Assembly: GCF_022548875.1 (NCBI RefSeq)
Contig: NZ_JAKZEW010000028.1
Span: 1-57,695 of the forward strand
Length of the DNA: 57,695 nucleotides
DNA from: Glycomyces sp. L485
Lineage (GTDB): Bacteria; Actinomycetota; Actinomycetes; Mycobacteriales; Micromonosporaceae
Direction of reading: 5' to 3'
The position numbers and the translations under genes are program-made. Below are positions 1 to 57,695 of the stretch, in pieces. The stretch's first letter is position 1; the number at the start of each line of letters is the position of its first letter. Below the pieces are notes generated by a model that worked only from the letters and a program-made list of their open reading frames with translations, was not told the DNA's origin and made no database searches.

Positions 1-561
1 CTCCAGACGCTGCAGGGACTGCTGGGAGAGCCCGTCGAACAACTCAGCGGACTCGGCGAGGGAGGCGGCGAGTTCGGCGAGGTGGGTGGCGAGTTGGTCG
101 AATGTCGCGTGAGCGCAGTACTGGGCGATCAGGTGCTCGGGGGTGGGGCAGGCGACCGAGGCGTTCCAGGGGGAGGGGACGGGTTCGGCGTAGGGGGTGC
201 GGGCGTACACGCGCATCGCGGGAGTCTTGTCCAACTGGCGGACGGCGAACGCGACCGGATCGATCCGCGCCTCCCCGGCACACGCCGCACTAGCGAGTGC
301 CCGGAATTTCTTGGACAGGCGGGCGATCGCGGCGATGTCGGCGGCGGTGCGCACGTGGAAGTCGAACCGTTCCATCAGCCACGCCCGCAACGCGGAGAAC
401 CCGTCCACGTCCCGGTGAATGTTCCAATCCCGCGCCTCGATCACCCGCGACAGGATCCCGGCGTGCGCGCTGTTGATGGCATCGGCGAAGGCGCCCAACT
501 CGGTGTGGATGACCTTCGACTTCTCGCTCCGCACCGACCCGTTCGCCATCGTCTCCGCCAT
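1..561 (-). CDS. DUF222 (13E12-type) protein, N-terminal part
   Basis: The frame is open from an ATG at 561 to the left edge (187 codons), so only the N-terminal part is present. The start follows a strong Shine-Dalgarno (GGAGGGGG, 8 bp upstream). The first ~185 residues read like the DUF222 domain of the actinobacterial 13E12 family: an N-terminal helix with FADAINSAHAGILSRV, then FSALRAWLMERFDFHVRTA and AAIARLSKKFRALA. In this family an HNH nuclease motif normally follows in the C-terminal half, which lies outside the window, so nuclease activity is not shown here. These genes are often multicopy in actinobacteria and of unclear role. A perfect inverted repeat lies just upstream (590-618). 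Confidence 0.7.
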   Translation of the reverse strand, partial: MAETMANGSVRSEKSKVIHTELGAFADAINSAHAGILSRVIEARDWNIHRDVDGFSALRAWLMERFDFHVRTAADIAAIARLSKKFRALASAACAGEARIDPVAFAVRQLDKTPAMRVYARTPYAEPVPSPWNASVACPTPEHLIAQYCAHATFDQLATHLAELAASLAESAELFDGLSQQSLQRLE

Positions 562-1011
562 CACACACCCCCTCCGTCATCCAAGCCTTCGAACAATCTC
601 CCTGTTTCCGATTGTTCGTCCTATACTTCAATGATACGGGCCTGACCAGCGGAAATCATCACCTGATAGGGGGAGAAACCCCTCATGTTCGGGGCCCGGA
701 CCGCCTGCCGCCAAACACAACACGAGGAAATCTCGCCCGACTTCATTCGGCCAGGCGGCCCGAAACCAGGCTCGCCCATCCACTCACGCTTTTGTCGCTG
801 CCGCCCTTGGCGCACAACAACCACCCACACACTGGCACCCCGCCAACCGCCCAAGGGCCATTTCCGGGCTCCCCAGGCGTCCCGAAAACGCGGAGTCCGG
901 TAGCCGACAGAACACGTTCTGCGAGAGCTATTGGCCTGCTTGTGATCTTGGCACCCCCATGCCATAGTGAACAGGTCCTGACGGTCCAGAACCCTCCGGC
1001 GGAGGTCCCCC
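562..1011. other. 450-bp intergenic region without a supported gene
   Basis: Between the divergent DUF222 and SCO2524-like genes I see no frame with a plausible start, ribosome site and codon bias. Contents seen: the 590-618 inverted repeat, a TATACT -10-like hexamer near 621, a short GGGG-AGAAA-CCCC hairpin near 669, and the ribosome site GGAGG at 1001-1005 for the next gene. Confidence 0.5.
590..618. promoter_or_regulatory. Inverted repeat upstream of the DUF222 gene
   Basis: CGAACAATC (590-598) and GATTGTTCG (610-618) form a perfect 9-bp inverted repeat with an 11-bp spacer, in an AT-richer patch 29 bp upstream of the DUF222 start. Size and position fit an operator for a dimeric regulator, or a hairpin in the 5' leader. 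It contains the CGAAC/GTTCG halves of an actinobacterial SOS box, but the spacing is much too wide for LexA. Confidence 0.45.
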
Positions 1012-2889
1012 GTGAAGATGCAGCCTCAGCAGCAACTGCTCGACATCTGGCGCGCCCAGGTGTCATACTGCCTGCGGGCTGTGACCGAAGAGGACGGCCG
1101 CCGCCACAAGACCTGGCACTGGGGCGGTCGCAACGACTCCGACCCCGTCGGCGACGCCCAGCAGCTCCTGTGCCTGCTCTACCCAGCCCAGGAACTCCCC
1201 GAACTCAACTACGCCGACCCCGACGCCACCAGCGACGCCGTCCTCGACGCACTCGGCGGCCTCGGCGACGCCGTTGAGATCCCCATCTTGATCATGCGGA
1301 TCATCAAGGACTACATGATCAAGCACTCCGACGACGAGGGCGTGCCCAGCTACTCCGGCGGCGCCAACATGCACCGCCTCGACCGCAGCAAAGAGGCCAG
1401 CGCGGAGCAGCGCGGCATCGACGTCACCGAGGGCTTCGCTCTGGCGATCCCGCTGTGCCTGTCGTCGCTGTCGTTCCTGATGGACTTCTCTGCGACTGTG
1501 GACAGGATCGGGCGGACCGACCTGCTCAAGGAACGCGATGAGGCCGAGGCGATGGTCCGCCGCCGCCTCGTCGGCGCTCTCACCGGTCTCTTGCGCTCGT
1601 TCGCCGTGGCTGCCTTCGACGCCGACGACGACTACGGGGTGCGGCTCCTCGACCTCATCAACGTCGACGGCCAGCCGGCCAAGCGCATCATCCGCCGCTT
1701 CCGCGAGCAGACCAGCGACATCATCGCGACGCTCAAGGACATCACCGTCGGCTCCGGCGGCACCGCCGGCGTCGAGGCTCCCACGAAGTTGTTCGAGATC
1801 GGCTGGTCCTGGTCGGTCGTCGAGAAGGCGCCCGAGATCGAGATCGTGACCGACCGCGAGACGCAGCGGCCCGGCCGCGCCCAGGACGCCCCGTACCTGT
1901 ACTTCACCGTCGTCGCTCTCGAGGCGATCACCACGCTGTTCTCCCCACGGGTCCTGCGCCGCAATCTCCTGTCGGACGCCGAGCAGCAGCTGGTGCAGGC
2001 GCTCCAGCTGCGCCTGGACATCACCCGCCGCTACTGGGCCGCGATCGCCTCGTTCGGCGGCGGCTCGAAGTGGCCGCTGGAGGACGTCCCCTGGCGCACC
2101 ACCGACGGTCTGGAATACGACTACTACAGCCTCCTGGTCTGCGCCGTCGCCACCGAGCGGTTCGGCGCCGCCCGCGGCGGCGACGACGATCTCATCCGCC
2201 TCGGGGAGGTCCTCATCGAGCTTGCGAACCGCGGCCGCATCACCCGCCGCGCCCTGTCGGGTGAGAAGGCGGTCGAGATGCACTTCCCGGGCGTCCCTTC
2301 GGAGCTGACCGGCATCGAGAAACTCGACGGGCCTCCGATGGTGTGGCACATGGTCGACTACGCCCCGCTGCTGCTCAAGCGCCTTCTCCACGCCGCGAGC
2401 CTGCTCAACACGATCGACGCTCGAGCCGAGATCCTCGACGTGGCCGACCAGGTGTGGGACCACTTGGAGCGCAGGAGGATCCGCATCGGGCCGGCCGCGA
2501 AGCTGTGGGATCAGCCCGGCCAGGTGTTCGAGGGCATCGGGCAGCGCTTCGACGACCCGTCCTGGCACTTCACGATCCGCATCGTCGAGTCCATGGTGCT
2601 CGCCGCCAGGTTCGCCGGTTCGGAGCCGGCCCGTTCCAGGGAACTGGAGAACCTGGCCCAGGAGCTTCTGGTCGAGGCCGAGCACGTCTACGACCAGGAG
2701 CTGATGCGCGGATCGGGGGCCGCCGGCCCTTCGCTCGCCCACGAGATCCAGGCGGTCGGGACGACGATCCGTCACGCCAAGGACATCGTCGGCGAGCGGC
2801 CCGGCACGGCGTTCTCGCTCGGGGTCCGGGCCCTGATCGACCTCGACCGGCTCATCGCCGCCGGGCGCGACGCCGAGACGGGGGAATGA
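1012..2889 (+). CDS. SCO2524 family protein (unknown function)
   Basis: This 625-residue protein has no catalytic motif I recognise. The N-terminus (QQQLLDIWRAQVSYCLR, then a short G-rich turn and DAQQLLCLLYPA) and the neighbours match my recollection of the SCO2524 family, a large soluble protein conserved in actinobacteria. No signal peptide or membrane segment is seen. A GTG start at 1012 lies 6 bp after GGAGG; an in-frame ATG at 1018 is the alternative. The gene starts an apparent three-gene operon, with the SCO2523-like ATPase 3 bp downstream. Function in the family is unknown. An association with the P-loop partner, perhaps as its effector or scaffold, is inference from constant neighbourhood only. 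Confidence 0.65.
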   Translation: MKMQPQQQLLDIWRAQVSYCLRAVTEEDGRRHKTWHWGGRNDSDPVGDAQQLLCLLYPAQELPELNYADPDATSDAVLDALGGLGDAVEIPILIMRIIKDYMIKHSDDEGVPSYSGGANMHRLDRSKEASAEQRGIDVTEGFALAIPLCLSSLSFLMDFSATVDRIGRTDLLKERDEAEAMVRRRLVGALTGLLRSFAVAAFDADDDYGVRLLDLINVDGQPAKRIIRRFREQTSDIIATLKDITVGSGGTAGVEAPTKLFEIGWSWSVVEKAPEIEIVTDRETQRPGRAQDAPYLYFTVVALEAITTLFSPRVLRRNLLSDAEQQLVQALQLRLDITRRYWAAIASFGGGSKWPLEDVPWRTTDGLEYDYYSLLVCAVATERFGAARGGDDDLIRLGEVLIELANRGRITRRALSGEKAVEMHFPGVPSELTGIEKLDGPPMVWHMVDYAPLLLKRLLHAASLLNTIDARAEILDVADQVWDHLERRRIRIGPAAKLWDQPGQVFEGIGQRFDDPSWHFTIRIVESMVLAARFAGSEPARSRELENLAQELLVEAEHVYDQELMRGSGAAGPSLAHEIQAVGTTIRHAKDIVGERPGTAFSLGVRALIDLDRLIAAGRDAETGE

Positions 2890-2892
2890 GCG

Positions 2893-3822
2893 ATGCTTCT
2901 GTTCGCCACGTCGGACAAGGGCGGCACGGGCCGTTCGGTCACCTCCAGCAACCTGGCCTACCGGCGCGCCATCCAGGGCGGCAACGTCTGCTATGTGGAC
3001 TTCGACTTCGGTTCGCCCACCGCCGGAGCGATCTTCAGCATCGACGAGCTCAAGCACGGCACCGTCGGCGACGGCATCCACGACTACCTCCACGGTCTCG
3101 CCTCCGAACCCGAACGGCACTCGGTGTGGGCCGAGACCGACCGCGAGGAGCTGCGCGTCCGCCCCGACGGCGCCGGCGAGCTCGTCCTCTACCCCGGAGA
3201 CTCCGACGGCGGCGAGTTCCCCGGCGACAGCGACACCATCGACCGCTGCGTGGACCTGTTCCTCCAGCTCGCCTCCGAGTTCGACCTCGTCATCGTCGAC
3301 CTGTCGGCCGGGCGCAGCCACGCCACCGAGATCGTCATGGCCGCCACCTCCAAACCCGAGCTCGCGACCATCCCGTGGCGCTGGCTCGTGTTCCACCGCT
3401 GGACCAAGCAGCACGTCCTCGCCGCCCACAGCCTCGTCCACGGCGAGCGGGGCCTGCTGGACACCGGGAAGTCCTGGCGGCACAACCACGCCCGGCTGAT
3501 GTCGGCGATCCGCTTCGTGCGCACCGCCGTGGTCAACCCCGACGGCGCCGAGCTGTCGGGGCTCAAACCCACGCAGGTGCGCTGGCTGCGCCGCATCGAC
3601 GCCGACCTGCACCAGATGGCGGCCGCCCTGCGGGTCGGGCGCATGAACCTGCTCGGCTCGGTGCCGCTCGACCCGGTCCTGCAGTGGCGCGAGCAGATCA
3701 TCACCGACGCCGACAGCGCCACTCTCGACATCGCCAACCAGCGCACCGTGGACGCGTTCAACGAGCTCGCGAAGCGCTCCAGCGAGGAGACGTTCATCCC
3801 CGGCTTCGACGGGACCGCGTGA
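2893..3822 (+). CDS. SCO2523 family variant P-loop (ParA/MinD-like) ATPase
   Basis: This 309-residue protein opens with LLFATSDKGGTGRSVTSSNLAY, a ParA/MinD-type deviant Walker A in which the usual final GK(S/T) lysine is Arg (GGTGRS) while the first 'signature' Lys (DKGGTG) is kept. VCYVDFDFGSPTAGAIF matches the switch I/A' region and FDLVIVDLSAGRS the Walker B/switch II region. The loss of the P-loop lysine is why the family is called 'variant P-loop'; whether it hydrolyses ATP is uncertain. The ATG at 2893 is preceded by GGGGGAA and lies 3 bp after the SCO2524-like stop. The SCO2522-like gene follows after 10 bp. A cargo-positioning or switch role is inferred from the fold. Confidence 0.75.
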   Translation: MLLFATSDKGGTGRSVTSSNLAYRRAIQGGNVCYVDFDFGSPTAGAIFSIDELKHGTVGDGIHDYLHGLASEPERHSVWAETDREELRVRPDGAGELVLYPGDSDGGEFPGDSDTIDRCVDLFLQLASEFDLVIVDLSAGRSHATEIVMAATSKPELATIPWRWLVFHRWTKQHVLAAHSLVHGERGLLDTGKSWRHNHARLMSAIRFVRTAVVNPDGAELSGLKPTQVRWLRRIDADLHQMAAALRVGRMNLLGSVPLDPVLQWREQIITDADSATLDIANQRTVDAFNELAKRSSEETFIPGFDGTA

Positions 3823-3832
3823 GGAGCCGGAC

Positions 3833-4831
3833 ATGAGCTACAGCGAGACCAGCGCGAAGCAGGCCACCGAGCGGTTCGGCATGTCCCACCTGTCGATCGA
3901 GGTCGGCCACCTCTACGCCGACGACCTCGCCGCGCGCCCCGACGCGCTGCGCGCCGAGATGGCCTCCGCGGCCGCCTGGGTCCGCGGCACCACCGAGGCG
4001 CTCGCCCACCGGCTCGGCGGTCGCCGACCGCGCGTGTCCACCTGCTACCTCGTCGACGACTACTTCCACGACGACTTGCCGTCGCCCGAGAAGCTCGTCG
4101 CCGCGATCAGCGAGGCCGCGGCCGACGCCGGGCTGCGCATCGACTACCTCGCCCGCGAATCGGGCTGCGCCCGCATGGGCGAGCTGGACCTGGCGGCCCT
4201 GGTCGCCGGCCGGATCGTGTTCGAGCCGACGCCGGGCACCAACGGCTCCCGCCCACCGGTCTCGCGCTCCGGCTGGCTGTGCAACGGCGTGCCCACGCCC
4301 CAGCGCCCGCGCGTCGCCATGAGCGAGCCCGACACGTGGCGCCCGCCGAGCCAGAACTCGGCCCGCGAGCACTCGATCTTCCTCGACGTCGAGCTGTGGA
4401 ACGACACCGAGCACGGACGCCGCTGGTCGTGCCCGATGCTCGCGGCGGTGTGGCAGCTCATGCGACTCGGCGTCCTGCGCAACCACGGCAAGCGCATCGG
4501 CGCGCCCGTCCCGGTCGACCAGGTCGTCGGCGTCGAACTCAGCCACGAGCCCGGCGGGCGGCCGGCGGGCCGATTCCCCGACCAGTGGTCGGCGATGCCG
4601 CCGATCATCCAGCTCGATCCCGAGGCGTTCCCGTTCCCCGCCTACCGGACCGTGTCCGTCCTGTCGGGAGACTTCCTCGAAGTGGAGCACGCCGTCCGCG
4701 TCATCTGCTCGTGCGTGCGCCCCGACCCGGGCGCGTTCGAGGCGATCACGAAGGCCGCCGCACGCGAGAAGGTCGACCTTCCCGCCGAACTGGTCGACCG
4801 TCTCAGCTACATCTTCCAAGGGCCCCTTTAG
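3833..4831 (+). CDS. SCO2522 family protein (unknown function)
   Basis: This 332-residue soluble protein is the third gene of the SCO2524-2523-2522 set. The start ATG at 3833 has GAGGAG 8 bp upstream. Visible features are an acidic VDDYFHDDLPSPE segment (about residues 74-86), a WLCNG turn and a conserved-looking tail with Cys pair (ICSCVRPD). No membrane segment or known catalytic motif is seen. The gene ends 3 bp before the convergent SCO2521-like gene, an arrangement conserved enough to suggest joint function. Identification rests on neighbourhood and recollection of the family; the biochemical role is unknown. Confidence 0.6.
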   Translation: MSYSETSAKQATERFGMSHLSIEVGHLYADDLAARPDALRAEMASAAAWVRGTTEALAHRLGGRRPRVSTCYLVDDYFHDDLPSPEKLVAAISEAAADAGLRIDYLARESGCARMGELDLAALVAGRIVFEPTPGTNGSRPPVSRSGWLCNGVPTPQRPRVAMSEPDTWRPPSQNSAREHSIFLDVELWNDTEHGRRWSCPMLAAVWQLMRLGVLRNHGKRIGAPVPVDQVVGVELSHEPGGRPAGRFPDQWSAMPPIIQLDPEAFPFPAYRTVSVLSGDFLEVEHAVRVICSCVRPDPGAFEAITKAAAREKVDLPAELVDRLSYIFQGPL

Positions 4832-4834
4832 GGG

Positions 4835-5854
4835 TCAGTACCGGTCGTCGCCGCGCTGCAGCAGCTGCGGGTTCTGCTCGATGATCGACAGGACCTTGTC
4901 GGCCAGGTCGGCCGCGCCGTAGTCGATCTGCGAGCGCACCCGCTCGGTCATCGTGTTCCACTGCCGTGTCAGGCCCGGGCGCCGCTCCAGGACGTCCCAT
5001 ACGAACCCGAGGTCGTGCGAGGTGCGCGCGCCCGGCGACCACAGGTGTATGAGGTGGTCGACGACGGGCCTGAGCATCCTGAGGGTGCGCCGGCTGTCCT
5101 CGCCGATCTTCGCCAGCGAGATCCGCGCGGCCACCGCCGTCAGCAGCCAGTCGTGGACGGCCAGATCCTCTGCCGCCGAGGCGATCCGCTCGGGATCGAT
5201 CGTGCCGGTGACGAGGCTCAGGCGCCGCCGGTCGGTGCCGACCAGGCGGAACGCCACCGCCGACTTCGAGCCGGGGTCGGCGATCGCCGCCCAGCGCAGC
5301 CGGGTCGACCCGGTCTTGATCGGCGGGCGCTGATCGAGCACGGGACGCGACAGCACGTCGCGGCTCGAATGCCGGGCGATCGCGGCCGTGTCGAGCAGCC
5401 CCGAGCGGTCGTGCCGGGCGTCGGCGTAAAGGAAACCCTCGGCCAGCCGCCGGATCTCCGGGTTCCCGATCGGGTGGACCGTCCCGGGCCGGGCCAGGTA
5501 GTACGACCAGGGCATCCGCCGTGGGCGCTCCTGCGGGGACACCACCGTCCACGCCGAGCCCTGCAGCAGGTGCCCGCTGGTGAGGACCGCGCGCGAGCAC
5601 ACCGTCCCGACCGACCGGACGGTCCCGTTGTCGCCGTTCGGATCGGTGTGCCTGCGGCCCGGTTTCGGGCCCAGCGGCAGCTTGCAGTCCACGCCGTGCA
5701 GCAGCGTCGGCGACGCCGTGTGCGGCACCGGCCTCGCCCACTGCGTGACGCCCTCGCCGACGGCCAGCGCCAGGGCCGAGCGCGCCTCCTCCGGCGTGAG
5801 CGGCCGCGAATGGGGGAGCAGCGCGGTCTGGATCTCGCCGAGGACCAGCACCAT
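4835..5854 (-). CDS. SCO2521 family protein (unknown function)
   Basis: This 339-residue protein starts MVLVLGEIQTALLPHSRPL and carries a central region DQRPPIKTGSTRLRWAAIADPGSKSAVAFRLVG. I assign it to the SCO2521 family from sequence feel and because it converges on the SCO2524-2523-2522 genes. The ATG at 5854 overlaps the stop of the upstream gene (TAATG), so the two are translationally coupled; the frame is open further upstream but the overlap decides the start. In Streptomyces the set also includes an SCO2525 methyltransferase, which is not found here. No enzymatic motif is seen. Confidence 0.6.
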   Translation of the reverse strand: MVLVLGEIQTALLPHSRPLTPEEARSALALAVGEGVTQWARPVPHTASPTLLHGVDCKLPLGPKPGRRHTDPNGDNGTVRSVGTVCSRAVLTSGHLLQGSAWTVVSPQERPRRMPWSYYLARPGTVHPIGNPEIRRLAEGFLYADARHDRSGLLDTAAIARHSSRDVLSRPVLDQRPPIKTGSTRLRWAAIADPGSKSAVAFRLVGTDRRRLSLVTGTIDPERIASAAEDLAVHDWLLTAVAARISLAKIGEDSRRTLRMLRPVVDHLIHLWSPGARTSHDLGFVWDVLERRPGLTRQWNTMTERVRSQIDYGAADLADKVLSIIEQNPQLLQRGDDRY

Positions 5855-7146
5855 TAGCGCTCCCGGTGCTCGGTGATCGCCAGGCCGTGGCCGTCGGGGT
5901 CGCGGAACGCGGCGGCGCGCAGCTCGTAGTCCTGGCCCAGCAGCGCGGTGCGCGGAAGGTGCAGGAACTCGACGCCGGCGTCGTTCATCTGCGCGAACGT
6001 CTGGTCGATGTCGCCGACTTCGAACGTCAGGTGCATGACGCCGGTCTCGCCGGGAGGCGCGTCGGGCCGCTCCCACAGCAGGACCTTCCCGAATCCGGCC
6101 TCCAGGACGGCGGCCTCGTCGGTGCGATCGGCGATCGCCAGTCCCAAAGCCTCCGTGTAGAACTCGACCGATCGCCGCAGATCGGCCACGATCAGGGTGG
6201 CGGCGACGTCGGTGACGTCGGTGTCGGCGAGGGCGCCCTCGGCGAGCAGCAGGTCGGAGACGTCGTCGGGGAGTCTCGGCTTCTCCGCGGAGCTGCGCTG
6301 CAGGGGCGGGGACGGGAGGTGCTGCGCGGCCTCCGGCTCGGCGGGCGGCTCCTCCTTCACCGCGGCGACGGTCGGCGCCGGGGCGGCCTCGGCAGGTTCG
6401 GGGGCCGGCGTTTCAGTGGGCCCGGCCGCTTCCGGGCGCGGCGGCGCGGCGGCGCCGGGATCGTCCAAAAGGTCGTCGAGAGCGGCCAATGTGGTCGATT
6501 TCTCGTCGGCCGGGGGCTTGCTCCTGGGAAGGTCGTCCTCGACGATGAGGTCTTCGAGACGGTGCTCGCCGATGAGCGGCGGAGCCGGGACCGGTTGCGG
6601 GAAGCGCCGAGCGGAGTACTCGACGGTGATGAACGCGATGCACCCGGCCACGCACAGGAACGCCAGCACGGCGATGCCGATGCTCTGCGCCCCGAGGGCC
6701 ATGGAGGCGAAGAAAGCAGCGAGGATCAGTAAAGTGATCGCGCCGACCGCGTGCGAGGTGCGCCAGCGCAGCCGCCGGTCGCCGTTGAGGACCGTGCCGA
6801 TGGCCTCGCCGCCCGCGGCGTGGTGCTGGGTGGAGTGGAGCCGGTTCATCGCGACCTGGTTGACCGCCCACCACGTCGCCTCGCGCTGGCGTCGCTGCTG
6901 GTCGAGCATGATGCGCTGCTGTCGCAGCTGCTCGGCGGAGTTCGGCCTGCCCTGCGGCTGCTTGCCCTTGGGGGCGCCCTTCGGTGGCGGCGCGGCCTTG
7001 CGGGCGCCGCCGCGCGGTTTCGCGCCGCCCTTCGCCCCGCCTTTGGCGCCGCCTTTGGCCCCGCCTCGGGCTCCCCCTTTGCCGCCGCCGCCCTTCGGCG
7101 CCTTCGCGGCCTTGGGGGCGGGCCGGGGTGGTTGTCTCGCAGGCAT
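5854..7146 (-). CDS. Membrane protein with Ala/Lys/Gly-rich N-terminus and C-terminal glyoxalase (VOC) domain
   Basis: This 430-residue protein has three parts. Residues ~1-75 are a very basic low-complexity tract with GGAKGGAKGG repeats. Residues ~130-175 hold two membrane helices (VGAITLLILAAFFASMALG and IAVLAFLCVAGCIAFITV). After an acidic Pro/Ala/Glu linker, a VOC/glyoxalase-fold domain fills ~310-428 (ATLIVADLRRSVEFYTEALG, MHLTFEVGDIDQTFAQM, FRDPDGHGLAI). VOC domains bind a divalent metal or act as binding folds; the substrate is unknown. The ATG at 7146 is preceded by GATGAGG; an upstream start at 7221 is open but unsupported. The stop overlaps the SCO2521-like start. A VOC domain tethered at the membrane by a nucleic-acid-like basic tail is unusual. 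Confidence 0.7.
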   Translation of the reverse strand: MPARQPPRPAPKAAKAPKGGGGKGGARGGAKGGAKGGAKGGAKPRGGARKAAPPPKGAPKGKQPQGRPNSAEQLRQQRIMLDQQRRQREATWWAVNQVAMNRLHSTQHHAAGGEAIGTVLNGDRRLRWRTSHAVGAITLLILAAFFASMALGAQSIGIAVLAFLCVAGCIAFITVEYSARRFPQPVPAPPLIGEHRLEDLIVEDDLPRSKPPADEKSTTLAALDDLLDDPGAAAPPRPEAAGPTETPAPEPAEAAPAPTVAAVKEEPPAEPEAAQHLPSPPLQRSSAEKPRLPDDVSDLLLAEGALADTDVTDVAATLIVADLRRSVEFYTEALGLAIADRTDEAAVLEAGFGKVLLWERPDAPPGETGVMHLTFEVGDIDQTFAQMNDAGVEFLHLPRTALLGQDYELRAAAFRDPDGHGLAITEHRER

Positions 7147-7334
7147 CGCCGACACCTCATCCACATATGGAAACCGGGTTTCTACGAGAATGCTACGTGC
7201 CAGAGGCGAACGGCACAACATCGCTTAGGATGGCACCCACGTCAATGCCGATTCATGGCTCGCGAGCTTTGCCAAGACCACCTGCGGAGCCGTGAATCTG
7301 CGCAGAAATCCGACAGCAACTCTAAGGAGTGACC

Positions 7335-7742
7335 GTGGCCGAGCAGCACACGCTCGTGTTGATCAAACCCGACGCCGTCGAGCGCGGACTCATCGGCGAG
7401 GTCCTCGCCCGGTTGGAGCGCAAGGGGCTGCGCATCGAGCGGATGGAGCTGCGCACCATGGACGCACAGCTGTCCGACGCGCACTACGCCGAGCATGTGG
7501 GCCGGCCCTACTACGAAGGCCTCAAGTCCTTCATGACCTCCGGTCCGCTGGTCGCCCTGGTCGCCTCGGGCGACGAGGCGATCCCTGTGGTGCGGACCCT
7601 CGCGGGAGCGACCGACGGCCGCAAGGCCGAGGCCGGGACGATCCGCGGCGACTTCTCGCTGTCGAACCAGAAGAACCTCATCCACGCATCGGACTCCGAG
7701 GAGTCGGCCAAGCGCGAGATCGACCTCTGGTTCAACGCCTGA
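7335..7742 (+). CDS. ndk: Nucleoside diphosphate kinase
   Basis: This 135-residue protein transfers the gamma-phosphate of NTPs to NDPs through a phosphohistidine, balancing nucleotide pools. It has the full bacterial NDK length, LVLIKPDAVERGLIGE at the N-terminus, GPLVALVASGDEAI in the middle, and the active-site context KNLIHASDS, whose His is the phosphorylated residue. GTG at 7335 is preferred because AAGGAG (7324-7329) sits 5 bp upstream; a GTG at 7329 would overlap that site. The gene is single, and its 3' end overlaps the convergent nucleotidyltransferase gene by 11 bp. Confidence 0.95.
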   Translation: MAEQHTLVLIKPDAVERGLIGEVLARLERKGLRIERMELRTMDAQLSDAHYAEHVGRPYYEGLKSFMTSGPLVALVASGDEAIPVVRTLAGATDGRKAEAGTIRGDFSLSNQKNLIHASDSEESAKREIDLWFNA

Positions 7743-8307
7743 GCGCGGCCAGCTCCGCCGGAGTGTCGACGTCGCTCGGATCCCCCGGGCAGGGCACCTC
7801 GTGGACGAGGCACGCGTTGGCGGCCAGGTAGTCCCGCGCACCCCGGTCCCCTGACGACTCGGTGGCGATGCCGTCGAAATGGCTGCGCGCGAACAGCATC
7901 GGGTGGGCGCGTCGGCCTTCGTAGGTGGCGACCGCCAGTGACGCGCCGCCGGCCGCGGCCGCGATGAGGCGCCTGACCGCCTCGGCTTCGATGCGCGGCA
8001 GGTCGACCAGCGTCACCACGACGCCGTCGTAGCGGTCCGGGACGGCCGCGAGCCCGGCCTGGAGCGAGGTCGACAGCCCCCGTCCCCAGCGCCGGTTCAG
8101 GACCGGCGTGAACGGTTCGGTCGCATCGCCCATGGCCTGTTCGGCCTGCGCGCCGAGCACGGCCAGGACCTGGCGGCAGCCGCCGTCTCGGAGCGTGGCG
8201 ACCGCGCGGTCGAGCAGGCTCCGGCCGGCGTATCGGACGAGAGCCTTCGGCTGCCCGAATCGGCGCCCGGCGCCGGCGGCCAGGACCAGTCCCGCGACGT
8301 TCTTCAT
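7732..8307 (-). CDS. MobA/MocA-type nucleotidyltransferase (molybdenum cofactor maturation)
   Basis: This 191-residue protein has the NTP-transferase signature LVLAAGAGRRFGQPKAL near the N-terminus and the metal-binding VVTLVDLPRIEAEAV motif. The size and pattern fit MocA/PucB-like enzymes, which attach CMP to molybdopterin for xanthine dehydrogenase. This role is supported by the neighbours: the gene is in the same block as a PucR regulator and a complete xanthine dehydrogenase operon. ATG at 8307 follows GAAGGAGAG. It lies 31 bp downstream of the PucR gene on the same strand, so the two may be co-transcribed. The exact nucleotide (CTP versus GTP) cannot be told by eye. Confidence 0.8.
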   Translation of the reverse strand: MKNVAGLVLAAGAGRRFGQPKALVRYAGRSLLDRAVATLRDGGCRQVLAVLGAQAEQAMGDATEPFTPVLNRRWGRGLSTSLQAGLAAVPDRYDGVVVTLVDLPRIEAEAVRRLIAAAAGGASLAVATYEGRRAHPMLFARSHFDGIATESSGDRGARDYLAANACLVHEVPCPGDPSDVDTPAELAALRR

Positions 8308-8338
8308 CGTTCTCTCCTTCATGCGTGCTGTCGGCTGT

Positions 8339-9868
8339 CTATTCGAGGCTGACCGCGAGTGCGAGGTCCATGCGGTCCAACGGGTTTCGCAGGTCGCGCC
8401 CGGTGAGCTGCTCGACGCGCCGCATGCGGTAGCGGACGGTGTTGACGTGCAGGTGCAGCGTCGTGGCGCACTGGCGCCACGAGCCGTCGCATTCGAGGAA
8501 CCGCCGCAGGGTCGGCAGCAGGTCGGATCGGTGGCGGGCGTCGTACTCGATGAGCGGGTCGAGCACCCGGGTGCGGAAAGCACGGCTGACGTCGGCGGGG
8601 ACGGCCGCGAGCAGCATCCGGTGCGAGACGAGGTGGTCGGGTTCGGCGACGTCGATGCCGCCGGGCCGCGGCTGTGCGAGGGCGGCGGTGTGGCGGGCCT
8701 GTTCGAGGGCGCCGCGCAGGCTTTGGGCGCCCCGGACGGGGTCGGCGAGGCCGACGCTGATCGAGCCGCCGGCGCCGCCGCCGACGAGGACGTCGGCGCA
8801 GCGGCGGGCCCACTGCAGGAGCCGGCCGCGCTCGCCGGGCCCGGCGGCGTCGCCGGCGAGGACGGCGACGGTCTCCGACCCGTGCGTGGCCCAGGCGGCG
8901 ACGGGCCCGGCGTACGGGTCGTCCTCGGCCCAGGGCCCGGCCAGCGTCTCGGCGATGAAGACTTCGCGGAGCTCCTCGGGTTCGCCGGCGGCGACGATGA
9001 CGGCCAGGTGCTCGCCGGTCGGGAGGCCGGCGCGGCGCAGGAAGCCGTCGTCGACGGCGCCCTCGCGCGTGGCGGCGATGAGCTCGGTATGACCGGTGGG
9101 ACGCACGGCCGGGTCGTCGAGCTCCAGCATGAGCAGCGCCGACAGCTGCTCGGCGACGAGGCGCCGTTCGGGAGGCCACCGCGTGTGGTCGTCGTCGATC
9201 ACCAGAAACCGTCCTGTCTGGATGGTCGATCCGATGCCGAAGACGGAGTAGCGGCGGTGCCGGTCGAGGGTGACTCGCTGGGGAAGGCCGCCGGCGGCGT
9301 GGGCGCGGGAGACGACGGCGGCCCGGTCGGGTTCGCTCAAGGTCAGGCCGCCGCGGATGGGGCGTCCTGTGGGGGACAGGACCAGGCACTCCATGCCGAG
9401 TTCGACCCGCAGGAGCTCGAGGATCTGGCCGATGCCGTCGGCGGCGATGAGCTGCCGGTGCCGGTCGAGCAGCGAGGCGAGGTCGCCCGAGCGGCCGACC
9501 GACAGGCGCTGGACGATCCGCTCGGTGATCTCGGCGAAGGCCACGTCGGCGTCGACGGCGAACAGCGGCAGGTCGTGGGCCTCGCAGGCGGCGACCAGGT
9601 CGGCGGGGACGGTGTGGAAGTCCGGGTGGTCGCCCGCGCCGAGGGCGGTGACTCCGGCGGCGATCAGATTGCGCACGTACGCGTCCGAGTCGTACTCGGC
9701 GCGGCGCCACATCAGGCCGGTGAGGACGAGTTCGCCGCCCGAGAGGTAGCGGCGGGGGTCGTGCAGGTCGGTCGGGACGACCCAGCGGATCCGGCGTTCG
9801 AGGTGGTGCCCGCCGGACAGCAGTGTCAGGCCCAGCTCGGGCATCTGCAGTAGGGAGCGAAGTCGCAT
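8339..9868 (-). CDS. PucR family transcriptional regulator
   Basis: This 509-residue regulator has the classical layout: an N-terminal PucR domain (MRLRSLLQMPELGLTLLSGG, with GGELVLTGLMWR), a middle GGDEF-like/CdaR segment, and a C-terminal HTH_30 domain (FLECDGSWRQCATTLHLHVN, then TVRYRMRRVEQLTG). Such proteins control purine catabolism in response to allantoin-pathway intermediates. It is transcribed away from the urate/xanthine/allantoin operon across a 238-bp gap, the usual place for its operators. ATG at 9868 was chosen because the PucR domain begins there and upstream codons lack family character. Whether it activates or represses is not visible. Confidence 0.88.
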   Translation of the reverse strand: MRLRSLLQMPELGLTLLSGGHHLERRIRWVVPTDLHDPRRYLSGGELVLTGLMWRRAEYDSDAYVRNLIAAGVTALGAGDHPDFHTVPADLVAACEAHDLPLFAVDADVAFAEITERIVQRLSVGRSGDLASLLDRHRQLIAADGIGQILELLRVELGMECLVLSPTGRPIRGGLTLSEPDRAAVVSRAHAAGGLPQRVTLDRHRRYSVFGIGSTIQTGRFLVIDDDHTRWPPERRLVAEQLSALLMLELDDPAVRPTGHTELIAATREGAVDDGFLRRAGLPTGEHLAVIVAAGEPEELREVFIAETLAGPWAEDDPYAGPVAAWATHGSETVAVLAGDAAGPGERGRLLQWARRCADVLVGGGAGGSISVGLADPVRGAQSLRGALEQARHTAALAQPRPGGIDVAEPDHLVSHRMLLAAVPADVSRAFRTRVLDPLIEYDARHRSDLLPTLRRFLECDGSWRQCATTLHLHVNTVRYRMRRVEQLTGRDLRNPLDRMDLALAVSLE

Positions 9869-10106
9869 GGTGACCCCCAGGGTTCCGGCCGCGCGCTCGG
9901 TGACGGCTCGTGGGCGATGCCGTTCACGGTCCGGCGCCGCCTGCTGTGAGGGCCACGATAGCGCCGATCCGGAGCGCCGCCTGGACGATCCTCCAGCATT
10001 TAACGAAGGCGAAATCAAGGTTTCATAGCGGTGGACAGTGGCCCCTGCCTTGGGATTCGGCTTCACTGGGTCGACACAGCGAAGACCGTCGAAGCAGGAG
10101 GCGCCG
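9869..10106. promoter_or_regulatory. Divergent control region, pucR / purine-catabolism operon
   Basis: This 238-bp gap separates the PucR regulator gene from uraD and must hold both promoters. A clearly AT-richer patch (about 9998-10028: catttaacgaaggcg, aaatcaaggtttcatagc) is the likely core of the operon promoter. CAGGAG (10095-10100) is the uraD ribosome site. No clear palindromic PucR operator stands out to the eye. Confidence 0.5.
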
Positions 10107-10592
10107 ATGTGGACTCTCGGAGAGTTCAACACCTTGGACGCGGGCATGGTCGCGGGCGGCCTGACGGCGTGCTGCGCCTCGACGCCGTGGGTCGAGAAGG
10201 TCACCGCCGGACGGCCCTACGGCTCGGTCGCGTCCCTGCTGTCGGCCGCGTCGGCGGCGTTCGACGAGCTCGACGAATCCGAACTGGCCGTGGCGCACGC
10301 CGCGCACCCGCGCATCGGCGAACCCGCCTCGAACGCCTGGTCCAGGCGCGAGCAGTCGCGGGCCATGACCGGGGACGACGCGGTTCGCGCGGCCCTGCGC
10401 GCGGCCAATGAGGCCTACGAGCACAAGTTCGGCAGGGTCTTCCTGATCCGCGCGACCGGCCGGACCGCCGAGGAGATCCTCGCCGAGGCCAGGCGCCGCC
10501 TGGACAACGACTACGAGGCCGAGTCGATCGAGGCGGCCGCGCAGCTCCGCGCGATCGTCATGTTGCGACTGGGCAGGGCGGTGCGGGCATGA
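10107..10592 (+). CDS. uraD: 2-oxo-4-hydroxy-4-carboxy-5-ureidoimidazoline (OHCU) decarboxylase
   Basis: This 161-residue enzyme performs the last step of urate breakdown to S-allantoin, decarboxylating OHCU. The fold signature is clear: LGEFNTLDAG at the start, HAAHPRIGEP (catalytic His region; the His-Pro-x-Ile-Gly-Glu motif is diagnostic) and NEAYEHKFGRVFLIRATGR. ATG at 10107 lies 7 bp after CAGGAG. It is the first gene of an 11-gene operon and overlaps uraH by 4 bp (ATGA). Confidence 0.93.
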   Translation: MWTLGEFNTLDAGMVAGGLTACCASTPWVEKVTAGRPYGSVASLLSAASAAFDELDESELAVAHAAHPRIGEPASNAWSRREQSRAMTGDDAVRAALRAANEAYEHKFGRVFLIRATGRTAEEILAEARRRLDNDYEAESIEAAAQLRAIVMLRLGRAVRA

Positions 10593-10915
10593 CCGGGCTT
10601 TCCTCCCATGTCCTCGACGCGGCCGCCGGCCGCCCCGCCGAAGGCCTGCGCCTCACCCTCTTCCGGCGCGAGGGCGACGGCGCGTTCGCCGTAGTCCGCA
10701 GTGGCCGAACCGACGCGGGCGGGCGCGTGGCCGGCTGGCAGACCCTCCCCGGCGCGCACCGGCTCGTGTTCGACACCGGCGCCTGGTTCGAGGCCCGCGG
10801 CGTCGAGGCCTTCTACCCGGAGGTCGCCGTCGCGTTCACCGTCGGCCACGACGGGCACTACCACGTGCCGCTGCTGCTCAGCCCGTTCGCCTACTCCACC
10901 TATCGAGGAAGCTGA
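10589..10915 (+). CDS. uraH: 5-hydroxyisourate hydrolase (transthyretin-like)
   Basis: This 108-residue protein hydrolyses 5-hydroxyisourate, the urate oxidase product, to OHCU. It has the expected short length, the N-terminal LSSHVLDAAAGRPAEGL motif with the catalytic His, and a C-terminal HYHVPLLLSPFAYSTYRGS ending, the family's YRGS tail. It overlaps uraD (ATGA) and urate oxidase (TGATG) on either side, so all three urate-to-allantoin enzymes are translationally coupled. Confidence 0.95.
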   Translation: MTGLSSHVLDAAAGRPAEGLRLTLFRREGDGAFAVVRSGRTDAGGRVAGWQTLPGAHRLVFDTGAWFEARGVEAFYPEVAVAFTVGHDGHYHVPLLLSPFAYSTYRGS

Positions 10916-11769
10916 TGGACCATCTCCCTAGCCCCGCCTTCCGGCTGGGCGCCAACAACTACGGCAAGGCGGGCGTGCGCCTGGTCCGCGTCGAGCGCGA
11001 CGGCGCCGAACACGTGATCCGCGACCTGACCGTCCACACCGAACTATCCGGCGACCTCGCGGCGACGCACCTGACCGGCGACAACGCGGGCGTGCTCCCC
11101 ACCGACACGCAGAAGAACACGGTCTACGCACTCGCCCGCGACCGCATCGGCCCGATCGAGTCCTTCGCCGAACGGCTGGCCCGCCACTTCGTCGACCGGA
11201 CCGGGTCGATCGACACCGCCCGCATCGCGATCGAGGAGCGGACCTGGTCCCGGTTCGGCCCGCACTCGTTCTCGCGCGGCGAGGGCGGCGAGGCGCGGAC
11301 CGCCGAAGCCGTCTACGGCGGCGAGCACACCCGGATCACCGCCGGGATCCGCGACCTGCTGCTGCTCAACACCACCGACTCGGAGTTCCAGGGCTTCGCG
11401 GTGGACGAGCACACCACCCTCCAGCCGACCGAGGACCGCATCCTCGCCACCGCGGTCGACGCGAGCTGGCGGTATTCGCACGCCGAGGGCGTCGACTTCG
11501 ACAAGGCGTTCGCAGCCGCCGCCGACGCCCTCCTGGGGGCGTTCCGGGACACGTACTCGCGCTCGCTCCAGCAGACCCTGTACGCGATCGGCGAGCGCGT
11601 CCTCTCGGCGGTCCCGGAAGCGGCCGAGGTGCGCCTGTCGCTGCCGAACAAGCACCACTACCTGTTCGACCTCGAGCCCTTCGGGCTCGACAACCCCGGC
11701 GTGGTCTTCCAGGCGGGCGACCGCCCCTACGGCCTCATCGAGGGCACGATAGCGAGGGCCGACGAATGA
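10915..11769 (+). CDS. Urate oxidase (uricase)
   Basis: This 284-residue cofactor-free oxidase converts urate and O2 to 5-hydroxyisourate and H2O2. Family features include NNYGKAGVRLVRVERDG at the N-terminus, the active-site Thr context DNAGVLPTDTQKNTVYALA, the substrate-loop region NTTDSEFQGFAVDEHTTL, and the end motif LPNKHHYLFDL. The length is slightly below the usual 295-300. Start and stop overlap uraH (TGATG) and the FAD subunit gene (ATGA). Confidence 0.95.
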   Translation: MDHLPSPAFRLGANNYGKAGVRLVRVERDGAEHVIRDLTVHTELSGDLAATHLTGDNAGVLPTDTQKNTVYALARDRIGPIESFAERLARHFVDRTGSIDTARIAIEERTWSRFGPHSFSRGEGGEARTAEAVYGGEHTRITAGIRDLLLLNTTDSEFQGFAVDEHTTLQPTEDRILATAVDASWRYSHAEGVDFDKAFAAAADALLGAFRDTYSRSLQQTLYAIGERVLSAVPEAAEVRLSLPNKHHYLFDLEPFGLDNPGVVFQAGDRPYGLIEGTIARADE

Positions 11770-12668
11770 ACACGCAGCTCAAGGACCCGAACGATGTTTC
11801 TGTCGGTCGAACGAAAGAAATGTTCCACAGGCCCACCGACATCGAGGAGGCGGTCTCGTGCCTCGCCGCGCACCCCGGGGCCGTCCCGATCGCCGGCGGC
11901 ACCGACGTGATGGTCGGAGTCAACTACAGGCGCCTGCGCCCGGCGGCGATGATCGACCTGACCGGCGTCGTCGAACTGCGCGAATGGTCCGACGAGGGCG
12001 ACGCGATCCGCATCGGCGCCGGCGTCCCGTACGCGCGGATCATCGACGATCTCGGCGGCGTGTTGCCGGGGCTGGCCGCGGCGTCGCGGACGGTCGGCTC
12101 GCCGCAGATCCGCAACCGAGGCACCCTCGGCGGCAACCTCGCGACCGCCTCGCCGGCCGGCGACGCCCACCCGCCCCTGCTCGCGGCGGGGGCGAAGGTC
12201 GAGATCGCCTCGACCGCGGGCCGGCGCACCGTCCCCGCAGCCGACTTCTACACCGGCCCCAAGAGAAGCGTCCTGGCGGAGAGCGAACTCATCGCGGCGG
12301 TCATCGTCCCCAAAGCCGCCGGGCCGCAGCAGTTCCTGAAGGTCGGCAACCGGGGCGCCATGGTCATCTCGGTCTGCTCGTTCGCGCTGAGCCTCGACGT
12401 CGAGGGCCGCGCTGTCGGCGCCGGCATCGGCTCGGCCGGTCCGACACCGCTGCGCGCCACCGAAGCCGAGTCCATCGAGCTGCCGTGGGACAAGTCCGGA
12501 CCGCTCGGTGACGAGACGGTCGAGCGATTCGGGGCGCTCGTCGCGGAGGCGGCGCGGCCGATCGACGACGTACGCGGGACGGCCGCGTACCGGCGCCACG
12601 CGCTGGCGGTGTGCGCACGGCGCGCGCTGCTGCGAGCCTGGAAGGAGCTGCTGTGCGACTGGAACTGA
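11766..12668 (+). CDS. Xanthine dehydrogenase FAD-binding subunit
   Basis: This 300-residue protein is the middle (FAD) subunit of a three-subunit XdhABC/CoxM-type molybdenum hydroxylase. Diagnostic motifs are PIAGGTDVMVGVNYR (FAD diphosphate-binding loop), IRNRGTLGGNLATASPAGD (second FAD motif), and a C-terminal CO_deh_flav_C region (GIGSAGPTPLRA to YRRHALAVC). Electrons from the 2Fe-2S subunit pass here to NAD+ or another acceptor. The start overlaps the uricase stop by 4 bp and the gene overlaps the 2Fe-2S gene by 16 bp. Confidence 0.93.
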   Translation: MNTQLKDPNDVSVGRTKEMFHRPTDIEEAVSCLAAHPGAVPIAGGTDVMVGVNYRRLRPAAMIDLTGVVELREWSDEGDAIRIGAGVPYARIIDDLGGVLPGLAAASRTVGSPQIRNRGTLGGNLATASPAGDAHPPLLAAGAKVEIASTAGRRTVPAADFYTGPKRSVLAESELIAAVIVPKAAGPQQFLKVGNRGAMVISVCSFALSLDVEGRAVGAGIGSAGPTPLRATEAESIELPWDKSGPLGDETVERFGALVAEAARPIDDVRGTAAYRRHALAVCARRALLRAWKELLCDWN

Positions 12669-13228
12669 CACTGCTTGTGGACGGCGAGGCGGTGACCGCC
12701 GTCCTCGACCGGCCCGGCGAGAGCCTGCTGCGGACGCTGCGCGAGCGGCTCGGCCGCACCGGCGCGAAGAACGCCTGCGAGCAGGGCGAGTGCGGCTCGT
12801 GCACAGTGCTGCTCGACGGTGAGGCGGTGGTCTCGTGCCTGGTGGCGACCGCGCAATGCGAAGGCCGCGAGGTGCGGACCGTGGCTGGCGCGGTTCCCGG
12901 CGAGGTGCGCGAGGCATTCGCGGCCTGCGGCGCGGTGCAGTGCGGCTTCTGCACGCCTGGCCTGCTGGTGAGCGTGGCCGACCTGCTCGGACGCAACCCG
13001 GACCCGGCCGACGCCGAGATCCGCGAGGCACTGGCGGGGAACCTGTGCCGGTGTACCGGCTACGAGAAGATCATCGAGGCGGTCCACCGAGCCGCGACAG
13101 CTCGCACCGCTGAGAACACGCACACCGGCGCCCCGGGTACCCGCCCACTCCCACCTTCTCCATCACCTGAGAAGGATCCCACCCTCCCGCACGGGTGTGA
13201 CAGTGTGATGACGGAGGGTCGGACATGA
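12653..13228 (+). CDS. Xanthine dehydrogenase 2Fe-2S subunit, with extended C-terminus
   Basis: This 191-residue electron-transfer subunit carries two [2Fe-2S] clusters. The plant-ferredoxin-type cluster is in NACEQGECGSCTVLLDGEAV plus the downstream SCL Cys; the second is C-GFC ... CRC (VQCGFCTPGLL and GNLCRCTGY). The start is GTG at 12653, 6 bp after AAGGAG and overlapping the FAD subunit gene; an upstream frame extension is unsupported. The family normally ends soon after GYEKIIEAV; here about 38 further residues, rich in Pro/Ser/Thr, coincide with a repeat-like segment (13131-13215), as if an inserted element had extended the frame. The stop overlaps the next start (ATGA). Confidence 0.92.
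   Translation: MRLELTLLVDGEAVTAVLDRPGESLLRTLRERLGRTGAKNACEQGECGSCTVLLDGEAVVSCLVATAQCEGREVRTVAGAVPGEVREAFAACGAVQCGFCTPGLLVSVADLLGRNPDPADAEIREALAGNLCRCTGYEKIIEAVHRAATARTAENTHTGAPGTRPLPPSPSPEKDPTLPHGCDSVMTEGRT
13131..13215. repeat. REP-like palindromic element inside the 2Fe-2S gene 3' end
   Basis: The last ~85 bp of the 2Fe-2S gene differ in composition from its body. They contain a perfect inverted repeat CCTTCTC (13154-13160) / GAGAAGG (13169-13175) with an 8-nt loop, flanked by similar CCCAC-CTTC / GGATCCCACCCTC blocks and a TGTGACAGTGTGATGA end. On the minus strand all this reads like the intergenic palindromic elements that spread through bacterial genomes. I know of no name for this one, and no second copy was noticed in the window. 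Confidence 0.4.
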
Positions 13229-14586
13229 ATGCCTTCGTGATCGAGAACACTGCCATCGCCGCCGTCGATGGCGGCGGCACCGAGCACGCGACCGGGTTCC
13301 TGGCCGTCGAAGACGGGCGCATCAGCGGAATCGGGGCCGGCCCGGCCCCCGAGATCCCCGGCGCACGGCGCGTCGACGGATCCGGATGCCTCGCCACGCC
13401 CGGGCTCGTCAACACCCACCACCACCTCTACCAATGGGCCACACGCGGCTACGCCACCGACCACACGCTCTTCCAATGGCTCGTCGACCTCTATCCCGTG
13501 TGGGCGAACCTCCGCCCCGAGCACGTCACCGCCGCCAACCGCGCCGGGCTCGCCTGGCTCGCCCTCTCCGGCTGCACCACCGCCGCCGACCACCACTACG
13601 TCTACCCCACCGGCCTCGCAAACGACCTCGTCGACGTCCAGATCGAGGCCGCCGCCGCCGTCGGACTGCGCCTCCACCTCGCCCGAGGCTCCATGGACCG
13701 CGGCGTCTCCGAAGGCGGGCTACCGCCCGACCGCATCGTCGAGGACATCGACGCTGCCCTCGCCGCCACCGTCGAGGCCATCGATCGCCACCACGACCCG
13801 TCGCCGGAGTCCATGCTGCGCATCGCAGTCGCGCCCTGCTCACCGTTCTCGGTCTCCACCGACCTGCTCCGCGAATCAGCCGAACTCGCCCGCGACAAGG
13901 GCGTCCGCCTCCACACCCACCTGTGCGAGACGATCGACGAAGCCGAGTTCTGCCGCGCCACCCACGGCTGCGACCCCGTCGAATACATGGCCGCGGTCGG
14001 CTGGCTCGACGACGACGTCTGGCTCGCCCACGCCGTCCACCTCGACGCCGACGCGCGCAAACGCCTGGGCTCCACCGGCACCGGCGTCGCCCACTGCCCC
14101 TCCTCCAACGCCCGCCTCGGTACCGGCCCGGCCGATGTGCCCGCCATGCTCGCCGCCGGCATCGACGTCGGTCTCGGCGTCGACGGCGCCGCCAGCCAAG
14201 AGGCCGGACATCTCGGCGAGGAACTGCGCCAGGCCCTCTACACCGCCCGCCAGCTCGGCGGCCCCTCCGCCATGACCGCCAGGGGCGCGCTCGAACTCGG
14301 CACCATCGGCGGCGCCCGCGTCCTCGGCCGAGAATCCGAAATCGGCTCGCTAGAAATCGGAAAACAAGCCGACATCGCGCTGTGGGATCTTGGCGGTCTC
14401 GGGCACGCCGGCATCGACGACCCCGTCGCCGCCCTGGTCCTCGGACCGCCCGCCCCGCTGCGGCTCCTCACCGTCGCGGGGAAGACCGTCGTCGAGGACG
14501 GAGCCCTCGCCACCGCCGACACCGACGCACTCGCCGCCGACCTCAAGGCCGCCTGTGCACGACTGAAGGAGGCCGCCGATGCCTGA
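13225..14586 (+). CDS. Guanine / 8-oxoguanine deaminase-type amidohydrolase
   Basis: This 453-residue metal-dependent hydrolase belongs to the amidohydrolase superfamily. The metal site is visible: GLVNTHHHLYQWATRG (HxH), RLHTHLCET (His), WLAHAVHLDADA (His) and GLGVDGAASQE (catalytic Asp). The HHHLYQ/TR pattern resembles 8-oxoguanine and guanine deaminases, which give urate or xanthine. Both products feed the operon: xanthine into the dehydrogenase, urate into uricase. It sits between the 2Fe-2S and Mo subunit genes, overlapping both (4 bp and 8 bp). A TRZ/ATZ-type deaminase on another azine cannot be excluded. Confidence 0.85.
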   Translation: MNAFVIENTAIAAVDGGGTEHATGFLAVEDGRISGIGAGPAPEIPGARRVDGSGCLATPGLVNTHHHLYQWATRGYATDHTLFQWLVDLYPVWANLRPEHVTAANRAGLAWLALSGCTTAADHHYVYPTGLANDLVDVQIEAAAAVGLRLHLARGSMDRGVSEGGLPPDRIVEDIDAALAATVEAIDRHHDPSPESMLRIAVAPCSPFSVSTDLLRESAELARDKGVRLHTHLCETIDEAEFCRATHGCDPVEYMAAVGWLDDDVWLAHAVHLDADARKRLGSTGTGVAHCPSSNARLGTGPADVPAMLAAGIDVGLGVDGAASQEAGHLGEELRQALYTARQLGGPSAMTARGALELGTIGGARVLGRESEIGSLEIGKQADIALWDLGGLGHAGIDDPVAALVLGPPAPLRLLTVAGKTVVEDGALATADTDALAADLKAACARLKEAADA

Positions 14587-16759
14587 GCCGCACAAGCCTC
14601 CGACCCCGCCGCAAAGGGCAGCCGGCGGGGTCGGGACCAGCCCCGTCAGGCCTGACGCGACCGCCAAGGTCAACGGCGCCTTCGAATACGCCTCAGACCT
14701 GCGCGCCGACCGGATGCTCTGGGGCCACACCGTCCGCAGCCCCCACCCGCGCGCGCGCATCCTCGGCGTCGACACAGCGGCCGCCGAGGCGATCCCCGGC
14801 GTCGCCGCCGTCCTCACCCACGCCGACGTCCCCGCCGCCAAACACTACGGCCTCATCGAGTCCGACCAGCCCGTACTCGCCGCCGACGGCACGCACTACC
14901 AAGGCGAACCGGTCGCGCTCGTCGCCGCCGAAGACCTCGAGACCGCCCGCCTCGCAGCCGAATCCGTCAAGGTCGACTACGAAGTGCTCGAACCGCGATG
15001 CGACCCGCGACGAGCGGTCGAACTCGGCGAGGTCTTCCGGCACCAGCCCGTCCGCATCGGCGACCCCGACCTGACCGAGCCCGCAGTCGTCGTCACCCGC
15101 GAATACGTCGTCGGCATGCAGGACCAGGCACCGCTCGGACCCGAATCCGGCCTCGCCGTCCCGTCCCCGGACGGCGGCGTCGAACTGCGCGTCGCCACCC
15201 AGTGGCTCCACTCCGACCTCGACCAGATCGCGCCCTGCCTCGGCCTGGAGCCGGACATGGTGCGCATCACCATGGCCGGGATCGGAGGCGCCTTCGGCGC
15301 CCGCGAAGACCTCTCCGTCCAGATCCACATGGCGATGCTCGCCCTCAAAACCGGCCGCCCCGTGAAGATGATGTACGACCGCGCCGAGTCCTTCCTCGGC
15401 CACGTGCACCGCCACCCGGCCCGCATGCGCTACGAGCACGGCGCCGACGCCGAAGGGCGCCTGCTGTACGTCAAGGCCGAGATCGTCCTCGACGGCGGCG
15501 CCTACGCCTCCACCACCGACGCGGTCGTCGCCAACGCCGCTTCGCTCGCGGTGGGGCCCTACGAGGTCGAGCACGTCGCCGTCGACGTTTGGGGCGCGAT
15601 CACCGACAACCCGCCGTGCGGGGCGATGCGCGGCTTCGGCGGCGTCCAGACCTGCTTCGCCTACGAGTCCCAGATGGACGCGCTCGCGGACGAGCTCGGG
15701 ATCTCGCCGGTCGAGATCAGGCGCCGCAACGCCGTCTCCCAAGGATCCAAGCTCATCACCGGGCAGCTCATCGACGCCCCGGCCCCGCTGGCGGACATGC
15801 TCGGCCGCTTCACGGCCATGCCCGTTCCGGCGATCGCGGCCGAACGCGACGCCGCCGACCTGCCCGGCGGCTTCGGCAACACCACCCGAGGCGAGGGGGT
15901 GGTGCGCGGCGTCGGCTACGGCGTGGGACTCAAGAACATCTGCTACTCCGAAGGCTTCGACGACTACTCGACCGCGCGCGTCAGGCTCGAACTCGTCGAC
16001 GGCGAACCGGTGGCGTTCGTCCACACCGCCGCCGCCGAGGTCGGGCAGGGACACCAGACGCTCCAGGCCCAGATCGCGCGCACCGAACTCGGCGTCGAAC
16101 GGGTCGAACTGCTCCCTGCCGACACGAGCGTCGGATCGGCGGGCTCGTCCTCGGCCTCGCGTCAGTCGTACATGACCGGCGGAGCGGTCAAGGCCGCCTG
16201 CGAGGCGGTGCGGGAGCTGTGGACCGAGCGCGACCTGGCAGACGGCCCGATCGAGGCCGTCCGCGAGTTCCGCCACCGCGAGACCAAGCCGATGGACCCC
16301 GTGACGGGGCAAGGCGACTCGCACGTCCAGATGGCGCTGTGCGTCCACCGCGCCACAGTAGACGTCGATGTCGAGCTGGGGCTCGTGAAGGTCGTGGAGC
16401 TGACCGCCGTCCAGGACGTCGGCACGATCCTCAACCCCGTCGCGCTCGAAGGCCAGATCCACGGCGGCAGCGCGCAGGGGCTCGGCCTGGCGGTCATGGA
16501 GGAGCTCGTCATGGACGAGGGCAGGGTCCGCAACGCCTCCTTCACCGACTACCTCATTCCGACGATCCTCGACATGCCGCCGATGCGGCTCGACATCCTC
16601 GAGAACGCCGACCCAGCCGCACCGTACGGGCTGCGCGGCGCGGGGGAGCCGCCGACACTCTCGGCCACGCCCGCGATCGTGGCGGCCATCCGCGATGCGA
16701 CCGGGCTGCCGCTGACGCGGGTGCCGGTGCGGCCCGAGCACCTGGTAGGGACACCATGA
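14579..16759 (+). CDS. Xanthine dehydrogenase molybdenum-binding subunit
   Basis: This 726-residue catalytic subunit hydroxylates hypoxanthine and xanthine at the Mo-molybdopterin centre. Motifs: PDATAKVNGAFEYASDL (N-terminal Ald_Xan domain), GIGGAFGAREDLSVQIH and CGAMRGFGGVQTCFAYE (cofactor contacts), AAEVGQGHQTLQAQIA, HGGSAQGLGLAVMEEL and the catalytic glutamate context LRGAGEPPTLSATPAI near the C-terminus. ATG at 14579 follows AAGGAGG and overlaps the deaminase gene by 8 bp. The stop overlaps xdhC (ATGA). Single-gene length is usual for three-subunit XDHs. Confidence 0.95.
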   Translation: MPEPHKPPTPPQRAAGGVGTSPVRPDATAKVNGAFEYASDLRADRMLWGHTVRSPHPRARILGVDTAAAEAIPGVAAVLTHADVPAAKHYGLIESDQPVLAADGTHYQGEPVALVAAEDLETARLAAESVKVDYEVLEPRCDPRRAVELGEVFRHQPVRIGDPDLTEPAVVVTREYVVGMQDQAPLGPESGLAVPSPDGGVELRVATQWLHSDLDQIAPCLGLEPDMVRITMAGIGGAFGAREDLSVQIHMAMLALKTGRPVKMMYDRAESFLGHVHRHPARMRYEHGADAEGRLLYVKAEIVLDGGAYASTTDAVVANAASLAVGPYEVEHVAVDVWGAITDNPPCGAMRGFGGVQTCFAYESQMDALADELGISPVEIRRRNAVSQGSKLITGQLIDAPAPLADMLGRFTAMPVPAIAAERDAADLPGGFGNTTRGEGVVRGVGYGVGLKNICYSEGFDDYSTARVRLELVDGEPVAFVHTAAAEVGQGHQTLQAQIARTELGVERVELLPADTSVGSAGSSSASRQSYMTGGAVKAACEAVRELWTERDLADGPIEAVREFRHRETKPMDPVTGQGDSHVQMALCVHRATVDVDVELGLVKVVELTAVQDVGTILNPVALEGQIHGGSAQGLGLAVMEELVMDEGRVRNASFTDYLIPTILDMPPMRLDILENADPAAPYGLRGAGEPPTLSATPAIVAAIRDATGLPLTRVPVRPEHLVGTP

Positions 16760-17979
16760 GGGACATCGCGGCCGAACTCGTCGCCTGGATGGACGCGGGG
16801 CGCCCGTTCGCGCTGGCCTCGGTGGCCGGAGTGAGGGGTTCGTCGCCGCGACCGCCGGGCACCGCGCTCGCCGTCGACGCTCAAGGATCGGCTGTCGGCG
16901 GCGTCTCGGGCGGCTGCGTCGAGGCCGCCGTGTACGCCCGCTGCCAGGAGGTGCTCGAGACCGGAGAAGCCGTGGTCGAGTCGTTCGGGTACTCCGAGGC
17001 CGACGCGTTCGCTGTCGGATTGACCTGCGGCGGAGAGATAGACGTTCTGGTGGTGCGGGTCGAGCCGGAGGACGCCCCGATTCGGGCGGTGTTGGAGGCC
17101 GTGGTGGCGGGAGAAGGGGCAACGCTGGTGCGTGCCGTGGAAGGCCCCGACATCGGCAAGGCGATCGCCATGACGGAACAAGGCATCACCGGAGACCTGG
17201 CGGTAGCCGAGGAGTTCGCGCCCGACACCGCGACACCGGACCCCGGAGCGGCCGCGAAGGCACGACCGGACAGGGCCCCGGCCGCCACCGAGGACGCCCA
17301 CACCACATGCGGCACAGCCGATCGCGGTGCGGCGGGCGGCTCGCCCGAGCCCGGTGCCCCGGGCCCCGGCTCGGGCTTCGCCGCCGATGCTTCTTCGGCT
17401 CGCGATCTTGGCGGGCTGGAGCCTCCCCGGTCCTCCTGCCGTGTCGGGCGGCTCTCCTTCGAGGTCTACGCGCCTCCTCCCCGGCTGCTCGTATACGGCG
17501 CCGCCGACTTCGCCTCCTCGGTCGTCAAGGCCGCCAAGCTCTGCGGCTTTCACGTCACGGTCTGCGACGCGCGGCCCGTGTTCGCCACCCCCGCTCGCTT
17601 CCCCGACGCCGACGCCGTCGTCGTGGACTGGCCCCACCGCCACTTTGAGAACGCCTCCGTGGACGGGCGCACCTCCGTGTGCGTCCTCACTCACGACGCC
17701 AAGTTCGACATTCCGCTCCTGGAGCGCGCCCTCGAGTCCAAGGCCGCCTACGTCGGCGCCATGGGCTCGCGGCGCACCCACCGCGACCGAGTCGAACGGC
17801 TCCGCTCCGCCGGCGTGGCCGAGGCCTCTGTGGCCCGGCTGCGCTCGCCGATCGGCATCGACCTCGGCGGGCGCACCTCCGAAGAGACCGCGCTGTCGAT
17901 CGTCGCCGAGATCGTGGCGCTCCGCAACGGCGCCCAGGCAGGATTCCTCACCTCATCCGACGGTCCCATCCACCACTAG
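16756..17979 (+). CDS. xdhC: XdhC/CoxI-type molybdenum cofactor insertion factor with long linker
   Basis: This 407-residue protein helps sulfurate and load the Mo cofactor into xanthine dehydrogenase. The N-terminal XdhC/CoxI domain shows VRGSSPRPPGTALAV, GGVSGGCVEAAVYARC and LTCGGEIDVLVV. The C-terminal Rossmann-like domain shows RLLVYGAADFASSVVKAAKL, VCDARPVFATPARFPDAD and AYVGAMGSRRTHRDR. Between them residues ~155-230 form a low-complexity Ala/Pro/Gly/Thr linker, longer than in typical family members. The start overlaps the Mo-subunit stop. Confidence 0.92.
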   Translation: MRDIAAELVAWMDAGRPFALASVAGVRGSSPRPPGTALAVDAQGSAVGGVSGGCVEAAVYARCQEVLETGEAVVESFGYSEADAFAVGLTCGGEIDVLVVRVEPEDAPIRAVLEAVVAGEGATLVRAVEGPDIGKAIAMTEQGITGDLAVAEEFAPDTATPDPGAAAKARPDRAPAATEDAHTTCGTADRGAAGGSPEPGAPGPGSGFAADASSARDLGGLEPPRSSCRVGRLSFEVYAPPPRLLVYGAADFASSVVKAAKLCGFHVTVCDARPVFATPARFPDADAVVVDWPHRHFENASVDGRTSVCVLTHDAKFDIPLLERALESKAAYVGAMGSRRTHRDRVERLRSAGVAEASVARLRSPIGIDLGGRTSEETALSIVAEIVALRNGAQAGFLTSSDGPIHH

Positions 17980-17989
17980 GGAGTTGACT

Positions 17990-18370
17990 GTGGTCTACAT
18001 GTTCCTCAACGGCGGCGCCATGCGCGGCGGCCCGCTCCACTACCTCCTCGACGGCGCGACCCTGCTGTCCGAGACGACGACCCAGCCGCTCTACCGGTTC
18101 TACTCGATCGGGGACCGCTGCCCCGGCCTCGCCGCCGCGCCGCCGGGCGAGGGCGTCGCCGTGGCCGGCGAGCTCTACGAGCTGCCGATGAGCGTCCTGC
18201 GCGATTCCCTCCTTCCCGCCGAGCCGCCTGAGCTCGAACTGGGGGCCGTGGCCCTCGCCGACGGTGTCGACTCGCTCGCGATGGTCCTGCGCCGGTCCTT
18301 CCCTGGCGCCTCCGATCTCATCGACATCTCCGACGTCGCGTCCTGGAACAGATACCTGGAGTCACAATGA
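17990..18370 (+). CDS. Allophanate hydrolase-related (AtzF C-terminal-like) protein
   Basis: This 126-residue protein resembles the small C-terminal domain of allophanate hydrolases: MFLNGGAMRGGPLHYLLDG at the start, FYSIGDRCPGLAA in the middle, VAGELYELPMSVLRDSLLP later, a gamma-glutamylcyclotransferase-like fold. The amidase domain of a full allophanate hydrolase is missing, so it probably does not act alone on allophanate. A link to ureido-compound handling is inferred from the operon. GTG at 17990 sits 6 bp after AGGGAG; ATG at 17999 is the alternative. The stop overlaps allB. Confidence 0.72.
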   Translation: MVYMFLNGGAMRGGPLHYLLDGATLLSETTTQPLYRFYSIGDRCPGLAAAPPGEGVAVAGELYELPMSVLRDSLLPAEPPELELGAVALADGVDSLAMVLRRSFPGASDLIDISDVASWNRYLESQ

Positions 18371-19719
18371 TCGCCGACCCCTCCGACATCTCCGCGCCCA
18401 TCGTCTACGACCTCGTGATCCGTTCGCGCAGGGCCGTTCTGCCCGACGGCCGGCGGCCCGCCTCGGTCGCTGTCGAGGGAGGCCGCATCCTCGCCGTCGG
18501 CGGATACGACGACCGCATCGCCGCCCGCCGCACCGAGGACCTCGGCGACCTCGCCCTGCTGCCCGGGCTGGTCGACACGCACGTCCACGTCAACGAGCCC
18601 GGCCGCACCCACTGGGAGGGCTTCGCCTCGGCTACCAAGGCCGCCGCCGCGGGCGGGGTCACGACCCTGATCGACATGCCGCTCAACAGCCTCCCGCCCA
18701 CCGTCGACGCCGAGGCACTGGCCGTCAAGCGTGCCGCCGCCAATGGCAAGACCTACGTCGACGTCGGCTTCTGGGGCGGCGCGGTCCCCGCCGGCATCGA
18801 CGACCTCAAGGCCCTGCACGACGCCGGCGTCTTCGGCTTCAAGTGCTTCACCGCGCCCTCCGGCGTCGAGGAGTTCCCGCCGCTCGACCCCGAAGCACTC
18901 CACCGCGTCTGCGAGATCGTCGCCGAGCTCGACGCCGTCCTCATCGTCCACGCCGAGAACCCCGCCCACCTCTCGGATGCCGACGCCGCTCCGAGCTTCG
19001 CCGAGTTCCTCGCCACCCGCCCGAGCGCCGCAGAGACCAGCGCAGTCAGCGCGGTCATCGCCGCCGCCCGCGACACCGGCGCACGCGTCCACATCCTCCA
19101 CCTCGCCGCCGCCGAGGCCGCCGACGACATCGCCGCCGCCCGCCGTGACGGCGTCCGTATCACCGCCGAGACGTGCCCCCACTACCTCGCCCTCGCCGCC
19201 GAGCACGTCCCCGACCACGCCACCGAGTTCAAATGCTGCCCGCCGATCCGCACCGACGCCAACCGCGACGCCCTGTGGGATGCGCTGCGCGACGGTCGGA
19301 TCGACTTCGTCGTCTCCGACCACTCGCCCAGCCCGCCCGACCTCAAGCCGCCCGACTTCGCCGCCGCCTGGGGCGGCATCGCCTCCGTGCAGCTCGGCCT
19401 GCCCGTCGTCTGGACCGAGGCCGCCAGGCGCGGCGCCACCCTCTCCGACGTCGTCGCCTGGATGGCCGAGCGCCCCGCCGCCTTCGCGGGCCTCGACCGC
19501 AAGGGCCGCATCGTCGTCGGAAGCGACGCCGACTTCGCCGTCTTCGACCCCGAACGGGAATGGATCGTCCGGGCCGAGGACCTGCACCACCGCCACCCGG
19601 TGACGCCGTATGCGGAACGGGCGCTCACCGGGGCGGTGGTCTCCACCTGGTTGCGCGGCGAGCGCATCGACACCGAAGCCGCCCCCGCCGGCCGGCAACT
19701 GAAACGGAGCCGCACATGA
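18367..19719 (+). CDS. allB: Allantoinase
   Basis: This 450-residue binuclear metal hydrolase opens allantoin to allantoate. Motifs: LLPGLVDTHVHVNEPGRTHWEGF (HxH and the EPGR substrate loop), FGFKCFTAPSG (Lys probably carboxylated to bridge the metals), LIVHAENPAHLSD and VHILHLAAAE (metal His), FVVSDHSPSPPDLK (catalytic Asp). Length and motif order are those of bacterial allantoinases rather than dihydroorotase. It overlaps its neighbours on both sides (ATGA). Confidence 0.95.
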   Translation: MIADPSDISAPIVYDLVIRSRRAVLPDGRRPASVAVEGGRILAVGGYDDRIAARRTEDLGDLALLPGLVDTHVHVNEPGRTHWEGFASATKAAAAGGVTTLIDMPLNSLPPTVDAEALAVKRAAANGKTYVDVGFWGGAVPAGIDDLKALHDAGVFGFKCFTAPSGVEEFPPLDPEALHRVCEIVAELDAVLIVHAENPAHLSDADAAPSFAEFLATRPSAAETSAVSAVIAAARDTGARVHILHLAAAEAADDIAAARRDGVRITAETCPHYLALAAEHVPDHATEFKCCPPIRTDANRDALWDALRDGRIDFVVSDHSPSPPDLKPPDFAAAWGGIASVQLGLPVVWTEAARRGATLSDVVAWMAERPAAFAGLDRKGRIVVGSDADFAVFDPEREWIVRAEDLHHRHPVTPYAERALTGAVVSTWLRGERIDTEAAPAGRQLKRSRT

Positions 19720-20732
19720 CCTTCACCGCCGAGGCCACCGACGACAAAGGCCCCTTCACGGACCTTCCGGACCTGGCCGCACGAGCTCTCGGCGGCGCCG
19801 TCCTCGCCGCCAACGACGAGTCCTTCGCCGAGAAGGAGAACCTCATCCGTCCCTACCCTGTCCTGCACCAGGCGCACACCTTCGGCCACAACGGGCAGGT
19901 CTACGACGGCTGGGAGACCAGGCGCCGCCGCGAGGACGGCCACGACTGGGCGATCGTCCGCCTCGGCGTCGGCGGGTCCGTCGCCGGCGTCGTCGTCGAC
20001 ACCGCCTACTTCACCGGCAACTACCCGCCGCGCGTCTCGGTCGAGGCCTGCACCGTCGACGGGCACCCCTCCGTCGAGGACCTGCAAGCAGCGAAGTGGC
20101 GCTGCCTCGTCCCGCCGAGCCCCGCCGAAGGCGACGCCCGCAACGAGTACGAGGTCGACGAGCCCGGACGCTTCACCCACGTGCGCCTCAACATGCACCC
20201 CGACGGCGGCGTCGCCCGCCTCCGCGTCCACGGCACCCCGATCCCCGACCCTGCGGCCTTCGCGCGGATGCCCCTCGACCTGGCCGCGCTCGTCAACGGC
20301 GCCGGCGTCACCGACGCCTCCAACGCCTTCTACTCCGACCCGGCAGGCGTGCTCATGCCCGGCCTCGCCGCCAGCCAGGCCGACGGCTGGGAGACCGCAC
20401 GCCGCCGCACCGAGGGCCACGAATGGCTCGACGTCGCCCTCGCCGGACGCGGCACGATCCGCGTCGCCGAGCTCGACACCACCCACCTCAAGCACAACGC
20501 GCCCGGCTGGGCCTCCATCGAGGCCCGCGACGGCGAGGACTCCTTCGAGCTGCTGCCTCTCACCAGGCTCCAGCCCGACACCCCCCACCGCTTCGTCCTC
20601 GACAACGACCGGCCCGCGACCGGCGTGCGGCTCAACATCTTCCCCGACGGCGGCATGGCCCGCCTGCGCCTGTACGGGACGCTCACCCCCGAGTCGCTGA
20701 CTGAGCTTGACCGGCGGTTCGCCGACGGCTAG
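19716..20732 (+). CDS. alc: Allantoicase
   Basis: This 338-residue enzyme hydrolyses allantoate to ureidoglycolate and urea. The two tandem allantoicase repeats are plain: GWETRRRREDGHDWAIVRLG with TAYFTGNYPPRVSVEAC in the first half, and GWETARRRTEGHEWLDVAL with TTHLKHNAPGWASIEA in the second, each ending in VRLN(M/I)xPDGG-ARLRxxG. It is the last gene of the operon; no ureidoglycolate lyase follows, so that step must be encoded elsewhere. The ATG overlaps the allB stop. Confidence 0.95.
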   Translation: MTFTAEATDDKGPFTDLPDLAARALGGAVLAANDESFAEKENLIRPYPVLHQAHTFGHNGQVYDGWETRRRREDGHDWAIVRLGVGGSVAGVVVDTAYFTGNYPPRVSVEACTVDGHPSVEDLQAAKWRCLVPPSPAEGDARNEYEVDEPGRFTHVRLNMHPDGGVARLRVHGTPIPDPAAFARMPLDLAALVNGAGVTDASNAFYSDPAGVLMPGLAASQADGWETARRRTEGHEWLDVALAGRGTIRVAELDTTHLKHNAPGWASIEARDGEDSFELLPLTRLQPDTPHRFVLDNDRPATGVRLNIFPDGGMARLRLYGTLTPESLTELDRRFADG

Positions 20733-20747
20733 CTGTACCTTGACCCA

Positions 20748-21113
20748 ATGGCATCGACGCAGCACTCGGCCGTCGCGGAGCAGACGACCGCCGAGGACTT
20801 CTTCCGCACCGACATCCGCACCGGCCGCATCGAGCGGGCCGAGGTCTTCGCGAAGGCCCGGAAACCGGCATACAAGCTCTGGATCGACTTCGGGGAGCTC
20901 GGCGTCAAGCGCTCCAGCGCCCAGATCACCGCCCGCTACCCGGCCGAAGAACTGGTCGGGCGCACCGTCGTGGCCGTGGTGAACTTCCCGCCGCGCCAGA
21001 TCGCCGACTTCAAGTCCGAGGTCCTGGTGCTCGGGGTGCCCGTACCCGGCACCGACGAGGTCGTCCTCCTCGCCCCCGACGCCGACGTGCCGCTCGGCGC
21101 CCGCATCTCCTAG
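20748..21113 (+). CDS. csaA: CsaA-like tRNA-binding protein
   Basis: This 121-residue single-domain protein has the EMAP II/tRNA-binding OB fold. DFFRTDIRTGRIERAEVF, ARKPAYKLWIDFGELGVKRS and SAQITARYPAEELVG are close to Bacillus CsaA, a small tRNA-binding/chaperone-like protein. The start ATG is 15 bp after the allantoicase stop, without a good ribosome site, so it may be a read-through tail of the purine operon or have its own promoter. The stop overlaps the convergent membrane-protein gene by 4 bp. Confidence 0.85.
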   Translation: MASTQHSAVAEQTTAEDFFRTDIRTGRIERAEVFAKARKPAYKLWIDFGELGVKRSSAQITARYPAEELVGRTVVAVVNFPPRQIADFKSEVLVLGVPVPGTDEVVLLAPDADVPLGARIS

Positions 21114-21928
21114 GGCAGATAGGTGTTGTGCCGGAAGGTCGTTCGCATGAGCGCATCGACCGCCGCCTCGTAGTGCGCCGTGCCGGACTCCGGCACGGCC
21201 GCGACGCCCAGGAAGATCCCGCCTTCGCCCGGATCGACCAGGAGCAGCGCGAGGTCTTCGAACGCGTCCGGCGACGAGTCGAGCGTGTCCCAAGTGACGC
21301 GGGTCTCCAGCAGCACCGCCGGCTGCGAGTCCACGACGGTCTCGGTCAGCTTCGGATCGGACATCTCCAGGCCCGTCGTCCCGCTGTACGGGTAGTCGAA
21401 CACCCACGTGTCGACGATCTCGACGGCGGCCCGGCGCAGGTTCTCGGGCTCGGCGATGAGTCCGAACTCGCCGAGCCGCCCGACCATGAAGTACGAGATC
21501 CACCGGTCGGTGTGGCGGATCGCCAGCGCGTGCGCGTCGTCGGCGAGCAGCTCGTCGGCACCGGGTCCTGCGTAGTCGGACCAGGGCGTTCCCGGGTGCG
21601 GTGTGAGCGCTCCGAGCGAGACGACTCCGAGGTGGCCCTCGGGGATCTCCATCGCCCTCGGGCCCTCGGTCTCCGTCTGGCCGCAGTCGGCGCCCTCGCA
21701 GCGCGAGGACTCCGGGACCGGCGGGCCGCCGCCTCCGAGGACGGCGACGAGTCCGGTCACGGCCACCGCGAGCGCCGCGACGACGGCGGCGACGATGAGG
21801 CCGGTGCGCGGGCCGCGCGGCGGCGCGGGCGCCTCGGTCGGTGCCTCGGCCTCGGCGCGGGGGACCTGCCAGTCCCAGCCGGCGACGCGCGCAGCGGCGG
21901 GCGTGGCCGGCTGGGACTGGGAGCTCAT
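21110..21928 (-). CDS. Single-pass membrane-anchored protein, unknown function
   Basis: This 272-residue protein has a Pro/Ala-rich cytoplasmic N-terminus (1-41), one membrane helix (residues ~42-64, GLIVAAVVAALAVAVTGLV) and an extracytoplasmic domain of ~205 residues. A SSRCEGADCGQ segment just outside the membrane may form a disulfide. The distal domain resembles the many unclassified actinobacterial surface proteins (mixed alpha/beta, no catalytic motif). The ATG at 21928 lies at the start of the conserved-looking region; the frame extends further upstream without support. Confidence 0.7.
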   Translation of the reverse strand: MSSQSQPATPAAARVAGWDWQVPRAEAEAPTEAPAPPRGPRTGLIVAAVVAALAVAVTGLVAVLGGGGPPVPESSRCEGADCGQTETEGPRAMEIPEGHLGVVSLGALTPHPGTPWSDYAGPGADELLADDAHALAIRHTDRWISYFMVGRLGEFGLIAEPENLRRAAVEIVDTWVFDYPYSGTTGLEMSDPKLTETVVDSQPAVLLETRVTWDTLDSSPDAFEDLALLLVDPGEGGIFLGVAAVPESGTAHYEAAVDALMRTTFRHNTYLP

Positions 21929-21968
21929 GGCATCGATGTTAGCGGCGGCTTGCCCGCTGGTCCTACCG

Positions 21969-22874
21969 CTAGTAGCCGTTCTCGACGACGTTGGTCGGCG
22001 GCTCGCCGGCGGCGAGCCGCCGGATCTGGTCGCCGACGGGCGGGTAGACGCGTTCGAGGAAGCCGTCGACGGCACCGGCGACGTGCGGGGTCACGAACGC
22101 GCCCTCAAGTCCCCACAGTGGATGGTCGGCGGGGAGCGGCTCGGGCTCGGTGACGTCGAGCGCGCAGCGCAGGCGACCGGAGGCGACTTCGGCGGTGAGT
22201 GCTTCGGTGTCGACGACCTTTCCGCGTGCGGCGTTCACCAGTAGTGCGCCGTCCTTCATGCGGCCCAGGAACTCCGCATCGACCATGCCCTCGGTCTCGG
22301 CGGTGAGAGGGACGATGACGAACACGATGTCGGCCTGGGGCAGCAGCTCGGGCAGGTCCGCGGTGGTGCTTACGCCGGGCCGGGCGGTGCGCGCGATCTT
22401 GGTGACGGTGCTGCCGCAGACCTCCAGGCGCCGGGCGATGGACTCGCCGATGGAGCCGGCTCCGAGGATGAGCGTGGAAGCGCCGAACAGGGTGCCGGTG
22501 CGCCGCGGCTCCCACGCGCGTTCGGTCTGCTTGCGCGCGAAGCGGTCGAGTTCGCGCACCGACGCCAGGGCAGCGGCGACGGCCCATTCGGCGGTGGTCT
22601 CTGAGTGCGCGCCCCGGTTGTCGCACAGCGCGACGCCCTCGGGCATGTTCGGCACCCAGGCCTCGGCGCCGGCGCTGAGCAGCTGCACGGCCTTGAGGTT
22701 CGGCATCTCCTTGAGCAGGTCGACAGGGTCGTCGCCGAGGAACGGCGGCACCCAGAATTCGACGTCGGCCGGGTCAGAGGGGTATTCGTCGCCTTCGAAG
22801 ACCTCGATGTCGACGCCGTCGGGCAGCTCACCGAGCAGCGGCAGGGCCTCCTTGTGGGGAATCCAAGTTTTCAT
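21969..22874 (-). CDS. D-isomer-specific 2-hydroxyacid dehydrogenase family protein
   Basis: This 301-residue NAD(P)-dependent oxidoreductase has the Rossmann motif STLILGAGSIGESIARRLEVCG, the INVARG-like VNAARGKVVDTEAL with the substrate Arg, the catalytic Glu context CALDVTEPEPLPADHPLW, and the catalytic His in FVTPHVAGA. The substrate (glyoxylate, hydroxypyruvate or other) cannot be told. ATG at 22874 lies just after GGCGGG. Confidence 0.87.
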   Translation of the reverse strand: MKTWIPHKEALPLLGELPDGVDIEVFEGDEYPSDPADVEFWVPPFLGDDPVDLLKEMPNLKAVQLLSAGAEAWVPNMPEGVALCDNRGAHSETTAEWAVAAALASVRELDRFARKQTERAWEPRRTGTLFGASTLILGAGSIGESIARRLEVCGSTVTKIARTARPGVSTTADLPELLPQADIVFVIVPLTAETEGMVDAEFLGRMKDGALLVNAARGKVVDTEALTAEVASGRLRCALDVTEPEPLPADHPLWGLEGAFVTPHVAGAVDGFLERVYPPVGDQIRRLAAGEPPTNVVENGY

Positions 22875-22951
22875 CCCGCCATCGTAAGTGGCTCTTGTTG
22901 CGGCTGTATTAATCCGCCCGTTCCTCGAACTCTCGTTCGCTTCGTTTCGGG

Positions 22952-23530
22952 CTATGCGGATTCGACCCGGTACTTGAGGACCGCGAACCGCCCGGCGGCT
23001 CTGGCCTCGATCAGGTCGAGCCGGTCGGACAGGATCCGCCGCGGCAGCAGCGGCGCGCCTCCGCCGAGGAACACCGGCGCCGCGCTGACGACGATCTCGT
23101 CGAGTAGTCCGGCGTCGCAGAACTGGCCGACGAGTTCGCCACCGCCGACGATCCATCGGTCGTTCTCTCCCGCCGCCTCGACCATCTCGGCGTGGACGGC
23201 GGCGACGTCGCCGGAGACGAAGCGGATGTCGGCGCCCTCGAGGACCGGCAGTTCGCGGTGGGTGAACACCCACGTCGGCTGCGAGTACGCCCACTTGCCG
23301 GGGTTCTCGGTGAGGTTCTCGAAGTCGACGACCCACTCGTAGGTGGTCGCCCCCATGCAGATCGCGCCGACGCCGTCCATGAACCGCCCGAACTCGTCGA
23401 GTGGCCCCTCCTCGGCGGCCGGGTCCGCCGGGTGGCCTCCTTCGACGCCGAAGAGCCATTCGAGCGAGTTATCGGGATCGGCGATGAATCCGTCGATGCT
23501 CGTTGCGGTGTTGTAGATCGTTCTGGCCAT
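22952..23530 (-). CDS. Dihydrofolate reductase / RibD C-terminal-like oxidoreductase
   Basis: This 192-residue protein belongs to the DHFR-like family related to the RibD reductase domain: TATSIDGFIADPDNSLEWLF near the N-terminus, ICMGATTYEWVV, IRFVSGDVAAVHAEM, DRWIVGGGELVGQF (NADPH loop) and VVSAAPVFLGGGAPLLP. Substrate unknown; members are widespread in actinobacteria. Apparently monocistronic. Confidence 0.85.
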   Translation of the reverse strand: MARTIYNTATSIDGFIADPDNSLEWLFGVEGGHPADPAAEEGPLDEFGRFMDGVGAICMGATTYEWVVDFENLTENPGKWAYSQPTWVFTHRELPVLEGADIRFVSGDVAAVHAEMVEAAGENDRWIVGGGELVGQFCDAGLLDEIVVSAAPVFLGGGAPLLPRRILSDRLDLIEARAAGRFAVLKYRVESA

Positions 23531-23571
23531 CGATCAAGCCAACCACGACCCGCCGACATCGCGGGTGGTCC

Positions 23572-23602
23572 CGCAGGAGCCCGAGGGTTTCGGCCTCCTG
23601 CG
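23572..23602 (-). terminator. Probable terminator of trpEG
   Basis: CGCAGGAG (23572-23579) pairs with CTCCTGCG (23595-23602), extended inward by CCGA/TCGG with one mismatch, leaving a short loop. It lies 70 bp beyond the trpEG stop. There is no U-tract, as is common in actinobacteria. Confidence 0.5.
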
Positions 23603-23670
23603 AAGCAGGACTGTGAGCAGCTGCGTGCTTCCACACTGCCGTGGAGGGTGTGCACGCGCAAGATCTCGAT

Positions 23671-25800
23671 CTACTTCGCGGTCAGGCGCAGGAGGTTCCC
23701 GATGATCCGGTGTCCGTGAGCTCCGGCCGCGGTCAGGATCGACTCAGGATGGAACTGGACGGCGAACCACCGCCGCCTCGGCGCCTCGATCGACATGACG
23801 ACGTCGTCGATCGCCGCCGTCGGCGCGAAGTCGCCCCTGACCTGGTCGGCCGTGGCGTACAGGGAGTGGTAGCGCGCAGCCGTCACCTCGTCGGGGAGAC
23901 CCTCGAACAGGCTGCCGCCCGACACCTTCACGCTGCCCGGCTTGCCGTGGCTCGGCTCCGGCAGCAGCGACAGCTCACCACCGGCGTGCTCGACCATCGC
24001 CTGGAGGCCGAGGCACACGCCGAACGCGGGCAGGGCGCGCCGCTCGATCTCGTCGAGCAGCGCCGACGTCCCGAAGTCCTCGGGCCGGCCCGGACCGGGC
24101 GACAGGACCACCAGGTCGGGTGCCAGGGCGTCGAGCGTCGCGGCGGCGTCGAAGCCGAACCGGAGCGTCGTGACCTCGCAGCCGTGCTGCCGGAAGTAGT
24201 CGCCGAGGGTGTTCACGAAGGAGTCCTCATGGTCGACCAGGAGGACCTTGCGGCCCTCGCCGGCCGGACCGCCGGCGACCTCGATCGGCGACGGGACCGC
24301 CGCGGCCGCCCCGATGCCGCCCGCCGCCGTCTCCAGCAGCGCGCGTGCCTTCAGATGCGTCTCGGCCTCCTCTGCGTCGGGGTCGGAGTCGTACAGCAGG
24401 GTCGCGCCGGCCCTGACGCACGCGACGCCGTCGCGGATCTGCGCGGTGCGGAGCGTCAGCCCGGTGTTCATCGACCCGTCGAAGCCGATGAAGCCGACCG
24501 CGCCGCCGTACCAGCGCCTCGGGGTCGTCTCCTGCTCCTCGATGAAACGCATCGCCCACGTCTTCGGCGCACCGGTCACCGTCACCGACCACATGTGCGT
24601 CAGGAACGCGTCGAGCGCGTCCATGTCGTCCCGAAGCCGCCCCTCGACGTGGTCGACCGTGTGAATCAGTCGCGAGTACATTTCGATCTGCCTGCGCCCC
24701 AGGACCTTCACCGAACCCGGCACGCACACGCGGGCCTTGTCGTTGCGGTCGACGTCGGTGCACATCGTCAGCTCCGACTCCTCCTTCGGGGAGCCGATGA
24801 GCTCGGCGATCTGGGAGGCGTCGTGCAGCGGGTCGTCGCCGCGCGCGATCGTGCCCGAGATCGGGCAGGTCTCCACCCGCTTGCCCTGCACCCGAACGAA
24901 CATCTCCGGGGAAGCGCCGACGAGGTACTCGCCGCCGCCGAGGTTGAAGATGAACTCGTACGGCGCGGGGTTCGCCTCGCGCAGCCGCTCGTAGAACGCC
25001 GTCGGCGAGTCGCACGCGGCGTACATCTCGTGGCCGGGGACGACCTCGAACAGGTTCCCCGCCTTGAACTCCCGCTTGGCGCGCCGCACCGTGTCGGCGT
25101 ACACGCCCGGCACCGGGCCGTCGGGGACCGCCTCGGCCGGCGAGTAGGCGAGGACCTCGGTCCTGCGCGGCTGGCCCTCGGTGGTGCGGCCGCCGAGCTC
25201 GAACTCGTAGCGCCTCACCTGGGCGGTCTCGCGCTTGCGGTCGACCACGTACACCTCGTCGGCCAGGTGCAGCACCAGGTCGCGCTGGTCGTCGGCCCGG
25301 TCCTTCGCGAGCGCGATCGGCTCGAACTGGTAGGCCAGGTCGTAGCCGAACGCGCCCCAGAACCCCAGGTAGGGGTCGTCGCAGGCGAGCGCGTCGCGCA
25401 GCACGCGCAGCGCCGAGAACGCCGTCGGCAGCTTCGAGCGCTCCTCCTCGGGCACCCGGCCGGTCGGCGTCGGGATCTCGACGCGCACCTCCTGGTCGGA
25501 CCGGGTCGTCTCGCCGATCCCGGCGGCCTCCAGGGCGTCGGCGAGGACGTCGACGAGGAGGTGCCCGCGCGCGTTCAGCGTCCGCACGGTCACCTCGCGC
25601 CCGCGCGCCGCGACCTCTATGGCCGGGTCGACATAGGCGAGGTGAAAGCGCGAGTAGCGACCCGGGTACTCCATCCCGGAGGACAGCACGCCGCCGCGCC
25701 GCGCCTCCACTTCGGCGACGATCGAGGTCAGATCGTGGTCGGGCAGGTCGGCGACGGTGCGCCGAACCTTCACGCCTGCGGGTGTGTGGAAGGTGGTCAT
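23671..25800 (-). CDS. trpEG: Anthranilate synthase TrpE-TrpG fusion
   Basis: This 709-residue fused enzyme makes anthranilate from chorismate and glutamine, the first step of Trp synthesis. Residues ~1-500 are the TrpE part: VETCPISGTIARGDD, ELTMCTDVDRNDKARVCVP and GGAVGFIGFDGSMNTGLTLR. Residues ~520-709 are the glutamine amidotransferase: KVLLVDHEDSFVNTLGDYFR, VVLSPGPGRP, FGVCLGLQAMVEHAGG (nucleophile Cys) and AVQFHPESIL (His, Glu). ATG at 25800 is preferred because MTTFHTPAG begins the family's N-terminus. A leader peptide and attenuator precede it, marking this as the primary Trp pathway enzyme rather than an ADIC/salicylate synthase. Fused TrpEG occurs in rhizobia and some actinomycetes. 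Confidence 0.93.
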   Translation of the reverse strand: MTTFHTPAGVKVRRTVADLPDHDLTSIVAEVEARRGGVLSSGMEYPGRYSRFHLAYVDPAIEVAARGREVTVRTLNARGHLLVDVLADALEAAGIGETTRSDQEVRVEIPTPTGRVPEEERSKLPTAFSALRVLRDALACDDPYLGFWGAFGYDLAYQFEPIALAKDRADDQRDLVLHLADEVYVVDRKRETAQVRRYEFELGGRTTEGQPRRTEVLAYSPAEAVPDGPVPGVYADTVRRAKREFKAGNLFEVVPGHEMYAACDSPTAFYERLREANPAPYEFIFNLGGGEYLVGASPEMFVRVQGKRVETCPISGTIARGDDPLHDASQIAELIGSPKEESELTMCTDVDRNDKARVCVPGSVKVLGRRQIEMYSRLIHTVDHVEGRLRDDMDALDAFLTHMWSVTVTGAPKTWAMRFIEEQETTPRRWYGGAVGFIGFDGSMNTGLTLRTAQIRDGVACVRAGATLLYDSDPDAEEAETHLKARALLETAAGGIGAAAAVPSPIEVAGGPAGEGRKVLLVDHEDSFVNTLGDYFRQHGCEVTTLRFGFDAAATLDALAPDLVVLSPGPGRPEDFGTSALLDEIERRALPAFGVCLGLQAMVEHAGGELSLLPEPSHGKPGSVKVSGGSLFEGLPDEVTAARYHSLYATADQVRGDFAPTAAIDDVVMSIEAPRRRWFAVQFHPESILTAAGAHGHRIIGNLLRLTAK

Positions 25801-25870
25801 CGGGCCTCGGTTTCTGCTGGGATACCGGTCCCGCGTCGAGGCGGCCGACCCCGGATACGACGAAGCGACC

Positions 25871-25897
25871 GCCATCGAGGCGGTCGCTTGCTTACTG
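25871..25897 (-). terminator. trp attenuator hairpin
   Basis: Read on the minus strand, AAGCGACCGCC (ends near 25891) and GGCGGTCGCTT form a perfect 11-bp stem around a TCGAT loop (coordinates by eye, about 25863-25891 at the core). It lies between the Trp leader peptide and trpEG, where ribosome stalling at Trp codons would be expected to control its formation. No U-run follows, typical of actinobacterial terminators. Confidence 0.75.
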
Positions 25898-25921
25898 CAC
25901 GCAGGAGCAATGGACGCCGCC

Positions 25922-25960
25922 TCAGCGACGCCACCACCAGTTGCGTGCGTGAACTCTCAC
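25922..25960 (-). CDS. trpL: trp leader peptide (12 residues, three Trp codons)
   Basis: The minus strand reads MRVHARNWWWRR followed by TGA, with three consecutive Trp codons at 25939-25931. It lies 121 bp upstream of trpEG and is followed by a strong hairpin. The GTG start is 8 bp after a TACTAT -10 hexamer (25973-25968), so the transcript probably begins at the start codon itself: a leaderless leader peptide, common in actinobacteria. Stalling at the Trp codons when Trp-tRNA is scarce would prevent attenuation and raise trpEG expression. Confidence 0.87.
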   Translation of the reverse strand: MRVHARNWWWRR

Positions 25961-25967
25961 GCCGCTG

Positions 25968-25973
25968 ATAGTA
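25968..25973 (-). promoter_or_regulatory. trpL-trpEG promoter -10 element
   Basis: TACTAT on the minus strand fits the TANNNT -10 consensus, 7 bp from the trpL GTG. No good -35 hexamer is seen at 16-18 bp spacing. It faces away from the ileS -10 (26026-26031), so the two amino-acid-controlled promoters are back to back about 53 bp apart. Confidence 0.6.
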
Positions 25974-26025
25974 CATGCCCGGGGCGCCGAACGAAATCCG
26001 GTAGGAGCCCGACCCGGGGTGGCGC

Positions 26026-26031
26026 TACACT
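26026..26031 (+). promoter_or_regulatory. ileS promoter -10 element
   Basis: TACACT fits the -10 consensus and would place the transcript start near 26038, just before the T-box stem I. No convincing -35 is visible. Confidence 0.5.
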
Positions 26032-26037
26032 TGCACG

Positions 26038-26248
26038 CAACAGCGTCGACCCGGCGATCACCGGTGAGCTTCCGGAAGAACGGGCCCACGGCCCCACTAG
26101 ACCCGGACGGACGCGGCCCGTCACGCCGCCGAATCGAGCGGACGCGCCTTCGGGTGCGTCAAGCGAGGTGGTACCGCGGGCCCTCCGGGTCCGTCCTCGC
26201 ACACCAGATGTCCGCAAGGTGTGATGAGGAGACGGAGACACCGAGCCA
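26038..26248 (+). ncRNA. Ile T-box riboswitch (translational type) upstream of ileS
   Basis: The leader has the hallmarks of an actinobacterial ileS T-box. A short stem I presents AUC, the Ile specifier codon, at 26057-26059 (GCGATCACCGGTGAGC). The T-box bulge GGTGGTACCGCG (26167-26178), complementary to uncharged tRNA 3' ends, lies in a helix GCGAGG (26163-26168) / CCTCGC (26195-26200). The alternative partner of CCGTCCTC (26191-26198) is GAGG..ACGG (26226-26235), which is the Shine-Dalgarno region; so uncharged tRNA-Ile would free the ribosome site. No intrinsic terminator is seen, so control is of translation. Confidence 0.92.
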
Positions 26249-29200
26249 ATGGCTTATCCACTCGACGACCCCAAACGGGGCGTGCCCGCGAGCCCGAACC
26301 TGCCCGAGGTCGAACGCCGCGTCCTCGACTTCTGGGCTGAGGACGACACCTTCGGCGCCTCCGTGGAGGCCCGCGAGGCCGGCGACCGGGGCGACAACGA
26401 GTTCGTCTTCTACGACGGCCCGCCGTTCGCCAACGGCCTACCGCACTACGGGCACCTCCTCACCGGCTACGTCAAGGACATCGTGCCCCGCTACCAGACC
26501 ATGCGGGGCCGACGCGTCGAGCGCCGCTTCGGCTGGGACACCCACGGCATGCCCGCCGAGGTCACGACCGAGAAGGAGCTCGGCCTGAAGTCCAAGGCCG
26601 ACATCGAGGAATACGGAGTCGACCGCTTCAACGCCGCCGCGAAGGCCTCGGTCCTCCAGTTCACCGACGAGTGGGTCGAGTACGTGACCCGCCAGGCCCG
26701 CTGGGTCGACTTCGACAACGACTACAAGACGCTCGACCTGGACTACATGGAGAGCGTCATGTGGGCCTTCAAGACCCTCTACGACAAGGGCCTGATCTAC
26801 GAGGGCTACCGCGTCCTGTGGTACTGCTGGCGCTGCGAGACGCCGCTGGCCGCCACCGAGACCAAGATGGACGACACCTACCAGGACCGGCAGGACCCGG
26901 CCGTCACCGTCGGGCTCGACGTCACCGGCGACGGACCGCTCGCGGGGACCAAGCTCCTGGTGTGGACGACCACGCCGTGGACCCTGCCGTCGAACCTGGC
27001 CGCCGCCGTCCACCCCGACGTCGACTACGTCGTCGTCGAGGCCGAGGGCTCGCGGTACCTGCTCGCCGAGGCCCGCCTCGCCGCGTACGCCCGTGAACTC
27101 GGCGAACAGGCCGACGTCGTGAGCCGCCACAAGGGCACCGAGCTGATCGGCCTGACCTACAACCCGCCGTTCGACTTCTTCGCCGGGCGCACCAACGCCC
27201 ACCAGGTCCTCGCGGCCGACTACGTCACGACCGAGGACGGCACCGGCGTCGTCCACATCGCACCGGCATTCGGTGAGGAGGACAAGCTCGTCACCGACGC
27301 CGCCGGCATCGAACCGGTGGTGCCCGTCGACGACTCCGGCAAGTTCACCGAGGAGGTGCCGCCGTACGCGGGCATGCACGTCTTCGACGCGAACAAGGCG
27401 ATCATCAAGGACCTCAAGGCGACCGAGCGGCTGCTGCGCCACGACACCTACAACCACAACTACCCGCACTGCTGGCGCTGCGGGTCGCCGTTGATCCAGC
27501 GCGCCCTGTCGGCGTGGTTCGTCGCGGTCACCAAGTTCCGCGACCGCATGGTCGAGCTCAACCGGCAGATCGACTGGACTCCCGCACACGTCAGGGACGG
27601 CCAGTTCGGCAAGTGGCTGGAGGGCGCCCGCGACTGGAACATCAGCCGCAACCGCTTCTGGGGCGCGCCGATCCCGGTATGGGTGAGCGACGACCCCGCC
27701 CATCCCCGCGTCGACGTGTACGGCTCGCTCGAAGAGCTGGAGCGCGACTTCGGCGTCGCGGTGACCGACCTGCACCGGCCCGGGATCGACGAGCTGACCC
27801 GGCCCAACCCCGACGACCCGACCGGGGCGTCGACCATGCGCCGCGTCCCCGAGGTCCTCGACTGCTGGTTCGAGTCCGGCTCGATGCCGTTCGCGCAGGT
27901 CCACTACCCGTTCGAGAACACCGACTGGTTCGAGCACCACTACCCGGGCGACTTCATCGTCGAGTACACCGCGCAGACCCGCGGCTGGTTCTACACGCTC
28001 CACGTCCTCGCGACGGCCCTGTTCGACCGGCCCGCGTTCCGCACCGCCCTGGTCCACGGGACGCTGCTGGGCGCCGACGGCGCGAAGATGTCGAAGTCGC
28101 TGAAGAACTACCCGGACGTGCGCACCTCGTTCGAGCAGTACGGCTCCGACGCGATGCGCTGGTTCCTGGTGGCCTCCCCGGTGCTGCGCGGCGGCGACAT
28201 GCCCGTCTCCGAGACCGGGTTCCGAGACGCGGTCCGCCAGATCGTCCTGCCGCTGTGGAACGTGTGGTACTTCTACACGCTGTACGCCGGGGCCGCCGGA
28301 TACGAGGCGACGCCCGAGCAGGCCCGCGCGAGTGCGCTCGCCAGCGAGAACCAGCTCGACCGGTACCTGCTGGCCAAGACCCGCGAACTTGTCGAGGCCT
28401 CCACCGAGGCCATGGACGCCTACGACCTCGCCGGCGCGACCGCCGCGTTCCGCGCCTACCTGGAGTCGCTGACGAACTGGTACGTGCGGCGCTCGCGCGA
28501 CCGGTTCTGGGAGGGCGACGAGGACGGCTTCGCGACGCTCGCCGTCGCGCTCAAGACCGCCTGCGAGGTGGCCGCGCCGCTGCTGCCGCTCATCACCGAG
28601 GACGTCTGGCGCGGCCTGACCGGCGGCCGCTCGGTGCATCTGGCCGACTGGCCGGACCCCGAGGACCTTCCGGCCGACCACGAGCTGGTCGAGGCGATGG
28701 ACGCGGTGCGCGAGATCGCTTCGGTCGGCCTGTTCATGCGCAAGGACCGCAGGCTGCGCGTGCGCCTGCCCCTGGCCTCGGTCACCGTCGCCACCGGCCA
28801 CGCCGAGCGGCTCGCGCCGTTCGCGGAACTGCTCGAGGACGAGCTCAACGTCAAGGCCGTCGAGTTCGACTCGGACATCGACGCGTACTCCAAGTCCGAC
28901 CTCAAGCTGGTGCCGCGCGTCCTCGGACCGAGGCTCGGCAAGGACGTGCAGCGGGTCATCAAGTCCGTCAAGGGCGGCGACTGGACCGTCGAGGACGGCA
29001 CGGTGACCGCCGGCGGCGTCGAGTTGGAGGAGGGCGAGTACGAGCTGACCACCGTGGCGGTCGACGCCGACCACACCGAGGCGCTGCCGAACGGCGCCGG
29101 GGTGCTGGTGCTCGACACCGAGGTGACGCCCGAACTGGCCGCCGAGGGCGCGGCCCGTGACGTCGTGCGCGTCGTCCAGCAGGCCCGCAAGGACGCCGAT

Positions 29201-29395
29201 CTGGACATCACCGACCGCGTGGCGGTGACCGTCGACGCGCCGGACGAAGTCCGGTCGGCGGTCGAGGCGCACGAGGAGTTCGTCAAGGGCGAGACCCTGG
29301 CGCTGGAGCTCGGCTTCGGCGATCTGGGTGAGGACGCGACGGCGGGCGAGGCCGGAGACGGCCAGAGCGTCAAGGCAGCGGTCCGCAAGCTGTAG
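26249..29395 (+). CDS. ileS: Isoleucyl-tRNA synthetase (eukaryote-like type)
   Basis: This 1048-residue class I synthetase charges tRNA-Ile. The HIGH motif appears as HYGH ([20 protein letters not shown]), the KMSKS motif as [15 protein letters not shown], and the CP1 editing domain spans the region with [14 protein letters not shown]. The length, [10 protein letters not shown] element and lack of a C-terminal zinc-finger match the eukaryote-like (IleS2, often mupirocin-tolerant) clade normal for actinobacteria. ATG at 26249 follows the T-box and its GGAG. A strong hairpin lies after the stop. Confidence 0.96.
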
Positions 29396-29403
29396 CGACG
29401 GCG

Positions 29404-29434
29404 AGGGGCCGGAGCGCTTCGCGCTCCGGCCCCT
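29404..29434 (+). terminator. ileS terminator
   Basis: A near-perfect 14-bp GC stem (29404-29417 with 29421-29434; AGGGGCCGGAGCGC / GCGCTCCGGCCCCT) around a TTC loop lies 9 bp past the ileS stop. It may also serve the convergent toxin gene, whose stop is 11 bp further on. Confidence 0.8.
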
Positions 29435-29444
29435 GCCCGCTCGG

Positions 29445-29831
29445 TCATTTCCGCGGGGACACCCACTTGACCAGGACGTTGGCGATTTCATCGACTTCGT
29501 AGTCGCCTTGGGCGACCGCCCGAACGAATTCATCGGCTTCGTCCGGGGACGGAGGTCGCAGGTGAGAGCCGTTCATGCCATACATCATCTTCGCCGCCAC
29601 ATAGGCGAGGCGCTTATTGCCGTCGATCATGGCGTGGTTCCGGGCGAGGGAGTGCAGTAGGGCTGCCGCTTTCTCATGGAGCGGCGGATACGCTTCGACG
29701 CCGAACACGCAGGCCTGCGGTCGGGCCAACGCGGATTCGAGCAGTCCCCAGTCCCGGACCGGTGGCGGTTCCAATCCGGTGACCCCGCGCGCGATCTTCG
29801 TCAGGTCGTCGAGGTTCAGATACAAGGTCAT
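29445..29831 (-). CDS. doc: Doc-type toxin (Fic fold)
   Basis: This 128-residue protein is a Doc-family toxin: LNLDDLTKIARGVTGLEPP at the start, RDWGLLESALARPQACVFG (the Doc substrate region), and the Fic motif in HAMIDGNKRLAYVAAKMM. Doc toxins phosphorylate EF-Tu and stop translation until bound by an antitoxin. The catalytic His, Asp/Glu position and GNKR are all present, so it is probably active. It overlaps the upstream antitoxin gene by 4 bp (ATGA). Confidence 0.9.
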   Translation of the reverse strand: MTLYLNLDDLTKIARGVTGLEPPPVRDWGLLESALARPQACVFGVEAYPPLHEKAAALLHSLARNHAMIDGNKRLAYVAAKMMYGMNGSHLRPPSPDEADEFVRAVAQGDYEVDEIANVLVKWVSPRK

Positions 29832-30025
29832 TTCGCGAGCCGGTCCAGGATCTCCTTGTCCTCTTCCAGCGTCTGAGCCAGCAGCTCATCGAACCGCTGC
29901 TGCCGCTCGGTCAGGAACGTGTGCACCGCTTCGGTGACGATGTCGTGCTTGGATCGGCGCTCCTGTGCGGCACGCTCCGTCAGCAGGCGGTCGTCTTCTT
30001 CTGAGAGTCGCAACGTCATGGCCAT
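29828..30025 (-). CDS. Ribbon-helix-helix antitoxin
   Basis: This 65-residue protein has a CopG/Arc-like ribbon-helix-helix (TLRLSEEDDRLLTERAAQ, then a helix-turn-helix-like KHDIVTEAVHTFL) and a charged C-terminal helix rich in Glu/Leu (FDELLAQTLEEDKEILDRL) suited to plug the Doc active site. It replaces the usual Phd antitoxin. Translation probably begins at the ATG at 30025, where a leaderless transcript would start 7 bp after TAGCAT (30037-30032). A palindrome upstream is the likely autoregulatory operator. Confidence 0.85.
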   Translation of the reverse strand: MAMTLRLSEEDDRLLTERAAQERRSKHDIVTEAVHTFLTERQQRFDELLAQTLEEDKEILDRLAK

Positions 30026-30035
30026 CAGTTGATGC

Positions 30036-30058
30036 TACCGCGTGATACCACGTGGTAT
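30036..30058. promoter_or_regulatory. Toxin-antitoxin operator
   Basis: ATACCACGTGGTAT (30045-30058) is a perfect 14-bp palindrome, preceded by a partial direct repeat (TACCGCGTG 30036-30044 versus TACCACGTG 30047-30055). It sits just upstream of the -10 (TAGCAT), where a ribbon-helix-helix antitoxin would autoregulate. Confidence 0.6.
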
Positions 30059-30076
30059 TGATGCTTCGGCGACGTG

Positions 30077-30691
30077 TCAGCAGACCGGATCGCGCCACAT
30101 CGGGATGAGGGCGGGACCGCCGCCTGGCAGGCGGATGGGCTCGCCGGTCGGCTCGAACCCGAAACGACGGACCAGCCGCGCCGATCCCTCGTTGCTCGCC
30201 TCCAGGTACGTCGGCATCCGCTCGGCGTCGGCGATAGCGAGCCGCTCGCGCATGATCGCGCTTCCGACCCCGCTGCCGCGGTAGCCGGGCTGGACCGCCA
30301 GCGAATGGAAGTACAGGTGCCCCGCCGCGGTCGGATGGCGTTCGGCGGTCAGCCGCGCCACCGTCGCCGCGCGGCCCAGTGCCGCCGTCCCGGCTATCTC
30401 GGCCATCGCCGCGAGCTCGGCGGCCTCGGCGTGGAAGCGGTCGGCCGAATCGGCCGGGATCCAGGTCGAGGAGCCCCGGATCGCCCCGTCCAGCTCGGCC
30501 GCCCACACCTCGTCGCCCGCGAGCGCCCGGCGCAGCAGGTCCCGGAAGAAGGCCACACGGTGCTCCTCGGGGACCTCGCCGCCCATGATCCACACGTTCA
30601 GCGGCTCGTCGGCGAACGCTTCCGCGTAGGCGGGCAGCAGCGCGTCGAGGCCGCTCTGATCGATCTGGCGGACGGTGATGCGTGAAGTCAT
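30077..30691 (-). CDS. GNAT-family N-acetyltransferase
   Basis: This 204-residue protein has the acetyl-CoA motif in HSLAVQPGYRGSGVGSAIM and a C-terminal ASNEGSARLVRRFGFEPTG typical of GNAT enzymes. Substrate unknown. ATG at 30691 is preferred because the frame extends upstream through a regulatory sequence only. Its promoter region is shared with the importer lipoprotein gene and contains a Fur/Zur-type palindrome, so it may belong to the same metal regulon. Confidence 0.78.
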   Translation of the reverse strand: MTSRITVRQIDQSGLDALLPAYAEAFADEPLNVWIMGGEVPEEHRVAFFRDLLRRALAGDEVWAAELDGAIRGSSTWIPADSADRFHAEAAELAAMAEIAGTAALGRAATVARLTAERHPTAAGHLYFHSLAVQPGYRGSGVGSAIMRERLAIADAERMPTYLEASNEGSARLVRRFGFEPTGEPIRLPGGGPALIPMWRDPVC

Positions 30692-30708
30692 AATGACAAT
30701 GGTTATCA
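30690..30708. promoter_or_regulatory. Fur/Zur-type metal box 1 (divergent promoter)
   Basis: CATAATGACAATGGTTATC matches 15 of 19 positions of the classic GATAATGATAATCATTATC Fur box; the 7-1-7 core is TGACAAT-G-GTTATCA. TATCAT (30704-30709) is the -10 for the plus strand and TATGAT (30710-30705 on the minus strand) for the GNAT gene, so a bound regulator would block both promoters. Confidence 0.7.
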
Positions 30709-30786
30709 TAATCTTCATGGCCGGGCGTCTCCGGCCGCCCTTGCGAGCGGGCACCGGCCCGCCAGGCCCCTTGCGGAGGAGATTCA

Positions 30787-32319
30787 GTGCAGCACCCACC
30801 CGACCGGCGACGCCGGTTCGCATTCCCCGTCGCCGTCGCAGCAGTCATGGCGATCACCGCCGCCTGCTCAGCCGGATCGGCCGCCGACGAGGACGCCTCC
30901 GGAGGCGGCGTCCTGCGCTACGGCACCGTGGCCGCCGGCGGGGCCTCGCCCGTGACCGACCCGCACGGCTCCCTGTTCAACGAGTCCGACTGGGTCCGCC
31001 ACACCGCCGTCTACGACCTGCTGCTGCGCCTGGGCGACGACCACGAACCGGCCCCCGCGCTCGCCACCGGCTGGGAGGCCGACGACGACGCCACCGAGTG
31101 GACGTTCACCATCCGCGACGACGCCGAGTTCAGCGACGGCTCGCCCGTCACCGCCGCCGACGTGCTGTACAGCATGGAGCGCATGGACGAGCAGGCGGCG
31201 GCCAACGGCGGCCGGCTCGGCACGGTCGACGTCTCCTCCAGCGAGGCCGTGGACGAGACCACCCTCGTCGTCGCCACCACCACGCCCGACGCCGAGCTGC
31301 CCCGCATCCTCGCCGGCATGGTCTTCGTCGTCCCCGACCGCGCGACCGAGTTCGACGAGCCGGTCGGCTCCGGCCCCTACCTCCTCGACGAGATCGACGC
31401 GGCCGGCACGGCCCGCCTGAGCCGCAACCCCGACTGGTGGGGCGGCACCGACGGCCCCGCCGTCCTCGAACTCCACGGATTCGAGGACCCGCAGGCACTG
31501 GCCTCGGCCCTCACCTCAGGAGCGCTCGACGTGGCCGCCGGCGTCTCTCCCGCCGCGGCAAAGGCCGCGGTCGCCGAAGGCGGCCTCGAACTCGTCCGCC
31601 GAACCGGAGCCGAGACCGCGCCGCTGCTCATGCGCCTGGACGCGGCCCCCTTCGACGACCCGCAGGTCCGTCGGGCCGTCAAGCTCGCCCTCGACCGCCC
31701 TGCCATGGTCGAGCAGGTGTACCTCGGCTACGGGACCGTCGGGAACGACATGATCAAACTGGCCGACCCGTCGGTGCCCGCCGACGCCGAGCCGGTCGAA
31801 CACGACCTCGACCAGGCACGAGACCTGCTCGCCGAGGCCGGACACCCGGACGGCTTCGCGATCGACCTGCACACCACGACCGCCTACCCGAGCATGCTCA
31901 CCGCCGCGACGGTCGCGGCCCAGCAGCTCGGCGAGATCGGGATCGACGTGACCGTCGAAGAGCACTCCCCGAGCACCTACTGGTCCGAGGCCTACACGGT
32001 CGAGTCGTTCACCGTCGGCTACTACACCGACACCCCGTTCGCCACCACCGTTCGCCAGACCACGCTCACCACCTCCGCGTTCTCCGACACCGGTTGGAGC
32101 GACGAGGACTTCGACGCCGCGTTCGCCGCCGCGATGGCGACCGTCGACGACCAGGCGCGCAACGACGCGCTCGGCGAGCTGCACCACCGCATGGCCGCCG
32201 AGGGCGGCTGGGCCGTGTGGGGCTTCGGCGACGGCCTCGACCTCCGCACGTCCGCGGTCGAAGGGCTGCCCGAAGGCCCAGGCAGGTTCTACCTCGCCGA
32301 AGCGACCGTCGGCGACTGA
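30787..32319 (+). CDS. Peptide/nickel-type ABC transporter substrate-binding lipoprotein
   Basis: This 510-residue protein belongs to the SBP_bac_5 family (DppA/NikA-like) that captures dipeptides, nickel or metal-chelates outside the cell. It has a signal peptide with lipobox AITAAC (Cys27 to be lipidated), and family motifs LRYGTVAAGG, YDLLLRLGDD, DGSPVTAADVLYSMERM, VGSGPYLLDEID and VRRAVKLALDRPAMVEQVYLG. The start is GTG at 30787, with GGAGGAGA upstream. It starts a transport operon under metal box 1, which suggests uptake of a metal-metallophore complex rather than peptide; this is inference. Confidence 0.88.
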   Translation: MQHPPDRRRRFAFPVAVAAVMAITAACSAGSAADEDASGGGVLRYGTVAAGGASPVTDPHGSLFNESDWVRHTAVYDLLLRLGDDHEPAPALATGWEADDDATEWTFTIRDDAEFSDGSPVTAADVLYSMERMDEQAAANGGRLGTVDVSSSEAVDETTLVVATTTPDAELPRILAGMVFVVPDRATEFDEPVGSGPYLLDEIDAAGTARLSRNPDWWGGTDGPAVLELHGFEDPQALASALTSGALDVAAGVSPAAAKAAVAEGGLELVRRTGAETAPLLMRLDAAPFDDPQVRRAVKLALDRPAMVEQVYLGYGTVGNDMIKLADPSVPADAEPVEHDLDQARDLLAEAGHPDGFAIDLHTTTAYPSMLTAATVAAQQLGEIGIDVTVEEHSPSTYWSEAYTVESFTVGYYTDTPFATTVRQTTLTTSAFSDTGWSDEDFDAAFAAAMATVDDQARNDALGELHHRMAAEGGWAVWGFGDGLDLRTSAVEGLPEGPGRFYLAEATVGD

Positions 32320-32321
32320 CC

Positions 32322-33233
32322 GTGTGGGCGGTCCGCGCCGCGCTGGTGATCGCCGTGGTCGCCAGCGCGGTCTTCGCCGTCACCGCACTGCTCCCCGGTG
32401 ACGCCGCCGACGTCGCGGCCGGGGCCGACCGTGCCGCCGCCGAACAGATCCGCAGCGCCACGGGCCAGGACGCGTCCGCACTTTCAAGACTCGGCGACTG
32501 GTGGTGGGGCGTGGCGCGCGGCGACCTGGGGTCGTCGCTGGTGGACGGCGCCCCGGTCGCCCCGCTGGTCTTGCGGCGCTTCGGCTCGACCCTGGCGGTG
32601 GCGGCGCCCGCGTGGGCGCTGGCGGTCGCCGTCGGCGCCTTGATCGCCGTGCTCGCGGCGGCCCGGCGCGGCAGGAGAGGTGACGGCGCCGCCACGGCGG
32701 CCGTCGCGGTCGCGGCGGGGGTCCCGGAGTCGGTGCTGCTCATCGTGCTGGTGCTGGTCTTGTCGACCGGTCTGGGATGGCTGCCCGCGGTCTCGACGCT
32801 GCCGCCCGGTGTGGGGCCGGTCGCGGCCCCGGAGGTTCTGGTGCTGCCGGTGCTGGCGCTCGCGCTGCCGTCCGCCGCGTGGGCCGCCCGGACGCTGCGG
32901 GGTCCGGCCGAGGACGCGCTTCGCGATCCGGTCGTGGCCTCGGCGGTGGAGCGCGGCGTGCCGCTGCTCCGGGTGGGGTGGCGGCACGTGCTGCCGCGGC
33001 TCGCGCCGCCGTTGGCGCAGTCCGCGGCGGTGCTGGCCGGCGCGGTCCTCGGCGGCGGCGCCGTGGTCGAGAGCCTCCTGGACTACCCGGGCCTGGGGCG
33101 GCTCCTCGTCGGTGCGGTGGCGTCGCGGGACGTGCCGGTGGTGCAGGGCGCTGCGCTGGTGTTGACCGCGGTGAGCGTGTTCGCGCTGACCGCCGCCGAT
33201 GCGCTGACGAAGCGACGGGCGGGGAGACCATGA
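32322..33233 (+). CDS. ABC transporter permease (DppB/NikB-like)
   Basis: This 303-residue membrane protein has the usual six helices of DppB-type permeases: first helix at residues ~5-22, a periplasmic segment with LGDWWWGVARGDLGSSLVDG (the DppB signature), and the EAA loop near VASAVERGVPLLRVGWRHVLPR, then ESLLDYPGLGRLLVGAV. GTG at 32322 begins 2 bp after the lipoprotein stop. The stop overlaps the next start (ATGA). Confidence 0.85.
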   Translation: MWAVRAALVIAVVASAVFAVTALLPGDAADVAAGADRAAAEQIRSATGQDASALSRLGDWWWGVARGDLGSSLVDGAPVAPLVLRRFGSTLAVAAPAWALAVAVGALIAVLAAARRGRRGDGAATAAVAVAAGVPESVLLIVLVLVLSTGLGWLPAVSTLPPGVGPVAAPEVLVLPVLALALPSAAWAARTLRGPAEDALRDPVVASAVERGVPLLRVGWRHVLPRLAPPLAQSAAVLAGAVLGGGAVVESLLDYPGLGRLLVGAVASRDVPVVQGAALVLTAVSVFALTAADALTKRRAGRP

Positions 33234-35524
33234 GACGACGTCGTGTCCGTGCGGCCGTGGTGTCGGCAGTGCTGCTTGCGGTGCTCGCGGCGATCGCGCT
33301 CGCCCCGTCACTGGCACCCGCGCCGGTAGACCGCCCGGTCGGTATGCCCTGGACGCCGCCGGGGGAGTTCCCGCTCGGCACCGACAACCTCGGCCGGGAC
33401 GTGTGGTCACGGCTGCTCGCCGGAGGCGGCGGCCTGCTGGTCGCCCTCCCGATCGGGGTCGGGGCCACCGCGGCCGGTTCGGTGATCGGGCTGCTCGCCC
33501 TCAGGATCGCCGTGCTGGGACGCCTGCTGCGGGCCGTCACCGCCGCGGCCCTCGCGATACCGGGGGCGGTGGTGGTCCTGGCAGCGGCGGTCCTGCTGCC
33601 GTCGTGGGCGGCGGTGGCGGCCGCGATGCTCGTGCTCGGCGTGCCGCTGTCGGCGCGGATCGTTCATGCCGCGGCCGTCGGGCTTTCGCACTCGGGGTTC
33701 GTGGAGGCCGCCCAGTCTCGCGGCGAGCGCCCTTGGTTCATCACCGTCGGCGAGCTGCTTCCGGCGGTGCGCGGCACCGTCGTCGCCGACGCGGGCGTGC
33801 GCTGCATCGCCGCGCTCCAACTGCTGGTCGCCCTGCACGTCCTCGGGTTCGGGCCGCCTCCGCCGACCGCCGACTGGGCGCTGATGATCCGCGAGAACCT
33901 CCCCGGCGTCCTCCTGTCCTGGGTCTCGGTCGCCGCTCCGGCGGCGGCGATCGCCGCGCTCGCCGCGGCGATCACCCTGGGCTTGGACGCGCTGGCGGGC
34001 ACCGCGCGACGCCGATCCCGTACACGCTGGACGGACGTGGCCGCGGACCGGAACGACGAGGCGGTCGCCTCACTGCGCGGGGTCACCGTCGACAGGGACG
34101 GGGAGCGGCTGCTGCGCGTCGACGAGCTGCGCCTCGCCCCCGGCGAGGTCGTCGGCGTGGCCGGGCCCTCCGGTGCGGGCAAGTCGACGCTGCTGCGGGT
34201 GCTCGCAGGGCTCCGCGAACCGGGCGTCGAGGTCGCCGGGACCGTTCTGCTGCTCGGGAGGCCGTGGCCGCGATCGGCCACGGCGCGGCGGCGCCGCCGC
34301 CGCGCCAGCGTCGGCCTGCTCCGGCAGGACCCTGCCGGCACGCTCGATCCGGGCCTGTCGGTCGCCGCGGCCGTGGCCGACGGCCGCCGCGTCCGCGGAC
34401 TCGACGCCGCGTCGGAATCGGTCGGACTGCCCGCCGACGCCCTCGACCGCCCGGCCGGTGCGCTCTCCGGCGGCCAGGCCGCGCGCGTCGCGCTGCTGCG
34501 CGCCACCGTCGCCGGGCCCGAGCTGCTGCTGCTCGACGAGCCCACGGCCGCCTTGGACGCCGAGAGCGTCGCGGCGGTCACCGCGCTCGTGCGGCGGCAC
34601 GCCGACGGCGGCGGTGCGGCGGTCGTGGTCAGCCACGACCGCGACTGGCTCGCGCGGTCCTGCGACCGCGTGCTCGCCCTCGACGCCGGGGCGCTGCGCG
34701 AGGCCGCCGAGTCGCCCGCGCGGCCCCGGGCCTTCGAACGGTCGGCCCCTGGACCCGAGCTGCTGCGGCTCGACGGCGTCGCGATCCCCGACTACGACGG
34801 CCTTCCGCTGCTCGCCGATGTCGACCTGTCGCTGCGGTCGGGCACGCTCACCGCCGTGCTCGGGCCCTCTGGATCGGGAAAGTCGACGCTGCTTCGCGCG
34901 CTGGCGGGGCTCCACCCGGTCGAGGGCGGCGCGGTCCTGTTCGACGGCGAGCCGCTGCCGACGGCGAGGGCCGTCGGGAGGGTCGCCGACCGTGACGGTG
35001 CGCAGCGCGCCGGGGTGCAGCTGGTGGCCCAGGACAGCGCGCTGGCGCTCAACCCGAGCCGCCGCATCGGTGCGCAGGTCGCCCGGCCCGCCCGGACGCT
35101 GCGCGGACTGTCGGGCGCGGCGGCGCGTTCGGAGGCTCGGGCCGCACTCGCGGCGGTCGGGCTCGGACCCGAGATCGCCGACCGCCTCCCCTCGGAGGTC
35201 TCCGGCGGGCAGCGTCAGCGGGCGGCGCTCGCCCGGGCTCTGGCCGCCAGGCCGCGGGTGCTGCTCGCCGACGAGCCGACGTCGGCGCTCGACGCCGATA
35301 CCGCGCACGCGGTCGTGGACCTGCTGGCCGCTTTGGCGGCCGAGGGCCGTGCGGTCCTGCTGATCACCCACGACGCCGAGATCGCCGACCGCGCCCACGA
35401 GCGCCACCGGGTCTCCGCGGGCCCATACCGGTCGAGGGTGGTCCTCGATGAGGGCCGGACCGATCCGCGATTGCCGGGCCCCTCGAAGTACGGCTCGATG
35501 AAGCACGAAGGCGGCGGTGCGTGA
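33230..35524 (+). CDS. ABC transporter permease-ATPase-ATPase fusion (DppC-DppD-DppF type)
   Basis: This 764-residue protein joins three parts usually encoded separately. Residues ~1-265 are a DppC-like permease (PLGTDNLGRDVWSRLLAGG; EAA loop FVEAAQSRGERPWFIT). Residues ~275-500 are ATPase 1: Walker A GPSGAGKST, signature LSGGQAARVALLRA, Walker B ELLLLDEPTAAL, H-loop VVSHDRD. Residues ~505-760 are ATPase 2: GPSGSGKST, Q-loop VAQDSALALNP, SGGQRQRAALARAL, VLLADEPTSAL, ITHDAEI. All catalytic residues are present in both. The frame is continuous without a start between domains, so it is a true fusion. It completes the importer with the two genes before it. Confidence 0.88.
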   Translation: MRRRRVRAAVVSAVLLAVLAAIALAPSLAPAPVDRPVGMPWTPPGEFPLGTDNLGRDVWSRLLAGGGGLLVALPIGVGATAAGSVIGLLALRIAVLGRLLRAVTAAALAIPGAVVVLAAAVLLPSWAAVAAAMLVLGVPLSARIVHAAAVGLSHSGFVEAAQSRGERPWFITVGELLPAVRGTVVADAGVRCIAALQLLVALHVLGFGPPPPTADWALMIRENLPGVLLSWVSVAAPAAAIAALAAAITLGLDALAGTARRRSRTRWTDVAADRNDEAVASLRGVTVDRDGERLLRVDELRLAPGEVVGVAGPSGAGKSTLLRVLAGLREPGVEVAGTVLLLGRPWPRSATARRRRRRASVGLLRQDPAGTLDPGLSVAAAVADGRRVRGLDAASESVGLPADALDRPAGALSGGQAARVALLRATVAGPELLLLDEPTAALDAESVAAVTALVRRHADGGGAAVVVSHDRDWLARSCDRVLALDAGALREAAESPARPRAFERSAPGPELLRLDGVAIPDYDGLPLLADVDLSLRSGTLTAVLGPSGSGKSTLLRALAGLHPVEGGAVLFDGEPLPTARAVGRVADRDGAQRAGVQLVAQDSALALNPSRRIGAQVARPARTLRGLSGAAARSEARAALAAVGLGPEIADRLPSEVSGGQRQRAALARALAARPRVLLADEPTSALDADTAHAVVDLLAALAAEGRAVLLITHDAEIADRAHERHRVSAGPYRSRVVLDEGRTDPRLPGPSKYGSMKHEGGGA

Positions 35525-35551
35525 GCGATGAGGGAAGGCGCCGGGGCCGGC

Positions 35552-35956
35552 TCAGTCGGCTTCGTAGCAGGCGCGGACGAGGTGCCTGAGCACATCGAGG
35601 TCGACGTCGTCGAGGTATTTGATGTAGAGGCACCCTGCGCCGGTCGTGTGGGCGCCGAGCCGCTCGAGCAGGTCGCGGTTCTCGATCTGCTCGGCCTCCT
35701 CGCCGTAGCGGCGGATCAGACCGTACAGAGCGAGCGCCTGCGCGCGGGGCGCGAAGCCGACCTTGACGGTGTCGCCCTCGCGGCCGGTCGCATAGCGGTA
35801 GTGGTACTCGCCGAAGCCGATGATGTGGCCGGGCCAGAGCGCGGGCTCCTCGCCGGTGACCTCGCGCATGATCGCGAGCAGTCGGGCCGCGTCCGCCCGA
35901 CGGCGCGGCACCTTCACCCGGTCCAGGACCATCTCGACGTCCCGCTCGGTCGCCAT
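35552..35956 (-). CDS. DUF1801 domain protein
   Basis: This 134-residue small soluble protein has the DUF1801 pattern: LAIMREVTGEEPALWPGHIIGFGEYHYRY and GDTVKVGFAPRAQALALYG (the YdhG-like fold). Function unknown. It lies convergent to the importer operon, 27 bp from its end, and before the PPTase gene on the same strand. Confidence 0.75.
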   Translation of the reverse strand: MATERDVEMVLDRVKVPRRRADAARLLAIMREVTGEEPALWPGHIIGFGEYHYRYATGREGDTVKVGFAPRAQALALYGLIRRYGEEAEQIENRDLLERLGAHTTGAGCLYIKYLDDVDLDVLRHLVRACYEAD

Positions 35957-36090
35957 GCGTCGATCCTAGGCCGAGCCGGTCGGCGATCGCATCAGCGATG
36001 TGGACGGTGGCCTCGCAGCGGCCTCGGCGGGACGCCGTACGTGGTCGAGTCGCCGGCGAGCCGGACCGCACCACGGCTCGATGTGCAGGC

Positions 36091-36795
36091 TCAGGCCCCG
36101 CGGCGGGAGGACTCGGCAGGTCGAGGCTCCGGCCCACTGTCCGTACGCGCGGCCACGGCGACGCTGGTGTGGACGCGGCCGCCCTCCCATTCCCAAGCGG
36201 CCTCCACCGCACGCGGCCCCGGCCAGCGTTCGAGATTCGCGGCGCCGATCTCCAAGACCATCGTCCCCGACCTGCCGGCTCGGTCGGTTCTGACGTCGGC
36301 GAGCCGGGCCCCGTCGAAGTCGAGCCAGATTCGCGTGGCCGGGTGCCAGGCCTTGAACAGCGACTCTTTCGCGCTGAAGGCCGTGACGGGGCCGTGCGGG
36401 CCCAGCCGGGCCGCGACTCGCCGCTCCTCGGGGTCGAGGACCGCCGCCGTCACCGACGCTCCGAGCACGGTCAGCGGCTCGGCGTCGATGCCGACCGCCG
36501 CCACCTCTCGGGCCCGGGCGACCGCTGCGGCGCGCAGGCCCTCGCAGTGCGTCAGGCTGCCGACCCATCCCGGCGGCCACACCGGGGCCCGGTCGGCGCC
36601 GACCGGCACGGCGACGGCGGGCCCGCCCGCCCGTGCCAGCGCCGCACGGGCCAGCGCCCGAGTGGTCGTGAACTCGCGCCGCCGAGACGCGACCGCTCCG
36701 GCGACCGCCTGGTGCTCCACCAGGGGCAGTTCCACGTGCGCATCGCAGGTCGCCCAGGCGAGCTGGACCTGATGGGGGAGTCCGGCGAACGACAT
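36091..36795 (-). CDS. 4'-phosphopantetheinyl transferase (Sfp/EntD type)
   Basis: This 234-residue enzyme activates carrier domains by adding the CoA phosphopantetheine arm. Motifs: PPGWVGSLTHCEGLRAAAVA, VAAVGIDAEPL (Mg-binding Asp-x-Glu) and VTAFSAKESLFKAWHP (WxxKEAxxK equivalent). It is likely dedicated to the five carrier domains in the two adjacent megasynthases plus ArCP. ATG at 36795 lies exactly 8 bp after TATCAT (36808-36803), so the mRNA is probably leaderless. The promoter contains metal box 2. Confidence 0.88.
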   Translation of the reverse strand: MSFAGLPHQVQLAWATCDAHVELPLVEHQAVAGAVASRRREFTTTRALARAALARAGGPAVAVPVGADRAPVWPPGWVGSLTHCEGLRAAAVARAREVAAVGIDAEPLTVLGASVTAAVLDPEERRVAARLGPHGPVTAFSAKESLFKAWHPATRIWLDFDGARLADVRTDRAGRSGTMVLEIGAANLERWPGPRAVEAAWEWEGGRVHTSVAVAARTDSGPEPRPAESSRRGA

Positions 36796-36798
36796 GTT

Positions 36799-36817
36799 TA
36801 AAATGATAATCAATTTC
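36799..36817. promoter_or_regulatory. Fur/Zur-type metal box 2 (divergent promoter)
   Basis: TAAAATGATAATCAATTTC matches 15 of 19 of the Fur consensus; the 7-1-7 core TGATAAT-C-AATTTCA also matches 13 of 15 of the actinobacterial Zur pattern TGAAAATCATTTTCA as I recall it. It overlaps the -10 of the PPTase and lies between that gene and the methyltransferase-PKS operon, so one site can control both. Confidence 0.7.
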
Positions 36818-36846
36818 ATTTAGTGTCGCGACCGAGGAGGCCGACC

Positions 36847-37986
36847 GTGAGAGACGCCGTCCGACGCGCCGCCGAGCGCGCCTGGGCCGAGGGCGAGCGG
36901 GCCCCCGTCGAACTCGACCGGGCCCGCGACCGGGCCAGCGCCGCCTCGATCGCGCGAGCGGTCCGCGACCTGTGCCCCGACGGCGTCCTCGACCCGGCCG
37001 CCCTGACCGCTGCGGGCGCCCTCGCCGAGCGCCACGCGCCCATCGTCGCCCGCTGGATCGACGAGCTCGAAATCCGCGGCCGACTGCGGGCCCGCCCCGC
37101 CGAAGGCGGCCGGACCGAACTGGAATGGCGGTGCGAGGCGCCGAGCCCCCGCGAGACCGCCGACGCCTGGGCCGAGGCCCGCTCCCACCGGTCCGGGGCC
37201 GCCCTGACCCGCTTCTTCGCCCGCGCCGCCGACCACCTCCCCGAACTGCTCGCCGACACCGTCCAAGCCCAGTCGCTCCTGTTCGAAGACGACGACGTGA
37301 CCGACGAGATCTACCGTTCCAACGAGGCCAGCCGCTACACCAACGCCGCCGCGGCCGCCGCCGTCCGCGCCCACCTCGAACCCCGCACCGCCACGGCCGT
37401 GTGGGAGATCGGCGGCGGCACCGGCGCGACCACCGAACCCGTCCTCGACGCCGTCCGCGACCTCGACCTGCGCTACCACTTCACCGACGTCGGCCGCTGG
37501 TTCCTCGATCAGGCCCTCGACCGCTGGGCCGGCCGGGCGGGCCTGACCACCGGCCTCGCCGACATCAACGACCCCGACCTGGCCTCGAACCTCGCGCTGC
37601 CTCCTGCCGGCGGCTACGACGTCGCGCTCGCCGCCAACGTCCTGCACAACGCCGCCGACCCCGCCCGCACCCTCACGGCCGTGGCCCGCGCCGTCGCCGA
37701 GGACGGCCTGCTGGTCATGATCGAGACCGCGCGCGAACACCTGCCCCTGCTGGTGTCGATGCGCTTCCTCATGTCGCCGCCCGGGCCCGGCGCCCGGTTC
37801 ACCGACCACCGCGCCGCCACCGGCCGTATCTTCCTCTCGCTGCCCGAATGGAAGGACGCGCTCGCCCGCTCCGGCTGGCGCCTCGACCTCACCGCCCCCG
37901 GACCCGACCCGTCGCACCCGGCGGCCCGATACGACCAGCACCTCCTCGTCGCACGCCGAGTCGCCCCCGAGATTGGAACAGCATGA
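36847..37986 (+). CDS. Stand-alone SAM methyltransferase of PKS-MT type
   Basis: This 379-residue protein resembles the C-methyltransferase domains of HMWP1-like PKSs: TAVWEIGGGTGATTEPVLDAV (SAM-binding motif I), RYHFTDVGRWFLDQAL and GGYDVALAANVLHNAAD (post-I/motif IV), plus an N-terminal helical region (NEASRYTNAAAAAAV) also typical of such domains. The start is GTG at 36847, 6 bp after GAGGAGG; GTG at 36823 is open upstream but badly spaced. The stop overlaps the PKS-NRPS start (ATGA). No MT domain lies in the PKS, so this free enzyme probably supplies the alpha-methyl group(s) in trans; inference. Confidence 0.85.
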   Translation: MRDAVRRAAERAWAEGERAPVELDRARDRASAASIARAVRDLCPDGVLDPAALTAAGALAERHAPIVARWIDELEIRGRLRARPAEGGRTELEWRCEAPSPRETADAWAEARSHRSGAALTRFFARAADHLPELLADTVQAQSLLFEDDDVTDEIYRSNEASRYTNAAAAAAVRAHLEPRTATAVWEIGGGTGATTEPVLDAVRDLDLRYHFTDVGRWFLDQALDRWAGRAGLTTGLADINDPDLASNLALPPAGGYDVALAANVLHNAADPARTLTAVARAVAEDGLLVMIETAREHLPLLVSMRFLMSPPGPGARFTDHRAATGRIFLSLPEWKDALARSGWRLDLTAPGPDPSHPAARYDQHLLVARRVAPEIGTA

Positions 37987-40900
37987 TCGAACAAGAGCAG
38001 CAGGTGGCCGTCGTCGCGATGAGCTGCCGGTTCCCCGACGCCGGAGACCCCGCCGCCTACTGGGACCTCATCCGCTCCGGACGCGACGGCCTCACCCGAC
38101 TCGACCCCGACCGCCTGCGCGCGGCGGGCGTGCCGCCGTCGCTGACCCGCCGCCCCGGTTACGTACCGGTCGCGGGCCTGCTCGACGACCCGACCGCGAC
38201 CGACCCCGCCGCCCTCGGCCTGTCCGAGACCGAGGCGACCCTCATGGACCCTCAGCAGCGGCTCTTCCTCGAATGCGCCGTCGAAGCGCTCGAAGCGTGC
38301 GGCCGCGCCGGCGGCGAACGCGGCGGCGCCACCGGCGTCTTCGCCGGGCAGTCCCTGCCGTCCTACCTGCTCGACAACCTCGGCCACCGCTTCCACCCCC
38401 GCGGCGGCGACGACCCGGTCGAGAGCCTCCACCTCCACGGCCTCAACGTCGCCGACTACCTCCCGCTGCGCACGGCCTGGCTGCTCGGGGCCACCGGACC
38501 GGCCGTAGCGGTCGGCGCCACCTGCGCCACCTCCCTGGTCGCCGTCCACACCGCCGTCGCCTCACTCCTGGCCTTCGAATGCGACACGGCGCTGGCCGGA
38601 GGCGTCACGCTGCGGCTGCCACAGGAGCACGGCTACTTCGCGGTGCCCGACGGACCGTTCTCGCCCGACGGGGCGACGCGCTCGTTCGGCGCAGGAGCGA
38701 ACGGCACCGTGTTCACCCAGGGGGCGGGCGCGGTCGTCCTGCGCCGCCTGCCCGACGCGCTCGCCGACGGCGACGAGATCCTCGCAGTCGTGCTCGGCAC
38801 CGCGGTGGGCAACGACGGCCGCGACCGTGTCGGCTTCACCGCGCCGTCGGTGGTCGGCCAGGCCCGCGTCGTCGCCGAGGCCCTCGACGTCGCCGACGTC
38901 GCCCCCGAGCAGGTCGGGCTGCTGGAAGGACACGGCACCGGGACCGCCCTCGGCGACCCCATCGAGGTCACCGCCCTCAACCAGGTCTTCGGCAGGGCCG
39001 AACGGCCGTGGTGCGCGCTCGGATCGGTGAAATCGCAGATCGGGCACACCGACGCCGCCGCCGGGATCGCCGGGTTCATCAAGGCCGTGCTCGCCGTCCG
39101 GCACGGCGAACTGCCGCCCGCCCCCGGCGCGCGCGAACCGAACCCCGACCTGCCCCTGGACGGATCGGCCTTCGAGCTGCTGCCCGAGGCGCGGCCGTGG
39201 CGGTCTCAGGAGCGGATCGCGGGGGTCAGCTCCTTCGGCATCGGGGGCGTCAACGCGCACGCCGTGATCGCCGGGCCGCCCCGGGCCCCCGTCCGCGCCG
39301 CATCAGCGACCGGCGGCGAGCCGGTCCTCCTCGTCCAGGCCGCCGACCGCGAGGCCCTCGACGCCCGCTCCGACCAGCTCACAGCGGAAGCCGCCACGCT
39401 GGAGGCCGACCGCCGCGCCGACCTGGCGGGCACGCTCGCGACCGGCGTCCGATCCCACCGCTGGCGCACCGCCGTGCTCGGCGGCCGGCGGCTTCCCGCC
39501 GCCGAGACCGCCACCGCGCCGCGGGTCGTCTTCGGCTTCCCCGGCGGCGGCGCCCAGTTCGCCGGCATGGCCGCCGGGCTCCACCGGCACGAACCGGTCT
39601 TCGCCGCCGCACTCGACCGGATCGCCGAGCGGCTCCGCGAGCGCACCGGCGCCGACCCGCGCGACATCGCCCTCGACCCCGCCGCGGTCGCGAACGACCC
39701 CGGCACCGGACTCCCGGCGCTGTTCGCCGTCGAACTGGCCGCCCACGAACTGCTCGCCTGGTACGGGCTCCGCCCCGACCTGGTCCTCGGGCACAGCCTC
39801 GGCGAATACGCGGCGGCCGTCGCCGCCGGAGCCCTCGACGAAGGCGAGGCGTGCCACCTCGTCGCCCGCCGCTCCGCGCTCATGGCCTCACTGCCCACCG
39901 GCGGCATGGTCGCCGTCGCCGCCGCCCCGGCCGACCTCGCCGAGCGGCTCCCGGCCCACCCCGAAGTGGACTTGGCCGCCGTCAACGGCCCCGCCTCATG
40001 CGTCCTCGCCGGACCACGGCACGCGGTCGAGGCCCTCACCGAGCGGCTGCGCGCCGACGGCTTCGACGCCAGGCCCGTCGGCGTCGCCGTCGCCGCCCAC
40101 TCCCGCCAGGTCGAACCGATCATGGACGCCTTCGCCGCCTCGCTCGGCGGCTTCCCGGAACGGACTCCGAGCCTGCCGCTGGTCACCACCGTGACCGGTG
40201 ACGTCCTCGACGGCCCGGTCGACCCCCGCCACTGGGTCCGGCACCTGCGCTCGACCGTCCACTTCGACCGGGCCCTGACCGCCGCCGCAGACGCCCCCGG
40301 AGACACCGTCCTCGTGCAGCCCGGCCCGGGCGCGAGCGTGCTCGCCGCCGCGGCACCGCTGGGACTGCGCGACCGCGTCGCCGTCCTCGCCGGGGCCGAC
40401 GAGGTCCACCGCCCGGACGCCGCGCCCGAGGCGCTGCGCCTGGGCCTGGCCCGATGCTGGAGCCACGGCGTCCCGGTCGACCTCGACAAGCTCGCCCCCC
40501 GGCACCGCTCCTACCCCGTCCCGGCCTACCCGTGGCGGCGCCGGGTCCTCGCCGAACCGCACCGGCTCCGCCCCGACGGGCGGCTCGGCCAAGGCGCGAC
40601 CGAGGCGGACGCGCCCTCGCCCGAGACCCCGCTCCAGCGCCCGACCTGGACGCGCGCCGAACCCGCCGCCGGCGACCCGGCCTCGCTCACCGGGCGCACC
40701 GTCCGCGTCACCGGACCTGCCCAAGACGTCGCCGAGGCCGCGCGGGCCCTCGAAGACGCCGGACTGCACCCGACCACCGGCACGGCCGACCTCGTGGTCG
40801 CCATCGCCGGTCCCGACCTCGCCGACGAGCTCGCACGCTGGAAGGACCTCGCCCGCGACCTCGGCGAAGCCCAGACCAGGCCGCCGCTGCTCCAGATCAC

Positions 40901-43900
40901 CCGAGGCGCGGAGTCGGTCCTCGGCACCGAACCGATCGACCCGGCATCGACCGCCGCGACCGGCCTCCCGCGCGTCCTCGCCCAAGAAGTCGACGGCGTC
41001 CGCTGGCGCACGCTCGACCTCGAACCCGACACGCGGCTCGACGCGGCCGCGCTCGTGCCCGAGCTCGCGGCACTGGCCGAATCCGAATCGGACCTCTCAC
41101 AGCACCTGGCGCTGCGCGGGCGGCACCGCTGGGTCCGATCCTGGACCCCCTGGCGGCCCGCCGGCCGTCCGACCGGCGGGCCGACCGACCGCGGCTGGTG
41201 GCTCGTGACCGGCGGATTCGGCAGCCTCGGACTCGCCCTCGCCGAGCACTTGATCGGCCTCGGCGCCGACCCCGACCGCATCGTCCTGGCCGGACGGACC
41301 ATTCCCGACCGCGACGGCCCGCGCGCCGAACGCTGGGCGCGCCTGGCCGGGCGCGGCGTACGGGGCAGCCGCGTCGACGTCACCGACGCCGACCGGCTGC
41401 GCGCCGTCGTCGGATCCCTCGCCGCCGAGCTCGGAGCGCCCGCCGCCGTCGTCCACGCGCCCGTCCAGATCGACCTCGCACCCCTGGCCGAACTCGACGC
41501 GCAAGCGATCGTGGCCGCACTCGGCCCGAAAGTGGACGGCGTCGAAAACCTCCAGGCGGCCCTCGCAGGCCACACCCCCGCCGTGCTCCTCATGTCGTCG
41601 GCCGCGGGCACCATCGGCGGCTTCGGGCTCGGCGCCTACGTCGCCGCGGGCCGCTACCTCGACGGCTTCGCCCAACGCCACGGCTGGCTCTCGGTCGGCT
41701 GGGACCGGCTGCGCCTGGGCACCCGCGAAGAGGCCGAAGCCGCCTCCGAGGTCAGCATGCGCCACGCACTCGACCTCGACGACGCCCTCCGGCAGATCGT
41801 GCTCCTGGCGGGCGCCGCCCCCGACGGCTACCTGGCCGCCTCGCCCACCGAACTCAACACCCGCTCGGCCCGCCTCGACACCGCCCGCCGCGTCTCCGCG
41901 GACTCCGGCACCGGCGAAGGCCAGGAACTCGACGCGTCCGAACAGATCGTCGCCGAAGTGTGGGGCCGCGTCCTCGGCAGGCCCGTGACCGGCCCCGACG
42001 ACGACTTCTTCGCGCTCGGCGGCCACTCCCTGCTCGCCACCCGCGTGCTCGCCGCCCTCCGCGACGAGCACGGCGTCGAACTGCGCCTCCGCGACCTCCT
42101 CGCCGCCCCGACCGTCCGCGGATGCGCGGCCCTCCTCGCCGATCGCACCGGGACCGCCGCCCCGGCCGAGACTCCGGAGCCAGGCCGCGGCGTCACGACC
42201 GGCTTCGGCCTGACCCGAGTGCAGCACGCCTACTGGCTGGGCCGCACCCGCGGCGTCGACCCGTCGCGGCCGAGCGGAGCCGAAGACGGCGTGGGATGCC
42301 ACTTCTTCCTCGAATACTCCGCAGACGACTTCGACCCAGGCCGCTACGAGGCTGCGTGGCGCGCCGTCATCGCGCGCCACCCCATGCTCCGCACCGTCAT
42401 CGACGGCTCCGGCCGCCACCGCCTGGTCGAGCCCGCCCCGGAGTTCACACTGCCGGTGCGCGACCTCACGGCCTTCGACGCGGCCGAGGCCGCCGAGCGG
42501 CTCGACCAGGTCCGGGCGCGGCTGTCGTCCCGCGTCGCCGAACCCGACCGCTGGCCGCTGCTGCACCCCGAGGCCGTCCTCCTCCCCGGCGGCGAAGCCC
42601 GGGTGCTGCTCTCGGTCGACGTCCTCGTCTGCGACTCCGCGAGCTGGATGATCGTCGACCGGGAACTGCGCGCGCACTACGAGAACCCCGCGATCGAGCT
42701 GCCGTCGGTGACGACCACGTTCGGCGACTGCGTCGAGGCTCTGGCGCGCGCCCAGGAAGGCCCCGAGCGCCGCCGCGCCGAGAAGTACTGGCTCGACCGC
42801 GTCGACGACCTCCCAGGCGCGCCCGCGATCCGCCACCCCGGCGCCGCCGGAGGCGCACCCCGCTTCACCCGGATCAGCGGCACCGTCCCCGCCTCCGCGT
42901 GGCGGCCCCTGGCCGAAGAGGCCGCGCGGCGGCGCCTGACCCCCACCGCCGTGGTCCTGTCCGCCTACCGCGACGTCCTCGCCGAATGGTCCGGCGACGA
43001 CCGGTTCAGCGTCACCCTCACCGTCTTCGACCGCCCCGAGCTGCCCGAGGTCGACCGGGTCGTCGGCGAGTTCTCGACCCTGCTCGTCCACGAGGTCGAA
43101 CCCGACCGGCCGGCGGACCGCTGGGAGCGGATCGCGACCGTGCAGGCGCGCCTGGTCGACGACCTCGACCACCGCGCCTACTCCGGCCTCGAAGTGCTCA
43201 CCGCCTGGTCTCGCGCCCGCGGCCGCACCGCCAACATCCCCGTCGTGTTCACCTCCATGCTCGGCCTCGACCGCTGGGCCGGCCAGGACGCCCACCGGCA
43301 CGACTGGCTCGGCGACCACGTCGGCGGCGTCAGTCAGACCCCGCAGGTGTGGCTCGACCACCAGGCCTTCGAGAACGACGGCGAACTCGTCCTCCAATGG
43401 GACGTGTGCGAGACCGAGATCGACCTCGACCAGGCCCGAACCTGGTTCGACCGATACCTCGAAGCCCTCGGCGGCAAGGCGGCCGAACCGGAGACCGGCA
43501 CCGCGGCACTCCTCGCACGGATCTGGGGCGACCTGCTGCACGTCGAACCCGACCGGATCGGCGAGAGCACCTTCCTCGCGCTCGGCGGCGATTCCCTCCT
43601 GGCCGTGCGCATGGCCGCCGAGATCCGCCGCACCACCGGAGTCGTCCTCGCGCTCGCCGACGTCCGCGCCGACCTGACCCTCGCCGAGCTGACCGCCCTC
43701 GTCGACGGCGCCGGAGCCGACGGACTGCCCGCGCTCACCCGCCGCGAGCACCCCGACGAGCCGTTCGAACTGCTCCCGCTCCAGCAGGCCTACTTCGTCG
43801 GCCAGTCCGGCGGCTGGGACATCTCCTACGACACCGTCCACGTCACCACCGACGTCGCCCTCGACGGCGTCCGCGCCGAAGGCCTGCGCGAGGCCCTCCA

Positions 43901-46253
43901 GCGGGCCGCCGACAAGGTCGCGGCCCGCCAGCCGATGGTCCGCGCCCAGATCCTCGACGACGGCACGCAGCGATTCCGGCCCGCGGGCGACCCCGACTGG
44001 CGCACCCCGGTCGAAGTCCTCGACCTGCGCGAGGAGGCCGACCCCGAGGCGCGCCTCGCCGAACTGCGCCGCACCTGGGCGAGCCGCGGACCCGACCCGC
44101 GCACCGGCTGCGGCGTCCACCTCACCGCGGTCCTGCTCCCGAACGGACGCGGCAGGCTCCGCATCGCCGGCAGCCTGCACATCATGGACGGCTGGTCGGG
44201 AGGCCTCTACGACCGCGAGCTCCTGACCCACCTGACCGACCCCAACGCGGTGCTGCCGCCGCTGGAGGCCGACTTCGGCGACTACGTCGCGACCCTGAGC
44301 GGCCCCGCGCTGACCGCGCGCCGCGACGCCGACCTGGCCTGGTGGGAGGACCGCATCGAGGGCCTTCCCGAGGCGCCCGCGCTGCCGCGCCGCCGCGGCC
44401 TGGCCGGACTCGAGGTCGAGACGATGACCATGCGCGAGCGCCGACTCGGCCCCGCCGAATGGGACCGCGTCCGGGCCGCGTGCACCGATCGCGGCATCAC
44501 CCCCACCACCGCAGTGCTCACCGCCTACGCGCTCGCGCTCGCCGAGGTCGCCGGGTCGCGCCGGATGCTCCTCAACAGCCTCCAGCACAACCGGATCGCC
44601 GTCCACGGGGACGTCGAGCGCATGATCGGCGCCTTCTCCCGCACGGCGCTGCTGCCGCTCGACGCCGAAGGCGACACCTTCGCCGCCGCCGCGCGGTCGG
44701 TCTCGGACACCGTGCAGGAGTACGGCGAGCACCACCTCGTCAGCGCCGTCGAGGTCGGACGCGCCATCGGCCGCCGCCGCGGCGGATCGCAGTCGATCGC
44801 ACCGGTCGTCTTCCAGTCCACACTCGGCATGGAGACGGCCCTCGGCAGGGACGTCCGCGACGGCGGCCCGCTCGGCGCCATCGACTCCACCGACTACCAC
44901 CAGGACCTGCGCACGCCGCAGGTGCAGCTCGAACTGCGCGCCTTCGAGATCCACGGCCACCTCGTGCTCTCACTTGCCGCAGTGGACGAACTGCTCGCCG
45001 AGGGACTCCCGGAGCACCTGATCGACCGGGTCTTCGAACAGGTGCGAAAGCTCGCCTCGGCAGAGGTGTTCGACCGGCCCCTCGAATTCGTCGACCTCGC
45101 CGACGCGTGGACCGGCCCGACGGCCGAACCGATACCCGAGGAACGCCCGGCAAGAGGCGGCGCACCGCTGTCGCCGGAGACGGTCGACCGCGTCCGCGAC
45201 GCTTGGCGCGAACTGCTCGGACAAGACGCCGATCCCGGTCCCGGCGACGACTTCTTCGCCTCCGGCGGCGACTCTCTCATGGCCGTCCGGCTGCTCACCG
45301 GGCTGCGCCGCGACCTCGGCGTGAACATCGCGCCGCGCGAGTTCCTGGCCGAGCCGACCTTCGCCGGACTGCTCGCCTGCGCCCGGACCGAGACGGCCGA
45401 CCAGTCGTCCACCGCTGCAGACCTCGACCGGCTGCGGCCGTCGCTGGTCGAGCTGCGCGGCGGCACCGGACGCCCGGTGTTCCTCCTGCACCCCTCGGGG
45501 GGCGACGTGCTCTGCTACGTCGAACTGACGCGCGCCCTCGGCACCGACCGGCCCGTCCACGCCATCAGCGACCCCGCCCTCGACGGCGGCGAGCCGTTCG
45601 CCGACATCCCCGCCATGGCCGAGGCCTACCGGGCGCTCATCACCGACCGCCAGGGCGAGGGCCCGTGGACGATCGGCGGCTGGTCCATGGGCGGCACCGT
45701 CGCCCACGAGGTCGCCTGCCGCATGGCCGAGGCCGGGCAGCGAGTCGACCGCCTCATCATGGTCGACTCCAACAGCCCCGACCGGATCGTCGCCCGCGAA
45801 GGGCTCGACGTCGAGCAGTCCCGCGAGGTCCACCTGCTGCGTCAACTGCGCTCGGTCGAAGCGTTCCTCGGACTCGAACTGGGGGAGCACGCCGACTGGC
45901 GCGCTCTGGCCGAGGCGCTGGTCGAGGTCGGCGCCGCCCCGAACCCGGAGGCGCTGACCGGCCGCGCCCCGGTCTTCGCCGCCCACCTGAACGCCCTGGC
46001 CGGACACCGCGCCAGCCCGCTGCCCGCATCGGTGCCGGCCCTCCTGCTCCGCGCCGACCAGACCTCGCCGCGAAACTCGGGCGTAGGTATGGGCGTCGAC
46101 GACGCCGCGGACGATGCGCTCGGATGGCGCCCGTGGGTGACCGGCCCCATGGACATCATCGGCGTCGACGCCCACCACTACTCGATCGTGCAGCGCCCCG
46201 CCGTCGCAGAGGTCGCCCGGGCGGTCACGCAGTACTTGAAAGAGGAGCGATAG
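37983..46253 (+). CDS. Hybrid PKS-NRPS: KS-AT-KR-ACP-Cy-PCP-Cy*-PCP-TE
   Basis: This 2756-residue megasynthase corresponds to yersiniabactin HMWP1. KS ~8-435 (Cys181 in TCATSLVAVH; EGHGTGT; GHTDAAAG), AT ~510-850 (GHSLGEY, Ser605), KR ~1070-1280 (GGFGSLG, active Ser/Tyr kept), ACP (Ser1349), Cy ~1406-1830 (D1546-x4-D1551-x2-S1554), PCP (Ser1871), a second Cy-like domain ~1926-2360 with the motif changed to S2064-x4-D2069-x2-S2072, PCP (Ser2431), TE ~2495-2752 (GWSMGG, Ser2568). There is no A domain, so Cys must be supplied in trans by the partner NRPS. HMWP1 ends with one Cy-(MT)-PCP; the extra Cy*-PCP is new to this layout. Confidence 0.93.
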   Translation: MIEQEQQVAVVAMSCRFPDAGDPAAYWDLIRSGRDGLTRLDPDRLRAAGVPPSLTRRPGYVPVAGLLDDPTATDPAALGLSETEATLMDPQQRLFLECAVEALEACGRAGGERGGATGVFAGQSLPSYLLDNLGHRFHPRGGDDPVESLHLHGLNVADYLPLRTAWLLGATGPAVAVGATCATSLVAVHTAVASLLAFECDTALAGGVTLRLPQEHGYFAVPDGPFSPDGATRSFGAGANGTVFTQGAGAVVLRRLPDALADGDEILAVVLGTAVGNDGRDRVGFTAPSVVGQARVVAEALDVADVAPEQVGLLEGHGTGTALGDPIEVTALNQVFGRAERPWCALGSVKSQIGHTDAAAGIAGFIKAVLAVRHGELPPAPGAREPNPDLPLDGSAFELLPEARPWRSQERIAGVSSFGIGGVNAHAVIAGPPRAPVRAASATGGEPVLLVQAADREALDARSDQLTAEAATLEADRRADLAGTLATGVRSHRWRTAVLGGRRLPAAETATAPRVVFGFPGGGAQFAGMAAGLHRHEPVFAAALDRIAERLRERTGADPRDIALDPAAVANDPGTGLPALFAVELAAHELLAWYGLRPDLVLGHSLGEYAAAVAAGALDEGEACHLVARRSALMASLPTGGMVAVAAAPADLAERLPAHPEVDLAAVNGPASCVLAGPRHAVEALTERLRADGFDARPVGVAVAAHSRQVEPIMDAFAASLGGFPERTPSLPLVTTVTGDVLDGPVDPRHWVRHLRSTVHFDRALTAAADAPGDTVLVQPGPGASVLAAAAPLGLRDRVAVLAGADEVHRPDAAPEALRLGLARCWSHGVPVDLDKLAPRHRSYPVPAYPWRRRVLAEPHRLRPDGRLGQGATEADAPSPETPLQRPTWTRAEPAAGDPASLTGRTVRVTGPAQDVAEAARALEDAGLHPTTGTADLVVAIAGPDLADELARWKDLARDLGEAQTRPPLLQITRGAESVLGTEPIDPASTAATGLPRVLAQEVDGVRWRTLDLEPDTRLDAAALVPELAALAESESDLSQHLALRGRHRWVRSWTPWRPAGRPTGGPTDRGWWLVTGGFGSLGLALAEHLIGLGADPDRIVLAGRTIPDRDGPRAERWARLAGRGVRGSRVDVTDADRLRAVVGSLAAELGAPAAVVHAPVQIDLAPLAELDAQAIVAALGPKVDGVENLQAALAGHTPAVLLMSSAAGTIGGFGLGAYVAAGRYLDGFAQRHGWLSVGWDRLRLGTREEAEAASEVSMRHALDLDDALRQIVLLAGAAPDGYLAASPTELNTRSARLDTARRVSADSGTGEGQELDASEQIVAEVWGRVLGRPVTGPDDDFFALGGHSLLATRVLAALRDEHGVELRLRDLLAAPTVRGCAALLADRTGTAAPAETPEPGRGVTTGFGLTRVQHAYWLGRTRGVDPSRPSGAEDGVGCHFFLEYSADDFDPGRYEAAWRAVIARHPMLRTVIDGSGRHRLVEPAPEFTLPVRDLTAFDAAEAAERLDQVRARLSSRVAEPDRWPLLHPEAVLLPGGEARVLLSVDVLVCDSASWMIVDRELRAHYENPAIELPSVTTTFGDCVEALARAQEGPERRRAEKYWLDRVDDLPGAPAIRHPGAAGGAPRFTRISGTVPASAWRPLAEEAARRRLTPTAVVLSAYRDVLAEWSGDDRFSVTLTVFDRPELPEVDRVVGEFSTLLVHEVEPDRPADRWERIATVQARLVDDLDHRAYSGLEVLTAWSRARGRTANIPVVFTSMLGLDRWAGQDAHRHDWLGDHVGGVSQTPQVWLDHQAFENDGELVLQWDVCETEIDLDQARTWFDRYLEALGGKAAEPETGTAALLARIWGDLLHVEPDRIGESTFLALGGDSLLAVRMAAEIRRTTGVVLALADVRADLTLAELTALVDGAGADGLPALTRREHPDEPFELLPLQQAYFVGQSGGWDISYDTVHVTTDVALDGVRAEGLREALQRAADKVAARQPMVRAQILDDGTQRFRPAGDPDWRTPVEVLDLREEADPEARLAELRRTWASRGPDPRTGCGVHLTAVLLPNGRGRLRIAGSLHIMDGWSGGLYDRELLTHLTDPNAVLPPLEADFGDYVATLSGPALTARRDADLAWWEDRIEGLPEAPALPRRRGLAGLEVETMTMRERRLGPAEWDRVRAACTDRGITPTTAVLTAYALALAEVAGSRRMLLNSLQHNRIAVHGDVERMIGAFSRTALLPLDAEGDTFAAAARSVSDTVQEYGEHHLVSAVEVGRAIGRRRGGSQSIAPVVFQSTLGMETALGRDVRDGGPLGAIDSTDYHQDLRTPQVQLELRAFEIHGHLVLSLAAVDELLAEGLPEHLIDRVFEQVRKLASAEVFDRPLEFVDLADAWTGPTAEPIPEERPARGGAPLSPETVDRVRDAWRELLGQDADPGPGDDFFASGGDSLMAVRLLTGLRRDLGVNIAPREFLAEPTFAGLLACARTETADQSSTAADLDRLRPSLVELRGGTGRPVFLLHPSGGDVLCYVELTRALGTDRPVHAISDPALDGGEPFADIPAMAEAYRALITDRQGEGPWTIGGWSMGGTVAHEVACRMAEAGQRVDRLIMVDSNSPDRIVAREGLDVEQSREVHLLRQLRSVEAFLGLELGEHADWRALAEALVEVGAAPNPEALTGRAPVFAAHLNALAGHRASPLPASVPALLLRADQTSPRNSGVGMGVDDAADDALGWRPWVTGPMDIIGVDAHHYSIVQRPAVAEVARAVTQYLKEER

Positions 46254-46262
46254 CCGCGGGCT

Positions 46263-46736
46263 TCAGGAGCAGTGCGCGAGTGCGGCGAGCAGCCAGCGGG
46301 AGACCGGGGCGTCACCCAGCTCGGCCAGATCGCCGATCCAGCGGGCTTCGGCGAGTTCCGGGGAGAGCGAGAGGACGGCGGTGGCGGCGGTCGCGGTGAG
46401 GATCGTCAAGGTGTCGCGCTTGCCTTCGAGCGTGGTGACCACGGTGTCGAGCACCACGAAGCGGCTGGAGGGGACCTTGAGGCCGAGCTCCTCGCAGATC
46501 TCCCGCGACACTGCACTCTCCGGTGTCTCGCGGGAGGGTTCGAATCCGCCGCCGGGCAGTGCCCAACGACGGGTGTCGGCATAGGAGTGCCGGACGGCGA
46601 GGAACCGGCCCGAGCCGTCGGGATGGATCAGGAGCGCCTTGACCCCGAAGGTCTCGGGCTTGCGGATCCTCCACCACAACCGCACTGCCGGCGAGGCCGC
46701 GCGGAGTACCGGTGCGGGGAGCCGGACAGATTTCAT
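46263..46736 (-). CDS. NUDIX hydrolase
   Basis: This 157-residue protein has an exact Nudix box: G-x5-E-x7-REUxEExGU in GGFEPSRETPESAVSREICE plus ELGL, which binds the metal that activates water for pyrophosphate-bond cleavage. N-terminal half VKALLIHPDGSGRFLAVRHSY is typical. Substrate not predictable. It lies convergent to the PKS-NRPS gene, 9 bp away, and looks unrelated to the cluster. Confidence 0.85.
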   Translation of the reverse strand: MKSVRLPAPVLRAASPAVRLWWRIRKPETFGVKALLIHPDGSGRFLAVRHSYADTRRWALPGGGFEPSRETPESAVSREICEELGLKVPSSRFVVLDTVVTTLEGKRDTLTILTATAATAVLSLSPELAEARWIGDLAELGDAPVSRWLLAALAHCS

Positions 46737-46970
46737 CCGCCGATTATGACGGTCCGAAAGTGCGGATCGCCGTACCGGCGGCGCACGACCCGACGTATGC
46801 CCTCACCGCGTCGGTCGACACGCCGTCCTCCCCGCATCCAGCGCCGACTCGATCCGCGGCCGGTCGACCTCCTCCGACGACGTCACGGCCGCGAGCAGCG
46901 ACTCACCGCCGGAATGTGAAGGCTGCAAGTCGGCCGGCGCGCCATCGGGGCTCGATTCACCGAGTCGCGG
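46737..46970. other. Intergenic, no supported gene
   Basis: This 234-bp gap between the NUDIX and flavoprotein genes shows no frame with a credible start and no clear hairpin or box. It could hold the NUDIX promoter. Confidence 0.4.
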
Positions 46971-47921
46971 TCAGGTGAGGAACAGCTGCTGCTCTATCCA
47001 GACGGCGGCGCGCTGGCCGTCGGCCACGGCGCCGGCGACGAACGCGGTCGGGGCCGGAGCTCCACGCTGGACCGCCGCATCGCCGGCGGCGAACACGCCC
47101 GCGTGGCTCGTCTCCATCGTCGGGCCGACGACCAGTAGACCCGAGACGTCGGTCTCGCATTCGAGCGCGGCGGCGAGGCCGTTGGACTGCTCGAAGTCCG
47201 GCCGGTGGAAGACCATTTCGGCGTCGAGGACCGTCCCGTCGGCCAGCTCGACGGCGGGAGCCCCGGCCGGTCCCGACAGCGCCGCGACCGGCTCGGCGAC
47301 GATGCGCACCCCGGCGGCGGCCGCCGCTTCGGCGACCTCGGGGTCGGGGCCGTGCCCGTTGGTGCAGACGGTGACCTCTTTGGAGAAGCGGTCGGCGAGG
47401 TAGCGCGCCAACATGGTGTCGACCGGTTGGGCCGAGACGACCACGATCCTGCGGCCGCGCGACTCGTATCCGTGGCAGTAGGCGCAGTGGGCCACGTCCG
47501 AACCCCATCTCTCGGCCAGCCCGGGAAGGCCGTCGAGCCGGTCGCGAACGCCCGAGGCCAGGAGCACCCGCCGGGCCCGCACCTGCCGGGCCGGGCCGTC
47601 CTCGGCCGGACCGACCGTCGCGACGAATCCGTTGTCGGCGGCCTCCAGGGCACTGACGCGGGCGGATTCGATCGCTACCTGCGGATGGCCGGCGATCTCC
47701 CCGCGGCCCAGCTCCCGGAACCGGCCGGGGCTCTCGCCGTCGCGGGTGAGGTACATGTGCATGTGCTCGGCGGGCGCGTTGCGAGGGCGGCCGTCGTCGA
47801 CCACCAGGACCCGGCGCTGCTGACGCCCGAGGACGAGTGCGGCCGAGAGCCCGGCCGGTCCGGCGCCTATCACGAGCACCTCCACGTCGTCGCCGTTCGA
47901 TGTGGGTGTCGTATCGGTCAT
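46971..47921 (-). CDS. Thioredoxin-reductase-like FAD oxidoreductase (CxxC)
   Basis: This 316-residue flavoprotein has the FAD Rossmann motif VEVLVIGAGPAGLSAALVLG, the redox-active VAHCAYCHGYE (CxxC), a second nucleotide-binding region GRRIVVVSAQPVD (lacking a full GxGxxG), and GVFAAGDAAVQRG near the C-terminus. The CxxCHG pattern is that of TrxR-like oxidases seen in sulfur-rich natural-product clusters such as GliT-type enzymes; in some of these the NADPH site is poor. Possible roles: protection or oxidation of thiol/thiazoline intermediates, or release of metal. It is last in an operon with the two ABC genes (ATGA overlap), so a metallophore role is likely but unproven. Confidence 0.8.
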   Translation of the reverse strand: MTDTTPTSNGDDVEVLVIGAGPAGLSAALVLGRQQRRVLVVDDGRPRNAPAEHMHMYLTRDGESPGRFRELGRGEIAGHPQVAIESARVSALEAADNGFVATVGPAEDGPARQVRARRVLLASGVRDRLDGLPGLAERWGSDVAHCAYCHGYESRGRRIVVVSAQPVDTMLARYLADRFSKEVTVCTNGHGPDPEVAEAAAAAGVRIVAEPVAALSGPAGAPAVELADGTVLDAEMVFHRPDFEQSNGLAAALECETDVSGLLVVGPTMETSHAGVFAAGDAAVQRGAPAPTAFVAGAVADGQRAAVWIEQQLFLT

Positions 47922-49654
47922 GTCGTCGCCTCCTGGCTCGTAGGTTCGGTGGTCGTGTGGGAGCCCCACAGGCTGCGGTAGGCGCCGGGCTGCGCCAGCA
48001 GCTCGTCGTGGCCGCCGCGTTGGACGATGCGGCCGCCGTCGAGGACGACGATCTGGTCGGCCTCCCGGACGCTTTCGAGTCTGTGGGCGGTCATGACGAC
48101 CGTCCGGCGACCCCGCAGCTGTGCGATGGCGTCGTCCACCACGCCCTGATGACGGGCGTCGAGGCCGGCGGTCGGCTCGTCGAGCAGCAGCACCGGTGCG
48201 TCGCGCAGCAGGGCGCGGGCGAGGCACACGCGCTGGCGTTCGCCTCCGGACAGGAGCCCGCCCGATTCGCCGACCGGCGAATCCAGGCCCTCCGGCAGGC
48301 GGCGCGCCACCTCCTCGAGCCCGGCGGCGCGGACGGCCGCGTCCACCTCGGCGTCGGTGGCCTCGGGGCGGGCGAGACGGACATTGCCGCGGATCGTGCC
48401 CTCGGCGAGCAGCGGCTCCTGGGGCACGAGGGCGAGGTGCCGCACCGTCTCGACGGTGCCGAGGTCACGCAGGTCGGCGCCGTCGAGCAGCACCGACCCC
48501 TCATCGGGGTCGGCGGCGCGGGCCAGCAACCCCAACAAGGTCGTCTTGCCCGAGCCGGAGGCGCCGACGACGGCGGTGCAGGTGCCCGGCTCGGCCACGA
48601 GGTCGATCCGGTCAAGCGCAGTGGTGCCGCCGTCGTGGCGGACGGTGACCGAGCAGAGCTCGATCCGGGCGGCCCCGGCATCGGAGGGACGCGCGAGCGG
48701 CCGGTCCGGTTCGGGCAGCGGCTCCAGGTCGAGGAACGCGCGCACCCGGTCGAGCGAGCCACGCGCGGTGCGGGTCGCGGCGCCCAGCTCGGCGGCCGAC
48801 CGCAGGCTCGCGACCAGCGCCGCCGCCAGCAGCAGGAGCACGGAGGCGTCCACGGCGGTGACGGATCCGGAGGCCGCGCGCACCGCCGCGACGGCGAGCA
48901 GCGCCGCCCCGGCGGACTGGACCGCGAGGGCGAAGACCGCTATCCCCGGTATGACCGAGCGGATGAGGTGCCCGCTGCGACCGGACGCCTCTACCAGCGC
49001 GGCGTCTGTCAGCCGCTCGGCGTGGCCCGGGTCGGGAGTGAGGCGGCTGACGCGCTGGATCTCGGCGAATTCGAGGACCCTGCCGGCGGCTTCGGCTCGC
49101 GCTTCGGCCAGTGCGGCGTCGCCCGAGGTCACGCGCCGCAGGCTCCAGCGGTGGCACCACAGCAGCAGCGGCAGCGTCGCCGCGGCGACCAGCCCGGTGA
49201 CCGGGTCGACCGCGAGCATCGCCGCGGCCAGAGCGACCGGCGTCGCCGCGGCCCGCACCGCCGGGAGCATGAGGTGGCCCGGGTAGGCCATCACCTCCAT
49301 GACCTGGCTCCCCGCCAGGCGACTGACCTCGCCGACGCGGCGTTGACCGAACCACCGCAGCGGCAGCCGGAGCAGGTGGTCGGCGGTGCGCCTGTGCAGA
49401 TCGAGCGAGAGCCCGTACCCGCATTCGCGAGCGAGCGAAGTAGCGGCGGCGGTCGCCGCGGCCCACAGGGCGGCGGCTGCGACCACCGCCCAGGCCGCCG
49501 TGGGCTCCCGGCCGTCGAGTAGCTGACCGGCGGGAGCGAGCAGGGACAGGATCGTGATCGCTTCGAGCGCGGAGGCTACTGCGGCGAGCGCGATCGCGGC
49601 GAGCATCCGCCGCCGTGAAGCCGGGTCGAGCAGGGGAAGCAGCCGTCTGATCAT
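47918..49654 (-). CDS. ABC half-transporter, membrane-ATPase (YbtQ/IrtB-like)
   Basis: This 578-residue protein is a type IV ABC half-transporter: six membrane helices in ~1-310 and a C-terminal ATPase with Walker A VGASGSGKTT, Q-loop VPQEPLL, signature LLSGGERQRVCLARAL, Walker B VLLLDEPTAGL and H-loop MTAHRLE. It overlaps its upstream partner (ATGA) and probably forms a heterodimer with it. In yersiniabactin (YbtPQ) and carboxymycobactin (IrtAB) systems such pairs import the metal-siderophore complex despite an exporter fold; export is the alternative here. Confidence 0.87.
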   Translation of the reverse strand: MIRRLLPLLDPASRRRMLAAIALAAVASALEAITILSLLAPAGQLLDGREPTAAWAVVAAAALWAAATAAATSLARECGYGLSLDLHRRTADHLLRLPLRWFGQRRVGEVSRLAGSQVMEVMAYPGHLMLPAVRAAATPVALAAAMLAVDPVTGLVAAATLPLLLWCHRWSLRRVTSGDAALAEARAEAAGRVLEFAEIQRVSRLTPDPGHAERLTDAALVEASGRSGHLIRSVIPGIAVFALAVQSAGAALLAVAAVRAASGSVTAVDASVLLLLAAALVASLRSAAELGAATRTARGSLDRVRAFLDLEPLPEPDRPLARPSDAGAARIELCSVTVRHDGGTTALDRIDLVAEPGTCTAVVGASGSGKTTLLGLLARAADPDEGSVLLDGADLRDLGTVETVRHLALVPQEPLLAEGTIRGNVRLARPEATDAEVDAAVRAAGLEEVARRLPEGLDSPVGESGGLLSGGERQRVCLARALLRDAPVLLLDEPTAGLDARHQGVVDDAIAQLRGRRTVVMTAHRLESVREADQIVVLDGGRIVQRGGHDELLAQPGAYRSLWGSHTTTEPTSQEATT

Positions 49655-51375
49655 GCCTGCGCCTCCGCGGGTTCGGCCCGGGCGTCGAGAAGGGCGGCGA
49701 ACGGGCCGCCCGAGGCCCGCAGCCGGCCGGGCGGGCCGCTGTCGACCACGCGGCCGCGGTCGAGCACGACGACGTGGTCGGCGGCGAGCGCGACCTCCAG
49801 TCGGTGGTCGGCGCGCACGACGGTGCATTCGGCCCGCAGCTCGGCGACCGCCCGGTCGATCAGTGCCGCGTTCGTCCGGTCGATCCAGGAGGAGGGCTCG
49901 TCCAGGATCAACAGGTCCGGTTCGGCGGCGAGGGCGCGGGCGAGGCACAGGCGCTGGCGTTCCCCGCCGGACAGTGCGATGTCGTCGCCGAGGACGGTGT
50001 CCTCGCCGTGCGGCAGCGTCCGGATCCGTTCGCCGAGCCCGACCGCGTCGAGGGCTTCGGCGCAGCGGCGCGAGTCGAGGCCGGGACGTCCGAGCCGCAG
50101 GTTGTCGAGCACGGTCCCGCGCACGAGCAGGGGCGTCTGCCAGACGGCCGCGACGCGGTCGGCGGTCCCTTCGCGACCGATCGCCTCAAGGGGCACGCCG
50201 TCGACGGCGATGGCGCCGGAGTCGGGTCGGACCAAGCCGGCCAGGCATTCGAGCAGGGTGCTCTTGCCCGCGCCGCTGCCGCCGACGACGACGGTGAGTC
50301 CTCCGGCCGGGCAGCGGAGCGCGATCTCGTCGAGGACGCGATGGCCTTCCAAGGTGAGTGTGAGCCCGTCGGCGTCGATGCCGGGGGTTCGGCCGGGCCA
50401 CGGCCGCCCGCCGCCGGGCTCGGGCCGCTCGTCCGGGGCCTCCATCAGGTCGCGCACACGGACCGCCGCGGCGGCGCCGACGGCGAGGTCCTGCGTGGCG
50501 AAGGCGATGGACGACAGCGGCGAGACGACGAACGGTGCGATGAGGGCGACGGCGATCGAGTCGGCGAGCCCGGTCGGGCCGTCGAGGGCGCCGGCGGCGA
50601 GGGCGCCGCCGAGGACGAAGAGCACGGCCGTGCCCGACAGCAGCACCTGTTGGGCGGTCATCGTGGGGGTCACGGTTCTGGCCCAGCCGCGCACGAAGTC
50701 GGCCCAGCCGCGGGCGGCGGCGGTGAACCGGTCGGTGCCGGCGCCGTAGACCTTGAGGACCGGCGCGGTCCTGGCGAGTTCGACCGCGGCCCGGTCGAGT
50801 TCGGCCCCGGCCGCCAGGTAGCGGCCCATCTGCTCGGGGAGACGGCGGCGCTGGCGGTGCTGGAGCAGCACCGCCAGCGCCGCCGGCGCGAGCGCGGCGA
50901 GGGCCAGCGGCGGCGAGACGGCCGCCATCAGCGTCAGCCCGGCCGCGACCGTGGCGGCCGAGGCGACCGCGTCGGGCAGGCCGTGGCCGATCACATGGTG
51001 GAGCGCGTCGACGTCCTCGCCGACGGCGCGTTTGACGGCGGTCGTGCCCTCCCGGTCGATCCAGGTGACCGGCCGCCGTCCGAAGACCGCGAGCGCACGG
51101 CGGCGCAAGGACAGCTGGAGGCAGTTGTCGGCCACGTGGAGCAGCCACGAGGACGCCGCGTGGGTCCCGGTGTGGAGCGCCGCCCCGCAGGCGGCGACGG
51201 CGATCCAGGTCCACGCCGTCTCCTGGGCCGCGGTGAAGTCGGCCACGAGGCGGCTCGCCGCGAAGACGGGGGCGAGCAGCGCGGTCGCGGCGACCGCTTC
51301 GAAGGCCAGTGCCGCCGCGACGAGGCCGCGCACGGGTCGCGTCAATCGGAGGAGCGCTCGAAGGGAGTCGGTCAC
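49651..51375 (-). CDS. ABC half-transporter, membrane-ATPase (YbtP/IrtA-like)
   Basis: This 574-residue half-transporter has an N-terminal six-helix region (~1-305) and an ATPase (Walker A GGSGAGKST, Q-loop WQTPLLVRG, LSGGERQRLCLARAL, Walker B LLILDEPSSWID, H-loop ADHRLE). The start is GTG at 51375, placed exactly 8 bp after TATCAT (51387-51382): a leaderless start like the PPTase. It is first in an operon with its partner and the CxxC flavoprotein, divergent from the NRPS gene and sharing metal box 3 with it. No IrtA-type siderophore-interacting (FAD) domain is present. Confidence 0.87.
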   Translation of the reverse strand: MTDSLRALLRLTRPVRGLVAAALAFEAVAATALLAPVFAASRLVADFTAAQETAWTWIAVAACGAALHTGTHAASSWLLHVADNCLQLSLRRRALAVFGRRPVTWIDREGTTAVKRAVGEDVDALHHVIGHGLPDAVASAATVAAGLTLMAAVSPPLALAALAPAALAVLLQHRQRRRLPEQMGRYLAAGAELDRAAVELARTAPVLKVYGAGTDRFTAAARGWADFVRGWARTVTPTMTAQQVLLSGTAVLFVLGGALAAGALDGPTGLADSIAVALIAPFVVSPLSSIAFATQDLAVGAAAAVRVRDLMEAPDERPEPGGGRPWPGRTPGIDADGLTLTLEGHRVLDEIALRCPAGGLTVVVGGSGAGKSTLLECLAGLVRPDSGAIAVDGVPLEAIGREGTADRVAAVWQTPLLVRGTVLDNLRLGRPGLDSRRCAEALDAVGLGERIRTLPHGEDTVLGDDIALSGGERQRLCLARALAAEPDLLILDEPSSWIDRTNAALIDRAVAELRAECTVVRADHRLEVALAADHVVVLDRGRVVDSGPPGRLRASGGPFAALLDARAEPAEAQA

Positions 51376-51383
51376 CGTGAAAT

Positions 51384-51402
51384 GATATCAATAATCATTA
51401 TC
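51384..51402. promoter_or_regulatory. Fur/Zur-type metal box 3 (divergent promoter)
   Basis: On the minus strand GATAATGATTATTGATATC matches 15 of 19 of the Fur consensus (first nine positions perfect); the 7-1-7 core is TGATAAT-G-ATTATTG. It overlaps the -10 of the ABC operon and lies just upstream of the NRPS ribosome site, so it would control both transcripts. Confidence 0.72.
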
Positions 51403-51435
51403 AATAAGATTTCCCATGGGACGGTGAAGCCGCAG

Positions 51436-54400
51436 ATGCGCAACGACAGCCCCGAGCCCGCCGCGCCGCCGCGCCGACTGCTCGCCGAGCAACTCGGCGT
51501 CGAGCCGCACGACCTGCCCGACGACCGCCCGCTCGCCGCCCTCGGCGTGGACTCCCTGACGGCCCTGCGCTGGCGATCGGCACTCGCCCGCGACACCGGC
51601 GTCACCGTCCCGCTCGTCGCCATGACCGGCGACCGGACCCTGCGCGAGGTCGCCGCGGCCTGGTCGGAGCAAGGCGCCGACGCGACCCCCGCCGCCTCCG
51701 GCGCCGACCCCGCGCCGCCCTCGCCGGTGCTGACCGAGGTGCAGCAGGCCTACTGGGCCGGCCGAGGCCGGGACTTCCCGCTCGGCGGCGTCGCCACCTT
51801 CTGGTACAACGAATACGACCGCGAACCCGACCGGTTCGCCGGGCGCACCGCCGAGGAGGACGTCGACCGGCTCGAACGCGCCTGGCGACGCGTCCTCGCC
51901 CGCCATCCCATGCTCCGCACCGTCATCGGACGCGACGCCGTGCCCAAAGTGGCCACCTACGACGTCCGCGACTTCCGCGTCGGCCGCGTCGACCTCCGCG
52001 ACGACCCCGCCTGGCGCGAACGCCTCGACGAACTGCGCCACGAGCTGTCGCACCAGTTGCGCCCCACCGACACCTGGCCGCTGTGCGACGTGACCGCCGT
52101 GCTCCTCCCCGAAGGCCGCGTCCGCTGGTGCGTCGGCCTCGACGCCCTCCTGGTCGACTTCGCCAGCTGGGGGTTGATCATGACCGAATGGGGCGCGATC
52201 GACCGCGAGCCCCACCGCCAACTCGACGAGCCGCCCGCCACCTTCGCCGAACTCCTCGCCGAGCGCGCCGCCGACCCCGACCGGCGCCTTGCCCGCGCAC
52301 GCGACCGCGACTGGTGGCGCGCCCGGGACCTCCCGCCCGCCCCGGGCCTCCCGCTCCACAGCCCACCCGAACGCGGCGCGCGCTTCCGCAGGCTCCGCCA
52401 CGTCGTCCCGGCCCAGACCTGGCAGGCCGTGCAGGCGCACGCCGCGACCGCCGGCGTCTCACCCACCACAGTGGTCTTGACGGCCTTCGCGCTGCTGTGT
52501 CAGCGCCGCAGCCAAGGACAGCGCGACCTGACCGTCAACCTCACCGTCTACGACCGCCCCGAGGTCCCCGGCATCGAACGCGTCGTCGGCGACTTCTCCG
52601 GCACCGCCCTGCTGGCGCTGCGCACGAACGACGGCATCGACGCGGCCGGCCCAGCCCCCTTCGCCGACCAGGCCCGCGCCGTGGGCCGGAACTTCTGGGA
52701 GGCCCTCGACCACCGCGCCTACAGCGGTGTCGAAGTGGCCCGCGACCGCGGCGACGGCGCCGCCTGGCCGATCGTGTTCACCTCCGGACTCGGACAGTCC
52801 TCGGCCGAAGCCGACCGGTGGCTCGGCGACCGCGTCTTCGGCGTCTCCCAGACACCCCAAGTCCTCCTCGACCACCTGGTCTGGGAAGAGGACGGCGACC
52901 TCGTGCTCGTCCACGACATGGTCGAGGGCGCCTACGCCGAGGGAGTCGTCGAAGGCCTCGCCGAAGCCGAACGCGCGCTCCTCGCCGGCCTTGCCGAAGC
53001 CGACCGATGGCACGAGCCCGGACCCGTGTGGGACCCCTCTGGCCTGGCCGCCGAACCGACCCCGCGCGACACCGAGGCCGGGCCGCTCCTGCACGACCTG
53101 TGGCGACATCACCTCGCCGAGCCCGCCCGCGGGGACACCCCGGCGGTCATCACCGCAGAGTCCGCCATCGGCCACCGCGAACTGCGACACCGCGCCAACC
53201 GTCTCGCCGCCCGCCTCCGCGAGGCCGGCGTGCGCACCGGCGACCTCGTCATGATCGCCCTGCCCAAATCCGCCGCACAAGCCGTCGCGGCCCTCGCCGT
53301 CGAGACCGCCGGAGCCGGATACGTCCCCGTCGACCCCGCCTGGCCCACCCGCCGCCTCGAAGCCGCCGCCCGCAAGACCGGCCTCACCTTCGCCGTGACA
53401 CAGGCCGGCACCGCGCCGGACCTGCCCGACGGCGTCCGAGGAGTCGGCGTCGACCTGCTCGGACGCGGACCCGAAGGCCCCCGGACCGAACCGGCCGCCG
53501 CATGGGACGCACGCGACGACGACCTCGCCTACGTCATCTTCACCTCAGGCTCCACCGGCGAACCCAAAGGCGTCGCCATCGAGCACCGCCAGGCCCGCGC
53601 AACCATCGACGACGTCAACGACCGCTTCGCGATCGGCGCGGCCGACCGCGTCCTCGCCGTTTCGGCGCTCTCCTTCGACCTGTCCGTCCACGACCTCTTC
53701 GGCACCATGGGCGCGGGCGGCGCGATCGTCGTGCCCGACGCGGCACGCGCCCGCGACCCCCAGCATTGGCTCGACCTGATGGGACGCCACCGCGTCACCG
53801 TCTGGAACTCCGCGCCGCCGCTGCTGGAGATGCTCGTCGAATACGCCGAAGCCGATCCCGGCGCCGCCGCTCGCGCGCTCGCCGCACTGCGGGTGTGCCT
53901 GCTTTCCGGAGACTGGATCCCGGTGACCCTGCCCGACCGGCTCCGCGCGCTCGCCCCGCACGCCGAGGTCCACAGCCTCGGCGGCGCGACCGAGGCCGCG
54001 ATCTGGTCGATCACCCACCCGATCGGCGAGGTCGACCCCCGCTGGGCGAGCATCCCCTATGGTCGCCCGCTGCGCGGCCAGTCCTTCCTCGTGCTCGACG
54101 AAGCGCTCGCACCGGTCCCGGCCGGCGTCGACGGCGAGCTGTTCATCGGCGGCGACGGCGTCGCCCAGGGCTACATCGGCGACCCCGGCATCACAGCGGA
54201 GCGGTTCATCGAACACCCCGCCCTCGGCCGACGCCTCTACCGCACCGGAGACCTGGGCCGGTGGCGACCCGACGGCACCCTCGAGTTCCTCGGGCGCGTC
54301 GACCGCCAGGTCAAGATCGGCGGCCACCGCATCGAACTGGGCGAAGTCGAGGCCGCGCTCTCGCGCCTGCCCGACGTCCGCCAGGCCCTCGTCTCGGCGA

Positions 54401-56796
54401 TGCCCGGACCGGACGGCCGAAAACGCCTCGTGGCCCACGTGGCGCGCCACCTCGGAGACACCGCCGAAGACGAGGACGCCTTCGCGGCCAGGCTGCTGGC
54501 CGAGCTGGGTGAGGAGGTCCCCGAGTACATGAAGCCGAGCCGACTCGTCGTCGTCGAGGCGCTCCCGGTGAGCGCCAACGGCAAGATCGACCCCGAACAG
54601 CTCGAGAACCCCTTCGCCCCGAAACGGAAGGAGCCGGAACCGGCAGACGCCGAAGCGGCCGATCCGCCCGCCGCCGAGCGCGAAGACCGGGCCGAGGACC
54701 CCGCACGGGCCGCGATCCTCACCGCGATCGGCCCCGACGTCGACCTCGACCGCGCACCCGTCGCCGCCGGACTGACGAGCCTGCAACTGGTGCGGATCGC
54801 CAACGCCGTCGAAGACGCCGGCCGAGACCGGCCCGCACTGACCGACCTGCTCGCCGCAACCTCGCTGCGGGCACTGGTCGACCAGTGGTCGGCCGCCGAC
54901 GACCCGGAAGCCCGACCTGACGCAACCCCCACCCCTGCCCCGCAACCCGCACCGCAACCTCCGACCGAGACGCCGAGCCCGCCCCGCACGACCGTCCCTG
55001 CCACGCCGGACGGACTCGCCGCCGAACTCAGGACACTGGCGGACCTGCTCGACGAGGTGTCGTCGCGCGCGGACGCGATCGGACTGCCGATCGAGATCGC
55101 CTCGCGGACCCGTCCGGCGCCGCCTCCCGCGGCACCCGCCAACCTCGCCGCCGTCGCGGCAGTCGAGGCCCCGATGACCGAGATGCAACTCGCCTACCTG
55201 GTCGGCCGCGCCCCGGACCGCGACGGCCGCGTCGCCGCGCCCCACTACTACACCGAGGCGCTGGTCGAGGACCTCGACCCCGCGAGGCTCGAACGGGCCT
55301 GGCGGACCGTCGTAGCCCGCCACCCGATGCTGCGCGCGGTCGTCACCGACGACAGCACTCAGCGCGTCCTCGAAACCACCGAGCCCGACCTCGAAGTCAT
55401 CGACGCCCGCGACCGCGCCCCGGCCGAGCAGCAGCGGCTGCGCGAGCGGCTGCGGCGCGAACGCTCGCACCGGTTGCTCTCGCCGCGGCGGGCACCCATG
55501 GCCGCCGCGGCCGCCGTCCGCCTCGACGACCGGCAGTGGCGGCTCCACCTCGACCTCGACCTGCTGTTCTTCGACGCCGAGAGCGCCTGCGTCTGGGTCG
55601 GCGAGCTGGCGACCGAATACGAACGGCCCGGTTCGCTGCCGCCCGCGCCCGCGACCGACTTCCTCGCCTGGGCCCGGGCCCTCGAACCCTCGCCCGAGGC
55701 ACTGGCCCACGCGCGACGTCAGGCCGCCGAGCTCCCTCCCGGGCCCGAGATCGGACGTCGGACGGACCCAGCGGCCGATCCCGCGGTGGTGCGTCGGCGC
55801 CGCTCATACTCGCAGGCGCAGTGGACGACCGTGCGCGAGCAGGCGCAACGCCAGGGAGTGACGCCTTCGGCGCTGCTGCTCGACCTGCTCGGCGGCGTCC
55901 TGGCGACCGAGAGCCGTCCGTCCGCGACCGTCGTTCTGACCGTGAGCGGACGACCGGCGGGCCACGGCGGCGTCGTCGGCGACTACACCTCGACCGTGCT
56001 GCTCGATCTCGCAGGCAGGACCGGGTCGAGCGCCGCCGAGTTGCAGGAGCGCCTGATGGCCGCGCTTGAACACGGCACCGGGCGCGGCGGCGTCCACGGC
56101 AACGAGGTCATCCGCCGGATGCGCGCCGAACACGTCGAAGTAGACCTCCCGGTCGCCGTGTCCGCCGCGCTCGAATCGTCCTCGATCGACGCCTCGCAGC
56201 TGCTGGAGGTGATCGGCAGGACGGAGTACGCGGTCAGCCAGACGCCGCAGGTGCTCGTCGACGTCCAGCTCTTCTGCGTCGAGGACCGCTTGGAGATCGT
56301 CCTCGACATCGACCAGTCGCGCGTGGACGCGGTCTGGGCGGACCGGATGTTCGCGTGCTTGACCGAGGGCATGGACGCGCTCGTGCTCGAACCTCCGCGG
56401 CGGTCGCGCCCGGATGACGCGGCCGAGGCGGTGCGCCGGGACGTGGCGGCGGTGTTCGGGGCACTCATCGACGCCGAGGCGACCGGAGACAAGAGCTGGT
56501 TCGACCTGGGCGCCACATCGCTGACGCTGGTGACGGCGCACCGGGAGTTGCGAGCACGTGGTCACGACGTCGACGTCGTCGACCTGTTCGCGCATCCGAG
56601 CCCAGCCGCGACCGTCGCACACCTCATCGGACTGCGAAGGCAGCCGGTTGAGACGCCGGAACCGATCGAGGAACGAGCCGCCGTCCGGCCACCTGAGGAG
56701 CGGCCTGCCGCACCGCCGGTCGAGCCGCGAATCCCGGTCCAGGCCTCGAGAGGAGCCAGAAGGCGCGCGGCCCGCCGCACTCGCGCGCAGGCATAG
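51436..56796 (+). CDS. NRPS: ArCP-Cy-A(Cys)-PCP-Cy-PCP (HMWP2-like)
   Basis: This 1786-residue protein mirrors yersiniabactin HMWP2. ArCP ~14-75 (Ser40 in LGVDSLTAL), Cy1 ~98-520 (D236-x4-D241-x2-S244), A ~565-1055 (YVIFTSGSTGEPKG; GATEAAIWS; YRTGDLGRW; NGK lysine), PCP1 (Ser1115), a Pro/Thr linker, Cy2 ~1244-1645 (D1375-x4-D1380-x2-S1383), PCP2 (Ser1695), and a basic tail. By alignment to PheA the A-domain code reads D-L-H-N-L-S-L-I-W-K, one change from the cysteine code DLYNLSLIWK. Unlike HMWP2 there is no epimerase insert in the A domain. ATG at 51436 has GGTGA upstream; GTG at 51424 is the alternative. The aryl starter must be loaded by an enzyme encoded elsewhere. Confidence 0.92.
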   Translation: MRNDSPEPAAPPRRLLAEQLGVEPHDLPDDRPLAALGVDSLTALRWRSALARDTGVTVPLVAMTGDRTLREVAAAWSEQGADATPAASGADPAPPSPVLTEVQQAYWAGRGRDFPLGGVATFWYNEYDREPDRFAGRTAEEDVDRLERAWRRVLARHPMLRTVIGRDAVPKVATYDVRDFRVGRVDLRDDPAWRERLDELRHELSHQLRPTDTWPLCDVTAVLLPEGRVRWCVGLDALLVDFASWGLIMTEWGAIDREPHRQLDEPPATFAELLAERAADPDRRLARARDRDWWRARDLPPAPGLPLHSPPERGARFRRLRHVVPAQTWQAVQAHAATAGVSPTTVVLTAFALLCQRRSQGQRDLTVNLTVYDRPEVPGIERVVGDFSGTALLALRTNDGIDAAGPAPFADQARAVGRNFWEALDHRAYSGVEVARDRGDGAAWPIVFTSGLGQSSAEADRWLGDRVFGVSQTPQVLLDHLVWEEDGDLVLVHDMVEGAYAEGVVEGLAEAERALLAGLAEADRWHEPGPVWDPSGLAAEPTPRDTEAGPLLHDLWRHHLAEPARGDTPAVITAESAIGHRELRHRANRLAARLREAGVRTGDLVMIALPKSAAQAVAALAVETAGAGYVPVDPAWPTRRLEAAARKTGLTFAVTQAGTAPDLPDGVRGVGVDLLGRGPEGPRTEPAAAWDARDDDLAYVIFTSGSTGEPKGVAIEHRQARATIDDVNDRFAIGAADRVLAVSALSFDLSVHDLFGTMGAGGAIVVPDAARARDPQHWLDLMGRHRVTVWNSAPPLLEMLVEYAEADPGAAARALAALRVCLLSGDWIPVTLPDRLRALAPHAEVHSLGGATEAAIWSITHPIGEVDPRWASIPYGRPLRGQSFLVLDEALAPVPAGVDGELFIGGDGVAQGYIGDPGITAERFIEHPALGRRLYRTGDLGRWRPDGTLEFLGRVDRQVKIGGHRIELGEVEAALSRLPDVRQALVSAMPGPDGRKRLVAHVARHLGDTAEDEDAFAARLLAELGEEVPEYMKPSRLVVVEALPVSANGKIDPEQLENPFAPKRKEPEPADAEAADPPAAEREDRAEDPARAAILTAIGPDVDLDRAPVAAGLTSLQLVRIANAVEDAGRDRPALTDLLAATSLRALVDQWSAADDPEARPDATPTPAPQPAPQPPTETPSPPRTTVPATPDGLAAELRTLADLLDEVSSRADAIGLPIEIASRTRPAPPPAAPANLAAVAAVEAPMTEMQLAYLVGRAPDRDGRVAAPHYYTEALVEDLDPARLERAWRTVVARHPMLRAVVTDDSTQRVLETTEPDLEVIDARDRAPAEQQRLRERLRRERSHRLLSPRRAPMAAAAAVRLDDRQWRLHLDLDLLFFDAESACVWVGELATEYERPGSLPPAPATDFLAWARALEPSPEALAHARRQAAELPPGPEIGRRTDPAADPAVVRRRRSYSQAQWTTVREQAQRQGVTPSALLLDLLGGVLATESRPSATVVLTVSGRPAGHGGVVGDYTSTVLLDLAGRTGSSAAELQERLMAALEHGTGRGGVHGNEVIRRMRAEHVEVDLPVAVSAALESSSIDASQLLEVIGRTEYAVSQTPQVLVDVQLFCVEDRLEIVLDIDQSRVDAVWADRMFACLTEGMDALVLEPPRRSRPDDAAEAVRRDVAAVFGALIDAEATGDKSWFDLGATSLTLVTAHRELRARGHDVDVVDLFAHPSPAATVAHLIGLRRQPVETPEPIEERAAVRPPEERPAAPPVEPRIPVQASRGARRRAARRTRAQA

Positions 56797-56870
56797 GAGA
56801 AGATCCGCCCCGGCGGTGTCCTGTGTTCTGATGCCGGAAGCCACGGCTCGGTGCGCGCCCGTTCCGAGCC

Positions 56871-56919
56871 GAATAGGACGGGGCCCGGCGACCGAAGGTC
56901 GCCGGGCCCCGTCCTATTC
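56871..56919. terminator. Bidirectional terminator, perfect 23-bp stem
   Basis: The arms 56871-56893 and 56897-56919 are perfectly complementary over 23 bp with a GAA loop; outer ends GAATAGG / CCTATTC are AT-richer, so they can provide a U-rich tail in either direction. It lies between the convergent NRPS and lipoprotein genes. Confidence 0.9.
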
Positions 56920-56930
56920 AGATCCGCGGT

Positions 56931-57407
56931 CTAGAACTCGCCGCAGATCTTCCACTCGTCTTCTTCCTTGACCAGATCGAAAGTCTCGTCAGTGGTCTCG
57001 CCGCTCTCGGTCATCGAGACCTCGACCGTGGCGGTGTCCTCTTCCTCGGTGGTCTCGCCGATCTCGTACGACCAGTCCTCCGGGATCGTCATTTCGTCGC
57101 TCATGCTGCCCAGAGCCATCTCGCGATCTTCGGCGGACATGTCGGCGAACATGTCGGCCATGTCCTGGAGGCTGGCGACGTCGTCGGCGCAGAAGTAGTC
57201 TCCGGCCGTGTCGATCCCGCTCTCGAACTCGCCCGCGGCGATGTCGTTGACGATGCTTTCGATGCCGTTGTCGAGGAAGTTCTCGACCGCGCCATCGGGG
57301 GTGTCGCTGCCGCCGCCGCAGGCGGCGAGCGCCAAGGTTACGGCAAAAGCGCCGCCGACCAGGGCCGTGGCACGACGGACAGGGGTGAGCTTGGTCTGAA
57401 TGCTCAT
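56931..57407 (-). CDS. Small secreted lipoprotein, unknown function
   Basis: This 158-residue protein has a clear signal peptide (positively charged RRATALVGGAFAVTLALAAC, lipobox with Cys30) and a short, strongly acidic mature domain (many Glu/Asp, two Cys in YFCADD and WKICGEF that may pair). The pattern resembles DUF4878-like actinobacterial lipoproteins (VENFLDNGIE at the start, EWKICGEF at the end). ATG at 57407 was chosen over an upstream TTG at 57416. Nothing ties it to the metallophore genes. Confidence 0.75.
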   Translation of the reverse strand: MSIQTKLTPVRRATALVGGAFAVTLALAACGGGSDTPDGAVENFLDNGIESIVNDIAAGEFESGIDTAGDYFCADDVASLQDMADMFADMSAEDREMALGSMSDEMTIPEDWSYEIGETTEEEDTATVEVSMTESGETTDETFDLVKEEDEWKICGEF

Positions 57408-57662
57408 GAGTTCCAATCAAATAAGGGAATCCGGTCGGGCCCTTCGGGTCGGGGCGGCCGGCAGTCGTTGCGGCCGAAGCTTCAAGGCCCGTCGTGACAC
57501 TAACACCGGCTCGCAACTCTCCGGCGATGAACAGACGAACAGACGAACGGGCGTCTGGCTGGCCGTGTCAAGCGGTGCTATGCCAGCTTGGAGGTCGGGA
57601 TCGGCTTGGCGGTCGTGTTGTCTTGAGCTTCAACTGGATCAGCGGTGGAGAGGAAGGCACTG

Positions 57663-57695
<33 letters not shown>

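Follow-up and report, generated by a model that had tools for sequence, protein, structure and literature searches.

The window (the whole 57,695-nucleotide stretch of Glycomyces sp. L485 DNA that was analysed) carries a metallophore-type gene locus with two megasynthases, three Zur-type operators and, near the end of the assembly line, a Cy-type domain with an altered active site, termed CyX. The locus probably responds to zinc starvation by producing, and taking back up, a Cys-derived, thiazoline-rich metallophore, the last residue of which is left uncyclised by CyX and the thiol(s) of which are oxidised by a flavoprotein. To our knowledge, few zinc metallophores of NRPS/PKS origin have been described, and the window points to a family of Zur-type loci, 60 of them in public records, that offer places to look for the product.

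From this layout we infer the product, its metal binding and the chemistry of CyX as follows. Under zinc scarcity, release of Zur from its operators would allow expression of the genes for the importer, the methyltransferase and PKS, the PPTase, the NRPS, and the flavoprotein and ABC pair. The single Cys-type A domain would charge the PCPs with Cys, acting in trans for the PKS protein. Cy1 and Cy2 would form two thiazolines, KS-AT-KR would add a ketide that is reduced and C-methylated, and Cy3 would form the third thiazoline. CyX would add the last residue, probably Cys, via an amide or thioester and with no ring, before the TE frees the chain and the dithiol-oxidase-like flavoprotein oxidises the leftover thiol(s). 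The zinc complex may return by way of the NikA-type importer, the ABC pair or both.

Locus extent and megasynthases

The sequence-only reading placed the locus at 36091..56796. Its genes are present there, but a NikA-type importer operon upstream (30787-35524) also belongs to it, as indicated by a matching operator and by relatives in which homologues of the operon adjoin CyX genes. The PPTase, methyltransferase, ABC pair and flavoprotein, said to lie between the megasynthases, are all found, although the PPTase and methyltransferase precede the PKS gene. Since the contig (58034 bases) stops 339 bases after the window, any further cluster genes may belong to a different contig or fall in an assembly gap. 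The same reading mentioned neither the Zur-type operators nor the NikA-type importer, and it noted neither that the flavoprotein is akin to dithiol oxidases nor that CyX forms a conserved clade in which the dyad is exchanged.

Table 1. Features of the locus, with positions in the window.
Feature	Position	Strand	Evidence
Zur-type operator A, TGACAATGGTTATCA, upstream of importer operon	30694..30708	+	PWM 24.9
Substrate-binding lipoprotein, NikA/Opp-type	30787..32319	+	SBP_bac_5 2e-76 (Pfam, run from 30847)
Permease, NikB-like	32322..33233	+	BPD_transp_1 (Pfam)
Permease/ATPase fusion, NikC-NikD-NikE-like	33344..35524	+	BPD_transp_1 and two ABC_tran stretches (Pfam)
PPTase (4'-phosphopantetheinyl transferase)	36091..36819	-	4PPT_N 1.5e-23, ACPS (Pfam)
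Zur-type operator B, between PPTase and methyltransferase/PKS genes	36804..36818	+	PWM 24.3
C-methyltransferase, stand-alone, PKS-type, overlaps PKS start	36847..37986	+	Methyltransf_12 (Pfam)
PKS-NRPS, KS-AT-KR-ACP-Cy3-PCP3-CyX-PCP4-TE	37983..46253	+	Pfam and motifs
CyX domain, SLHIMDGWS instead of DxxxxDxxS, Gln and Glu instead of Thr-Asp dyad	43722..45062	+	
NUDIX hydrolase gene within locus	46263..46685	-	
TrxR-like flavoprotein, dithiol-oxidase type, CAYCHGYE	46971..47885	-	PDB matches
ABC half-transporter (IrtB/YbtQ-like)	47918..49606	-	PDB matches
ABC half-transporter (IrtA-like)	49651..51333	-	PDB matches
Zur-type operator C, between ABC gene and NRPS	51389..51403	+	PWM 19.9
NRPS, ArCP-Cy1-A(Cys)-PCP1-Cy2-PCP2, first = N-terminal carrier	51424..56796	+	Pfam and motifs

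Pfam and motifs bear out both domain orders proposed earlier. For the NRPS (ArCP-Cy-A-PCP-Cy-PCP), Pfam gives one A domain, two condensation and two PP-binding stretches, and motifs place carriers at 51532, 54760 and 56497, the third being assigned by motif. For the PKS-NRPS (KS-AT-KR-ACP-Cy-PCP-Cy*-PCP-TE), Pfam gives KS, AT, KR, three PP-binding and two condensation stretches and a TE, with motif positions for ACP at 42006, Cy3 at 42618, PCP3 at 43572, CyX at 44172, PCP4 at 45252 and TE at 45675. The code of the A domain, read by eye, is D-L-H-N-L-S-L-I, and several Cys domains in the available part of a published code table have D-L-Y-N-L-S-L-I; the NRPS is thereby predicted to have a single A domain of the Cys type. 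The idea of a yersiniabactin-like, Cys-based line is supported by domain order and this A domain, and methylation in trans by the stand-alone PKS-type C-methyltransferase (best PDB match CurJ, 2.3e-16), whose NVLH-motif His is kept in 60/60 relatives with a match (63 examined). The module order, earlier suggested to be new, is not unique: 11 of 63 non-redundant relatives have the identical full PKS-NRPS order.

The aryl cap proposed earlier is unsupported. In the genome (98.7% complete, with the cluster at a contig end), the best score for a DhbE/YbtE-type ligase was 98.2 bits against a cut-off of 723.55 (TIGR02275), and for a salicylate synthase 117.5 bits against 325.15 (TIGR03494), and a salicylate or DHB starter was dropped on these grounds. 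The TrpE-GATase gene at 23671-25773 was rejected as a salicylate source, as it scores 117.5 bits against 325.15 and lies beyond ileS, away from all three operators. Carrier-domain similarity gave uninformative scores and was dropped as a starter clue. Pfam recognised no thiazolinyl reductase YbtU among the window genes scanned.

CyX and the flavoprotein

CyX belongs to the Cy family by sequence (EpoB Cy, 1.6e-37; HMWP2 entry 7ry6, 3.3e-33) and has neither the DxxxxDxxS motif nor the Thr-Asp dyad of Cy domains, its motif reading SLHIMDGWS; this confirms the first-Asp-defective Cy (Cy*) noticed earlier. The first Asp of the motif is gone in 62/62 readable relatives (63 examined); among the readable sequences of the same 63, the dyad Thr is replaced by Gln in 57/58 and the Asp by Glu in 58/58. 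The dyad is intact in the neighbouring Cy3 (39/39 readable of 50) and in Cy1 (20/20 readable of 21). CyX sequences form one branch of the tree with support of 100/100. By these comparisons, CyX is a widespread clade of its own in which the altered active site is conserved, and it probably couples the last residue without ring closure.

The conserved replacements can be read in another way, namely that, in the same zinc locus, CyX with Gln-Glu closes a fourth thiazoline, giving a tetra-thiazoline with no free thiol. Near-strict conservation suggests selection on CyX and probable activity, the domain is still recognisable as Cy-type (EpoB Cy match), and mutation of the first Asp in PxbG Cy4 just halved the product attributed to Cy4, as described in the available text of PMC9396620. 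Ring closure is nevertheless unlikely: three active-site positions are altered together, and, in the accessible part of PMC9547227, mutations of the Thr-Asp dyad severely impaired cyclodehydration in the Cy domains studied. The DxxxxD Asp residues are credited there with a structural role, so that loss of the first Asp is by itself weak evidence. CyX poses a testable chemical question, namely what a Cy domain does once its ring-closure residues are exchanged, near-uniformly across relatives.

If CyX leaves a free thiol, this would account for the dithiol-oxidase-like gene and would suggest thiol/disulfide zinc scavenging. The best PDB matches of the flavoprotein are 4ntd (1.2e-39), 3fbs (2e-39), DepH (9e-38), 4fk1 (1.1e-36) and GliT (2e-35), with the next thioredoxin reductase entry at 8e-16; 4ntd, listed in the PDB as a thioredoxin reductase, is presumably HlmI, and the uncharacterised 3fbs and 4fk1 score on par with the dithiol oxidases. 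By its CxxC motif, kept in 40/40 relatives with a match (63 examined), and its nearest sequences, the flavoprotein fits the dithiol oxidase class: HlmI, DepH and GliT are its nearest characterised sequences and share a CxxCHGYE-type motif with it. They serve antibiotics or toxins (holomycin, romidepsin, gliotoxin), whereas the flavoprotein here adjoins metal-uptake genes. It is found in 41/64 loci, a count from limited flanks, and is not universal. This kinship suggests a disulfide in the product. More tentatively, it is possible that CyX constitutes a new functional class (Gln-Glu for Thr-Asp, Ser/Asn for the first Asp) that places an uncyclised terminal cysteine, and that, together with a dithiol oxidase of their own and a starter that is not aryl but possibly cysteinyl, it defines a family of disulfide-caged thiol zincophores across Actinomycetota.

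Operators, transport and choice of metal

The operators were scored with a PWM built solely from three genome sites outside the window. The pattern TGATAATNATTATCA, at up to 2 mismatches, occurs at four distinct sites in the 4.4-Mb genome, three of them in the cluster; as a control, the backward pattern gave 2 matches per strand against 16 (at up to 3 mismatches). The fourth site (C51:11827) lies upstream of znu-type genes (ZnuA, ABC ATPase, ABC-3 permease) and of one ArsR-type and one FUR-family gene. Ten 3-mismatch sites occur elsewhere in the genome, and zinc-type genes follow two of the four inspected but not the other two; one 3-mismatch site is upstream of ribosomal L28/L33/S14 paralogues and cobW, and another upstream of cobW. 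The cluster promoters have in common with znu genes and ribosomal paralogues a 7-1-7 Zur-type operator, and the actinobacterial Zur motif is given as taaTGaNAANNNTTNtCANta in the available part of PMC5472717. A PWM site of at least 16 bits lies upstream of core genes in 50/63 relatives; for 200 PWMs with permuted columns, the mean was 1.5 and the maximum 19. A site of this strength is absent in 13/63, including three with the same module order as the window (L042, L047, G030); in L065, L068, L069 and L087, strong PWM sites fall within mis-called genes. The cluster contains no DtxR-type (iron) box, and the genome has three 1-mismatch boxes elsewhere. The best reading of these sites is a Zur-controlled zincophore locus rather than an iron siderophore.

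The substrate-binding protein starts, by eye, at GTG 30787 preceded by GGAGG. It matches the NikA model at 8e-33, far under the cut-off, and its nearest solved structures, AgaA and AapF among others, do not bear names of metallophore binders. It was matched in 41/64 loci (38 at no less than 43% identity), within limited flanks, and is not universal. For the ABC pair, the top bacterial half-transporter matches in the PDB are IrtB and YbtQ (47918..49606) and IrtA (49651..51333). The best NCBIfam models, below cut-off, are MsbA and CydD, respectively, and two-copy eukaryotic exporters rank above IrtAB in the PDB, so import and export are both possible.

A salicyl-capped iron siderophore of the yersiniabactin/piscibactin type, its Zur-type boxes being secondary or mis-assigned Fur-type boxes, would agree with the megasynthase architecture, with IrtAB/YbtQ among the nearest bacterial half-transporters, and with the comparable C. 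diphtheriae locus, described in part of PMC6711530 as also iron-responsive via DtxR. We consider it improbable: the cluster lacks a DtxR-type box though the genome has such boxes, the identical box type stands upstream of znu-type genes, and no DhbE/YbtE-type ligase or salicylate synthase exceeds its cut-off in the genome. Nickel, cobalt or copper is very unlikely as the metal. The importer is NikA-type, and in one relative (G014) the cluster sits after cytochrome bd genes, which may hint at copper, but the operator matches the one found before znu-type and ribosomal-paralogue genes, and a similar S. aureus transporter serves the zinc metallophore staphylopine, according to the excerpted PMC6711530. 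There is likewise only a slim chance that the locus makes a disulfide antibiotic, its genes being linked to zinc stress with no scavenging; DepH, GliT and 4ntd are among the sequences nearest the flavoprotein, yet the importer genes carry the same operator type and the flavoprotein was not found within the limited flanks of 23/64 loci.

Known systems and relatives

The NRPS has the order of yersiniabactin HMWP2, and the window locus differs from HMWP2/HMWP1 in having no embedded MT and, by Pfam spacing, an A domain without an insert; no salicylate enzymes were found, and a CyX-PCP and Zur-type operators are additional. The HMWP1 order KS-AT-MT-KR-ACP-Cy-MT-PCP-TE is thus not that of the PKS-NRPS. 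The coelibactin locus of S. coelicolor has a different gene content. It is a Zur-repressed zincophore locus and likewise a Zur-controlled NRPS locus in an actinomycete (PMC5472717, in part). In yersiniabactin synthesis, as available accounts describe it, one Cys-type A domain serves PCPs in trans, like our reading of the window, and a role in zinc uptake is reported (cited in PMC6711530).

The claim that there is no characterised relative does not stand: PxbG/Irp1 (photoxenobactin/piscibactin) lack cMT1 and have an extra Cy4-A2-T6 and TE, the full order being inferred from the available text of PMC9396620. According to that text, PxbF/PxbG and Irp2/Irp1 share with the window the missing cMT1 and an extra Cy-T module; use of four Cys and a dithioperoxoate product are further points of likeness, and PxbG Cy4, proposed to form a thioester only, resembles CyX. 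The PxbF/PxbG system differs in its second A domain, its embedded cMT, the salicylate protein PxbJ and the reductase PxbH; unlike CyX, PxbG Cy4 still has the C3 motif with its first Asp (PMC9396620). By Pfam, the PKS-NRPS here is Cy-PCP-CyX-PCP-TE without a second A, and the photoxenobactin/piscibactin-type module (extra Cy-A-T, embedded cMT) is not matched.

By published gene content, C. diphtheriae cdtPQ-sidAB with dip2162-2165 resembles the window in its NRPS and PKS, yersiniabactin-transport-like ABC pair, NikA/OppA-type importer and zinc/Zur repression (PMC6711530, PMC12445094). All elements of this sid-type content in the available descriptions (NRPS, PKS, ABC pair, NikA-type importer, Zur-type operators) are present in the window. 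The sid locus, Zur-regulated and without a known product (PMC6711530, PMC12445094), differs in an additional DtxR site, and the excerpted description names no flavoprotein, methyltransferase or CyX.

In the open-licence literature searched, no paper was found that describes the CyX-locus family as making a zincophore in Streptomyces, Salinispora or comparable genera. Kineochelin and equibactin, considered as relatives from partial sources, are not of this family. A single-protein query of public genome records returned no loci, whereas an alignment-based scan found the 60 related loci, in Streptomyces, Salinispora, Amycolatopsis, Brevibacterium and others.

The megasynthases and the replaced dyad of CyX

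The window (G000:C113:1-57695) lies in a 4.42-Mb genome of 151 contigs that is 98.7% complete, and its contig ends 339 bases further on. Gene calling and Pfam bore out the two megasynthases and their order as put forward in the sequence-only reading, with two of the three NRPS carriers detected by Pfam and the third by motif. The NRPS A-domain code, read by eye as D-L-H-N-L-S-L-I, differs from several Cys domains at position 239 only, according to a published table (PMC3672683). The stand-alone methyltransferase is kin to PKS C-methyltransferases (CurJ, 2.3e-16).

Features of the window discussed in the text
Feature	Position	Organization
PKS-NRPS	37983-46253	KS-AT-KR-ACP-Cy3-PCP3-CyX-PCP4-TE
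NRPS	51424-56796	ArCP-Cy1-A-PCP1-Cy2-PCP2
TrxR-like flavoprotein gene	46971-47885 (-)	
ABC half-transporter pair	47918-49606, 49651-51333 (-)	
Zur-type sites A, B, C	30694, 36804, 51389	AT-rich 15-base near-palindromes
Anthranilate-synthase-like gene	23671-25773 (-)	fused TrpE-GATase
Purine/urate catabolism genes	8339-20732	

CyX, the second Cy domain of the PKS-NRPS, is by sequence a member of the Cy family, matching EpoB Cy at 1.6e-37 and HMWP2 entry 7ry6 at 3.3e-33. Of 63 copies examined, 62 are readable at DxxxxDxxS; all of these have DGWS, and in place of the first Asp 59 have Ser and 3 have Asn. T1830 and D1862 of HMWP2 Cy2 are described as a putative cyclodehydration dyad (PMC9547227), and their 32-residue spacing was recovered in the CyX alignment. 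Of the 63 copies, 58 are readable at the dyad: all 58 have Glu for the Asp, and 57 have Gln for the Thr. The dyad is Thr plus Asp in every readable copy of Cy3 (39 of 50) and Cy1 (20 of 21), and Ser plus Asp in the four readable copies of Cy2 (of five), as in the window. A tree of 76 sequences sets CyX on one side of a branch with 100/100 support. Because the replacements of dyad and motif are joint and nearly strict, they argue for a changed reaction rather than decay. The dyad is the stronger argument, since a structural role is assigned to the DxxxxD aspartates (PMC9547227). We infer that CyX would condense without closing a ring.

Zur-type sites in the locus and genome

Three locus promoters carry AT-rich 15-base near-palindromes in a window of around 67-77% G+C, and none like them arose in 100 shuffles. 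They agree with the actinobacterial Zur motif as published (PMC5472717). Genome-wide, four distinct sites match TGATAATNATTATCA with at most two mismatches, three of them in the locus and the fourth upstream of ZnuA, ABC ATPase, ABC-3 permease, ArsR-type and FUR-family genes; with up to three mismatches, the pattern gave 16 matches per strand vs 2 for its backward control. Ten three-mismatch sites lie outside the window, and gene context was examined for four: one (C106) has ribosomal L28/L33/S14 paralogues on one side and a cobW gene on the other, one (C123:33419) is upstream of a cobW gene, and the other two (L128, L129) have no zinc-type gene. A matrix built solely from sites outside the window, on contigs C51, C106 and C123, scores the three window sites at 24.9, 24.3 and 19.9, and the best window position outside the three promoters at 11.4.

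No DtxR-type iron box was found in the locus; the window has one chance-level match, at 746. The genome does hold three one-mismatch boxes at other places; with up to two mismatches allowed, the pattern matches 9 times per strand and its control 3 times.

Spread of the CyX family in Actinomycetota

The CyX region was matched in 4 of 149 other genomes of the family (G014, G030, G010 and G084; at most five candidates scored per genome) and in none of 15 listed same-genus genomes. In an order-wide sample of 397, with three or fewer candidates scored per genome, at least 8 genomes, the window's own included, exceed 500 bits against the CyX profile, and the next value is 376. The loci L147 and L148 (G178, G208), whose 376 bits fall short of true CyX and exceed ordinary Cy, could represent an older branch. 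A pattern and tblastn search of 84,980 species genomes gave 60 loci, all titled Actinomycetota. One, L098, titled a Rhodococcus MAG, was labelled Cyanobacteriota by the tree tool and has long branches, possibly a mislabelled or mixed bin.

Replacing L070, the G030 contig, with the four family genomes gives 63 relatives, 11 of which share the window's full PKS-NRPS order. Counting the window, PCP-CyX-PCP was scored as apart from Cy3 in 51 of 64 loci, some at contig ends. Within flanks that were in many cases no longer than 10 kb, the flavoprotein and a match to the SBP, the NikA/Opp-type lipoprotein of the importer operon, each occur in 41 of 64, the latter at 28-30% identity in L066, L096 and L100. 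Zur-type sites of at least 16 bits lie upstream of core genes in 50 of 63 relatives, whereas 200 permuted matrices gave 1.5 on average and 19 at most; four of the 13 misses (L065, L068, L069, L087) have strong sites inside mis-called genes. ZnuA-like, cobW-like, Fur/Zur-like and His-rich genes, named by eye, surround some relatives, and Pfam places ZnuA near L092.

Where PCP-CyX-PCP is apart from Cy3, 35 relatives carry a saccharopine-dehydrogenase-like gene and 30 a second methyltransferase (coordinates for these: L092 13123-14178, L040 5060-6118, L053 11926-13008). A KAS III-like gene, seen in nine relatives (seven with the window's fused type; L045 17946-18953 and L033 15149-16171 by Pfam), was not seen in the window. 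In G014, one of the nearest relatives within the family, cydA and cydB (cytochrome bd) and an ABC gene stand immediately upstream of the cluster (L030 14055-16684).

Photoxenobactin/piscibactin synthetases already contain an extra Cy-A-T module, whose Cy4 is proposed to form only the thioester, the product being a dithioperoxoate (PMC9396620). In C. diphtheriae, zinc and Zur repress the cdtPQ-sidAB genes and an adjoining operon of NikA type, with no product identified (PMC6711530), and sid is described as one of six loci aiding growth at low zinc (PMC12445094). Set against these precedents, the window's cluster varies an already known kind; what is new, as far as the open-licence literature shows, is the CyX clade, the connection with a dithiol-oxidase-like gene and how widely the family occurs in Actinomycetota.

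Starter unit, flavoprotein and transporters

The search of the genome turned up no DhbE/YbtE-type ligase (best 98.2 bits vs a cut-off of 723.55) and no salicylate synthase over cut-off, and the best ligase match in the one-contig relative G010 reaches 173.8 bits. Such ligases do occur in three relatives, over cut-off in G084 and at 636-658 bits, short of it, in G014 and G030; they lie apart from the cluster, adjoining isochorismate-synthase-like matches. The first NRPS carrier, at the ArCP position, is closer to PKS ACPs than to the HMWP2 ArCP in the PDB (1e-5 vs 0.49), a comparison of little weight; Cys is one possible load. The TrpE-GATase gene, below the salicylate-synthase cut-off, adjoins RibD_C and 2-hydroxyacid dehydrogenase genes.

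The flavoprotein best matches 4ntd, 3fbs, DepH, 4fk1 and GliT (1e-39 to 2e-35), of which 4ntd is labelled thioredoxin reductase, 3fbs uncharacterised oxidoreductase and 4fk1 putative thioredoxin reductase; 4ntd we take to be HlmI. The next entry called thioredoxin reductase follows at 8e-16. By eye, the flavoprotein shows no NADPH-binding glycine motif of the usual form.

Among the matches listed, the highest bacterial half-transporters are IrtB and YbtQ for one ABC protein and IrtA for the other, all outranked by eukaryotic two-copy transporters; the best NCBIfam models, MsbA and CydD, are below cut-off. Because the closest solved relatives of the SBP are AgaA, AapF and other peptide-, opine- and nickel-type proteins, kinship does not disclose its ligand. 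The purine/urate catabolism genes of the window comprise a PucR regulator, OHCU decarboxylase, uricase, xanthine-dehydrogenase parts, amidohydrolases and allantoicase.
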